Below are positions 1 to 39,888 of a stretch of DNA of 39,888 nucleotides, piece after piece; position 1 is the first letter of the stretch, and each line of letters begins with the position of its first letter. The DNA lies in the NCBI GenBank assembly GCA_902603925.1, contig CACKWQ010000009.1:1-39888 (forward strand). Direction: 5' to 3'. This DNA comes from an uncultured Pelagibacteraceae bacterium. GTDB lineage: Bacteria; Pseudomonadota; Alphaproteobacteria; Pelagibacterales; Pelagibacteraceae. The position numbers were made by a program, and so were the translations under genes. The notes beneath the pieces were generated by a model. It made no database searches. It saw nothing but the letters and a program-made list of their open reading frames with translations, and was not told the DNA's origin.

Positions 1-1151
1 ATTGTTCATTGCTGAAAAAAAAAGGTTTAGAAAAAGTAATAAGATCCAAAACAGGCTTGCTTCTGGATCCGTATTTCTCAAGTACTAAAATAAAATGGAT
101 TATTAACAATATCCCATCTGCTAAAAATTTATTAAAAAAAAATAGACTTTTATTTGGAACAATTGATACATTTTTAATTTGGAAACTTACAAAAGGAAAA
201 CTTCATGCAACCGATGCAACTAATGCCTCAAGAACTATGCTTTATAATATAAAAAAAAATAAATGGGATAAACAAATACTTAAAATTTTCAACTTACCTA
301 TTAAAATATTACCAAAGGTTAAAAATTCTGCTGATGATTTTGGTTTTACTGATAAGTCTATTACAGGTAAGCTCTATCCTATTAGGGGAGTAATCGGAGA
401 TCAACAAGCTGCTATAATTGGTCAAGGCTGTTTTTCGAAAGGCTCTACAAAAGTTACTTATGGTACAGGGGCTTTTGCTATTATGAATACAGGAGATAAA
501 ATTATTTATTCAAGAAATAAATTATTATCAACAATTTGTTATAAAATTAATAACAAAACAACATATGCTATCGAAGGTTCAATATTTATTGCGGGTGCTG
601 GAATTCAATGGTTAAGGGATAAACTAAAAATTATCAAGAAAGCCCAACAAACAGAAAAAATTTCAAACAATCTTAAAGACACTGGTCAGGTCTATTTTGT
701 GCCTGCGTTTACAGGATTAGGAGCTCCATATTGGAATTCAGAAGCACGAGGGATAATTTCTGGATTAACGCGCAACACAGGATATCAAGACATTGTAAGA
801 GCAGCGTTAGAGTCTGTAGTTTATCAATCAATCGATTTATTTAATGCAATAAAAAATGATGGTCTAAAACCAAAATTAATTAAAATAGATGGTGGAATGT
901 CTGAAAATAGTTGGTTTAACCAATTTCTTGCTAACGTCTCAGGCTTAAAAGTGTTGAAACCTCAATCTCAGGAAACAACAGCTTTAGGTGCAGCGCTAGT
1001 TGCTGGTTTAGGTTATGGGATATTTAAATCACTTTCACAAATAAGTAAGAAAAATAGGATAAATAGACAATTTACCCCTAAAATGAATAAGAAAGATAGA
1101 TTAAAGTTGTTGAACGGATGGAACCAAGCAATTAGAAAAACTATTAGATAA
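1..1151 (+). CDS. glpK: Glycerol kinase, C-terminal three quarters (cut by window start)
   Basis: ATP-dependent phosphorylation of glycerol to sn-glycerol-3-phosphate in the cytoplasm. The reading frame is open to the left edge of the window, so the true start lies outside. About 380 residues are present of a family length near 500. FGGY-kinase features are clear: LFGTIDTFLIWKLT, HATDATNASRTMLYN, the GDQQAAIIGQG segment, YGTGAFAIMNTG, VPAFTGLGAPYW, and the C-terminal nucleotide-binding DGGMSENSWFNQFLA followed by ETTALGAALVAGL. The gpsA-like gene begins one base after the stop, so the two are almost certainly co-transcribed. Together they convert glycerol to dihydroxyacetone phosphate. The other FGGY sugar kinases are less likely because the glycerol-kinase GDQQA and TGLGAPYW motifs are intact. 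Confidence 0.93.
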   Translation, partial: CSLLKKKGLEKVIRSKTGLLLDPYFSSTKIKWIINNIPSAKNLLKKNRLLFGTIDTFLIWKLTKGKLHATDATNASRTMLYNIKKNKWDKQILKIFNLPIKILPKVKNSADDFGFTDKSITGKLYPIRGVIGDQQAAIIGQGCFSKGSTKVTYGTGAFAIMNTGDKIIYSRNKLLSTICYKINNKTTYAIEGSIFIAGAGIQWLRDKLKIIKKAQQTEKISNNLKDTGQVYFVPAFTGLGAPYWNSEARGIISGLTRNTGYQDIVRAALESVVYQSIDLFNAIKNDGLKPKLIKIDGGMSENSWFNQFLANVSGLKVLKPQSQETTALGAALVAGLGYGIFKSLSQISKKNRINRQFTPKMNKKDRLKLLNGWNQAIRKTIR

Positions 1152-1152
1152 T

Positions 1153-2178
1153 ATGAAAAAATTTTTAATAATTGGCGCTGGAGCTATGGGTTCAGCTTTT
1201 TCTATGCCATGTGTAGAAAACAAGAATAAAGTTACCCTAGTGGGGACTCATTTAGAAGCAAGAGTTATTGCCAGATTAAGAAAAGATCATTTTCATCCTT
1301 CACTTAAATCTTTTATTTCAAAAAAAGTTAATTTTAAAACACATAATTTTCTTGGTAGAGAAATTTTAAATAAGCCTGATTATATTGTCATCGCAGTTAG
1401 CTCAAAAGGTATAGACTGGGTATGTAATCAATTAATAGCTAATTATCAGAAAAAATATTCCATTATATTGTTAACAAAAGGTCTTATTGGACAAAAAGAA
1501 AAAATTTTGACTATTTCAAATAAAATTAATCAAACATTTAAAAAAATGGGATTACCAAATCAGGATATTTCTTCAATTAAAGGACCATGTTTAGCAGCTG
1601 GATTAATTAATAAAGTAAGGACTAGCTCAGTTATAGCAAACAAAAATACTTTAAAAGCAAAGATATTGAGTAAATTAATTTCAACAAATTACTATAAAAC
1701 AGAAATTTCTAATGACATAAATGGAGTTGAGGCCCTGGGAGCTATTAAAAATATTTATGCAATGTTGATTGGTGCCTCCATAGGTTTAAGCGGTAACAAA
1801 TTGAATAATTTAATCAGGTTGAAGTACCACCACAATACATCTTCTTATTTATTTAAAAATGCAATTTTAGAAATGAAACTTTTTTCAAAAAAAATGGATG
1901 GTTTACCCGAAACAGCTTATGGATTAGCAGGTCTAGGAGATTTGTATGTAAGTGTAGCTGGTGGAAGAAACAGTAAAATGGGTTACTATTTGGGCAGAGG
2001 AAAAACGTACTTAAGTATAAAAAAAAATGAAATGAAAAATATTACAACGGAAGGTTGCGACTTAGTACTAGAAATAGGCACTATAATTTTAAAAAAATTT
2101 AAGAAAAAAGATTTTCCAATTATGTTTTCTATGATTTTATCTATATTAAAGAATAAGAAGCTAGTTATTAAATGGTAG
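1153..2178 (+). CDS. gpsA: NAD(P)-dependent glycerol-3-phosphate dehydrogenase
   Basis: Interconverts sn-glycerol-3-phosphate and dihydroxyacetone phosphate. The protein has 341 residues, close to the family norm. The N-terminal Rossmann fold carries GAGAMG at residues 8-13. Later come KGPCLAAGL (the family GP-s-A region), the catalytic-lysine segment EALGAIKNIYAM, and the C-terminal helical segment GLAGLGDLYVSVAGGRNSKMG. The usual first-domain GTAL pattern is diverged (SAFSMPCVEN). The gene directly follows glycerol kinase and overlaps the next gene by 7 bases (ATGGTAG). This context suggests a catabolic use in glycerol assimilation as well as the usual phospholipid role, which is an inference. 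A hydroxyacid dehydrogenase of another family is unlikely given the C-terminal motif. Confidence 0.85.
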   Translation: MKKFLIIGAGAMGSAFSMPCVENKNKVTLVGTHLEARVIARLRKDHFHPSLKSFISKKVNFKTHNFLGREILNKPDYIVIAVSSKGIDWVCNQLIANYQKKYSIILLTKGLIGQKEKILTISNKINQTFKKMGLPNQDISSIKGPCLAAGLINKVRTSSVIANKNTLKAKILSKLISTNYYKTEISNDINGVEALGAIKNIYAMLIGASIGLSGNKLNNLIRLKYHHNTSSYLFKNAILEMKLFSKKMDGLPETAYGLAGLGDLYVSVAGGRNSKMGYYLGRGKTYLSIKKNEMKNITTEGCDLVLEIGTIILKKFKKKDFPIMFSMILSILKNKKLVIKW

Positions 2179-2969
2179 ATAATAAAAAAATTTTAATAGT
2201 AGAAGGCAATACAAGAGAGGAAAATAGTGAATTCACTGAGGTTGGTATTAATACTCATACCGAAAGTTTAATTGATAGTATTAATTTTTATAAAAAAAAA
2301 GTCGATATAGATATTGCAAATCCTTCATCTGATAAAAACTTAGATAAAACTGCTCAAAATCTTGAAAAGTACGATGGCTTAATTTGGGGTGGAAGTAGTT
2401 TAAATATTTATAATGATACTGACGAAATTAGAAGACAATTAGAATTTATGAGAAGATGTCAAAAAAAAATAAAAAAAATTTTTGCCATATGCTGGGGCTT
2501 ACAAGTTGCAGTTACAGTAGCTGGGGGAGAGGTTAAAAAGTCTGTAAAAGGCGCACATAGGGGAATTGCATACGATATAAAAGTAAATAATTTTGGCGTT
2601 TCACACGCTATCTATCATAAAAAAAAAGTTAAATTTAACTCCCCTGCTTTTAATTTTGATGAGGTTGTGACGATTCCTCAAAATTCAAAAATATTATCTT
2701 CAAATAAGTTGAATAACGTGATGGGTCTCCATTTTATGGCTGGTAATTCTGAAATTTGGGGCATTCAGTACCATCCAGAAATCACATATGAGAAAATGAT
2801 AAGTCTTATTCATTTTAGAAAAAAGAGGCTTTTAGATAAAGGAGCTTTCAGAGATCAAGATGAAATAAATTCTCATGTATTAATGATCGAAAATGAAATT
2901 AAAAATGTTGATAAAAAGTCTAGAATGAGAGAATTAGAAAATTGGTTAAATTACTTGTATGAAAATTAA
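2172..2969 (+). CDS. Class I glutamine amidotransferase-like hydrolase, possibly a gamma-glutamyl peptidase
   Basis: A stand-alone class I amidotransferase (GMP-synthase-like) domain of 265 residues. The triad is visible: Cys107 in FAICWGLQ (nucleophile elbow), and His201 and Glu203 in QYHPE. No synthetase domain follows, so it is not GuaA. It overlaps gpsA upstream by 7 bases and gshA downstream by 11 bases, placing it in one transcript with both glutathione-synthesis genes. Stand-alone members of this fold include enzymes that hydrolyse gamma-glutamyl bonds, such as plant gamma-glutamyl peptidase acting on glutathione conjugates, and PuuD-type hydrolases. A role in gamma-glutamyl or glutathione turnover is therefore plausible but inferred only from the neighbours. 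The family call is firm; the substrate is unknown. Confidence 0.75.
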   Translation: MVDNKKILIVEGNTREENSEFTEVGINTHTESLIDSINFYKKKVDIDIANPSSDKNLDKTAQNLEKYDGLIWGGSSLNIYNDTDEIRRQLEFMRRCQKKIKKIFAICWGLQVAVTVAGGEVKKSVKGAHRGIAYDIKVNNFGVSHAIYHKKKVKFNSPAFNFDEVVTIPQNSKILSSNKLNNVMGLHFMAGNSEIWGIQYHPEITYEKMISLIHFRKKRLLDKGAFRDQDEINSHVLMIENEIKNVDKKSRMRELENWLNYLYEN

Positions 2970-4218
2970 AAATAAAGAAGATATTATAAATCATTTTATT
3001 GATGGAAATAAAAAAGATTTTTTTATAGGTGTAGAAAATGAAAAGTTCATTTTTGATTCTAATTCAAAAAAAAGATGTAATTATAATCAAGTAGAATCTG
3101 TATTAAATTTTTTACATGAAAAGTTCAAATGGGAAAAGGTTAAAGAACAAAACTACCTTATTGGATTAAAAAATAATGATAAACAAGTCACTCTTGAACC
3201 TGGAAATCAAATAGAGTTAGCGGGTGCTAAACTAAAAAATATCCACGAAGTATGCTCTGAGTCATTCCAGTTTCAAAATCAACTGGTCTCAGCATGTAAA
3301 AGACTTAATCTTGAATTACTATCGATAGGTTTTGATCCTAGAACTAAACTTAGTGAAGTCCCATCAAACCCAAAAAAAAGATATAACGTCATGACTAAAG
3401 AAATGCCCAAAAATGGAAAATTAAGTTTAGAAATGATGTATCAAACAGCAGGGACTCAAATCAATTTAGATTATTCCGATGAAATTGATTTTACAGAAAA
3501 ATTTAAACTTATTTCTTATCTTACACCGTTGTCGATAGCTTTATTTGCTAACTCCTCAATTAAAGAAAACACTTTTACTAAATATTTATCATATAGATCA
3601 GTTGTATGGCAAAATACATCAAGAGGGGGACTTCCTAAAATCTTTTTAGAGGATATGGATTTTGAAAAGTATGCCGATTTTTGTTTAAATTTCCCATTGT
3701 TGTTTATTGTAAAAGACGATGAATACTTAACACCAGATAACTTTACATTTAAAGATTTTGTTGAAAATAAAATAAAAAAAATTGACAATAAAAGTCCAAC
3801 AACAAAAGATTTAGAAAATCATTTAAGCACTATATTCACAGAAGTAAGATTAAAGAAGTATTTAGAAATCAGATCAATAGATGCATGTGAATGGGATTGT
3901 CATTGTGCTTCTCCTGCTTTCTATACTGGTTTAATTTATGGCAATAAATATGAAGCCCTAGACATTATAAAAAACTGGAAAGCTGATGATGTTCTTAATG
4001 CTTATTATGAGGCGCCCAAAAAAGGTTTGTCGACTGAGATAAATGGAAAAAAAATATTAGATTGGAGTAAAATATTTCTAAATATTTGTAAATCAGGATT
4101 AGATATTAGAAATGAAATTAATTCTAAGGGAAACAATGAAATTGTCTATCTCAAAAATATTGAGAATATTCTATCTGAAGAAAAGACAAAAGCTGAAAAA
4201 TCAATTAAGATTGCATAA
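2959..4218 (+). CDS. gshA: Glutamate-cysteine ligase (plant/alphaproteobacterial type)
   Basis: First step of glutathione synthesis: ATP-dependent joining of L-glutamate and L-cysteine. The 419-residue protein has the GCS2/plant-type layout: an N-terminal FIGVENEKFIFD segment, the metal/substrate segment TLEPGNQIELAGA, MMYQTAGTQINLDYSD, SYRSVVWQNTSRGG, and the C-terminal catalytic RLKKYLEIRSIDAC. The start codon lies inside the end of the amidotransferase gene (11-base overlap), which suggests translational coupling. The stop is one base before the likely gshB start. The order gshA-gshB, with overlaps, indicates a complete glutathione operon. It is shorter than the roughly 450 residues common in this family, but no motif appears missing. 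Confidence 0.9.
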   Translation: MKIKNKEDIINHFIDGNKKDFFIGVENEKFIFDSNSKKRCNYNQVESVLNFLHEKFKWEKVKEQNYLIGLKNNDKQVTLEPGNQIELAGAKLKNIHEVCSESFQFQNQLVSACKRLNLELLSIGFDPRTKLSEVPSNPKKRYNVMTKEMPKNGKLSLEMMYQTAGTQINLDYSDEIDFTEKFKLISYLTPLSIALFANSSIKENTFTKYLSYRSVVWQNTSRGGLPKIFLEDMDFEKYADFCLNFPLLFIVKDDEYLTPDNFTFKDFVENKIKKIDNKSPTTKDLENHLSTIFTEVRLKKYLEIRSIDACEWDCHCASPAFYTGLIYGNKYEALDIIKNWKADDVLNAYYEAPKKGLSTEINGKKILDWSKIFLNICKSGLDIRNEINSKGNNEIVYLKNIENILSEEKTKAEKSIKIA

Positions 4219-4219
4219 C

Positions 4220-5161
4220 TTGAAAAATAACCAAAAAATAATTTCAGTCCAAGCAGACCCAATTGAAAGAATTAATATTAAAACTGATACAACATTTTTA
4301 TTATTAGTTGAGGCGCAAAAAAGAGGATATAAAATCTTTTGGTATGAAACTAAAGGACTTTCTTTAATAAAAAACAAAGTATTAGCAAGTGGAAATTTTG
4401 TTAAGCTTCAAGAGAATGTGAAAAATTTTTTTAAAAAAGAAAAGTACACAGAGATTGATCTTTCATTGTCAAAGTTTTTACTTATTAGGCAAAATCCTCC
4501 ATTTAATTTGGACTATATTAATTCTACTTTATATTTAGAAAAGCTTAAACATTCAGTCAAAATAATAAACGACCCAGTTGCGGTGAGAAATATATCAGAA
4601 AAATTTTACTCATCGAACTTTTCAAAATTTATGCCCCCTACAATCTTTACAAAAAGTATTTTAAAAATATATAAATTTCAAAAAAAATATAAAAAAATAG
4701 TTATCAAACCTATCAATGGCTATGCGGGAAAAGGTATCTTATTTGTAAACAAAAATCTAAATAAAAAAAAAATTCAGAGCTATTTAGATAATACAGGACA
4801 TGTAATGGTACAAAAATTTTTACCAGCAATAAAAAAAGGAGATAAAAGAATATTCATAATTAACGGAAAAGTTATGGGAGCAATAAAACGGATTCCTAAA
4901 AAAAACTCAATATTATCTAATATTTCACAAGGTGGAACGGCAACTTATACAAAACTTAGTTTAAGAGAGAGAAATATAGCAAATATAATTGCAAAAAATT
5001 TAAATAAAAATAATATTTTTTTTTCAGGTATAGACCTTGTTTCAGGATTTTTGATAGGTGATATAAATATTACGTCTCCAACTGGTTTGCCGCAACTAAA
5101 AGATCTTAAAGGAATAAATTTGGCAATAGATTTCTGGAATTATTTAGAGAAATTAAAATAG
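4220..5161 (+). CDS. gshB: Glutathione synthetase
   Basis: Second step of glutathione synthesis: adds glycine to gamma-glutamylcysteine using ATP. Family landmarks are [18 protein letters not shown] at the N-terminus (GshB proteins begin close to this motif), [11 protein letters not shown], an ATP-grasp domain with [15 protein letters not shown] and [18 protein letters not shown], and the end [12 protein letters not shown] reading frame is open from 4112 but would overlap gshA by over 100 bases and add residues not seen in the family. The first family-consistent starts are TTG at 4211 and TTG at 4220. The latter gives 313 residues, normal for GshB, with AAGA about 9 bases upstream. The 3' end overlaps the convergent fhs gene by 9 bases. 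Confidence 0.9.
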
Positions 5162-6841
5162 ACCTTCTGTCTCACCTTTTTTATTCAACTTAATTTTATT
5201 AGCCGCAGGGACTCTCGGCAAACCAGGCATCGTCATTATAGACCCACAAACAACAACTATAAAGTTAGCTCCAGAAGATAATCTTACCTCTCTAATAGGT
5301 ATTTCATGGTTTACAGGTGCACCTTTAAGCTTAGGATCGACAGAAAAACTATATTGTGTCTTGGCAATACAAACCGGTAAATTTCTATAACCGTTCTTTT
5401 CAAAATTTGTTAGCTCTTTTTTAATGTTATCCGGTGCAGATATTTTGTTTGCTCTATAAATTTCTTTTGCTATTTTTTCAATTTTTTTCCAAAGACTTAG
5501 TTTTTCACTATATAAATAATTAAATTTTTTGATTTTATTTTTTTTACAAATTTTAATAACTTTTTTCGCGAGATCAATAGCGCCCCTTCCTCCGTTTGCC
5601 CAATGAGTACTTATACTAACCTCGACATTTTGATTTTTGCAGAAATCTAGAATTTCTTTGATTTCTTTTTTTGTATCTAAAATAAAGTGATTAATTGCTA
5701 CGACCGGTTCTAACCCAAATTTTTTTATATTTTCAATATGCCTCTGTAAGTTAATCATACCTTTTTTTAGAGCTATTAGATTTTCTTTTTGAAGTTCATT
5801 TTTCTCTAAGCCACCATGCATTTTTAAGGCTCTAACAGTTGCCACAATTACTACACAACTTGGTTTAATATTAGACTTTCTGCACTTAATATTTAAGAAT
5901 TTTTCAGCCCCTAAATCGGCTCCAAAACCAGCTTCGGTAACAACAAATTCTGAAAGTTTTAAAGCAGTTTTCGTAGCTATAACGGAATTACAACCATGCG
6001 CAATATTTGCAAACGGACCTCCATGTATTATTGCGGGGTTATGCTCTAATGTTTGCGTTACATTTGGTCTAATAGCTTCCTTGAGCAACACAGTCATCGG
6101 TCCTTGAGCATCCAAGTCTTTTGCATAGATTGGTTTATTATTTTTATTATAAGCGATTGTAATATTTCCAATTCTATTTTCTAAATCCTTAATACTGTTT
6201 GCTAAACAAAATATAGCCATCACTTCTGAAGCAACAGTTATATCAAAACCATCCTCTCTTGGAAATTTTTTTGCTACTCCTTTTGTATTAATATTAACAA
6301 ATCTGAGAGCTCTGTCATTCATGTCAATTACCCTTTTCCATACAATCCTTTTGTCATCGATATTAAGTTTATTCCCCCAATAAATGTGGTTATCTATCAA
6401 CGCAGAAAGCAGATTATGCGCGGATGTAATTGCATGAAAATCGCCTGTGAAATGCAAATTAATTTGCTCCATCGGAACAACTTGAGCATATCCACCTCCA
6501 GCCGCTCCACCCTTCATACCAAATGACGGACCTAAACTTGGCTCACGCAAGCATACAATACATTTTTTTCCAATCTTATTAATTCCATCCGTCAGTCCAA
6601 CAGAGGTAGTCGTTTTGCCCTCCCCAGCTGGTGTAGGAGAAATAGCAGTTACTAATATTAATTTACCGTCTTTTTTTTTATTTAATTTATCTAAATACTC
6701 AAAGTTAATTTTTGCTATATGTCTTCCCATAGGACTAAATGCGGATGATTTATCAGGAACTTTTATTCTTTTTAATATATTGGAGATTGGTTTAAGTTTC
6801 GATGCTCTTGCGATTTCAATATCTGATTTAATTTTGGTCAT
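5153..6841 (-). CDS. fhs: Formate-tetrahydrofolate ligase
   Basis: ATP-dependent formation of 10-formyl-tetrahydrofolate from formate and tetrahydrofolate (run in reverse it releases ATP and formate). The 562-residue protein is full length for the family. The N-terminal [12 protein letters not shown], the P-loop [55 protein letters not shown] and [14 protein letters not shown] are all typical. It is transcribed alone toward gshB, and the two coding regions overlap by 9 bases at their 3' ends. In this window it provides the formate end of the one-carbon pool that the betaine demethylation genes (MetF-like, GcvT-like, DgcA-like) feed at the methyl and formaldehyde levels. That connection is metabolic inference, not operon evidence. 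Confidence 0.95.
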
Positions 6842-6941
6842 TTATACAAGGTTTAAAGCATATTTTAATATACTTTATTCTTTCATTTTTAAAGAAATAA
6901 TTTAAATTAAGTTTTTTAAAAATTAAAGCAGAATCTCATAT

Positions 6942-8051
6942 ATGAAAAAAAAATTTAGATTTTTCGATAATAGGCAAAAATATTTACTATTTGTTACAAC
7001 TACTAATGAAAAAAACAAAATTGCTGATGCATTAAAACCAATTGTGCAAAAATTAAAACCGAAAACTCCAGCATTAAAGATTTTTGACGCAGGAATGGGT
7101 GATGGATCATTACTTATGAGTGTGATGAGACAATGCCATCAAAAAATGCCCAATATACCTCTGTTAGTTTCAACTAAAGAAATTAGTATGGAGGATGTAA
7201 GATTAGGTCTTGAGAAGCTTCCTGATAGATTTGCGGAACATAAGAATACAGTTTTTGTTATTTCAAACTTGAATTACGTCGAGTCTACATCTTTAAAATC
7301 TAGGAACGAAAAAAAACAAAAAAAGATGAATTGGAAAGTTGTTAAGTTAAAAGGTAACTCATCATTAGATTTCTCTAATCAACTGAGAAAGCTTAACCAA
7401 GAATTCTTAGCTAAAAAGTGGCAGGTTGAGACAAACCCAAAGACTGGCACATCAACTTATAAAGAACCATCTGTTATTGTGATTTATAGAAAAGACCAGG
7501 AATTTGTACTTCAAAATATTATTCCCAAGAAGACAAATGGCAAAACAGATTATGACTTAATAATTGCTTCTCAACCTTATAGGTCAAGAGTTACCGCTGA
7601 AAAAAAAGTAAAATATGTTATAGATCCAATGTTAAAATCTCTTGCAAAAAAAGGTAAACTTGTTGTTGTACATGCTTGTGGAAATGATCCAGCAAATAAA
7701 ATTATTAAAAAAGTATGGCCGAAAGAGAATCCTTTTCCCCACTTATACTCATCAATAGAAAAGTATATAAAAACAAAAACTGATAAGTCGTTTTTAAAAA
7801 CTCTTAAGTTCCATAAAGTTAAAAAAATTAATTATGTGTTAAGAGCACTTCCAAATGAAATTAGCGGAGGTATTGCTACCTCATTAATTTTTTCAGCATG
7901 GAATGCAGCAGTTTACGTAAATCAGATTTCAGACGAACAAATTTTTAAGGCTGAAAGATCTAAGAATTATCAAAAAATAGTTAAGAATATTGTTAATAAA
8001 CACAAAGGACTTTATTTCAATAACGAGCTTATAGTAATTGAAAAAAAATAG
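6942..8051 (+). CDS. Uncharacterised protein with Rossmann methyltransferase-like features
   Basis: I do not recognise a characterised family for this 369-residue protein. Two segments look like a class I S-adenosylmethionine-dependent methyltransferase: LKIFDAGMGDGSLLMSVM near residues 45-65 (motif I-like, with acidic and glycine residues at a strand-loop-helix turn) and YDLIIASQPYRSRV near residue 205 followed by KGKLVVVHACG (motif IV/V-like strands). A lysine-rich, poorly conserved-looking segment lies between them (about residues 115-150). The DPPY/NPPY tetrapeptide of amino-methylating enzymes is replaced by SQPY. It is divergent from fhs with about 100 bases between the starts, so a shared promoter region is likely. 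A small lipoprotein gene follows in the same direction after 72 bases. The substrate is unknown. Confidence 0.5.
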   Translation: MKKKFRFFDNRQKYLLFVTTTNEKNKIADALKPIVQKLKPKTPALKIFDAGMGDGSLLMSVMRQCHQKMPNIPLLVSTKEISMEDVRLGLEKLPDRFAEHKNTVFVISNLNYVESTSLKSRNEKKQKKMNWKVVKLKGNSSLDFSNQLRKLNQEFLAKKWQVETNPKTGTSTYKEPSVIVIYRKDQEFVLQNIIPKKTNGKTDYDLIIASQPYRSRVTAEKKVKYVIDPMLKSLAKKGKLVVVHACGNDPANKIIKKVWPKENPFPHLYSSIEKYIKTKTDKSFLKTLKFHKVKKINYVLRALPNEISGGIATSLIFSAWNAAVYVNQISDEQIFKAERSKNYQKIVKNIVNKHKGLYFNNELIVIEKK

Positions 8052-8123
8052 TCCAATTTAGGTAAAAATAATTTTTTCTATCTTGAGTTGAAGCAAAAAA
8101 TAAGTAAAGATTAACTTATTGAT

Positions 8124-8423
8124 ATGTACAGAATAATTTTATTTTTATTTAGTATTTTTTTACTTAATGGTTGTATGCAATCAACAGCCATGGTTGGTCC
8201 AGCAATGACATTTGTTTCAACAGGCAATGTTTATAGCGCAGGTGTTAGTTATGGAGCAAATAAGGCAGTCGAAAAAGAAACAGGAATGACCACTTCTGAA
8301 ATTTTATCAAAAAATTTAAAAAAAAAAGAAAATGTACAAAATAACGAACTACAAGAAAGCTTGTTAACACTTATAGATTTAAATTTTCACAAAACTAGGA
8401 AAGTATTATTAAAGAAAAATTAA
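8124..8423 (+). CDS. Small predicted outer-membrane or periplasmic lipoprotein
   Basis: A 99-residue protein starting with a lipoprotein signal peptide: positively charged Arg, a hydrophobic stretch IILFLFSIFLL, and the lipobox LLNGC with Cys17 as the lipidation site. The mature part contains a short Gly/Ala/Ser-rich, possibly membrane-inserting segment (SAGVSYGANKAVEKETG) and a Lys/Asn-rich tail. Nothing identifies a function. It lies 72 bases after the methyltransferase-like gene on the same strand and faces the GNAT gene, with 17 bases between the convergent stops. The lipobox supports export and lipidation; everything else is unknown. Confidence 0.7.
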   Translation: MYRIILFLFSIFLLNGCMQSTAMVGPAMTFVSTGNVYSAGVSYGANKAVEKETGMTTSEILSKNLKKKENVQNNELQESLLTLIDLNFHKTRKVLLKKN

Positions 8424-8440
8424 TAAATAAATATCAAAAC

Positions 8441-8896
8441 TTATAACTTAATATCAAAATAACATGAATTTGGGTCATCTGTATAGTGAGCAAAAGGTGG
8501 ACATGGTTTAAAACCTAAACTTTTAAATAATTTTCTAGCTGGTAAAAAAAAATTACCTGAACCTGTCTCAACACTTATCTTTTTGATATTTTTTTTTTTT
8601 GCCTCATAAAACAAAAATTTTATAATATCTTTTGAAAGCCCCTTTCCTCTAAAATTATCGTTAACTCTTATTGATTTAAATTCTCCATGTTCTTTATCTA
8701 AAAATTTTATAGCTCCACATCCAAAAAGCTCATCATCAATCCATAAACTCCAAAATTTAATACTTTGATGTTTCAATCCCTCTATGTCTAAAACATGAGC
8801 ACTACCCTCAGGAGAAACTGATTTTAGTTCTTTAAAATGTTTGATAAGCAGAATATTAACCTTAGGGTTATCAAAATTATTAAGTATAAATTCCAT
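8441..8896 (-). CDS. GNAT-family N-acetyltransferase
   Basis: Predicted acetyl-CoA-dependent acyltransferase of 151 residues. The GNAT core is visible: a beta-strand with LFGCGAIKFLDKEHGEFKSIRV, then the acetyl-CoA pyrophosphate loop FRGKGLSKDIIKFLFYEA (Q/R-x-x-G-x-G/A pattern), then the later strand ISVETGSGNFFLPARKLFKSLGF. The C-terminal sequence PPFAHYTDDPNSCYFD resembles the small PanZ/YpeA-like GNATs annotated broadly as N-acetyltransferases; the acceptor cannot be predicted. The ATG immediately follows the purK stop, so it is probably the third gene of the purE-purK operon and translationally coupled to it. No purine-related function is implied by the sequence. Confidence 0.85.
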   Translation of the reverse strand: MEFILNNFDNPKVNILLIKHFKELKSVSPEGSAHVLDIEGLKHQSIKFWSLWIDDELFGCGAIKFLDKEHGEFKSIRVNDNFRGKGLSKDIIKFLFYEAKKKNIKKISVETGSGNFFLPARKLFKSLGFKPCPPFAHYTDDPNSCYFDIKL

Positions 8897-9943
8897 TTAC
8901 TTTTCTAAAATTGTTAGATGACCCATTTTTCTCTTTTCTTTTACATTTTTTTTTAAATAATCGTAGAAAAATTCATTATCATTTAGTTTTTTGTTTCTAT
9001 AAATCTCTATATCTTTTCCTATAAGATTTATCATTCTTGCATTTTCAATTTTTTTAGTTTCTATTTTTTCAAGGTTACAAATTGATCTGATATGATTTTC
9101 AAATTGGCTTATATTATGAGAATTAATAGTTAAATGACCAGAATTATGAACTCTTGGAGCTATTTCATTTACAAACAAATTATCATTTTTATCAATAAAG
9201 AATTCGACACACATAGTTCCAATATAATAAAGCTCCTCTGCTATTCTAGAGGCCCAGTTAGTACATTTATCTTTAAGTTTCTCAGATATATCAGAGGGTA
9301 TCTTCGAAGACTTAAGAATTTGGTCTTCGTGAACATTTTCAATCGGCTCATATATTTCGTACTTTTGATGACCAAATCTAGTTATTATAATAGAAACTTC
9401 CTTTTTTAAATTTATAATTTTTTCTAAAATATAGTCATTATTAAAATCAATTTTCAGGTTTTCGATTTCTTCTTTATTGCTAATTTTGATTTGTCCTTTT
9501 CCATCATAACCCATTGTACATGTTTTTAAAATTCCAGGAATAAGGTTTAAATTTGAGTCTAGATCACCATCGTTCTTAATATATGCATAATTTGTGGTTC
9601 TTATATCGCATTTATTCAAAAAATCTTTTTCTGATAGCCTATTTTGAATTATTTTGTTAATTTTTGGATCAGGTAATACTTTTTTTTTATTATTTAAAAA
9701 TTTTAGAGTATCAAATGGAATATTTTCAAATTCATAAGTAATTAAATCAACTTTATCAGCAAATTCTGAGAGTTTTTTTTCATTCTTATAATCTCCCACC
9801 ATATATTCATTAGCAAAATATTGCGCTGGACCATCTTTGTCTTCGCAATATATTATTGTTCTAATCCCAAGTTTTTTTGCAGCTATTGACAACATACTTC
9901 CTAGCTGACCTCCACCTAAAATTCCAACTACAGGATTTGACAT
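8897..9943 (-). CDS. purK: 5-(carboxyamino)imidazole ribonucleotide synthase
   Basis: Purine biosynthesis: ATP- and bicarbonate-dependent carboxylation of AIR to N5-CAIR, the substrate of PurE. The protein has 348 residues with the ATP-grasp layout. The N-terminal GILGGGQLGSMLSIAAKKLG is a strong PurK signature. It is followed by DLITYEFENIP, LKTCTMGYDGKGQIKI (ATP-grasp loop), YIGTMCVEFFID and VNEIAPRVHNSGHLTI. The start codon overlaps the purE stop by one base and GNAT follows directly, so purE-purK-GNAT is one unit. It is slightly diverged and Lys/Asn-rich but no key motif is missing. Confidence 0.95.
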   Translation of the reverse strand: MSNPVVGILGGGQLGSMLSIAAKKLGIRTIIYCEDKDGPAQYFANEYMVGDYKNEKKLSEFADKVDLITYEFENIPFDTLKFLNNKKKVLPDPKINKIIQNRLSEKDFLNKCDIRTTNYAYIKNDGDLDSNLNLIPGILKTCTMGYDGKGQIKISNKEEIENLKIDFNNDYILEKIINLKKEVSIIITRFGHQKYEIYEPIENVHEDQILKSSKIPSDISEKLKDKCTNWASRIAEELYYIGTMCVEFFIDKNDNLFVNEIAPRVHNSGHLTINSHNISQFENHIRSICNLEKIETKKIENARMINLIGKDIEIYRNKKLNDNEFFYDYLKKNVKEKRKMGHLTILEK

Positions 9944-10422
9944 TATAAAGGAGTTTTTTTAACCAACTTGGTTTGTTTTTTTCTCCAGTTGATGAGATTT
10001 TTTTTTATCTTTTTATCTTTTGTTGATAAAATAGAGGCAGCAAGTAATGCAGAATTAATTGCACCATCCTTTCCAATTGCTACAGTAGCTACAGGAATAC
10101 CTTTTGGCATCTGCGCTATAGACAATAAACTGTCTAATCCTCTCAATTTTTTACTTTCAACTGGCACCCCAATAACTGGTATATGAGTTAAAGCAGCAAC
10201 CATTCCAGGCAAATGTGCAGAACCCCCGGCGCCAGCAATAATTACAGAAATATTTTTCTTTTCAGCAGCATAAGCGTATTCAAACATTCTTATAGGAGTC
10301 CTATGAGCTGAGATTATTTTTTTTTCATATTTAATTTTAAGAGTTTGCAGTATTCTAACAGCAAATTTCATTGTTTTAAAATCAGACTGACTACCCATAA
10401 TAATACTTACTTTTGAAATCAT
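9943..10422 (-). CDS. purE: N5-carboxyaminoimidazole ribonucleotide mutase
   Basis: Purine biosynthesis: converts N5-CAIR made by PurK to CAIR. The 159-residue class I PurE has the N-terminal [13 protein letters not shown], the active-site segment [13 protein letters not shown], the [18 protein letters not shown] stretch and the family motif [20 protein letters not shown] with [14 protein letters not shown]. It is the first gene of a minus-strand operon with purK (1-base overlap) and a GNAT gene. The opposite-strand mini zinc-ribbon gene starts 60 bases away, so the promoter lies in that very A+T-rich spacer. Confidence 0.96.
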
Positions 10423-10481
10423 GCTTTTTAATTAAATATTTATTAATTATAATTTATATTATATATTATTTTTTCGAAACA

Positions 10482-10649
10482 ATGAATAATGACTTTAAAA
10501 GCAAAAAATATAATACAGACTTGTGTGATCTTGATAATATTTGTGAAGATTGTAATAAGGTAAGCGAAACCGTATCTCAAAATTTGATATTAACAGGCTT
10601 TAAAAGGTGTGAGTCTTGCAGATTATCAAAGACTTTATATCCAATTTAA
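10482..10649 (+). CDS. Small two-CxxC putative zinc-binding protein
   Basis: A 55-residue acidic protein with two CxxC pairs, Cys21-Cys24 (CEDC) and Cys43-Cys46 (CESC), plus an extra Cys15. The spacing is right for a small zinc ribbon. The frame is open further upstream to 10413, but that would add a 23-residue hydrophobic extension overlapping the purE start region and made of pure A+T-rich sequence. The internal ATG at 10482 gives a compact hydrophilic protein and is preferred. The stop overlaps the convergent Yip1-like gene by 4 bases. No function can be assigned; metal binding is inferred from the cysteine pairs. Confidence 0.6.
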   Translation: MNNDFKSKKYNTDLCDLDNICEDCNKVSETVSQNLILTGFKRCESCRLSKTLYPI

Positions 10650-11191
10650 ATTGAATTTCCAACTGGCAAAGCATTCATTTTAGACATAACAAAAGATACA
10701 GATAAAAAAGCAATTATTAAAAAAGACAAAAATACAATACCAAAAGATTTAAAATTTGACTTCAAATTTAAAACTTGCTTTGTAGATATTATTAAAGATG
10801 CGAATATCCAAAACTGAGTTAAAAATATTACTGGTATTGCAAATTCTGGTGAAACCGCGAAAAATCTTACTAAACCTGGTGCATGGGCATAGCCAACAGA
10901 TATCAAAATTTTTTTAAATGGAATTTTATTATCCCTATCAGGAAAAATCTTTACACCTATTACATATATAAATGTTGCCCAAACAAACCAAGTTAATATA
11001 GCAGTCAATCCCGACATACCAATTGAGGTTTTGACAATAGTATTTGCTGCTACCGCTCCAGCAACGCCGTCTAATATCATTATTAAGCCTGCAAAGTAAA
11101 TTGCAGCTTCACCAAAATATTTATTATCTTTGTAAAGTGTTTTATCAAGTTTCAAAGATCTAAAAACGATATTTAAAAACTCCGCTAGCAT
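10646..11191 (-). CDS. Yip1-like multispanning membrane protein
   Basis: A 181-residue integral membrane protein with about four or five hydrophobic helices: near residues 27-50 (AAIYFAGLIMILDGVAGAVAA), 60-80 (LTAILTWFVWATFIYVIGV), 95-135 (HAPGLVRFFAV...IPVIFLTQFWIFASLII) and 150-172. A short amphipathic N-terminus precedes them. The SVGYAHAPGLVRFFAV segment resembles the Yip1-domain pattern (conserved YA-x-x-P in the middle helix). Bacterial Yip1-domain proteins have no settled role. It lies 19 bases downstream of the GcvT-like gene on the same strand, so it may be the last gene of the proX-proW-metF-gcvT transcript; whether it functions with them is unknown. Confidence 0.6.
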   Translation of the reverse strand: MLAEFLNIVFRSLKLDKTLYKDNKYFGEAAIYFAGLIMILDGVAGAVAANTIVKTSIGMSGLTAILTWFVWATFIYVIGVKIFPDRDNKIPFKKILISVGYAHAPGLVRFFAVSPEFAIPVIFLTQFWIFASLIISTKQVLNLKSNFKSFGIVFLSFLIIAFLSVSFVMSKMNALPVGNSI

Positions 11192-11210
11192 CTTTTTATT
11201 GAATATTTAC

Positions 11211-12569
11211 TTAACCCTTAACAACTTCTCTAGTATTCGCGTTGTACGACTCTGTAAAAGGAATATCAACAACAACCGCATCAACCGGTACACCGGGTTT
11301 TTCAGAATACTTTTCAGGCAAATGTATTTTAAATTTAGCACCTGCTTTTCCTTTCGGAAAACCATTAGCATTTAATGTTCCATCATAAGGAACATAACCC
11401 ATTGCAATATTAGTTTTTTTCTCAGGGTGATACCAAGGTGATGTAATAAAACCAATTGGTTCACCACCGCCTTCACCTGATACCAACCAAAAGTCAGGGG
11501 CATATTCCTCTATTGGCTTTCCTCCAAGTTCCATACCGACAAGCTGAAGCTTATAAGGTTTTTTTCCAGCTTTTAAATCATCTCGCATTTGCTCAAGAAC
11601 TTTTTTTCCAACATAATCCGCTTTTTTATTCCATTCTCCTTTACCTGATAAAGACACCTGATATCCAAGATTACATTGAAAAGGGTTATGTTGGTAGTCC
11701 ATGTCTTGGCCCCATGATAATATTCCCGCCTGAATTCTTCGATGATGAGCAGGCGCAATAACCATTAGATTATGTTTTTTTCCCGCTTCGAGAACAGCGT
11801 TCCACATATCTTCTGCATATAGTGTACATTCTCTCAAATAAATTTCATATCCAGCTTCGCCTGAAAATCCAGATTGTGAAATTACACAGCTACGTCCACC
11901 AACTTTAGCTTCAGCTAAACCATAGAATGGCATGTTATCGAAATCAACGTGATCTCCACAAAGATCTTGCATTAATAACTTAGCTTTTGGACCTTGAATT
12001 TGGACAGGAGCAACATCTATTTCATCTATCTCGCAATCAAATCTATTATCACAATTAACTCCTTGTAAGTATAACGAGATATCACTGTCAGATAAACTAA
12101 ACCAAAATTCATTCTTAGAAATTCTTAACAATATTGGATCATTAAGAACACCTCCATAAGCATTACATAAAATTACGTATCTTGCTCTCATTGGCGAAAT
12201 TTTTGTTGCATCTCTTGTAATTACATAATCTACAAATTTTTCAGCATCAGGACCTTTAACTCTAATTTGTCTTTCAACGGCAACATTCCACATAGTTACA
12301 TGATTTTTGATTGCCTCATATTCTACCATTGCACCACCATCTTGGGGTTTTACATAACCTCTCGGGTGGTAAATTCTGTTATATACTGTTGCTCTCCAAC
12401 ATCCTGCTTTCATAGATAAATGCCAATAAGGAGACTTCCTCACCCTTGTTGATATTAACATTTCCACTTTTGTTGGTCCACTCTGTCTTAAATTGTATGG
12501 TACTTTTCTGTCAGATTGGTCAACTGATGTTATGTGTCTTATTTTATCATAATCAAATTCTTTAGACAT
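11211..12569 (-). CDS. GcvT/DmdA-family tetrahydrofolate-dependent methyltransferase or demethylase
   Basis: A 452-residue folate-binding GcvT-family protein. Segments typical of the family are MWNVAVERQIRVKGPDAEKFVDYV, the RYVILCNAYGGVLNDPILLRI stretch, QIQGPKAKLLMQDL, SGFSGEAGYEIYL, and a C-terminal barrel region ending in IGFITSPWYHPEKKTNIAMGYVP. The N-terminal STRVRKSPYWHL and the order of motifs resemble DMSP demethylase DmdA more than glycine-cleavage T-protein, but it is longer than DmdA (about 370 residues). It overlaps the MetF-like gene by 8 bases and sits downstream of the betaine transporter genes. I infer transfer of a methyl group from a methylated osmolyte to tetrahydrofolate, with MetF-like oxidising methyl-THF. 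DmdA, sarcosine or betaine-type substrates cannot be distinguished here. Confidence 0.75.
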   Translation of the reverse strand: MSKEFDYDKIRHITSVDQSDRKVPYNLRQSGPTKVEMLISTRVRKSPYWHLSMKAGCWRATVYNRIYHPRGYVKPQDGGAMVEYEAIKNHVTMWNVAVERQIRVKGPDAEKFVDYVITRDATKISPMRARYVILCNAYGGVLNDPILLRISKNEFWFSLSDSDISLYLQGVNCDNRFDCEIDEIDVAPVQIQGPKAKLLMQDLCGDHVDFDNMPFYGLAEAKVGGRSCVISQSGFSGEAGYEIYLRECTLYAEDMWNAVLEAGKKHNLMVIAPAHHRRIQAGILSWGQDMDYQHNPFQCNLGYQVSLSGKGEWNKKADYVGKKVLEQMRDDLKAGKKPYKLQLVGMELGGKPIEEYAPDFWLVSGEGGGEPIGFITSPWYHPEKKTNIAMGYVPYDGTLNANGFPKGKAGAKFKIHLPEKYSEKPGVPVDAVVVDIPFTESYNANTREVVKG

Positions 12570-13290
12570 AATTGTTCTCCACTAACCATTTTTTTGTTTC
12601 TTTAAGTCCACCAAAAGTATAAATATGAAAGTGATCTGTATGATCTTTTATCTTTCTTATTATATCATTTGGGTCCTTAGGCTTCATTAAATCTAAGGCT
12701 TTACTAAAGTTAGATTTAAGAAAGTTTATGGAATTTTTTGCACCAACGATATTTGCAAACTTTATTAAGCTTGTAAATTTTAATGGTCCAGTAATTCCCA
12801 CATGAACTGGTACTGTTTGCTTAGAAATGAAGTCTACTATTAGCTGAGGATCCAACAACCACTGTGTTACAATATAATCAGCATAAGGTTTTTTATCTTT
12901 CATAGCTTTTTCTAATTCTGAATCGGATATATCAGGACTCCCCTCGGGATGTCCAGCGATTCCTATCTTCATACCTTCAAAAAAACCTGTTTCTAAAAGT
13001 TGTATTGAACTATCAAATTTTCCTACTGGTTCTCTACTTCCTCCAATTACTAAACATTGTTTCACACCATAGTCTTTGCACCTTGTAATATACTCTTTAA
13101 GATGATTATCATTCTCAATTGACCTTGCAGGTATATGAGGGATTGGATTGAATCCTTTTTTAATCAGTTCGCCCGCTTTATCAGCAGTATCTTTAAAATC
13201 ACCGCCTGGTAAAAAAGTAATGTAGACATCTTTCAAGCTTGGAAGAGTTTCCAAACCTGTTTTAGGGCTAATTTCTAAAGAAAAATTCAT
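12562..13290 (-). CDS. Methylenetetrahydrofolate reductase-like (MetF family, short form)
   Basis: A 242-residue MetF-family TIM barrel, shorter than E. coli MetF (about 296). Recognisable points are FSLEISPKTG at the start (the conserved Glu of the EFFPP-type motif), PHIPARSI (in place of the HLTC segment), the QCLVIGGSREP strand, and GIAGHPEGSPD, the counterpart of the AGYPE motif. It is coupled to the GcvT/DmdA-like gene by an 8-base overlap and follows proW by 65 bases. In this position it most likely oxidises 5-methyl-THF produced by the partner to 5,10-methylene-THF, rather than making methyl-THF for methionine synthesis. The family call is good; the reaction direction is inference from context. 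Confidence 0.78.
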   Translation of the reverse strand: MNFSLEISPKTGLETLPSLKDVYITFLPGGDFKDTADKAGELIKKGFNPIPHIPARSIENDNHLKEYITRCKDYGVKQCLVIGGSREPVGKFDSSIQLLETGFFEGMKIGIAGHPEGSPDISDSELEKAMKDKKPYADYIVTQWLLDPQLIVDFISKQTVPVHVGITGPLKFTSLIKFANIVGAKNSINFLKSNFSKALDLMKPKDPNDIIRKIKDHTDHFHIYTFGGLKETKKWLVENNYV

Positions 13291-13355
13291 TTTCGAATTC
13301 TTATTTATTTTATAAAAACTGTCTATAAAAATCGTTTATTCTTAGGATGATGAGA

Positions 13356-14237
13356 CTATTTTTTCTGACCTCTGTGTTTTTGGATCCTCTGACCGTATTG
13401 TTGTGTAACTCTATCAAAAATTATTGCCAAAGCCACAATTGCTAAGCCATTCATTAATCCTGAAGCTAAATATTGATTAGAAATTGCTTGTAAAATAGGT
13501 ATTCCTAATCCCTTAACTCCTATCATTGATGCAATTACTACCATTGCTAAAGCCATCATTATTGTTTGGTTAACACCTGCAAAAATTGTTGGTAATGAAA
13601 GAGGAATTTGAACAGTTTTAAGCTTTTGTAAGGTTGTGGCTCCAAAGGCTTCACTGGCCTCAAGAGTTTCTTTATCTACTTCTCTAATTCCTAAATTTGT
13701 AAGCCTTACAATTGGAGGTAGAGCATAAACACATACTGCCAATAAACCAGGCACTTTACCAATTCCTAGTAGCATTATTATGGGTATTAAATATACAAAA
13801 CTTGGTATGGTTTGCATCATGTCCAGAATCGGTAGAATTCCTTTTTCAGCTCGATTAGATTTTGACATTAAAATACCTATCGGAATTCCAACAGCAACAC
13901 ACACCAATGTAGCTACCGAAATTATTGCAACTGTTGCCATACAATTTTTCCACATACCAAAGTAACCAATTATTAAAAAACTTAAGACTGTACCAATTGC
14001 TAATTTATAACTTCTAGAACCAAACCATGCCAAGAAACCAAAGGCAAAAATTATTATTGGCCAAGGAGCACCGACAAGTAATTTTTCTAACCAAATTAAA
14101 AAGGATAGTAGCGGATCAAAAAAACTTTCTATTGAGTCGCCATATTCTCTTGAGAATTCTTTAAAATTTTGGTCAATACCCTTTTTCAAATCTCGAAGAG
14201 ATTGTCTATCCATTACAGGAATTTTATTGAAATCCAT
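13356..14237 (-). CDS. proW: Glycine betaine-type ABC transporter permease
   Basis: Inner-membrane permease of the OpuAB/ProW family, 293 residues. A cytoplasmic N-terminal stretch of about 50 residues is followed by hydrophobic helices: PWPIIIFAFGFLAWFG, LAIGTVLSFLIIGYFGM, VAIISVATLVCVAVGIPIGI and others. The ATPase-docking EAA loop is around residues 185-215 (ETLEASEAFGATTLQKLKTV), then IPLSLPTIFAGVNQTIMMALAMVV, a strong ProW signature. It follows proX, from which it is separated by 61 bases containing a hairpin. No ATPase gene is adjacent; the ATPase at 30527-31552 or the one at 36736 must serve it. Substrate (glycine betaine, carnitine, choline or similar) is inferred from family and neighbours. 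Confidence 0.92.
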   Translation of the reverse strand: MDFNKIPVMDRQSLRDLKKGIDQNFKEFSREYGDSIESFFDPLLSFLIWLEKLLVGAPWPIIIFAFGFLAWFGSRSYKLAIGTVLSFLIIGYFGMWKNCMATVAIISVATLVCVAVGIPIGILMSKSNRAEKGILPILDMMQTIPSFVYLIPIIMLLGIGKVPGLLAVCVYALPPIVRLTNLGIREVDKETLEASEAFGATTLQKLKTVQIPLSLPTIFAGVNQTIMMALAMVVIASMIGVKGLGIPILQAISNQYLASGLMNGLAIVALAIIFDRVTQQYGQRIQKHRGQKK

Positions 14238-14253
14238 TTTAATATAATACTAT

Positions 14254-14281
14254 AAACGAGCCTGTAAATACAGGCTCGTTT
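14254..14281 (-). terminator. Intercistronic hairpin between proX and proW
   Basis: A perfect 13-bp inverted repeat (arms 14254-14266 and 14269-14281) with a G+C-rich core, GAGCCTG/CAGGCTC, which stands out in this A+T-rich sequence. On the minus strand it lies 17 bases after the proX stop and 16 bases before the proW start, followed by only a weak T tract (GTTTATAG). It could act as a partial terminator or as a 3' stabiliser of the proX message. Either would give more binding protein than permease. A similar hairpin follows the second proX gene. Confidence 0.75.
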
Positions 14282-14298
14282 CAAGATTAAATAAGGTA

Positions 14299-15318
14299 TT
14301 ATAAGCCTATGCCTTCTCTAATTTTATCAGCAGTAGATTTAGGAACCCATTTAGACCAAACTTCTGGGTATCTTACTAAAAATTCAACTGCAGCATCTGC
14401 GCCATCTGCTTGTTGTTCTGCCATATAAACTAGCATACCGTTCATAACATCACCTGGGTATGTTCTTTTCTTAAAGTAGTTCATTCCAGCTTTTCCAGCA
14501 GTGTTTTTATAATTGTCTGATACAACCGTAAACACTTCTGATTTTACCCACGATGATTTTTTTGGATTTGCACATTCTTGTTCAGGTTTTGATAAGCAGT
14601 TATCCCAATTGTCTTTACCTGCATATTCACCCATATCAACTGCTTGTAAATTATATTTACCAACTAGTGAAGTAGGAGACCAGTAGTAACCAAACCAATT
14701 TTCTCCTCTTTCAGCAGCTTTTGCAATTGATCCGTCTAAACCTGCGGCTGAACCAGTTTCAACAATAGCCCATCCTTTAGACTCCATTTCCCATGCTCTA
14801 AAATGATTTCTGTTACTTAGTTCACAATTCCATCCCGGAGGACATATATGGAAACCACCTTTTGACGGGTCTTCTGGATGTGGAAAAAGATCAGGTCTTT
14901 TTAATATTTCATCTGCAGAAGTTAGTTCCGGATGTTTTTCTAAAGTTGCTGGAAGTACCCACCAACCTTCACCTAAACCTGTAATAGGTGCTTTATTTAT
15001 TGAATGCAATTTTCCTTCTTTAACTGCAGCTTCTAATTCGACAATTGCGGCATTAGCCCAAAATTCTGGAGCTACGTCAGGTTCACCTTTTTCTTGCATA
15101 GAAGTAAAAGTCGGCATCGTTGCACCTGGTATAAGTTCAACATTACAACCAAACCCCTTCTCAAGAATAACTTTATCTACTTCAGCCATGAAATTAGCAG
15201 AAGCCCAGTTCATGTTTGCTATGGTAATATCTCCGCATTCAGCTTGGGCTGAAACATTATAAGAGTTAAAACCTAATACAAATAGAGCTGTTACTAGTAT
15301 TTTTTTTATTAATTTCAT
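14299..15318 (-). CDS. proX: Periplasmic substrate-binding protein of a glycine betaine-type ABC transporter
   Basis: A 339-residue OpuAC/ProX-family binding protein. It begins with a Sec signal peptide (MKLIKKILVTALFVLGF, cleavage near SAQA). The ligand site of this family is an aromatic cage, and several Trp/Tyr-rich segments are present: IANMNWASANFMAEV, PEFWANAAIV, GEGWWVLPATL, WFGYYWSPTSL. Four or more Cys occur, including GGFHICPPGWNCELS, suggesting a disulfide. An ATG 12 bases upstream (15330) is in frame, but it overlaps the GGAG ribosome-binding site; the ATG at 15318 lies 6 bases after that GGAG and starts directly at the signal peptide. It is first in a minus-strand operon with proW, metF-like and gcvT-like genes, and is divergent from bhmT. 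Confidence 0.92.
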   Translation of the reverse strand: MKLIKKILVTALFVLGFNSYNVSAQAECGDITIANMNWASANFMAEVDKVILEKGFGCNVELIPGATMPTFTSMQEKGEPDVAPEFWANAAIVELEAAVKEGKLHSINKAPITGLGEGWWVLPATLEKHPELTSADEILKRPDLFPHPEDPSKGGFHICPPGWNCELSNRNHFRAWEMESKGWAIVETGSAAGLDGSIAKAAERGENWFGYYWSPTSLVGKYNLQAVDMGEYAGKDNWDNCLSKPEQECANPKKSSWVKSEVFTVVSDNYKNTAGKAGMNYFKKRTYPGDVMNGMLVYMAEQQADGADAAVEFLVRYPEVWSKWVPKSTADKIREGIGL

Positions 15319-15324
15319 TATCAT

Positions 15325-15328
15325 CTCC
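15325..15328 (-). promoter_or_regulatory. Shine-Dalgarno site setting the proX start
   Basis: GGAG on the minus strand, 6 bases before the ATG at 15318. Its overlap with the alternative upstream ATG at 15330 argues that translation starts at 15318. A clear Shine-Dalgarno is uncommon among the genes in this window and fits a highly expressed binding protein. Confidence 0.65.
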
Positions 15329-15334
15329 ATTAAT

Positions 15335-15340
15335 TATAAT
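15335..15340 (+). promoter_or_regulatory. Candidate -10 box for the bhmT transcript
   Basis: An exact TATAAT. Transcription would begin near 15347, just before the candidate riboswitch at 15361. No convincing TTGACA is seen 16-18 bases upstream, where the sequence is already inside proX. The region is so A+T-rich that chance matches are common, and the same bases also read TATAAT on the other strand (15333-15338). Confidence 0.3.
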
Positions 15341-15360
15341 TAAACTTTATGAGAACATAT

Positions 15361-15420
15361 TGGGAAGAAAAAAGCAAACTACTTACAACTTCCAGTTGTG
15401 TGAAAATTGTCTTTGTTACT
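15361..15420 (+). ncRNA. Candidate SAM-V/SAM-II-like riboswitch in the bhmT leader
   Basis: The 5' leader of bhmT contains a possible H-type pseudoknot. Stem 1 is GGAAG (15363-15367) with CTTCC (15389-15393). Its loop carries AGCAAA (15373-15378), which can pair with TTTGTT (15412-15417) downstream, giving six pairs including one G-U. The linker GTGTGAAAATTGTC between them is A-rich, like the triplex-forming strand of SAM-II aptamers. SAM-V, which shares the SAM-II core, was described from Pelagibacter and marine metagenomes upstream of methionine-cycle genes. The position before bhmT, whose product makes methionine, fits feedback by S-adenosylmethionine. The class is assigned from memory of the architecture and was not matched to a covariance model. 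Confidence 0.5.
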
Positions 15421-15457
15421 AACTTAATTTAAATATAAAATTTTAATTTAATAGAAT

Positions 15458-16498
15458 ATGAAAAAAAATTTAATTACTCGACTAAATGAAGGACCAGTTC
15501 TTTTAGCTGAAGGTTATTTATTTGCCATGGAGAGGAGAGGCTATTTGTCAGCAGGAGCATTTGTCCCAGAGGTAGTTTTAGAACATCCAGAGGTAGTTTC
15601 ACAATTGCATAGAGAATTTATTAGATCTGGATCTGATATTATTCAGGCATTTACATATTATGGTCATAGAGAGAAACTAAGAATTATTGGAAAGGAAAAT
15701 CTTTTAGAGCCATTACAGAAAAATGCATTACAAATTGCAAAGGACTCTGCAAAAGAATTTAAAGACTTAGACTTAATGGTTTGTGGAGATGTTGCAAATA
15801 CAAATATTTTTGATCCAAGTGATAAATCTAGTTTTAAAGAATGCCAAAAAATGTACGAGGAACAAGTAAAATGGGCAAAGGAGGCAGGGGTTGATTTTAT
15901 AGTTGCTGAAACAATTAGTTGGGTTGATGAAATGAAAATCGCTTTAAAAGCAATTAAGGACGAAGGTTTAATAGCAGTTACAAATTATGCAATTCCAAGA
16001 GGAGATAAAACTAGAGATGGCTACTCATCAGAAGATGCTTGTAAAATTATTGAGGATTTAGGTGCAGATGTAGTTGGACTAAATTGTTATAGGGGTCCTG
16101 ATATGACAATGAAGCTTTTAAACAAAGTTAGGGATACTGTTTCTTGTCATGTTGCAGGTTTGCCGGTTCCTTATAGAACAACAGAAGAAGATCCAACCTT
16201 TCTTAATGTTGTAGACAAAGATTGCGATTGTATACCCGGCAATAATGCCTTTCCAGTAGCTTTAGACAATATGTATTGTAATAGATTTGAAATGGGTAAA
16301 TTTGCTAAACAATGTGTAAAAAAAAATATAAATTTCATAGGTATTTGTTGTGGCGCTGAACCTCATCATGTGAGAGAAATGGCTATAGCCTTAGGAAAAA
16401 AACCCATTTCGTCAAAATATATTCCTGACATGACCAAACATTTTCACCATGGCACCGATAATTCTTTAAAAAAAGTTAATAAAGAAATTAAATATTAA
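15458..16498 (+). CDS. bhmT: Betaine-homocysteine S-methyltransferase
   Basis: Transfers one methyl group from glycine betaine to homocysteine, yielding methionine and dimethylglycine. The 346-residue protein is a Pfam S-methyl_trans TIM barrel. The three zinc ligands expected for the family are present: Cys210 in VGLNC and the Cys297-Cys298 pair in GICCGAEPHHVREMA. The N-terminus NEGPVLLAEGYLFAMERRGYLSAG and the segment DIIQAFTYYGHREKL match the BHMT substrate region. It is the first gene of a plus-strand operon led by a candidate SAM riboswitch, and the demethylase gene follows after 10 bases. Neighbouring proX/proW would bring in betaine. A homocysteine methyltransferase using another donor (such as S-methylmethionine) is possible, but the context favours betaine. 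Confidence 0.88.
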   Translation: MKKNLITRLNEGPVLLAEGYLFAMERRGYLSAGAFVPEVVLEHPEVVSQLHREFIRSGSDIIQAFTYYGHREKLRIIGKENLLEPLQKNALQIAKDSAKEFKDLDLMVCGDVANTNIFDPSDKSSFKECQKMYEEQVKWAKEAGVDFIVAETISWVDEMKIALKAIKDEGLIAVTNYAIPRGDKTRDGYSSEDACKIIEDLGADVVGLNCYRGPDMTMKLLNKVRDTVSCHVAGLPVPYRTTEEDPTFLNVVDKDCDCIPGNNAFPVALDNMYCNRFEMGKFAKQCVKKNINFIGICCGAEPHHVREMAIALGKKPISSKYIPDMTKHFHHGTDNSLKKVNKEIKY

Positions 16499-16508
16499 GT
16501 TTTATTTA

Positions 16509-18548
16509 ATGAAAAATGATCCACTTTTACAGCCTTTAAAAATAAAACATTTAGAATTAAAAAATAGAATTATGTTATCTGCACACGAGCCGTCCTATGC
16601 TGAGGATGGATTACCAAAGGATAAATATAGATATTATCATGTTGAAAGAGCGAAGGGAGGTGTTGCTCTTACAATGACCGCGGGAAGTGCAGTTGTTTCT
16701 GAGGACTCACCTCCTGCATATAACAATCTTCATGCATACAAAGATGAAATTATTCCTTGGTTAAAAAAACTAACTAAAGAATGCCATGATCATGGAGCCA
16801 AAGTAATGATACAAATTACACATCTAGGCAGAAGAACAAATTGGAATCACTCAGATTGGTTACCAGTTTTATCAGCATCCCCAATAAGAGAACCTGCTCA
16901 CAGGTCATTTCCGAAAGAAGCTGAGGATTGGGATATTGAAAGAATTATAAAAGATTATGGAGAAGCCGCACAAAGAATAAAAGAAGCAGGACTAGATGGA
17001 GTTGAAATTGAAGCATATGGTCATTTATTAGATTCTTTTTGGTCACCAGCAACTAATAAGAGAAATGATAATTTTGGAGGTGATCTTGATAAAAGAATGC
17101 ATTTTTCTATGAAAGTAATCGAATCTGTTCGTTCTCATGTAGGTAATGATTTTATTGTAGGAATGAGAATGGTTGCAGATGAGGATTGGAAAATTGGTCT
17201 TTCAAAGGAAGATGGAATTAAGATAGCCAAAAAAGTTACATCAAATGGAAAAATAGATTTTCTTAATATAATAAAAGGACATATAGATACTGATACCTCA
17301 TTAACAAAAGTAATACCTATACAAGGAATGCCATCGGCTCCACATCTTGATTTTGCTGGAGAAATTAAAAAAATTGTAAATGTTCCAATTTTCCATGCAT
17401 CTAAAATTAATGATGTTGCTACAGCAAGATATGCAATCGAAAGCAATAAATTGGATATGGTTGGAATGACAAGAGCTCATATTGCCGATCCGCATATAGT
17501 TAAAAAAATTATACAAAAAAAAGAAGAAACAATAAGACCATGTGTTGGAGCAACATATTGTTTAGATAGAATTTATGAGGGAAAAGACACTTTATGTGTT
17601 CATAATCCATCCACAGGCAGAGAAATGATAATGCCACATGTATTTGAAAAAAAAACTCCAAAGCTTAGGAAAATAGTCATTGTTGGTGCAGGACCTTCTG
17701 GTCTCGAAGCAGCTCGTATATGTTCAGAGAGAGGCCATGAAGTAATTGTTTTTGAAGCAACAGACAAACCAGGCGGTCAAATTAATTTGATTACTAGGTC
17801 TACAAAAAGAAAAGACATGATTGGAATTGTGGATTGGAGAGTTCAAATGTGCGAAAAAAATAATGTTAAAATTATTTATAACAATTTTGTTACCAAAGAA
17901 GAAATTTTAAAACAAGATCCTGATGTTATTATAATTGCAACAGGCGGTGTACCAAATATTGATGTTTTAGAAGAGGGTTCTGACTTAGTTGTATCTACGT
18001 GGGATGTTTTATCTGGTAATGTTAATTTAGAAGACGATATAGTTTTGTACGACGATGGAGGATATTTTTCAGGATTGCAAGCTGCAGAATTAATATCTGA
18101 GAAATCAAAAAATTTTGAGGTAATAACACCAGAAAGATTTTTCGCGCCCGATATTGGTGGAATGAATTTTGTACCGTATGGAAGAAATTTATATGAAAAA
18201 AATGTTAAAATTTCGATCAATAAAAGAGTCAATAAAGTTTACAAAAAAGGCAACAGACTCGGTCTAAAAATAATATCAGACTATTCTGACAAGGTGTATG
18301 AGCAAGAAACATCCCAAGTTGTTGTGGAGCATGGAACACTGCCACTTGATGATTTATATTTTAATTTAAAACCAAATTCCAAGAATGTTGGTGAGGTAGA
18401 TTATAAGTCGTTTAAAAAAGGTATTAACAGATTAATTAACAAAAATATGGAAGGTAAATATTATTTATTTAGAGTAGGTGACGCTATTTCAAGTAGAAAT
18501 ATTCATGCTGCGATATACGACTCACTCCGAATATGTAAAGATTTATAA
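16509..18548 (+). CDS. Flavin-dependent N-demethylase (dimethylglycine/N-methylproline demethylase-like, DgcA/StcD family)
   Basis: A 679-residue two-part flavoprotein. Residues 1-340 form an Old Yellow Enzyme-type FMN TIM barrel (LKIKHLELKNRIMLSAHEP, IQITHLGRR, DGVEIEAYGHLLDSFWSPATNKR). Residues 390-679 are an NAD(P)/FAD-binding part starting IVIVGAGPSGLEAARICSERG with GGQINL. Between them lies the iron-sulfur region CVGATYC...C: Cys345, Cys351 and Cys363 align with cluster ligands of trimethylamine dehydrogenase, but the second ligand position is Ala348. The layout matches trimethylamine/dimethylamine dehydrogenases, 2,4-dienoyl-CoA reductase and DgcA/StcD demethylases. Position 10 bases after bhmT points to dimethylglycine, BhmT's product, giving sarcosine and formaldehyde. 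The methyltransferase gene begins one base after the stop. Confidence 0.75.
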   Translation: MKNDPLLQPLKIKHLELKNRIMLSAHEPSYAEDGLPKDKYRYYHVERAKGGVALTMTAGSAVVSEDSPPAYNNLHAYKDEIIPWLKKLTKECHDHGAKVMIQITHLGRRTNWNHSDWLPVLSASPIREPAHRSFPKEAEDWDIERIIKDYGEAAQRIKEAGLDGVEIEAYGHLLDSFWSPATNKRNDNFGGDLDKRMHFSMKVIESVRSHVGNDFIVGMRMVADEDWKIGLSKEDGIKIAKKVTSNGKIDFLNIIKGHIDTDTSLTKVIPIQGMPSAPHLDFAGEIKKIVNVPIFHASKINDVATARYAIESNKLDMVGMTRAHIADPHIVKKIIQKKEETIRPCVGATYCLDRIYEGKDTLCVHNPSTGREMIMPHVFEKKTPKLRKIVIVGAGPSGLEAARICSERGHEVIVFEATDKPGGQINLITRSTKRKDMIGIVDWRVQMCEKNNVKIIYNNFVTKEEILKQDPDVIIIATGGVPNIDVLEEGSDLVVSTWDVLSGNVNLEDDIVLYDDGGYFSGLQAAELISEKSKNFEVITPERFFAPDIGGMNFVPYGRNLYEKNVKISINKRVNKVYKKGNRLGLKIISDYSDKVYEQETSQVVVEHGTLPLDDLYFNLKPNSKNVGEVDYKSFKKGINRLINKNMEGKYYLFRVGDAISSRNIHAAIYDSLRICKDL

Positions 18549-18549
18549 A

Positions 18550-19176
18550 ATGGCTCAAAAAGACATAGGAAATAAAACCCCTCTTCACGAGTTGAAGACA
18601 ACAAAGGATGTTATGCATTATTATGATGAGTGGAGCAAAAACAACAAGTATAATAAAGATATGAATGACTGGGATTATTCTGGTCCTAAAGAAACTGTAG
18701 AAGTATTAATTAAATACCAAAAAGATAAAAATATAAAAATTTATGACGCGGGTTGTGGAAGCGGATTAGTTGCTTTAGAATTAAAAAAATTTGGATTCTC
18801 TTATTTCGATGGTGCAGACATATCTAAAGAGCTACTAAATCAAATTCCTAAAGATTTATATAAAGAATTAGATCAATCAGACTTAAATCGAAAAATATTG
18901 AAGGAGGATAACTTTTATGATGTTGTAATGTGCGTAGGCACATTTACATTTGCTCACGTAAAAGCTCACGCTCTAGATGAGTTTGTTCGTATTACAAAGG
19001 TAAACGGATTAATTTGCTTTACAATTAATGAAGCAATATATATCGATCACGGTTTCAAAAGTAAAATTGATAATTTGGTGAATAATAATAAAATAAAAAA
19101 AGTAGAATTTTTTAAATCAAATTATTTGGCAAGTAAAGATGTTAATGCTTGGCTAGGTTTGTACAAAGTTTTATGA
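18550..19176 (+). CDS. Class I SAM-dependent methyltransferase
   Basis: A 208-residue methyltransferase. Motif I is YDAGCGSGLVALELKKFGF, followed by the acidic residue of motif II in DGADIS, and a later strand DVVMCVGTFTFAHVK. The N-terminus, ELKTTKDVMHYYDEWSKNNKYN, resembles the WBSCR27-like branch of small methyltransferases whose substrates are mostly unknown. The frame extends upstream to 18478, but that would lie inside the demethylase gene; ATG at 18550, one base after the demethylase stop, is preferred. The stop overlaps the kinase start (ATGA). Being in a betaine/methionine operon it may methylate a small molecule, but no substrate can be named. Confidence 0.8.
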   Translation: MAQKDIGNKTPLHELKTTKDVMHYYDEWSKNNKYNKDMNDWDYSGPKETVEVLIKYQKDKNIKIYDAGCGSGLVALELKKFGFSYFDGADISKELLNQIPKDLYKELDQSDLNRKILKEDNFYDVVMCVGTFTFAHVKAHALDEFVRITKVNGLICFTINEAIYIDHGFKSKIDNLVNNNKIKKVEFFKSNYLASKDVNAWLGLYKVL

Positions 19177-19589
19177 AGATTATTTTAATAATGGGACTAC
19201 CAGGGGCTGGGAAAACGACTTTAGCAGAAAAATTGGCTTTATTGGTTAATGCAAAAAGATTAAATGCAGACGAAGTCAGAAAAGCTGCAAATGATTGGGA
19301 CTTTTCAGAAGAGGGCAGAAAAAGACAAGCCAGAAGAATGGCGGACTTAGCACTGAAACTTAAAAGTGATGGTAATAATGTGATTGCAGATTTTATTTGC
19401 CCCACGCCAGAAGCAAGAAAACTATTTCCTGCTGATTATATTGTATGGGTAGACACAATAAAAGCTGGAAGATTTGATGACACTAATCAAATGTTTGTAA
19501 AACCTGAAAAATATAATTTTCATGTTACGACTCAAGATGCTAAAACATGGGCGCCGAAGATATTAGAGGATTTAAAAAATGAAATATAA
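19173..19589 (+). CDS. Small P-loop kinase of the adenylylsulfate-kinase-like type
   Basis: A 138-residue P-loop kinase. Walker A is GLPGAGKTTLAEKLA near residue 8. The next segment RLNADEVRKAANDWDFSEEGRKRQARRMA parallels the LDGDNVR...GFS...R-x-E-x-x-RR region of APS kinase (CysC), but with Ala-Asp in place of Gly-Asp. ICPTPEARKLF and VWVDTIKAGRFDDTNQMF resemble the CysC SP-x-R-x-x-AR and following region. It is shorter than CysC (about 180-200). Start at 19173 overlaps the methyltransferase stop, and its 3' end overlaps the nucleotidyltransferase start by 11 bases. The pairing with a nucleotidyltransferase suggests a two-enzyme activation of one small molecule. Whether sulfate is involved is unknown. 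Confidence 0.7.
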   Translation: MKIILIMGLPGAGKTTLAEKLALLVNAKRLNADEVRKAANDWDFSEEGRKRQARRMADLALKLKSDGNNVIADFICPTPEARKLFPADYIVWVDTIKAGRFDDTNQMFVKPEKYNFHVTTQDAKTWAPKILEDLKNEI

Positions 19590-19953
19590 ATGGGATAATA
19601 AAAAACCCACAGCACAAATGTTAGGAAGGTGGCAACCTTTCCACGATGGTCATTATGCTTTATTTGAAGAAATAATTAAAAAGACTGGTCAAGTATGTAT
19701 TCAAATTAGAGATGTACAGGGAGTTGATGATAATCCTTTTGATTTTGAAACTGTAAAGAAAAATATCGAAGATAGATTAAATCCAAAGTTTGAAGGAAGA
19801 TTTAAAATAATGCTTGTGCCAAATATTACAAATATCTCTTACGGTAGAGGGGTTGGATACAAAATAGAGGAAGTAGTTCTTCCTGAGGAAATACAAAAAA
19901 TTTCAGCTACTAAAATCAGGGCTAAAATGCGTAAGGAGGGTGAATTAGAATAA
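19579..19953 (+). CDS. Small nucleotidyltransferase (NMN/cytidylyltransferase-like HxGH superfamily)
   Basis: A 124-residue nucleotidyltransferase-superfamily protein. It shows the HxGH signature as GRWQPFHDGHYALFEE near residue 14, the segment QIRDVQGVDDNPFDFETVKKNIE (similar to the NPF region of NadM-type adenylyltransferases), and the C-terminal ISATKIRAKMR, equivalent to the ISGTxIR nucleotide-binding motif. It is somewhat short but contains both ends of the domain. It overlaps the kinase gene by 11 bases, implying obligate co-expression. NMN adenylyltransferase, phosphopantetheine- or cytidylyltransferase functions are all possible. The kinase-plus-nucleotidyltransferase pair is the strongest clue to its role. 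Confidence 0.75.
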   Translation: MKYKWDNKKPTAQMLGRWQPFHDGHYALFEEIIKKTGQVCIQIRDVQGVDDNPFDFETVKKNIEDRLNPKFEGRFKIMLVPNITNISYGRGVGYKIEEVVLPEEIQKISATKIRAKMRKEGELE

Positions 19954-19955
19954 AT

Positions 19956-20729
19956 ATGAATGTAGTTTCAAAAGATCTTGGTTCAGGTATTAAATCTATA
20001 ACTTTAAATGATCCGAAAACATATAATTCATTATCATTCAAAACGTTAAATGAATTATCGAAACTTTTAAAAAAATTTGATAACGATAGCAGAACTAGGG
20101 TAATTATAATTAATGGTAATGGAAAAGGTTTTAGTGCTGGACATAATTTAAAAGAAGTTAAAAGTCTTAGAGTTAGATCAAAATATTTAAAATTATTTAA
20201 TTTATGTTCTAAAGTAATGCTTCAAATTGTTGAAGGCAGAAAACCTGTTATAGCAAAAGTTCATGGCGCCGCATTTGCTGCGGGTTGTCAGCTAGCGGCA
20301 AGCTGTGATTTAGCTTACAGCACTAATGATGCAATTTTTGCTACACCTGGCGTAAATATTGGTCTTTTTTGCAGCACACCAATGGTAGCTGTTAGCAGAA
20401 AAATAAATAGAAAACAAATGATGAAAATGTTGTTAACTGGTGAACCAATTAAAGCAAATTTTGCAAAACAAATTGGTTTAATTAATGATCATTTTTCAAA
20501 ACAAAAATTAAACAAGGAAGTTTTAAATATTGCAAAAAAAATTTCATCTAAATCAAACTTAACAATTAAAATTGGAAAAAGAGCTTTTTATAAGCAATTG
20601 GAAATGCCATTAAATAAAGCTTATAAGTATACAAGCAAAATGATGACACTAAATATGATGGCAATGGATGCAAAAGAGGGGATTTCTGCATTTTTAGAAA
20701 AAAGATCCCCAAAATGGAAACATAGGTAA
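19956..20729 (+). CDS. Enoyl-CoA hydratase/isomerase family protein (ECHDC3-like)
   Basis: A 257-residue crotonase-fold protein. The first oxyanion-hole segment is NGKGFSAGHNLKEV, and the second is AKVHGAAFAAGCQLAASCDLAYSTNDAIFATPGVNIGLFCSTPMVAVSR. That last stretch with GLFCSTP resembles the ECHDC3 branch, in which the two catalytic glutamates of true enoyl-CoA hydratase are not both present, so hydratase activity is uncertain. It begins 2 bases after the nucleotidyltransferase stop and overlaps the CoA-binding protein gene by one base, so all belong to the same plus-strand operon as bhmT. A link to betaine metabolism is not evident. Confidence 0.85.
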   Translation: MNVVSKDLGSGIKSITLNDPKTYNSLSFKTLNELSKLLKKFDNDSRTRVIIINGNGKGFSAGHNLKEVKSLRVRSKYLKLFNLCSKVMLQIVEGRKPVIAKVHGAAFAAGCQLAASCDLAYSTNDAIFATPGVNIGLFCSTPMVAVSRKINRKQMMKMLLTGEPIKANFAKQIGLINDHFSKQKLNKEVLNIAKKISSKSNLTIKIGKRAFYKQLEMPLNKAYKYTSKMMTLNMMAMDAKEGISAFLEKRSPKWKHR

Positions 20730-21196
20730 TGGACGATAAAGAAATAAAAATTATTTTAGAGAATGCTAGAACAATTGCAATGATTGGTATTAGTTCAGAA
20801 AAAAAAAAGGAAGATCCAAAGAAAATTAAAAGGAAACCAGCAAATGTTGTGATGAAATATATGCAAGATTTTGGATACAAAGTAATTCCAATAAACCCTA
20901 ACGCTGAAGGAGAAATTATAAATGGAGAAAAGGTAGTTTCAGGTTTAGATAAAGTTACGGAGAAAATTGATATAGTCGATGTTTTTAGACCTTCTGAGGA
21001 ATCACCAGATATTGCTGAACAGGCAGTAAAAATTGGAACAAAAGTTCTATGGTTACAATACGGAATTCATCATGAAAAAGCGGAGGAAATAGCTAATAAA
21101 CAAAATATAAAATACGTTTCAAACAGATGTATAAAACAAGAGTATCAGAAGATATTTCAAAAATCTAATCCAGTTTTTCCAGCTTTAAAAATTTAA
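20729..21196 (+). CDS. CoA-binding domain protein (YccU family)
   Basis: A 155-residue Rossmann-type CoA_binding_2 protein. The nucleotide-binding start is ARTIAMIGISSEKKKEDP, followed by VMKYMQDFGYKVIPINPNAEGEIINGEKVV, DIVDVFRPSEESPDIAEQAV and VLWLQYGIHHEKAEEIA, all usual for YccU-like proteins. Their function is poorly known; binding of CoA or an acyl-CoA is expected from fold. It is the last gene of the bhmT-led operon, overlapping the enoyl-CoA hydratase-like gene by one base and ending 3 bases before the convergent 2OG oxygenase gene. Confidence 0.85.
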   Translation: MDDKEIKIILENARTIAMIGISSEKKKEDPKKIKRKPANVVMKYMQDFGYKVIPINPNAEGEIINGEKVVSGLDKVTEKIDIVDVFRPSEESPDIAEQAVKIGTKVLWLQYGIHHEKAEEIANKQNIKYVSNRCIKQEYQKIFQKSNPVFPALKI

Positions 21197-21199
21197 ACA

Positions 21200-22171
21200 T
21201 TACCTTTGATACTCAACAAATTTTTTTAACGATTTATTCAAAAACTTTTCATACATAACTCCATTTTTTCGAATATAATTGTCGTTAAGAAATGATTTAT
21301 TCATTATAAAATCAAATGAGGGTTCAAAAAAAAATGGAATAGACATTCTTTTTTTTTTGTTCCAAAGTACTCTATGGTTAGTTGCCTTATATTTGCCTTT
21401 GCTTAAAAATTCCATTGCTTTTCCTGTATTTATAACAAGAGCTTTATTATTAAATGGAACATTATACCATTTTTTGCTCTTTCTATCTTGAACTTGTAAT
21501 CCACCAACCTTATCTTGATATAATACAGTAAATACCCCACTATCTACATGTGTTTCACAGCCGAGTGCAACACCATCTTGTTTGGAAATTTCAACAGGTT
21601 TGTTTTGATTTGGATAAAAATTAAATCTTAATGTACTCAAAGTTTTATATCTTGAAAATGCTTTTTTAGAAATAAGGGGGTCTTTACCATATAGTTTTAG
21701 TATACCTTTAAATAGTAATTCACTTAATTCAAATATATTATCAAAGTAATTACTTAAAATTTTTATAGATTTTTTTTTGAAACACTTATTTAAGTCAATA
21801 AATTCTATATATTGGTTTTTAATTTTCTTTGAATAAGCTTTAGTTATTTTGAGATCTCCAATATCTAGACCCTCCTTACCATTAACATCATTTGGAAAGT
21901 AACCTCTATATAAATTTTTATTTTTTTTATTCCATTTATTTGGAGCTAATTTTAATTTTTTTTCGTTTTTTAATTTAAAAAATAAGTTCCCTATTTTATT
22001 AATTTTTTCAATATCGTTTTGTTTAATATTATGACCAATTATTTGGAAAAAACCTATTTTAGTACAAGCTTGCTCTATTTCTTTTAATATTCTTAAAGAT
22101 TTCTTGTTATCTAATCTGTGATTAAAGATTGTAGAAATATTGATTGTAGGAATATAATTTTTTTTTTTCAT
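21200..22171 (-). CDS. 2-oxoglutarate/Fe(II)-dependent oxygenase, isopenicillin-N-synthase-like
   Basis: A 323-residue non-haem iron oxygenase. The N-terminal DIOX_N region (TINISTIF...EQACTKIGFFQIIGHNI) is followed by the double-stranded beta-helix core. Iron ligands are visible as HVDSG (H-x-D) and ATNHRVLW (distal His), and the 2-oxoglutarate-binding Arg is in RMSIPFFFEPSFD. GCETHVDSGVFTVLYQDKVGGLQV is the classic core. It is the last gene of a minus-strand operon (TauD-like, GMC, DMT transporter, this gene) and overlaps the transporter gene by 4 bases. Substrate unknown; oxidation of an imported small molecule is a reasonable guess. Lys/Asn content is very high, in line with other poorly constrained genes in the window. 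Confidence 0.85.
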   Translation of the reverse strand: MKKKNYIPTINISTIFNHRLDNKKSLRILKEIEQACTKIGFFQIIGHNIKQNDIEKINKIGNLFFKLKNEKKLKLAPNKWNKKNKNLYRGYFPNDVNGKEGLDIGDLKITKAYSKKIKNQYIEFIDLNKCFKKKSIKILSNYFDNIFELSELLFKGILKLYGKDPLISKKAFSRYKTLSTLRFNFYPNQNKPVEISKQDGVALGCETHVDSGVFTVLYQDKVGGLQVQDRKSKKWYNVPFNNKALVINTGKAMEFLSKGKYKATNHRVLWNKKKRMSIPFFFEPSFDFIMNKSFLNDNYIRKNGVMYEKFLNKSLKKFVEYQR

Positions 22172-23130
22172 CTATTAACAGTCGGTGTATCAGTTGCAAT
22201 CATTTGTCCTTTTACTTTTTCTCTGTAATAAATATAAACACCCGCAGCTATAATTATTGTAGCACCAACAAAAGTTCTTGGCAGCGGAATTGTTTCAAAT
22301 AAAATATATCCAGCAAGCATCGCCCATATTATATAAGAATATTCAAACAATGAAATAATAGAAGGCGATGCAATACTATAAGCTGAGAAAACGCATAAGA
22401 ATGAAATAAATGCAACGATACCCATTACAACTACATATGGCCATGCCTCTAAAGGATTTGTAAACCATTCTCTAGTGATAAATTGAAAAGTTGGATCAGA
22501 GAAAGTGTTAAATTTACCATCACCACTAACTAAAAAAATTATTATTCCCGCTGAAATAGCGAATATATAAAGCCAAGACATTTGTGTATAAATATCATCC
22601 TTTTCAGATGTATATTTAGTTATAGTCATCGAAATAGAGTAACAAATAGCACAGGCTACTGGTGCCAATTTAAGAAAATTAAATTCCTCAAGTGTTGGGT
22701 TTAAAACTATAATCACACCAATGAATCCTACTACGATTGCTGACCATCGTCTGATTCCAATTTGTTCTTTTAAAAAAAATTTTGCAAACATTGACATAAA
22801 AAATGGACACGAGAAAAATAAGGCACTTGTCATTGCAAGTGTCATAAACGTTAATGATATATAAAAAAAACTAAAACCAAAAAAGAAACAAATAACTCTT
22901 AATAAGGTTAAGAAAGGATAGTGTGTTTTTAAAGAAACGTTACGCTTTGTTATTAGCACTAAGGCTAAAAGCAGACTCGCTTGTATTATTGTTCTTATTA
23001 AGTACAACTCAAAAAGCGCAATATCGTTAAATATAAATTTTATTAAAGAGTCTTGAATGGAAAAAAAAGCCATTCCAGTCATTATGTACAAAATTCCTTT
23101 TGTATTTTGATCTTGAACCATTGGCGACAT
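22168..23130 (-). CDS. EamA/DMT-family transporter
   Basis: A 320-residue inner-membrane transporter with ten predicted hydrophobic helices in two EamA repeats. The first repeat contains GMAFFSIQDSLIKFIF and MTSALFFSCPFFMSMFAKFFLKEQIGIRRWSAIVVGFIGVIIVLNP; the second contains VMGIVAFISFLCVFSAYSIAS and PSIISLFEYSYIIWAMLAGYILFETIPLPRTFVGATIII. The direction and substrate cannot be deduced. It lies 26 bases downstream of the GMC dehydrogenase gene and overlaps the 2OG oxygenase, so it probably moves the substrate or product of that operon. A second DMT transporter at 37784-38716 has the same RWSAI-GF-GV signature. The internal ATG at 23121 is an alternative start. Confidence 0.9.
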   Translation of the reverse strand: MSPMVQDQNTKGILYIMTGMAFFSIQDSLIKFIFNDIALFELYLIRTIIQASLLLALVLITKRNVSLKTHYPFLTLLRVICFFFGFSFFYISLTFMTLAMTSALFFSCPFFMSMFAKFFLKEQIGIRRWSAIVVGFIGVIIVLNPTLEEFNFLKLAPVACAICYSISMTITKYTSEKDDIYTQMSWLYIFAISAGIIIFLVSGDGKFNTFSDPTFQFITREWFTNPLEAWPYVVVMGIVAFISFLCVFSAYSIASPSIISLFEYSYIIWAMLAGYILFETIPLPRTFVGATIIIAAGVYIYYREKVKGQMIATDTPTVNR

Positions 23131-23156
23131 ATACCAAAGTTTTTTTGAACTTAATA

Positions 23157-24740
23157 TTAATTTAAAATGATGTTTGAGGCTTTTTCTGCAACCATTATTA
23201 CTGGCGCATTTAAATTTCCACTAGTAATTTCAGGAAGAACTGATGCATCAGCTACTCTTATGCCCTCCAGTCCATGTATTTTTAACTTCTGATCTACAAC
23301 CGCTGATTTATCTGAGCCCATTTTTAGTGTACAGGAAGGATGATAGGCTGTTTCAGCTTTCGATCTAATATACTCAACAATAGATTCATCGGATATAGCA
23401 TCCTCGCCAGGACCTATTTCTTTACCCGCATACTCTTTAAGAGAATTTTGTTTAAGTATATTCCTTGCAACTTTTACACACTCAATTGTTTGTTTCATAT
23501 CATCTTCATGCTCTAAATAATTAAATTTAATAACTGGTGATTCAAAAATATTTGAACTTCTTAATTTTATATTTCCTCTACTTTTTGGATGATTTGGACT
23601 TGCATGTAATTGAAAACCATGTCTATCAGGATCTACTAAACCATGATCAATTACAAATGCAGGAAAAAAATGAAATTGAATATTAGGATATTCCTGTTCT
23701 CGAGAAGATTTGCAAAAACCTCCTGCTTCTAAAAATGAATAAGAACAGGGTCCTTTTTTAGATAAGAACCATTGAATTCCAATTTTAACCATATTAATTT
23801 TATTGACATAAGAGTAAAGTGTTAAAGGTTTTTTACATTCCTGTTGTATATAAACTTCAAGGTGATCTTGAAGATTGGCACCAACACCTTCTAAATTGTG
23901 AACAACATCTATTCCATTTTCTTTTAAATGATCTCCTGGACCTATTCCAGACAACATTAGTATTTGCGGAGAGTTAATTGCACCCGCGCTTAAAATAATT
24001 TCTTTATTTGAATAAATTTTTTCGACTTTTTTATTTTTGCTTAAAATCTCTACACCAATTGCTTTTTTCCCATCGAATATTATTCTTTTTACATAATTTT
24101 CTGTAAGAACTTTTAAGTTTTTTCGAGATTTAGCTGGTTTCAAATAATATTTCGAAACACTTGCTCTTTCACCATTATGTATAGTTACATCATACATTCC
24201 AAAACCCTCTTGATCTTTACCGTTCATATCAGAGTTTATCTTGTATCCAGCTTCCCCAGCAGAATTAATAAATGCCTTGAAAAGAGGATTTGAGTTTTTT
24301 GATTGGTTTACTGGTAAAATACCATCACCACCTCTATACTCATTTCCTCCCTCAGACCATGTTTCAATTTTTTTGAAATAAGGCAAAACTTTTTCATAAG
24401 ACCACTCATCGAGTCCCATTTTAGCCCATCTTGAATAATCATTAGGGTTCCCTCTAACGTAAACCATCCCATTATGTGCAGAGCATCCACCAATCATTTT
24501 TCCTCGCGGACAAAAAATTTTTCTATTATTTAAGTGTGGTTCAGGCTCTGAATAATATTTGTAATTATACTTAGGATCATGCATAGCATAAAGAATTGCC
24601 AATGGCATATTAACTTTCCAAATATCACTATCTTTACCTGCCTCTATAAGCACTACATTATTTTTTGAATTTTCACTTAATCTATTGGCCAATACACAAC
24701 CAGCAGATCCCCCACCGATTATTATATAATCAAAATTCAT
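23157..24740 (-). CDS. GMC-family FAD oxidoreductase (choline dehydrogenase-like)
   Basis: A 527-residue GMC oxidoreductase. The N-terminal dinucleotide-binding motif is FDYIIIGGGSAGCVLANRLSE with the ADP-ribose acidic residue in VLIEAGKDSD. GMC signature 1 is the RGKMIGGCSAHNGMVYVRG segment, and signature 2 is AGAINSPQILMLSGIGPGDHL. The catalytic His is near residue 466 in AYHPSCTLKMG, and the second active-site His/Asn position is in SGNLNAPVIMVAEKAS. Choline dehydrogenase BetA is the best-known relative and would convert choline to betaine aldehyde, feeding the betaine pathway of this window. Many GMC enzymes act on other alcohols, and no betaine-aldehyde dehydrogenase is present here. It follows the TauD-like gene by 3 bases. 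Confidence 0.82.
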   Translation of the reverse strand: MNFDYIIIGGGSAGCVLANRLSENSKNNVVLIEAGKDSDIWKVNMPLAILYAMHDPKYNYKYYSEPEPHLNNRKIFCPRGKMIGGCSAHNGMVYVRGNPNDYSRWAKMGLDEWSYEKVLPYFKKIETWSEGGNEYRGGDGILPVNQSKNSNPLFKAFINSAGEAGYKINSDMNGKDQEGFGMYDVTIHNGERASVSKYYLKPAKSRKNLKVLTENYVKRIIFDGKKAIGVEILSKNKKVEKIYSNKEIILSAGAINSPQILMLSGIGPGDHLKENGIDVVHNLEGVGANLQDHLEVYIQQECKKPLTLYSYVNKINMVKIGIQWFLSKKGPCSYSFLEAGGFCKSSREQEYPNIQFHFFPAFVIDHGLVDPDRHGFQLHASPNHPKSRGNIKLRSSNIFESPVIKFNYLEHEDDMKQTIECVKVARNILKQNSLKEYAGKEIGPGEDAISDESIVEYIRSKAETAYHPSCTLKMGSDKSAVVDQKLKIHGLEGIRVADASVLPEITSGNLNAPVIMVAEKASNIILN

Positions 24741-24743
24741 AGT

Positions 24744-25571
24744 TTATTTTGGTTCATCGCCTTCAATAGCTATTCTATCCATAACTCTTTCATAACCCAA
24801 ACCACGACCAGGAAAAAAGTCACTTAATCCTTGATGTAGAAGTGATCTGTTATCCCAAATAGCTACAGCGTTTTCTGTCCATTTAATTCTACAAGTAAAA
24901 TCTAGTCTTTCTTGATGTTTAAAAATTTTTTTTAATATCTCATCACTATCACCTTCACTCAAATCTAAAATTCTTTTGGTGTACATAGAATTAACAAATA
25001 AAATTTTGTTTCCAGTTTCTGGGTGAACTCTTACTATAGGGTGAATATTTGTATATTCTTCTAAATTTCCATTTCCTTGCATCTCTTTATAGTTTTCAGT
25101 AAACGCTGCTGCACCTAAAGAACTATGTACTGCCTTTTTTCCTTTAATTTTATTTTTAATGTCATTATCTAATGTTTTGTATGCCAACTCCATGTTGGAA
25201 AACATTGTATCTCCGCCTACAGGAGGAATTTTATGAGATCTTAATATAATAACTTTAGTCGGTTTTGGATTGTAACTTACATCTGTATGCCAACCCTCGC
25301 CCCATTGGTGTTTTTCATCTGGTGCTTTAATAATTCTTAAAATTTCTGGATAGTTTTTCCTAGCTTTAACATATACATGCTTTTCAAGTGGTCCAAAGTG
25401 CTTTGCTAGTTCTACATGTTCATCTGATGAAATATCCTGATCTCTAAAGAAAACTACTTTATGTTCTAACATTAAAGAATTAATCTTTTCCCAGTTTTCT
25501 TTTGAGGTATTTTTTAAGCAAATACCCTTTATTTCAGCACCTAAAGCGCCCGAAAGTAAATTAATTTCCAT
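24744..25571 (-). CDS. TauD/TfdA-family 2-oxoglutarate dioxygenase
   Basis: A 275-residue TauD/TfdA protein. The facial triad is visible: WHTDVSY (H-x-D, after the GEG segment) and the distal His in NRSLLHQGLSDF, with the 2-oxoglutarate-binding Arg in LGYERVMDRIAI. The N-terminus LSGALGAEIKGICLKN and VVFFRDQDISSDEHVELAKHFGPLE are also characteristic. Family members hydroxylate taurine, alkylsulfates, phenoxyacetates or quaternary amines and split them. It is the first gene of the operon that continues with GMC, DMT and a second 2OG oxygenase, which suggests stepwise oxidation of one compound. The substrate is unknown; taurine is only one option. Confidence 0.88.
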   Translation of the reverse strand: MEINLLSGALGAEIKGICLKNTSKENWEKINSLMLEHKVVFFRDQDISSDEHVELAKHFGPLEKHVYVKARKNYPEILRIIKAPDEKHQWGEGWHTDVSYNPKPTKVIILRSHKIPPVGGDTMFSNMELAYKTLDNDIKNKIKGKKAVHSSLGAAAFTENYKEMQGNGNLEEYTNIHPIVRVHPETGNKILFVNSMYTKRILDLSEGDSDEILKKIFKHQERLDFTCRIKWTENAVAIWDNRSLLHQGLSDFFPGRGLGYERVMDRIAIEGDEPK

Positions 25572-25620
25572 TTTAAAAGAATATATATTGCTTTTAAATT
25601 TGTCACTAAGAATTTTAAAA

Positions 25621-26091
25621 TTATTTCTTAAGTTTTGATATAAATTTTAAATTATCAATTTTAAAATTATCTTTGTGTTTTGATATATAGTCGTCCATTA
25701 TTTGAACTTTCTCACTTTCAAATTCCGCTACTTTTCTTTCAGCTAAATCTACATATAGGGATAATGCCTCAATTGTGGACGCAATATATTTTTTCTCACT
25801 ATGCACCATTTCAAGCTTATAAAGGATTCTTTTTTTATCATGATCACAAAAAATTAAATTAACATCAACCTCATCACCTTCTTGAACTTCTTGATTGTAT
25901 GTAATGTGTGACTCAACAACCATAGTGCTCTTTTTTGTAGTTTTGGCTGAATCCTCACCCATTTTAAACAATGTCATTAATTCTTCTGATCCATATTGAT
26001 CAAATATTAAAACTTAATATGCAACATTCATATGACCATTGTAATCAGTCCACTCTTTTTTAATTTTTTGTTTGGTTAAAAATATACTCAT
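25621..26091 (-). pseudogene. Acyl-CoA thioesterase (4HBT, CdhB-like) interrupted by an in-frame TAA
   Basis: Reading from ATG at 26091 gives the typical 4HBT start: residues 1-25 end in WTDYNGHMNVAY, with the catalytic-region Asp16 and GHMN, then TAA at 26016-26014, then VLIFDQYGSEELMTLFKMG in the same frame and a normal C-terminus to 25621. No frameshift is needed; one base (TAT or TAC to TAA) restores a complete protein of about 156 residues. The downstream piece alone could start at ATG 25977 (118 residues) but would lack the active-site strand. The start overlaps the CitE-like stop in an ATGA, showing the original gene began there. In carnitine operons the equivalent protein hydrolyses betainyl-CoA to glycine betaine. 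Possible explanations: true inactivation, sequencing error, or strain variation. Confidence 0.8.
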
Positions 26092-26945
26092 TGATTTATT
26101 TTTTCAGCTACCAATATTCTCCTCTTCATTTCTCTAAGTACAGGTTTTTCAATCAACTTACCATCTATTACAACTAGACCTGTATCAGAAGCATTAAATT
26201 GATCTACAATTTTTTTAGCCTTTATTATTTCTTCTTTAGAAGGCGTAAAAACTTCATTTAAAATATTAATTTGTTTAGGATGAATAGATCCTTTACCAGT
26301 GAAGCCTAAATTTCTAACAAGTTCTGCCTCTTTTTTCATTCCGTCCATGTCCTCTAGATCTAGATAAGGAACATCTATAACATCTACTCCAACACTGGCT
26401 CCTGCGTGTACCAATTTAGATCTTGCATATATAAGATTTTCATAGCTATTTGGAACTCTTAGCTCTGCAGCCATATCAACTCCTCCAAAATAAAGCGCAA
26501 CAATTCTTTTACTTGCATGCGCAATATCATATATATTTTCAAGAGCCTCATTTGTTTCCATTATAACATGAAGATCAGTATCCAATTTGCAATCAGTTAA
26601 TAAATCGTCAATGAATGATACCTCGTCAGGAGTTTTGACTTTAGGCAACATTAAAGCTTTGACATTTAATTTACTTGAAATAAAAGCTTCTAAATCTAAA
26701 AGGCCGGGTTTAGTCCTTTGACAATTTACCCTTACAACTAATTCTACATCATTTTTAATCTCCAAAGTTTTTAATGAATTAATTGTATTTTTTCGCGCTT
26801 CATCCTTATCTTTAAGTGCAATTCCATCCTCTAGTTCTATACAAACCATATCAGCACCAGATGCCAATGCTTTTGGAAACATTTCTGGGTTAAGACCAGG
26901 TGTAAAAATAAAGCTACGTCTTACTTTTATTTTGTTTAAATCCAT
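26088..26945 (-). CDS. HpcH/HpaI (CitE-like) CoA-ester lyase
   Basis: A 285-residue CitE-family TIM barrel. Signatures are RRSFIFTPGLNPEMFPKA, DMVCIELEDGIALKDKDEAR (metal-binding Glu/Asp), VVRVNCQRT, ALMLPKVKTPDEV, VIMETNEALENIYDIA and FTGKGSIHPKQINILNEVF. The family cleaves or condenses acyl-CoAs such as citryl-, malyl- or methylmalyl-CoA; some members act as thioesterases on malyl-CoA. It overlaps the thioesterase gene in an ATGA and is divergent from the BKACE gene, 58 bases away, so it shares a control region with the carnitine genes. It may handle an acyl-CoA from the same pathway. The specific substrate is not evident. Confidence 0.88.
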   Translation of the reverse strand: MDLNKIKVRRSFIFTPGLNPEMFPKALASGADMVCIELEDGIALKDKDEARKNTINSLKTLEIKNDVELVVRVNCQRTKPGLLDLEAFISSKLNVKALMLPKVKTPDEVSFIDDLLTDCKLDTDLHVIMETNEALENIYDIAHASKRIVALYFGGVDMAAELRVPNSYENLIYARSKLVHAGASVGVDVIDVPYLDLEDMDGMKKEAELVRNLGFTGKGSIHPKQINILNEVFTPSKEEIIKAKKIVDQFNASDTGLVVIDGKLIEKPVLREMKRRILVAEKINQ

Positions 26946-27003
26946 TAACTATTATATCCTATAATTTAAGATGATATGATATTATACTTACTAATAAATA
27001 AAA

Positions 27004-27888
27004 ATGAATAATAAAGTATTTATCTCTTGTGCAATAACAGGATCTGGTGATACTGCCAGCAAACATCCGGATTTACCTAAAACTCCAGAACAGATAGCAA
27101 AGGCATCAATTGATGCGGCAAAAGCAGGAGCAGCAATCGCACACATACATGTTAGAGAAGAGGACGGCACCCCAAGTAGAAGATTAGAACTTTATAAAGA
27201 GGTTGTTGATAGAGTAAGATCATCTGATACGGATGTTGTTCTTAATTTAACCACTGGAATGGGTGGGGATCTTGATATTGGAGAAAAAAATCCTCTAGAA
27301 TTTGGGCCTTTAACTGACATGGTTAATGTTATGGAAAGAATTGCAAACGCAGAACAATTCCTTCCTGAAATATGTACATTAGATTGTGGAACATTAAATT
27401 TTGGTGATGGGTCTGTTATAACAGTAAACACGCCAAGGGATTTAAGAAGAGCGGCAAAAAAACTTCAAGATATAAAAGTTAAGCCTGAAATCGAAGCATT
27501 TGACCTTGGTAATATGTGGTTTGGCGCTCAACTTTATCAAGAAGGTTTATTGAGCGATCCTCCTATGTTTCAGATGTGTTTAGGAATTCCTTGGGGAGCA
27601 CCTGCAACTCCATTAGCTATGCAAGCAATGAAAGATATAATGCCTAAAGAAGCAGTATGGTCTGGTTTTGCAATTTCTAGAAATGAAATGCCGTACGTAG
27701 CACAAACCGTAGTAATGGGAGGAAATCCAAGGGTGGGATTAGAAGATAATTTGTATATTTCAAAAGGTAAGCTTGCGACAAATCCACAACTAGTTGAAAA
27801 AGCTAGAAGAATTGTTGAAGACTTGGGAGCTTCCATAATGACACCACAAGAAACAAGAGAAAAGTTAAAACTTGTAAAACACAAGTAA
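27004..27888 (+). CDS. Beta-keto acid cleavage enzyme (BKACE/DUF849), likely 3-dehydrocarnitine-acetyl-CoA transferase
   Basis: BKACE enzymes use acetyl-CoA to cleave a beta-keto acid into acetoacetate and a new CoA ester. The 294-residue protein starts FISCAITGSGDTAS, has the zinc ligands His47 and His49 in AHIHVRE, the NLTTGMGG and CTLDCGTLNFGD segments, EAFDLGNMWFGAQL, and the end VVMGGNPRVGLEDNLYI. The next gene, overlapping the stop codon by one base, is a carnitine-dehydrogenase-like enzyme; this pairing matches the bacterial carnitine route, in which dehydrocarnitine becomes betainyl-CoA plus acetoacetate (CdhC). That substrate assignment rests on the neighbour; other BKACE substrates such as 3-keto-5-aminohexanoate are possible. 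Confidence 0.85.
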   Translation: MNNKVFISCAITGSGDTASKHPDLPKTPEQIAKASIDAAKAGAAIAHIHVREEDGTPSRRLELYKEVVDRVRSSDTDVVLNLTTGMGGDLDIGEKNPLEFGPLTDMVNVMERIANAEQFLPEICTLDCGTLNFGDGSVITVNTPRDLRRAAKKLQDIKVKPEIEAFDLGNMWFGAQLYQEGLLSDPPMFQMCLGIPWGAPATPLAMQAMKDIMPKEAVWSGFAISRNEMPYVAQTVVMGGNPRVGLEDNLYISKGKLATNPQLVEKARRIVEDLGASIMTPQETREKLKLVKHK

Positions 27889-28832
27889 TGAACTCAATTA
27901 AGAATGTTGCAGTAATTGGCACAGGAGTTATTGGTATTGGTTGGATCATCCGATGTTTGGCACATGGAAAAAAAGTAAAAGCTTACGACTTAAAAATAAA
28001 ATCAAGAATTAAAGTTCTAAAAGAAATTAAACGATCATCTCAGTATGTCAAAAAAATGTTTCGAATAAAAAAAATTAATCTTAAAAATCTATCATTTCAT
28101 AAAACTTTAAAGGATGTTCTTTTTAATTCAGAATTTATAATAGAGTGTGCGCCAGAAAATTATAAAATTAAAATTAATCTTATGGAAGAAATAGGAAAAA
28201 ATTCGAAACCCCAAGCAATAATTTCATCCAGTTCATCTGGCTTGCTACCAACTAAAATATACTCAAAATGCCTTAATCCAGAAAGAGGCCTTATTGGTCA
28301 TCCATTTAACCCTGTGTACCTATTACCTGGGGTAGAAGTAGTGCCTGGAAAAAAAACTTCCAAAAAAAATATGTTAAAAACTAAGAAATTTTATACCTCA
28401 ATATCTATGAAACCAATTATGATAAAAAAAGAACTACCCGGATATCTGTCTGATAGACTACAAGAGGCTTTATGGAGAGAGGGATTACATATATTAAACG
28501 AAGGTTTTGCGAGCACTGAAGAATTAGATCGATCAATAGAAGATGGTCCAGGTTTAAGATATTCTTTAATGGGTACTTTTTTAACTTTTCATTTAGCAGG
28601 AGGCAAACAAGGCATGAAGCACATGTTAAAACAATTTGGTCCCGCTTTAAAATTACCCTGGACAAAATTAAAGGCACCAAAATTAAATAAAAAGTTAAAG
28701 GATAAAATCATTAATGGAACTAAAATGCAGTCTAAAGGCAAATCAATTGATATGTTAGCTAATATAAGAGATGAATATTTAGTAGAAGTCCAAAAATTAA
28801 GATCTAAATACATAAATAAAATAAGAAATTAA
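27888..28832 (+). CDS. L-carnitine dehydrogenase (3-hydroxyacyl-CoA dehydrogenase fold)
   Basis: NAD-dependent oxidation of L-carnitine to 3-dehydrocarnitine. The 314-residue protein has the dinucleotide-binding start KNVAVIGTGVIGIGWIIRCLAHG, then IIECAPENYKIKI, SSSSGLLPTKIYS and GHPFNPVYLLPGVEVVPG, with the catalytic His in GHPFNP. The C-terminal DGPGLRYSLMGTFLTFHLAGG and QFGPALKLPWTKL strongly resemble carnitine dehydrogenases rather than fatty-acid 3-hydroxyacyl-CoA dehydrogenases. It overlaps the BKACE stop by one base and the GFA gene start by one base. With BKACE and the broken thioesterase it forms the CdhA/B/C set. The gene is noticeably Lys/Ile-rich compared with BKACE, but motifs are intact. 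Confidence 0.85.
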   Translation: MNSIKNVAVIGTGVIGIGWIIRCLAHGKKVKAYDLKIKSRIKVLKEIKRSSQYVKKMFRIKKINLKNLSFHKTLKDVLFNSEFIIECAPENYKIKINLMEEIGKNSKPQAIISSSSSGLLPTKIYSKCLNPERGLIGHPFNPVYLLPGVEVVPGKKTSKKNMLKTKKFYTSISMKPIMIKKELPGYLSDRLQEALWREGLHILNEGFASTEELDRSIEDGPGLRYSLMGTFLTFHLAGGKQGMKHMLKQFGPALKLPWTKLKAPKLNKKLKDKIINGTKMQSKGKSIDMLANIRDEYLVEVQKLRSKYINKIRN

Positions 28833-29239
28833 TGGAAAAAAAATTTGTGACAAAAACTGGTGGGTGCATATGTGGATTTGTAAAATTCAAAGTTAAATTG
28901 GACGAATTACCTAGAGTTTTTAACTGCCACTGTTCTGACTGTAGAAAAAAAATCGGGGGAATGATGTCAATAATTCAGTTAAGAGAAGAAGCCCTAGATT
29001 TAGATAAAAATATTTTGAAAACTTTTGAGCATAAAGGCTCTAGTGGTAACAAGATAAGAAAATATTTTTGTGGCAATTGTGCAGCTCCTGTTCTTACTTA
29101 TGTGCAAAAATGGGATAGATATTATTTATATGCTGGTCTATTAGATGATATAAGTATTTTAAAAAAAGCAAAAAATATTTTTTTTGAGGATTCACATTTT
29201 CCTTTTATGGAGATTAATGAGGATAAATTAAAACCTTAA
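28832..29239 (+). CDS. GFA-family (glutathione-dependent formaldehyde-activating-like) zinc protein
   Basis: A 135-residue CENP-V/GFA-domain protein. Zinc-ligand cysteines appear in the expected order: GGCICGFVKFKV (CxC), NCHCSDCRKK (CxxC region) and KYFCGNCAAPVL (CxxC). The founding family member was proposed to speed the reaction of formaldehyde with glutathione, but many members have other or unknown roles. It overlaps the carnitine dehydrogenase stop by one base, so it is in that operon. Since N-demethylation upstream would release formaldehyde and gshA/gshB are present in the window, a role in formaldehyde handling is attractive but unproven. The family call is firm. Confidence 0.88.
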   Translation: MEKKFVTKTGGCICGFVKFKVKLDELPRVFNCHCSDCRKKIGGMMSIIQLREEALDLDKNILKTFEHKGSSGNKIRKYFCGNCAAPVLTYVQKWDRYYLYAGLLDDISILKKAKNIFFEDSHFPFMEINEDKLKP

Positions 29240-29303
29240 TCATGTGGCAAGATGTTACATTAAATTGAGTTGAATACCTTTTTTTTAACATTATATCACT
29301 CTC

Positions 29304-29741
29304 ATGCTTAAATCGCTTAAAAACTCAATACTTATTGTATTAACAGTCATAATTTTTCAAAGTCCTTCTATTGCCGATGAAACAATAGAAATGTTAAATA
29401 AACTTAACAATGAGTCTATGGTTTATTCAAAAAAAATTGTTAAAGTAAATGTAGGGGACACTGTTTTTTGGAAATCAACCACAAAAGGCCACAACGTTGA
29501 ATTTATTAAGGGCGGAACTCCAGAAGGAGTTGGAAAATTTAAGTCTAAAATGAATCAAGATACAGAGTTCAAATTTACTGTTCCAGGTATTTATGCTTAT
29601 TGGTGCACCCCTCACAAAGCAATGGGTATGATCGGTTTTGTTGTTGTGGGTGATGACAAATCAAACTTAGAAGCTATAAAAAAGATTAGGTTCGTTGGAA
29701 AATCAAAAAAAATTGCACCTGATTTAATTTCCCAGCTTTAA
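29304..29741 (+). CDS. Pseudoazurin-like cupredoxin
   Basis: A 145-residue periplasmic type I copper protein. It has a signal peptide (MLKSLKNSILIVLTVIIFQSPSIA, cleavage near IADE). The mature part has the first copper His in TKGHNVEFI and the C-terminal cluster YWCTPHKAMGMIGFVVVG, which supplies Cys, His and Met ligands with pseudoazurin spacing. Pseudoazurins pass electrons to periplasmic enzymes such as nitrite reductase or between respiratory complexes; no partner enzyme is seen here. A 64-base gap with no obvious promoter separates it from the GFA gene. Its 3' end overlaps the convergent SDR gene by 4 bases. Confidence 0.9.
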   Translation: MLKSLKNSILIVLTVIIFQSPSIADETIEMLNKLNNESMVYSKKIVKVNVGDTVFWKSTTKGHNVEFIKGGTPEGVGKFKSKMNQDTEFKFTVPGIYAYWCTPHKAMGMIGFVVVGDDKSNLEAIKKIRFVGKSKKIAPDLISQL

Positions 29742-30526
29742 TCAAGTCTTATAGCATCTCCATTTACACCGATTATTTGTCCTGATATTCTTAAAGCATC
29801 ATCTGAAATTAAAAAGCTACACATTTTTCCGATATCATCCTCATAAATCCAGCTTCTCATTGATGACATAGATAAAAATTCTTTTTCCACTTTCTTCTTT
29901 GAAATTTTTAAAAAATTCGCCTTATCTCTCACAACTCTTATCATCCTGTCACCCTTAATTGTTCCTGGTAAAATTGTATTTACCCTTATTTTATATTTTC
30001 CAAGTTCCATTGCTAAAGTTTTAGTAATACCTATAACGGCCCATTTGCTTGCCGCATATGGAGATCTTAATGGAAAACCCATCACACCCGCATCTGATGA
30101 TATATTAATTATTGAACCACCCTTATTTTTCTTGATCATAGGTATAGATAATTTTGTAAAAAGAAAATGACTAATAACATTTGTTCTCAGTGTTTTCTCC
30201 CAATCTCTCAAACTTATTTTTTCAAAAGTAGCTGTTGGACCTGCTATACCAACATTGTTTATTGCACAATCAATTTTAGAAGTTTTCTTTTTAATTCTCT
30301 CAAATAAATTTTTTACTTGATCTTCATCTGAAGCATCACATTTAAAAATATGAAGTTTTGTACTTTTATTTGATTTTTTTAGCTTATTTATAAATTTTTC
30401 ATTTATATCAGATAGAAATACAGTAGCTCCTCTATTTAAACATACTTTAGTTATAGCAAGACCAATTCCAGATGCACCTGCAGAAATAATAATTTTTTTA
30501 TTTTTTAATGATTGATTGATCATCAA
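29738..30526 (-). CDS. Short-chain dehydrogenase/reductase
   Basis: A 262-residue classical SDR. The cofactor loop is SAGASGIGLAITKVCLNRG (TGxxxGxG with Ser-Ala in place of Thr-Gly), then CAINNVGIAGP (NNAG-type motif), the catalytic Ser in IINISSDAG, and YAASK near residue 155 for Tyr and Lys. The DIN after strand 2 suggests preference for NAD(H). It starts on the base after the ProV stop, so the two are translated from one message. The substrate may be related to what the transporter brings in (an alcohol or hydroxy acid of the betaine/carnitine group), but that is a guess from location. Confidence 0.88.
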   Translation of the reverse strand: MMINQSLKNKKIIISAGASGIGLAITKVCLNRGATVFLSDINEKFINKLKKSNKSTKLHIFKCDASDEDQVKNLFERIKKKTSKIDCAINNVGIAGPTATFEKISLRDWEKTLRTNVISHFLFTKLSIPMIKKNKGGSIINISSDAGVMGFPLRSPYAASKWAVIGITKTLAMELGKYKIRVNTILPGTIKGDRMIRVVRDKANFLKISKKKVEKEFLSMSSMRSWIYEDDIGKMCSFLISDDALRISGQIIGVNGDAIRLD

Positions 30527-31552
30527 CTAGGATTTTGTAAGTGTTTTTTGTAATTCTTTGTTTGTAATATAACCTTTTACATTTCCAGATTTATCAACTA
30601 CTTCACAACTAGCGTTTGTGCAAACAACTTGAGGTAAAAATTCTTCAATAAATTGGTCCTCACCAACCTTCACCAGGTTATTTTTATCAATTCCGTTAGA
30701 ATTTTTTACAGTATTCATTATAGTTTTTGCTTTAATAACTTTAGTTCTATTTACATCTTTTACAAAGGCTTCAACATAGTCATCAGCAGGATTCATAATA
30801 ATATCCACTGGAGTGCCTACTTGTACCAGTTTTCCGTCATTTAAAATTCCAATATGATCACCTAATCGCAAAGACTCATCTAAATCGTGAGTTATAAAAA
30901 CAATTGTTTTCTTTAATTCAGATTGAAGACTAAGTAACTGTTTTTGCATATCACTTCTTATTAAAGGATCTAGTGCAGAAAAAGCTTCATCCATTAACAT
31001 GATATCAGTATCGGTTGCTAAAGCTCTAGCCAATCCAACTCTTTGTTGCATACCACCAGACAACTGTGCTGGAAATTGTTTTTCAAATCCGCTTAGACCA
31101 ACAGCTTCAATTTTTTCCATGGAAGTTTTATTTCTCTCAGCCTCAGATATGCCTTGCATTTCCAAACCATAACCGACATTTTCAATTACAGTTCGATGTG
31201 GAAATAAACCAAACCTTTGAAAAACCATACTCATTTTGTGCCTCCTAAACTCTACAAGCTTTTCTTTGTTAAGGGACATTACATTGGTACCTTCAATTAA
31301 TATTTCACCTTCTGTAGGGTCAATTAACCTATTTAGGTGCCTTATTAACGTAGATTTGCCGGACCCTGAAAGACCCATGCATACAAAAGTTTCTCCCTCT
31401 TCAATTTTAAGAGAAACGTTATCAAGACCCACTGTATGTCCTGTTTCTTCTAAAATTTGTTCTTTGGATTTACCCTCTTTAACCAATGGCAATATAGATT
31501 TAGGGTTATTACCAAATATTTTGTATACATTATTAATTTCTATTTTGGACAT
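30527..31552 (-). CDS. proV: Glycine betaine/carnitine-type ABC transporter ATPase (first copy)
   Basis: A 341-residue ProV/OpuAA-type ATPase. It has the family N-terminal extension (KIEINNVYKIFG...EETGHTVGLDNVSL) before Walker A GLSGSGKST, the Q-loop in MVFQRFGLFPHRT, signature LSGGMQQRVGLARAL, Walker B IMLMDEAFSALDPL (Glu-Ala where Glu-Pro is usual) and the switch His in IVFITHDLDESLR. A roughly 90-residue C-terminal tail (FLPQVVCTNASCEVVDKSGNVKGYITNKEL) resembles the CBS-type regulatory end of OpuA ATPases. A longer frame begins at 31591, but the ATG at 31552 matches family length. No permease is adjacent; it probably serves proW/proX at 13356-15318. The SDR follows directly; the BBOX-like gene is divergent. 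Confidence 0.9.
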   Translation of the reverse strand: MSKIEINNVYKIFGNNPKSILPLVKEGKSKEQILEETGHTVGLDNVSLKIEEGETFVCMGLSGSGKSTLIRHLNRLIDPTEGEILIEGTNVMSLNKEKLVEFRRHKMSMVFQRFGLFPHRTVIENVGYGLEMQGISEAERNKTSMEKIEAVGLSGFEKQFPAQLSGGMQQRVGLARALATDTDIMLMDEAFSALDPLIRSDMQKQLLSLQSELKKTIVFITHDLDESLRLGDHIGILNDGKLVQVGTPVDIIMNPADDYVEAFVKDVNRTKVIKAKTIMNTVKNSNGIDKNNLVKVGEDQFIEEFLPQVVCTNASCEVVDKSGNVKGYITNKELQKTLTKS

Positions 31553-31620
31553 ATTTATTAACTTTGTAGCAGTTGATTTTGTATCTTGCAAATTTTAGTA
31601 TTTTAAATAATTATTGATTT

Positions 31621-32754
31621 ATGGTTGAAATTAAGAACATAGAAAAAAATAATACCTATTTAAAAGTTCTTTGGTCAGATGGAGAAGAAAGTAAGTTTAA
31701 TTATTTGTGGCTTAGAGATAATTGCCCATCCGCACATGATAAAGACTCGAACCACAGAATGTTTAATATTCTTAATGTAAGCACGAGCATTAATCCAAAA
31801 AAATATAATGTAAATAAGCAGGGAAAGCTAGAAATAGAATGGAGCGAGGGTAACCATACAAGCTATTTTGATTTAAACTGGTTAAGAAAAAATTGTTACA
31901 CAATTAAAAATAAACAAAAATATATTTCTCCCTATAAATTGTGGGATAAATCTTTAGGCGATAAAATAAAAACAATATGTATTGAGCACGACGAAATAAT
32001 GGAGAGCACTGATGGATTAATCAAGTGGCTTGAACTATTGCATTATACTGGAATAGCAATTGTAAAAAATTCACCGGTTAAAGAAAAATCTGCATTTCCA
32101 GTTTTAAACAGAATAAGTCACACTAGAGAAACTTTTTTTAAGACTCCTTTTGAAGTTATAAACATACCAAAACCAAATAACTCTGCATATACATCTCATG
32201 CGCTTAGAAATCATATGGATTTACCTTGGTTTGAAAATCCACCTGGTTATCAATTTTTACATTGTTTAATAAACTCAGCAGATGGAGGCGAGTCTTCTGC
32301 TGTCGATGGGTTCGCTGTAGCAGAATATTTAAAACATAATAGTGAGGAAATTTATAATACTCTTACTAAAGTTTATTTAAAGTTTAGAGATAAAGATTAT
32401 ACACAAGAAAATCACAGAGGATTTCATGCTCCAGCTATAGGGCTAACAAAAGATGACGATTATCATGACATAAGGTTTAGTGTTGCCACTATGGATGCTC
32501 TTGATTGTCATCCAGATATTATGGATAAAGTTTATAAGGCACATCATGAATTTGGCAATTTATTACATAGTGATAAATTTCAAATTAATTTTAGAATGGA
32601 ACCTGGAGATATATTTTCTTTCAATAATAGAAGAGTTTTACACGGGCGAACAGCCTTTAACCCAAACTCTGGTCATAGACATTTACAAGGGTATTATATG
32701 GATAGAGATGAAATTATTGGAAGATTAAACTATCTCAAAAAATCTAAATCATAA
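31621..32754 (+). CDS. Gamma-butyrobetaine dioxygenase-like 2OG oxygenase
   Basis: Expected reaction: hydroxylation of gamma-butyrobetaine to L-carnitine with 2-oxoglutarate, O2 and Fe(II). The 377-residue protein has the BBOX two-domain form: an N-terminal DUF971-like domain (YLWLRDNCPS near residue 30) and a TauD-type core. Iron ligands are His198 and Asp200 in NHMDLPWFENPPGYQ and His341 in VLHGRTAF, with Arg353 in GHRHLQGYY for 2-oxoglutarate. GGESSAVDGFAVAEYL and the end RDEIIGRLNYLKK match BBOX. In human BBOX a zinc ion in the N-domain is held by CxCxxC and a His; here only Cys35 and His79 remain (Ser37, Asp40). Trimethyllysine dioxygenase is a related alternative, but the carnitine genes at 27004-28832 favour BBOX. 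Confidence 0.8.
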   Translation: MVEIKNIEKNNTYLKVLWSDGEESKFNYLWLRDNCPSAHDKDSNHRMFNILNVSTSINPKKYNVNKQGKLEIEWSEGNHTSYFDLNWLRKNCYTIKNKQKYISPYKLWDKSLGDKIKTICIEHDEIMESTDGLIKWLELLHYTGIAIVKNSPVKEKSAFPVLNRISHTRETFFKTPFEVINIPKPNNSAYTSHALRNHMDLPWFENPPGYQFLHCLINSADGGESSAVDGFAVAEYLKHNSEEIYNTLTKVYLKFRDKDYTQENHRGFHAPAIGLTKDDDYHDIRFSVATMDALDCHPDIMDKVYKAHHEFGNLLHSDKFQINFRMEPGDIFSFNNRRVLHGRTAFNPNSGHRHLQGYYMDRDEIIGRLNYLKKSKS

Positions 32755-33387
32755 ATTTTCAAATATTAAATTATTTTCCTTGCTATATCTCAAAAATTCT
32801 TTTTTATCTTTAATAGTATAAAAATATTTAGAATTTTTTAAATTCTGTATTGACTTACTTTTTATAAAAAATTTATCTAAGATTAGGCAATCAAATTTCT
32901 TTTTTGAGGATATTTTTATAATATCTGAAACTTTAGTGCTTTTTGAAAAAGACAATCCAATTTTCACTTTTTTATTAAGTTTCTGAATTTTAAATAAATT
33001 TTTATGTTTAAAAGATATAATTACACAGTTTTTATAATTTTTAACTTGATCTAATAAAATTTTAATACTTCTAATCTTTAATAAAGGTTTAATTTCTACA
33101 AAAACTAAGTTTTTCTTTTTAGATAGCTTTAGTACATCTTTCAGCAAAGGAACTAAAATTTTTTTTTTTGTCTTATTTTTAATCTCATAATAATTGAGAT
33201 CTTTAATACTTTTGTTAATCTTAAATAATCTATTTAAGGTAAAATCATGAAAACATATTATCTTGTTATCTTTAGTAAAATGAATATCAGTTTCAATACC
33301 AAACTTTTTCTTAAATGATTCTTTGAAGGATTTAAAACAATTTTCTTTAAATCCTTTTTTGATTAAACCTCTATGAATAATATTCAT
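32749..33387 (-). CDS. Glycerophosphodiester phosphodiesterase-like protein
   Basis: A 212-residue GDPD-domain protein. The N-terminus NIIHRGLIKKGFKENCFKSF gives the catalytic HRG and EN residues, then GIETDIHFTKDNKIICFHDFTLNRLF supplies the metal-binding E-x-D and the second catalytic His in HD. A later strand is LVFVEIKP. The reaction would be hydrolysis of glycerophosphodiesters to glycerol-3-phosphate and an alcohol such as choline. No signal peptide is seen, so it is cytoplasmic. The C-terminal half is highly Lys/Ile/Asn-rich and less conserved. It lies downstream of proX2 beyond a hairpin. Its products, glycerol-3-phosphate and possibly choline, would connect to gpsA and the GMC gene respectively. 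Confidence 0.82.
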   Translation of the reverse strand: MNIIHRGLIKKGFKENCFKSFKESFKKKFGIETDIHFTKDNKIICFHDFTLNRLFKINKSIKDLNYYEIKNKTKKKILVPLLKDVLKLSKKKNLVFVEIKPLLKIRSIKILLDQVKNYKNCVIISFKHKNLFKIQKLNKKVKIGLSFSKSTKVSDIIKISSKKKFDCLILDKFFIKSKSIQNLKNSKYFYTIKDKKEFLRYSKENNLIFENL

Positions 33388-33394
33388 ATAAAAA

Positions 33395-33422
33395 AAAAGG
33401 GCCCTGTAAACAAGGCCCTTTT
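33395..33422 (-). terminator. Hairpin after the second proX gene
   Basis: Inverted repeat with 9-bp arms AAAAGGGCC (33395-33403) and GGCCCTTTT (33414-33422) around a 10-base loop; CTGT/ACAA in the loop could extend the stem with one mismatch. On the minus strand it lies 22 bases after the proX2 stop and ends in a long T tract (opposite the A-run at 33391-33398), so it is a good intrinsic terminator. It lies only 7 bases before the GDPD start, so it probably reduces read-through from proX2 to GDPD. Confidence 0.8.
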
Positions 33423-33444
33423 AATATTTTATAAAGCTATAAAA

Positions 33445-34449
33445 TTACGGAAGCCAACTTTTCCATTTATTTGGATTGTTTTTCTTCCACTCAGCTACAA
33501 CTTCTTTTAGGTCTCTGTTTTTTTGCTTAACTTCAACTAGCATTACAGCTTGATCAGCATTGTCAAATTTCATTTTTGTGAAAAATTTTGCTGCATCAGC
33601 ATGTTCAGCTTTTGCAAATGTTTCAGGATTACCGTAGTTCATTGTGTAGTCTTTAGCCCAACCAGTTGCTGGCCATGCATCAGTTCCACAATCTTTCCAG
33701 TTGTTTGCTTCTGTAAATGAACCACAATCTTTATGATCTGGAAGTTGAACACCTACCATTTCATATGCTCCAAAGAACCAATGTGGCTCCCATAGATATA
33801 ATAAGAAAGGTTCTTTTCTTTCATAAGCGGCGACAGCTTCTGCAATTGCAGCAGCTTCTGTTCCTAACTCGTCAGCCTGGAAATCAATTCCTAAAAGATC
33901 TAATCTTTTTTGGTCATGACAGTTCCACCCAGCTACAGGACATCCAATTAGTCTTCCTCTGTCACCAGACTCAATTGTTGCAAACTCTTTTTTGTGTTTG
34001 TTTAAATCTTTCCAGGTTTTAATGCCAAATTTGTCAGCAGCATATTTTGGAATGTAGTAATCAGACATACCAATTATACCAGTTGTTCCTAGAAGTTTTA
34101 CACTTCCATCACCTTCATAATTAAACATTGTCTTTCCATCATAAATCAGTGGACCTTTCATCATTACAGTGTCTGCTTCCGCGTAACTTGGCCAACTCTC
34201 GCAAGCAAAGTCAATTTCACCAGCCGCGATTGCTTCCCAAAGTCCAGTTCCAGATGGGAATACTACTCTTTTTATTTTGTATCCTAATTCATCTTCTAGA
34301 ACACTAACAGCAACTTGACACGTAATTTCCCCACCAGTCCAGTCAGCTACTGCAGCTGTTAGTCTTTTAGCAGCATTTGCAGTTCCGAAACTAGAAATAA
34401 CCAGGACAAAAGAAAGTATCATTGCTGATATTGTTTTTGTTATTTTCAT
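33445..34449 (-). CDS. proX: Periplasmic substrate-binding protein of a second glycine betaine-type ABC transporter
   Basis: A 334-residue OpuAC/ProX-family protein with a Sec signal peptide (MKITKTISAMILSFVLVISSF, cleavage after TANA). Mature landmarks are LTAAVADWTGGEITCQVAVSVL, FACESWPSYAEADT and LYLWEPHWFFGAYEMVGVQLP, whose Trp residues are candidates for the aromatic cage binding a quaternary amine. Cys pairs (GCPVAGWNCHD) could form a disulfide. It differs clearly from the first ProX at 14299-15318, so the two transporters probably have different ligand preferences. A GGGGAA ribosome-binding site lies about 8 bases before the ATG, and a candidate promoter lies upstream. It follows the fused permease gene and precedes a terminator-like hairpin. 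Confidence 0.92.
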   Translation of the reverse strand: MKITKTISAMILSFVLVISSFGTANAAKRLTAAVADWTGGEITCQVAVSVLEDELGYKIKRVVFPSGTGLWEAIAAGEIDFACESWPSYAEADTVMMKGPLIYDGKTMFNYEGDGSVKLLGTTGIIGMSDYYIPKYAADKFGIKTWKDLNKHKKEFATIESGDRGRLIGCPVAGWNCHDQKRLDLLGIDFQADELGTEAAAIAEAVAAYERKEPFLLYLWEPHWFFGAYEMVGVQLPDHKDCGSFTEANNWKDCGTDAWPATGWAKDYTMNYGNPETFAKAEHADAAKFFTKMKFDNADQAVMLVEVKQKNRDLKEVVAEWKKNNPNKWKSWLP

Positions 34450-34484
34450 TATTATTTCCCCTTAATTAATTAATTAATATTTAT

Positions 34485-34514
34485 ATTTTAAAACAAAATA
34501 ATGCTTAATGTAAA
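34485..34514 (-). promoter_or_regulatory. Candidate promoter of the second proX gene
   Basis: On the minus strand TTTACA (34514-34509) and TAAAAT (34490-34485) are separated by 18 bases, each one mismatch from the -35 and -10 consensus. Transcription would start near 34478, giving a leader of about 28 bases that contains GGGGAA before the ATG at 34449. This would allow proX2 to be expressed separately from, and above, the permease gene. The region is A+T-rich, so chance similarity is possible. Confidence 0.4.
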
Positions 34515-34554
34515 GTTCTTAAATGTACCGTTAAAAGATGTTATTTTATTAGGT

Positions 34555-36663
34555 TTATAGGCCTAAAGCTTCTCTTTGCTTTTTAGTCCAAGCAAGCGAT
34601 ATTCGATCAATTATTATTGCCATTAGCACGATTCCTATACCTGCAGCTAAACCTCTTCCGGTATCGGATCTTGCCAGTCCATTGAATACCTCTAGTCCAA
34701 GTCCTTTTCCTCCAATCAAAGGTGTAACTATTTGCATCGCAAAAGCCATTATTACAGTTTGATTAAATCCTATAACTAAACTTGGAACTGCTAAAGGAAA
34801 TTTTACTTTATTTAATGTTTGTAAGGTAGTTCCACCAAAAGATCTTGAAACTTCTGAGAATGTTCCAGAAACCTGGGTTAGTCCAAGAGAAGTTAATCTA
34901 ATAATTGGAGGAATAGAGTATATTACTGTAGCTAGAACCGCAGAAACAATTCCTCCTCCAAAAAACATTAAAACCGGTATTAAGTAACAAAAGTATGGAA
35001 GAGTTTGCATTGCATCCAAAACAACGTTTTGAATATTTTTAAAACGTGGATTATACGAAGCAATAATTCCTAAGGGTACACCAATTGCAAAACACAAAGC
35101 AACAGATACTAAAACTGAAGATAATGTTATCATCGATTGGGGCCAAATTCCGCAAGCACCTATAAATAGTAGAAGTAAAACTGTTATAAAAGCAAACCTT
35201 AGACCTACTGTATAATACCCAATTAGTGCAAATACAGCAGTTGTATACCACCAAGGTGTATGAGTTAGAAAAGTATCAAGAGGGTTTAATAGGTTCAAAT
35301 ATACAAAAGCCCTTAAGCCTTTTGTAAAAGCTATAAATCCTGGATTTACTGTTAAAGACTTAACAGTATCAGCAATTGGTTGTCTAATTGAAAGTTTCCA
35401 TTCCTCTGGGAAAGTTCCAATGCTAATAATATTTGTATCCACAAAACTTATAATAAAAAAAACAACAAAAGATGGAATTAAATAAAATCTATTAGCGATA
35501 AATTCACCAATATCTTTTCCAAGAGGTTTATTAAATAAAGATATAATAAATTCCGAAATATAGGAAATCAAATTGGTAATACTTTTACATATTATGTTTA
35601 AGATCAAATGCAAAACACTTAAAGGTTTTTCTATAATTCTAGCTATTAGATATTTTTCCCAACTTTGTGGTAATAAGTAAAACTTTTGAACATCTGAGGG
35701 CAGTCTTTCTGCCTCTTTGCTAAAAGACATACTAAATCTATCAAACATTATTGCCATGAATAAAATACATAGTCCACCCTCCATAGCCCAACCAACATCT
35801 AAATTTCTAATTGCTAACCACACTTGCCCACCAATACCCTCGGCACCAATAAAACAAGCTAAAACAACAAGCGCTAGTGCCATCATAATAACTTGATTGA
35901 TTCCCATCATTATACTTGGAAGTGAGAGAGGAATTTTGATTTTAAAAAGTAATTGCAACTTACTTGATCCAAATGATGTTGCAGATTCTATAATCTGCTC
36001 CGAAACTTGTCTAATACCAGCATTGGTTAATCTTATAACTGGTGGCATTGCATATATCATAGTTGCGAGTATTGCTGGTGCACCACCAATTCCAAAAAAG
36101 AATAATGCAGGAAAAAGATATACAAAAGCTGGCATTACTTGCATAGTATCTAGAATAGGTTTCATGAAATTTTCAAATCTGTCACTCTGCGAGCATAGAA
36201 CACCTAATACCACTCCAAAAAAAACACAGAGAACAACCGAGAGACCCATTAAAGCAAGGGTTTGAAGAGATTCATCCCACATTCCAACACCTCCCCAGAA
36301 ATAAATGACAAATAAAGAGTATAAGCCTAACCTCAAACCCCCAGCAATAAGACAAGGTAAAAATAAAATTGCTGCAATTAGTAACCATGGAGACTCAATT
36401 AAAAAATCTTCTAAAAAATAATAACCAGATTTAATATAACCTGCTATAATTTTTGTAATCCATCTGTAGTTCTTTTTTAAATAGTCCTCTCCATCGTTTA
36501 CCCAAGCTGTAAATGTAAATTCATCTGTAACTGATTTTGGAAATTTTGATTGTCCTTCACTTTGAATAGATAACCATAATGCTCCCAAGAATATCAATAA
36601 AACTGCAAAATATTTGATTATATTTTTTGATGGCTTCGATTTTCCTAAAATTTCTGCAGACAT
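34555..36663 (-). CDS. Fused double permease of a glycine betaine-type ABC transporter
   Basis: A 702-residue inner-membrane protein holding two complete ProW-type permease domains in tandem. Half one (about residues 1-330) has its EAA loop around residue 230 (EQIIESATSFGSSKLQLLFKI) followed by IPLSLPSIMMGINQVIMMALALVV. Half two (about residues 390-702) has its EAA loop around residue 600 (GTFSEVSRSFGGTTLQTLNKV) followed by FPLAVPSLVIGFNQTVIMAFAM. Each half has an N-terminal hydrophobic segment and about six further helices; a hydrophilic linker with two more helices joins them. Standard ProW is a 290-380-residue homodimer, so this fusion replaces the dimer with one chain. It is first in the operon with proX2 and divergent from the second ATPase gene, 72 bases away. 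Confidence 0.9.
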   Translation of the reverse strand: MSAEILGKSKPSKNIIKYFAVLLIFLGALWLSIQSEGQSKFPKSVTDEFTFTAWVNDGEDYLKKNYRWITKIIAGYIKSGYYFLEDFLIESPWLLIAAILFLPCLIAGGLRLGLYSLFVIYFWGGVGMWDESLQTLALMGLSVVLCVFFGVVLGVLCSQSDRFENFMKPILDTMQVMPAFVYLFPALFFFGIGGAPAILATMIYAMPPVIRLTNAGIRQVSEQIIESATSFGSSKLQLLFKIKIPLSLPSIMMGINQVIMMALALVVLACFIGAEGIGGQVWLAIRNLDVGWAMEGGLCILFMAIMFDRFSMSFSKEAERLPSDVQKFYLLPQSWEKYLIARIIEKPLSVLHLILNIICKSITNLISYISEFIISLFNKPLGKDIGEFIANRFYLIPSFVVFFIISFVDTNIISIGTFPEEWKLSIRQPIADTVKSLTVNPGFIAFTKGLRAFVYLNLLNPLDTFLTHTPWWYTTAVFALIGYYTVGLRFAFITVLLLLFIGACGIWPQSMITLSSVLVSVALCFAIGVPLGIIASYNPRFKNIQNVVLDAMQTLPYFCYLIPVLMFFGGGIVSAVLATVIYSIPPIIRLTSLGLTQVSGTFSEVSRSFGGTTLQTLNKVKFPLAVPSLVIGFNQTVIMAFAMQIVTPLIGGKGLGLEVFNGLARSDTGRGLAAGIGIVLMAIIIDRISLAWTKKQREALGL

Positions 36664-36735
36664 AATCTAATAAATAAAACAAACTATTTTACATTTAAAG
36701 AAAAATATTGTCTATTTTATTCATACAAATAAAGC

Positions 36736-37782
36736 ATGCAAAATGAACAAAAAATAACATGCTCAAATATTTGGAAATTATTTGGGCCAGATGAAAAAAG
36801 AATTATAAAAACTTTAGATAAAAGTTTATCAATTAAAGAAGTTCAAGAGAAAACAGGCCATGTAGTTGCAGTAAAGGATGTAAGTTTTTCAATTCAAAAA
36901 GGCGAGACATTTGTAGTAATGGGTCTGTCAGGAAGTGGCAAGTCAACCTTAGTTAGATGTATTTCTAGATTAATAGAACCAACAACTGGTACAGTTAAAA
37001 TGGATGATGTTGAAGTAACAAAAATGAGTAGTAGCCAATTATTAGATCTTAGACGAAACAAAATGAGTATGGTTTTTCAGCACTTTGGTTTATTTCCTCA
37101 TAGGACAGTTCTTGAGAATATTGGTTACGGTTTAGAAATTAGAGGTAATAAAAAACAAGATAGAATAGATAAATCTATGGAAGTTCTTAAAATGGTTGGG
37201 TTAGAAGGGTGGCATAAAAATTATCCTAGAGAATTATCCGGGGGTATGCAACAAAGGGTAGGACTTGCAAGAGCCTTAGCTGTTGATCCTGAAATTTTAA
37301 TTTTTGATGAACCCTTTTCCGCATTAGATCCGCTTATTAGAAGAGAGATGCAAGATGAATTATTAAAAATTCAAGAGAAGTTACAAAAAACAATGGTTTT
37401 TATTACACACGATTTTTTAGAGGCAATAAAAATGGGAGATCATATTGCGATTATGAAAGATGGAGAAGTATCTCAAGTTGGTACACCTGAAGAAATAGTT
37501 GCAAACCCAAAAGACCAATATGTTAAGGATTTTTGTGAAGATGTTCCAAAATATAAAGTTCTTAGTGCTGGTAAAGTCATGAGAAAAAATTGTTGTGATG
37601 AAACAAAAAATTTATTTTCAAAAAAATCAGATTGCATAATGGATAATTTAAAAATCGAGACTTTAATAGATAAATTAGTAGACTCAGACAAAAGCTATCC
37701 AGTTATATGTAATGAAACTGGTGATCTACTAGGAGAAATTGATAGATCTATAGTTATGAAATCAATGAAATCAAAATCTTAA
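36736..37782 (+). CDS. proV: Glycine betaine-type ABC transporter ATPase (second copy)
   Basis: A 348-residue ProV/OpuAA ATPase. The N-terminal extension (TCSNIWKLFGPDEKR...VQEKTGHVVAVKDVSF) is followed by Walker A GLSGSGKST near residue 64, the Q-loop MVFQHFGLFPHRT, signature LSGGMQQRVGLARAL near residue 167, Walker B ILIFDEPFSALDPL and switch His in VFITHDFLEA. A C-terminal regulatory-like tail of about 90 residues contains a KNCCDETKN Cys pair and a partial CBS-like end (YPVICNETGDLLGEIDRS). It is divergent from the fused permease, separated by a 72-base control region, so permease, proX2 and this ATPase form one transporter. It is about as long as the first ProV and shares its layout; they look paralogous. 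Confidence 0.93.
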   Translation: MQNEQKITCSNIWKLFGPDEKRIIKTLDKSLSIKEVQEKTGHVVAVKDVSFSIQKGETFVVMGLSGSGKSTLVRCISRLIEPTTGTVKMDDVEVTKMSSSQLLDLRRNKMSMVFQHFGLFPHRTVLENIGYGLEIRGNKKQDRIDKSMEVLKMVGLEGWHKNYPRELSGGMQQRVGLARALAVDPEILIFDEPFSALDPLIRREMQDELLKIQEKLQKTMVFITHDFLEAIKMGDHIAIMKDGEVSQVGTPEEIVANPKDQYVKDFCEDVPKYKVLSAGKVMRKNCCDETKNLFSKKSDCIMDNLKIETLIDKLVDSDKSYPVICNETGDLLGEIDRSIVMKSMKSKS

Positions 37783-37783
37783 T

Positions 37784-38716
37784 CTAGTAAAATTTTTTAC
37801 TTCCTTTAAAACGTTTATTTTTTTGTGCATCTCTCCAAATTATAATAAAACCCGCAAATACAATTAATAATACACCAGGAAAAAGTTGTGACCACGGAGT
37901 TTCATTAAAAAATAACCAACCTAAAAGAAAAGATGATGGAATTCCAAAATATTCGAATGACGCTAATTTACTTACAGAAATTAATCTGTAAGCGTAAACA
38001 AACAATATTGCTGCTGAACCACCAAGTATACCAGTCAATATCATTAACATTAAATCATTAAGGCTATTTACTTTGAAGTCATTGGTAAGAATTATAAATA
38101 ATATTAAAGCTCCAAACACATTAAATACTAATGTATAAAATTGAATTTTTGAAGTTGTATAGCCTTTAGGAATGAATTTGAGAATAATAACAGAAAATGC
38201 CCATGCTACTGCAGTTAGTATAGAAAAAATTGAATAAAAATTAAAAATATCACTAGTTGGTCTTAGAATTAAAACTACTCCAACAAAACCTATAATAATC
38301 GCTGACCATCTATAAATACCAACTTTGTCATTCAAAAAAAAAATTGATAAGATAACTATAAAAAATGGTGAGGAAAAAGTTAAAGTCATCGCTGTTGCAA
38401 ACTCAACATTTATTACAGAAATAAATATAAATAGGTTCATAGATAAAAAAGTTAGCCCCCTAAAACAACTCAAAATTAAAAATTTGTTACTTATTTTTTG
38501 GAATAAAGTCTTGTGTTCTTTGTTAAATAAAAGAAGTATTAACAATGGTATTACTGCAAAAAAGTTCCTAAATACAGCCAATTTAAACACTGAATAGTCA
38601 TCACCAATTAATCTTATAACAACGAGATAAAGGTCAACACACACAACTCCCAGTAACATTGTAAGAATAGCTAGCATTGTTTTCTTTAAATCTGTTTTTT
38701 TCGAAATAATTTTCAT
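37784..38716 (-). CDS. EamA/DMT-family transporter (second copy)
   Basis: A 310-residue inner-membrane protein with ten predicted helices in two EamA repeats. Recognisable stretches are LLGVVCVDLYLVVIRLIGDD, FATAMTLTFSSPFFIVILSIFFLNDKVGIYRWSAIIIGFVGVVLILRP and SVSKLASFEYFGIPSSFLLGWLFFNETP. It shares the RWSAI-GF-GV pattern and overall arrangement with the transporter at 22168-23130, so the two are paralogues. Transported compound and direction are unknown. Its stop lies 1 base from the convergent ATPase stop, and its start is 38 bases from the divergent alcohol dehydrogenase start. Confidence 0.9.
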   Translation of the reverse strand: MKIISKKTDLKKTMLAILTMLLGVVCVDLYLVVIRLIGDDYSVFKLAVFRNFFAVIPLLILLLFNKEHKTLFQKISNKFLILSCFRGLTFLSMNLFIFISVINVEFATAMTLTFSSPFFIVILSIFFLNDKVGIYRWSAIIIGFVGVVLILRPTSDIFNFYSIFSILTAVAWAFSVIILKFIPKGYTTSKIQFYTLVFNVFGALILFIILTNDFKVNSLNDLMLMILTGILGGSAAILFVYAYRLISVSKLASFEYFGIPSSFLLGWLFFNETPWSQLFPGVLLIVFAGFIIIWRDAQKNKRFKGSKKFY

Positions 38717-38754
38717 GTATATTTTACTATTTTAGTATAGATTTTTATTTAAAT

Positions 38755-39888
38755 ATGCAAAATTTTATATTGAATGAAGCTGACTTGTTAAGTAACCAAG
38801 ATTGGACATTTCCCACATTCACTGCTTATGGCCCAGGGAGATTTAAGGAAATTGGAAAATTTTGCAAAAATTTTAATATAACAAATCCCTTAATAATAAT
38901 CGATAGCGGAAGCACAAAGTTACCTTTTATAAGTGATTTGCAAAACTTGCTTGCTGATGCAAAAATAAAATCAAATATTTATTCAAATATATCTCCTAAT
39001 CCTAGAGATGATGAAATTGATGGTGGTTGCAAAGTTTATAAAGATGGTAATCATGATGCAATAATTGCGATCGGTGGAGGCAGTGCTATGGATGGTGGCA
39101 AGGCAATATCCTTGACAGTTAATAGTGGAATTCCTTTATGGGACTTTGAGTTTCTAGATAAAGTTCCTAAAGACTTGAAGGGAAAAAATCCTTTTCCAAA
39201 ACTTATAACTATACCAACAACTGCAGGCACTGGTGCAGAGACAGAGATAACCGCTATGGTTACCGATACGAAAAAAGGAATGAAATTTTGTTTGTGGCAC
39301 CCTGATGCTAGACCTTGTCTTGCATTAGTAGATCCAGAACTTACTTTAAAATTACCAGCTAATCTAACTGCTTGGACGGGTATTGATGCGATGATACATG
39401 CGATCGAAGGTTATAGTGTACCTATGTTCCATCCATTATGTGACGGCTCAGCTTTAGAAAGTTTAAATTTAATCTCTAAATCTTTGTATCTTGCAGTTGA
39501 AGAGCCAAATAACCTTGTTGCTAGAGGCGGTATGATTGTTGGATCTTATTTGGGAGGTGTTGCCTTTCTAAAAGGCCTTGGTCTTGTACATGCAATATCT
39601 CATATGGTAGGGGCTGAATACAATACACATCATGGATTAACAAACGCAATTATTTTGCCCGCTGTAATGGAATATAATTTGCCTGGATTAGAAGAAAAAG
39701 TTAAAAGAATGTCAGAGGCAATGCAATTTAACGATCATTCTATTGAAGGTTTTAAAAATAATTTAAATAAAATGTTGGACAGACTAAAAATACCAAATGG
39801 ATTAAATGAAATTGGTGTTCCTGAAGATTGTTTCGAAAGAATAGCCCAAAAATCTATGCTTGATCAAGCATATGGTCAAAATCCTAAA
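38755..39888 (+). CDS. Iron-containing alcohol dehydrogenase (cut by window end)
   Basis: NAD(P)-dependent oxidation of an alcohol or reduction of an aldehyde by the group III (Fe-ADH) family. The frame is open from ATG 38755 to the right edge without a stop, giving 378 residues of an expected 380-400. Motifs are complete: the nucleotide-binding AIIAIGGGSAMDGGKAISL, ITIPTTAGTGAETEITAM, and the metal ligands in WTGIDAMIHAIEGY (Asp and His) and GLGLVHAISHMVGAEYNTHHGLTNA (two His). Substrate is unknown: the family includes lactaldehyde, 1,2-propanediol, 4-hydroxybutyrate and methanol/ethanol enzymes. It is divergent from the DMT transporter gene, and no functional link to the betaine genes is evident. 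Confidence 0.92.
   Translation, partial: MQNFILNEADLLSNQDWTFPTFTAYGPGRFKEIGKFCKNFNITNPLIIIDSGSTKLPFISDLQNLLADAKIKSNIYSNISPNPRDDEIDGGCKVYKDGNHDAIIAIGGGSAMDGGKAISLTVNSGIPLWDFEFLDKVPKDLKGKNPFPKLITIPTTAGTGAETEITAMVTDTKKGMKFCLWHPDARPCLALVDPELTLKLPANLTAWTGIDAMIHAIEGYSVPMFHPLCDGSALESLNLISKSLYLAVEEPNNLVARGGMIVGSYLGGVAFLKGLGLVHAISHMVGAEYNTHHGLTNAIILPAVMEYNLPGLEEKVKRMSEAMQFNDHSIEGFKNNLNKMLDRLKIPNGLNEIGVPEDCFERIAQKSMLDQAYGQNPK

Follow-up and report, generated by a model that had tools for sequence, protein, structure and literature searches.

Gene content of the window

The window analysed here is a stretch of 39,888 nucleotides from a draft genome which is 63% complete. Sequence comparison of loci placed its nearest relatives in the Pelagibacteraceae, so the label "SAR11-like" given in an earlier note on this DNA was right, and every open reading frame named there is present at its place. 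Two blocks adjoin in the window: 11211-20729 is part of the SAR11 core glycine-betaine locus and keeps its gene order, and 21200-37782 is referred to below as the island. Their predicted genes are as follows, assigned by family match unless another basis is given.

11211-12569, minus strand: DmdA/GcvT-like protein (core locus)
12562-13290, minus: MTHFR-like protein (core locus)
13356-14237, minus: ProW (set A, core locus)
14299-15330, minus: ProX (set A, core locus)
15458-16498, plus: BHMT-like methyltransferase of the homocysteine S-methyltransferase family (core locus; family match and alignment)
16509-18548, plus: OYE-type N-demethylase, DgcA/HpbA-like, an OYE plus NAD(P)-binding flavoenzyme (where relatives have an 801-802 aa DMGDH-like gene)
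21200-22171, minus: IPNS/ACCO-type 2OG-Fe(II) oxygenase
22168-23130, minus: EamA/DMT transporter
23157-24740, minus: GMC choline dehydrogenase, choline to glycine betaine (above the cut-off of the PRK02106 subfamily model)
24744-25571, minus: TauD-type 2OG dioxygenase without the GBBH N-domain
25621-26091, minus: 4HBT betainyl-CoA thioesterase-like protein, CdhB-like, its frame broken by a single in-frame stop (codon 26, about 26014-26016) (matches the thioesterase end of PRK07531)
26088-26945, minus: CitE/HpcH-type C-C lyase (a class II aldolase holds this slot in some other islands)
27004-27888, plus: BKACE, CdhC-like (family match and tree)
27888-28832, plus: carnitine 3-dehydrogenase (CDH), CdhA-like (profile match, signature and co-occurrence)
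28832-29239, plus: GFA-family protein, within the divergent tract described below
29304-29741, plus: pseudoazurin
29738-30526, minus: SDR oxidoreductase
30527-31591, minus: ProV-type ABC ATPase (set B)
31621-32754, plus: BBOX-like 2OG dioxygenase, proposed to turn gamma-butyrobetaine into L-carnitine (GBBH-like_N and TauD domains, pocket residues and co-occurrence)
32749-33387, minus: GDPD-family phosphodiesterase, possibly releasing choline from glycerophosphocholine
33445-34449, minus: ProX (set C)
34555-36663, minus: tandem ProW-ProW permease (set C)
36736-37782, plus: ProV (set C)

Two ProX/ProW/ProV sets had been claimed. One full set is indeed present (ProX, tandem ProW-ProW and ProV, 33445-37782), but it lies past the end of the region which the earlier note described, while set A (14299 and 13356) has no ProV and a lone ProV stands at 30527.

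BKACE and carnitine dehydrogenase occur together

BKACE was found in 159 of 397 Pelagibacterales genomes (about 40%), a count from which 6 weak matches were excluded. Both BKACE and CDH are present in 147 genomes, BKACE only in 12, CDH only in 6 and neither in 232 (Fisher odds ratio 474), and of the 138 genomes with a listed position for each of the two genes, 109 have them as neighbours. The BBOX-like gene occurs in 38 of 40 BKACE-positive against 7 of 40 BKACE-negative genomes; five of these seven are at least 95% complete and also without CDH. The collection of the three genes is thus real, with co-occurrence far above chance, and the scattering of homologues in related genomes which had been feared is not seen.

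In the BKACE tree (57 rows; 3 duplicate rows removed), the SAR11 proteins lie inside a clade of 29 rows with support 100/97. Among its 14 non-SAR11 rows, 12 adjoin a CDH homologue, and the other two include 3c6c, which has no genomic context here. The SAR11 proteins form two families, f1 being sister to one CDH-adjacent non-SAR11 row (97/97) and f2 to three others (99/96); that is, SAR11 BKACE branches among alphaproteobacterial BKACEs which mostly adjoin carnitine-dehydrogenase homologues. The window CDH scores 334 bits against NCBIfam's curated L-carnitine dehydrogenase model and does not reach the cut-off of 414, and it carries NPVYLLP and DRLQEALWRE, i.e. the Asp of DRLxEAxWRE. This signature, derived here from the proteins over the NF005471 cut-off (L119-L122) and found in 4/4 of them, recurs in 11 of the 12 CDH homologues adjoining the BKACE clade, the exception (L145) standing beside the outlying L235, and it differs from the lambda-crystallin homologue, 4om8 and the NPPH/NRL types. 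The feared grouping of BKACE and the dehydrogenase with non-carnitine enzymes is likewise not seen.

Gene order gives a similar picture. BKACE, CDH and BBOX are contiguous in four f2 loci, in two of which BHMT and an 802-aa DMGDH-like gene come one gene later; on a Rhizobium plasmid, an annotated carnitine 3-dehydrogenase comes after BKACE; SDR relatives come after BKACE-CDH in three non-SAR11 loci (L180, L185, L186); and Burkholderia stagnalis has a row of four genes, namely BKACE, CDH, one with a weak thioesterase match (38 bits) and BBOX. According to the accessible text of PMC12478193, CdhABC of Ruegeria pomeroyi was raised on N-osmolytes, carnitine included. Taken together, the tree, the signature residues, the co-occurrence and a gene order shared with unrelated bacteria support the entry by carnitine and gamma-butyrobetaine proposed in the earlier note.

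A proposed route to glycine betaine

Gene presence, grouping, signatures, co-occurrence and part exchange were computed directly, and the enzyme functions are predicted from sequence. ProXWV importers would bring in trimethylated compounds. The BBOX-like dioxygenase would turn gamma-butyrobetaine into L-carnitine, the dehydrogenase would turn carnitine into 3-dehydrocarnitine, BKACE would convert 3-dehydrocarnitine and acetyl-CoA to betainyl-CoA and acetoacetate, and the 4HBT thioesterase, whose gene carries a nonsense codon in the window genome, would yield glycine betaine from betainyl-CoA. A second entry may lead from choline via GDPD and choline dehydrogenase. In the core locus, BHMT may transfer one methyl group to homocysteine, and the next may be removed by the OYE-type demethylase, which stands in the DMGDH-like slot of relatives. 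This full scheme, with 21200-37782 as a SAR11 quaternary-amine island whose central part leads from carnitine compounds to glycine betaine, is probable, and the most likely function of the island is to make the osmolyte glycine betaine from carnitine and its precursor. Weighing against the scheme are the sub-cut-off scores of the window CDH and BBOX, the altered BBOX pocket, the rarity of BBOX linkage to BKACE/CDH outside SAR11, the BBOX genes in genomes lacking BKACE, the interrupted thioesterase and the changed pocket positions of BHMT. The TauD, 2OG, CitE, GFA and pseudoazurin genes have no place in it.

A close relative (G177, 90% complete) keeps the island genes without a BHMT of the window type, hence sarcosine is not a necessary end, which favours the view that the island makes glycine betaine purely as a compatible solute and not for catabolism. 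We give this view appreciable weight but not the greater part, because BHMT and the demethylase lie in the same stretch of the window genome, the two f2 loci noted above join BKACE-CDH-BBOX to BHMT and a DMGDH-like gene, and PMC12421898, in its accessible text, also raises possible functions as a methyl donor and a source of glycine. Regarding the chain from gamma-butyrobetaine or carnitine to sarcosine in the earlier note, it is supported as far as glycine betaine, while its sarcosine end does not form one unit with the rest, since BHMT and the demethylase belong to the separate core locus.

The core locus and its demethylase

Island and core locus adjoin but evolve independently. The window follows the order of the SAR11 core locus (DmdA-like, MTHFR-like, ProWX, BHMT, DMGDH-like) but has the OYE-type demethylase in the DMGDH slot. 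In relatives, the slot directly after BHMT holds a protein of 801-802 aa, with the DAO+GCV_T build of dimethylglycine dehydrogenase in the one scanned. BHMT and the demethylase are missing from G177 and, at that place, from two more relatives (L205, L206), and the window-type OYE demethylase was found in none of the other genomes among 151 of the genus. The window BHMT scores 103 bits against PRK07534, not reaching the curated cut-off of 338, and retains the three Zn-binding Cys (C217, C299, C300). Human BHMT D26, W44, Y77, E159 and Y160, which we take to form the betaine pocket, are E, F, Y, E and T in the window protein and in aligned homologues of its type.

The demethylase substrate could be N-methylproline instead of dimethylglycine, as the closest named homologue is HpbA, an N-methyl-L-proline demethylase (56%), and two OYE relatives adjoin proline racemase (L294, L299). 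With the departure of the window BHMT from the human enzyme at the pocket positions, the pair might then act on proline betaine or N-methylproline, not on glycine betaine and dimethylglycine, and there would be no sarcosine end. We consider this unlikely: the OYE gene occupies the very slot held in relatives by the 801-802 aa protein, and its other relatives stand beside Rieske+reductase (L292), MTTB (L295) or DAO (L296) genes.

The interrupted thioesterase and the divergent tract

The thioesterase at 25621 had been called broken, and it does contain the in-frame stop, at a site where the frame is uninterrupted in five close relatives (L002, L003, L006, L008, L009). The step is therefore either lost, covered by another thioesterase, or affected by a sequencing error. 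If the stop is real, it could mark, with the window CDH at 73% against 95% among relatives, relaxed selection on a decaying carnitine route. Such decay is doubtful, however, since the thioesterase past the stop is 94% and BKACE 98% identical to relatives, the window CDH retains its signature, and an error is possible in a draft of this completeness. In addition, the divergence from close relatives spans a run of neighbouring genes from CDH to GDPD, which recombination fits better than decay.

The BBOX-like dioxygenase

The open reading frame at 31621 scores 311 bits against gamma-butyrobetaine dioxygenase TIGR02409, whose cut-off of 415 is not reached, and has a GBBH-like N-domain and a TauD domain with Fe ligands H-x-D...H. 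Aligned with human BBOX1, it departs from the human pocket by Y177F, W181F, Y205L and N292S, with N191, Y194 and Y366 kept. The island pocket reads F, F, N/S, Y, H, D and L at human 177, 181, 191, 194, 202, 204 and 205; the 13 further island BBOXs that were checked share it, and it appears again beside BKACE and CDH in G532 and B. stagnalis, which are unrelated bacteria. Outside SAR11 such linkage is rare in the class sample, where by listed coordinates 1 of 10 BBOXs of this L205 type is near BKACE/CDH; a plasmid-borne BBOX of Rhodobacteraceae lacks an annotated carnitine gene within 7 kb, and two Caballeronia strains have their BBOX and BKACE matches on different replicons.

That the enzyme hydroxylates another trimethylammonium compound, e.g. 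2-trimethylaminoethylphosphonate like TmpA, with carnitine coming only from outside, would agree with its nearly equal alignment scores (TmpA 157 bits, human BBOX1 169), with the presence, in 23 of 80 sister loci, of TmpB-like HD oxygenases whose best PDB match is TmpB, with human N292 and N293 replaced by S and V, with BBOX in seven BKACE-negative genomes and with the 1 in 10 above, yet it is improbable, since N205 and N292, carried by TmpA and all four over-cut-off TIGR02409 members (NNR in three of those four), are missing from the island BBOX, the pocket is equal in islands with TmpB-like genes (L013, L061, L070, L074) and without (window, L018) except for V/T/I at 293, and the L205 type adjoins BKACE and CDH in both unrelated bacteria. 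The window's own 63% complete genome gave no TmpB-like match.

Comparison with known systems

The carnitine-type island is common in SAR11 and made of exchangeable parts, with one step interrupted in the window genome. SAR11 cells are dominant in the surface ocean, so the choice of methylated amines open to them matters for the cycling of carbon and nitrogen in the sea. Should carnitine and gamma-butyrobetaine be sources of glycine betaine in about 40% of the sampled Pelagibacterales genomes, carnitine would be under-counted as a marine nutrient or supply of osmolyte, and the island may be more than a polar adaptation.

CDH, BBOX, BKACE and choline dehydrogenase have already been published as parts of an island in Arctic SAR11 (PMC12421898, mBio 2025); the collection which the earlier note found notable is therefore present but not new. 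As far as the accessible text of that paper goes, common to both are the glycine-betaine transporter, choline dehydrogenase, carnitine dehydrogenase, BBOX, BKACE, GPDP, ACOT, a second dioxygenase and DMT, upstream of betaine/choline/proline ABC genes. The Arctic island also lists HADH, ALDH, LGL and class II aldolase, whereas the window has CitE in the aldolase slot and no HADH, ALDH or LGL family among the scanned ORFs of 20729-38716. Found in the window only are GFA, pseudoazurin, the 2OG genes, the interrupted thioesterase and the adjoining core BHMT locus. The paper links the island to polar latitudes, in contrast to the 159 of 397 genomes of the order with BKACE here. New relative to it are the breadth, the two lineages, exchangeable slots such as that of a TmpB-like oxygenase in sister islands, the divergent CDH-to-GDPD tract and the interrupted thioesterase.

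More tentatively, and with somewhat less than even confidence, the locus may be a SAR11-wide hotspot where different trimethylammonium modules are plugged in next to the betaine transporter and each leads to glycine betaine: carnitine and gamma-butyrobetaine via BBOX-CDH-BKACE-thioesterase, choline via GDPD and choline dehydrogenase, and, in sister islands, 2-trimethylaminoethylphosphonate via the TmpB-like oxygenase. Parts would be swapped by homologous recombination, e.g. the CDH-to-GDPD tract, and in the window genome an OYE-type demethylase, acquired into the DMGDH slot, would have lengthened the pathway towards sarcosine. The BBOX with its unusual pocket and the TmpB-like oxygenase are open to testing in cultured Arctic strains.

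With the CdhA-CdhC-CdhB route of Pseudomonas, Ruegeria and Sinorhizobium, as given in the accessible text of PMC12482172 and PMC12478193, the window has in common a dehydrogenase, BKACE and 4HBT thioesterase close together, and with alphaproteobacterial BKACE-CDH pairs it shares the BKACE clade and the CDH signature. Its thioesterase is a separate, interrupted gene, whereas five class loci have CDH frames of 475-505 aa, a length that fits CDH-thioesterase fusions, and the SAR11 block additionally contains BBOX, choline dehydrogenase and GDPD. The B. stagnalis row (L297), read over 12.9 kb without a match to choline dehydrogenase, has the same four steps by homology and the same BBOX pocket type as the window, at identities of 58% for BKACE, 45% for CDH and 33% for BBOX.

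Gene content of the window and precedent

The Pelagibacterales genome holding the window is 63% complete, with 843 kb on 39 contigs, and the window is one entire contig of 39,888 bases. The open reading frames named in the earlier note were all recovered at their coordinates in an ORF map of the window and their families scanned, and its observation of this gene set in a SAR11-like genome was right. No tRNA was found in the window, nor any Rfam match at the gathering score, and for 24744 (TauD-type), 26088 (CitE) and 21200 (2OG) a PDB sequence search returned broad families only. The genes discussed most are as follows.

16509-18548, demethylase-like protein (OYE), in the core glycine betaine locus (11211-20729)
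25621-26091 (-), thioesterase, in the island (21200-37782)
27004-27888, BKACE
27888-28832, carnitine 3-dehydrogenase-like protein (CDH)
30527-31591, ProV (ProV_B)
31621-32754, gamma-butyrobetaine dioxygenase-like protein (BBOX)
33445-37782, ProX, ProW-ProW and ProV (set C)
34555-36663, ProW permease of set C, a tandem fusion with two BPD_transp_1 stretches within one 702-aa frame

In our reading, gamma-butyrobetaine would be converted to carnitine by BBOX, to 3-dehydrocarnitine by CDH, to betainyl-CoA by BKACE and to glycine betaine by the thioesterase. An island of this kind has already been published (PMC12421898); in a search reaching subscription journals only in small part, this was the one paper found to join Pelagibacter with carnitine dehydrogenase, and likewise the one found for keto acid cleavage with carnitine. 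What is added here is how widespread the island is, how modular its construction is and in what condition the window's copy stands.

BKACE, CDH and BBOX travel together

BKACE matches were found in 165 of 397 Pelagibacterales genomes, 159 strong and 6 weak, the weak ones being dropped from the co-occurrence count, and CDH was found in 153 of the same genomes at E 1e-30 or better. Both genes occur in 147 genomes, BKACE only in 12, CDH only in 6 (one of which, G370, is also among the six weak BKACE matches) and neither in 232. Where both positions are listed (138 genomes), the two genes adjoin in 109, share a contig at a greater distance in 20 and are on different contigs in 9. In 80 of the 397 genomes BBOX was sought as well, and it is present in 38 of 40 BKACE-positive versus 7 of 40 BKACE-negative genomes. 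These are not random samples: the 40 negatives were taken in order of handle number from the first, and the positives are the first 30 of every second handle of the SAR11 BKACE family f1, together with G283 and nine handles of the second family, f2. From joint presence, adjacency and this BBOX difference we conclude that the three genes travel together; these members of the set that the earlier note proposed to seek across SAR11 genomes are thus not scattered, BKACE and CDH in the 397 genomes and BBOX in the 80 of them searched. The three are contiguous in four f2 loci (L199, L200, L203 and L204). BBOX is also able to exist without BKACE, since seven BKACE-negative genomes carry it: five without CDH (G020, G022, G058, G078 and G092, 95-99% complete), G071, and G079, which does have CDH.

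Relationships of BKACE and CDH

In a BKACE tree of 57 rows, f1 (11 rows) and f2 (4 rows) each form one group (100/100) and sit apart from each other inside one 29-row clade (100/97). A CDH homologue, called at a low limit of 60 bits that takes in loose homologues, adjoins 12 of the 14 non-SAR11 rows of this clade, one exception, 3c6c, being a PDB sequence without context, and 10 rows of a second large clade (27 rows). The sister of f1 is one CDH-adjacent row (97/97) and f2 is joined with three others (99/96), placements that would fit two separate entries of BKACE into Pelagibacterales.

The window CDH has the motif NPVYLLP and an Asp at the place where the wider hydroxyacyl-CoA dehydrogenase family has Asn. 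This signature recurs in each of the four proteins that exceed the NF005471 cut-off. Of the 12 CDH homologues that adjoin BKACEs of the 29-row clade, 11 share it (L119-L125, L127, L128, L130 and L132); the exception, with NPPY and Thr, is L145, the neighbour of the outlying row L235. Within the aligned set the signature is absent from 4om8, from the lambda-crystallin homologue and from homologues of the NPPH/NRL types. The phylogenetic check named in the earlier note therefore came out in its favour, with the window's BKACE grouping with mostly CDH-adjacent BKACEs and its CDH sharing the carnitine-dehydrogenase signature. The predicted route from carnitine to glycine betaine is well supported.

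The substrate of BBOX

Compared with human BBOX1 at positions that we take to have functional roles, the island BBOX keeps the Fe ligands, N191, Y194 and Y366 and is changed at 177, 181, 205 and 292; the same changed residues are found in 13 other island BBOXs of differing gene order, position 293 being V, T or I. The alphaproteobacterial proteins that exceed the TIGR02409 cut-off, four in number, share N205 and N292 with TmpA, an oxygenase of 2-trimethylaminoethylphosphonate (TMAEP), and three of the four have NNR. The island pocket is without this N205/N292 pair, and we reject TmpA identity as the main reading. It is unlikely, by our estimate, that the island BBOX hydroxylates another trimethylammonium compound, such as TMAEP, rather than gamma-butyrobetaine: besides the pocket, a BBOX with Leu at position 205 (L205 type) adjoins BKACE and CDH in G532, and in Burkholderia stagnalis an L205-type BBOX ends a row that starts with BKACE and CDH and continues with a weak thioesterase match, all within 4.6 kb. 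Two further Burkholderia records have BKACE and BBOX match starts about 3.6 kb apart. Against this linkage it counts that, going by listed coordinates, only 1 of 10 L205-type BBOXs in the class sample (that of G532) lies close to BKACE and CDH, that a Rhodobacteraceae plasmid BBOX stands alone, and that in two Caballeronia strains the BBOX and BKACE matches are on different replicons. Hydroxylation of butyrobetaine to carnitine by BBOX is likely. This linkage of one in ten and the CDH signature of 11 in 12 slightly weaken our confidence in the reading as a whole, and we hold it probable that the island makes glycine betaine from carnitine compounds.

The window's genome has two more BBOX-family paralogues, G000:C7:37175-38206 and G000:C2:8753-9793 (L112 and L113), with pockets of N205 and A205 types.

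Exchangeable slots of the island

The 80 island loci compared rank highest in identity out of 340, and proportions among them therefore tilt towards near relatives; the closest loci among named genomes belong to Pelagibacteraceae single cells and MAGs. Some gene-order maps came from a rough ORF caller, and because it chose wrong frames in GC-rich genomes (L178, L182 and L183) the tblastn map was relied on there. Eleven gene-content patterns occur in 50 loci with full flanks.

CitE and a class II aldolase swap one slot: among the 68 loci whose left flank reaches 4.5 kb or more, 54 have CitE only, 8 have the aldolase only, none has both and 6 have neither; the reaction scheme has no step needing such a lyase. 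On the other side, among the 64 loci whose right flank reaches 8.5 kb or more, CDH only is found in 56, an HIBADH-like dehydrogenase (family F27) only in 6, both in 2 and neither in none. Family F27 was rejected as a replacement carnitine dehydrogenase, as the same genomes keep CDH at other places (about 20 kb off in G105 and G315, 26 kb in G309), so that CDH in these islands has moved and not been replaced. The HIBADH-like gene, for example L070:13720-14661 (-), comes with ALDH after GDPD in islands without BKACE-adjacent CDH.

A TmpB-like HD oxygenase, which scores 105 bits with TmpB and 85 with PhnZ, is found in 23 of these 80 top-ranked loci (L002-L081), for example L019:620-1168 (-), and 19 times in the 68 left-complete loci, always (19/19) with choline dehydrogenase alongside. 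Matches occur in 50 of 201 genus genomes, among them weak ones and ones that belong to a second type (36-38%). The gene suggests TMAEP as an extra source of glycine betaine (and phosphate) in sister islands; the main text of PMC12421898 makes no mention of phosphonate.

The state of the window's copy

In the thioesterase frame, 25 residues precede a stop and 130 come after it. No stop is at that site in five relatives of the same gene order (L002, L003, L006, L008 and L009), whose protein is 156 aa long in L002, L003 and L009 and to which the window ORF past this codon is 94% identical; the interruption may be genuine or a sequencing error. Identity to these relatives is 94-98% in choline dehydrogenase, TauD, thioesterase, CitE and BKACE, and likewise in ProX, ProW-ProW and ProV of set C, versus 70-91% in the tract between, 27888-33387, from CDH to GDPD (CDH 73%, GFA 76%, pseudoazurin 70%, SDR 72%, ProV_B 88%, BBOX 91%, GDPD 77%). 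Among themselves the five relatives share 95% in CDH, pseudoazurin being also variable (84.5% on average), and no CDH nearer than 74% to the window's was found among the best 80 of 340 loci. The simplest reading is that the tract was recombined from an unsampled SAR11 lineage, presumably starting at the BKACE/CDH junction.

The core locus and a possible sarcosine end

The earlier note had chained gamma-butyrobetaine or carnitine through to sarcosine as one unit. The part leading to glycine betaine stands; the sarcosine step is possible, and belongs to a locus separate from the island. In most of nine relatives the order around the window-type BHMT is u10646, DmdA-like, MTHFR-like, ProW, ProX, BHMT, a protein of 801-802 aa (with DAO and GCV_T domains in L270), a methyltransferase and more genes. 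This BHMT (73-85% identity, partial matches counted) occurs in 34 of 101 genus genomes, the window's own included; at the close relatives' loci L205 and L206 (genomes G205 and G246) the methyltransferase follows ProX and BHMT is missing at that place, and G177, 90% complete and with island genes, has only a distant match (26%).

In the window BHMT is followed by the OYE protein, in the slot of the DMGDH-like gene. Of 151 genus genomes only the window's own has OYE, and relatives of it at E 1e-60 or better occur in 31 other genomes of 142 in the class sample (best 59%); its GC and GC3 are like its neighbours'. By family it is a predicted N-methyl-amino-acid demethylase. Its slot would favour dimethylglycine as substrate, and its closest named homologue, HpbA, would favour N-methylproline. 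Other relatives adjoin Rieske and reductase, MTTB or DAO genes. Its Cys motif, PCVGATYC...C, has one Cys fewer than the more distant homologues in L294 and L295.

Rieske ring-hydroxylating oxygenase alpha subunits lie near BHMT in SAR11 core loci (L270:7275-8462 (+) and L272:3996-5171 (-)), possibly a second, oxygenase route of betaine demethylation in SAR11. Glycine betaine loci also hold M24/creatinase-family proteins (L270:12551-13786 (+) and L199:12801-14171 (+)), and some islands have arginase- or weak ADI-family matches (L074:478-1479 and L070:171-1280); a creatine or guanidino link is possible for these genes.
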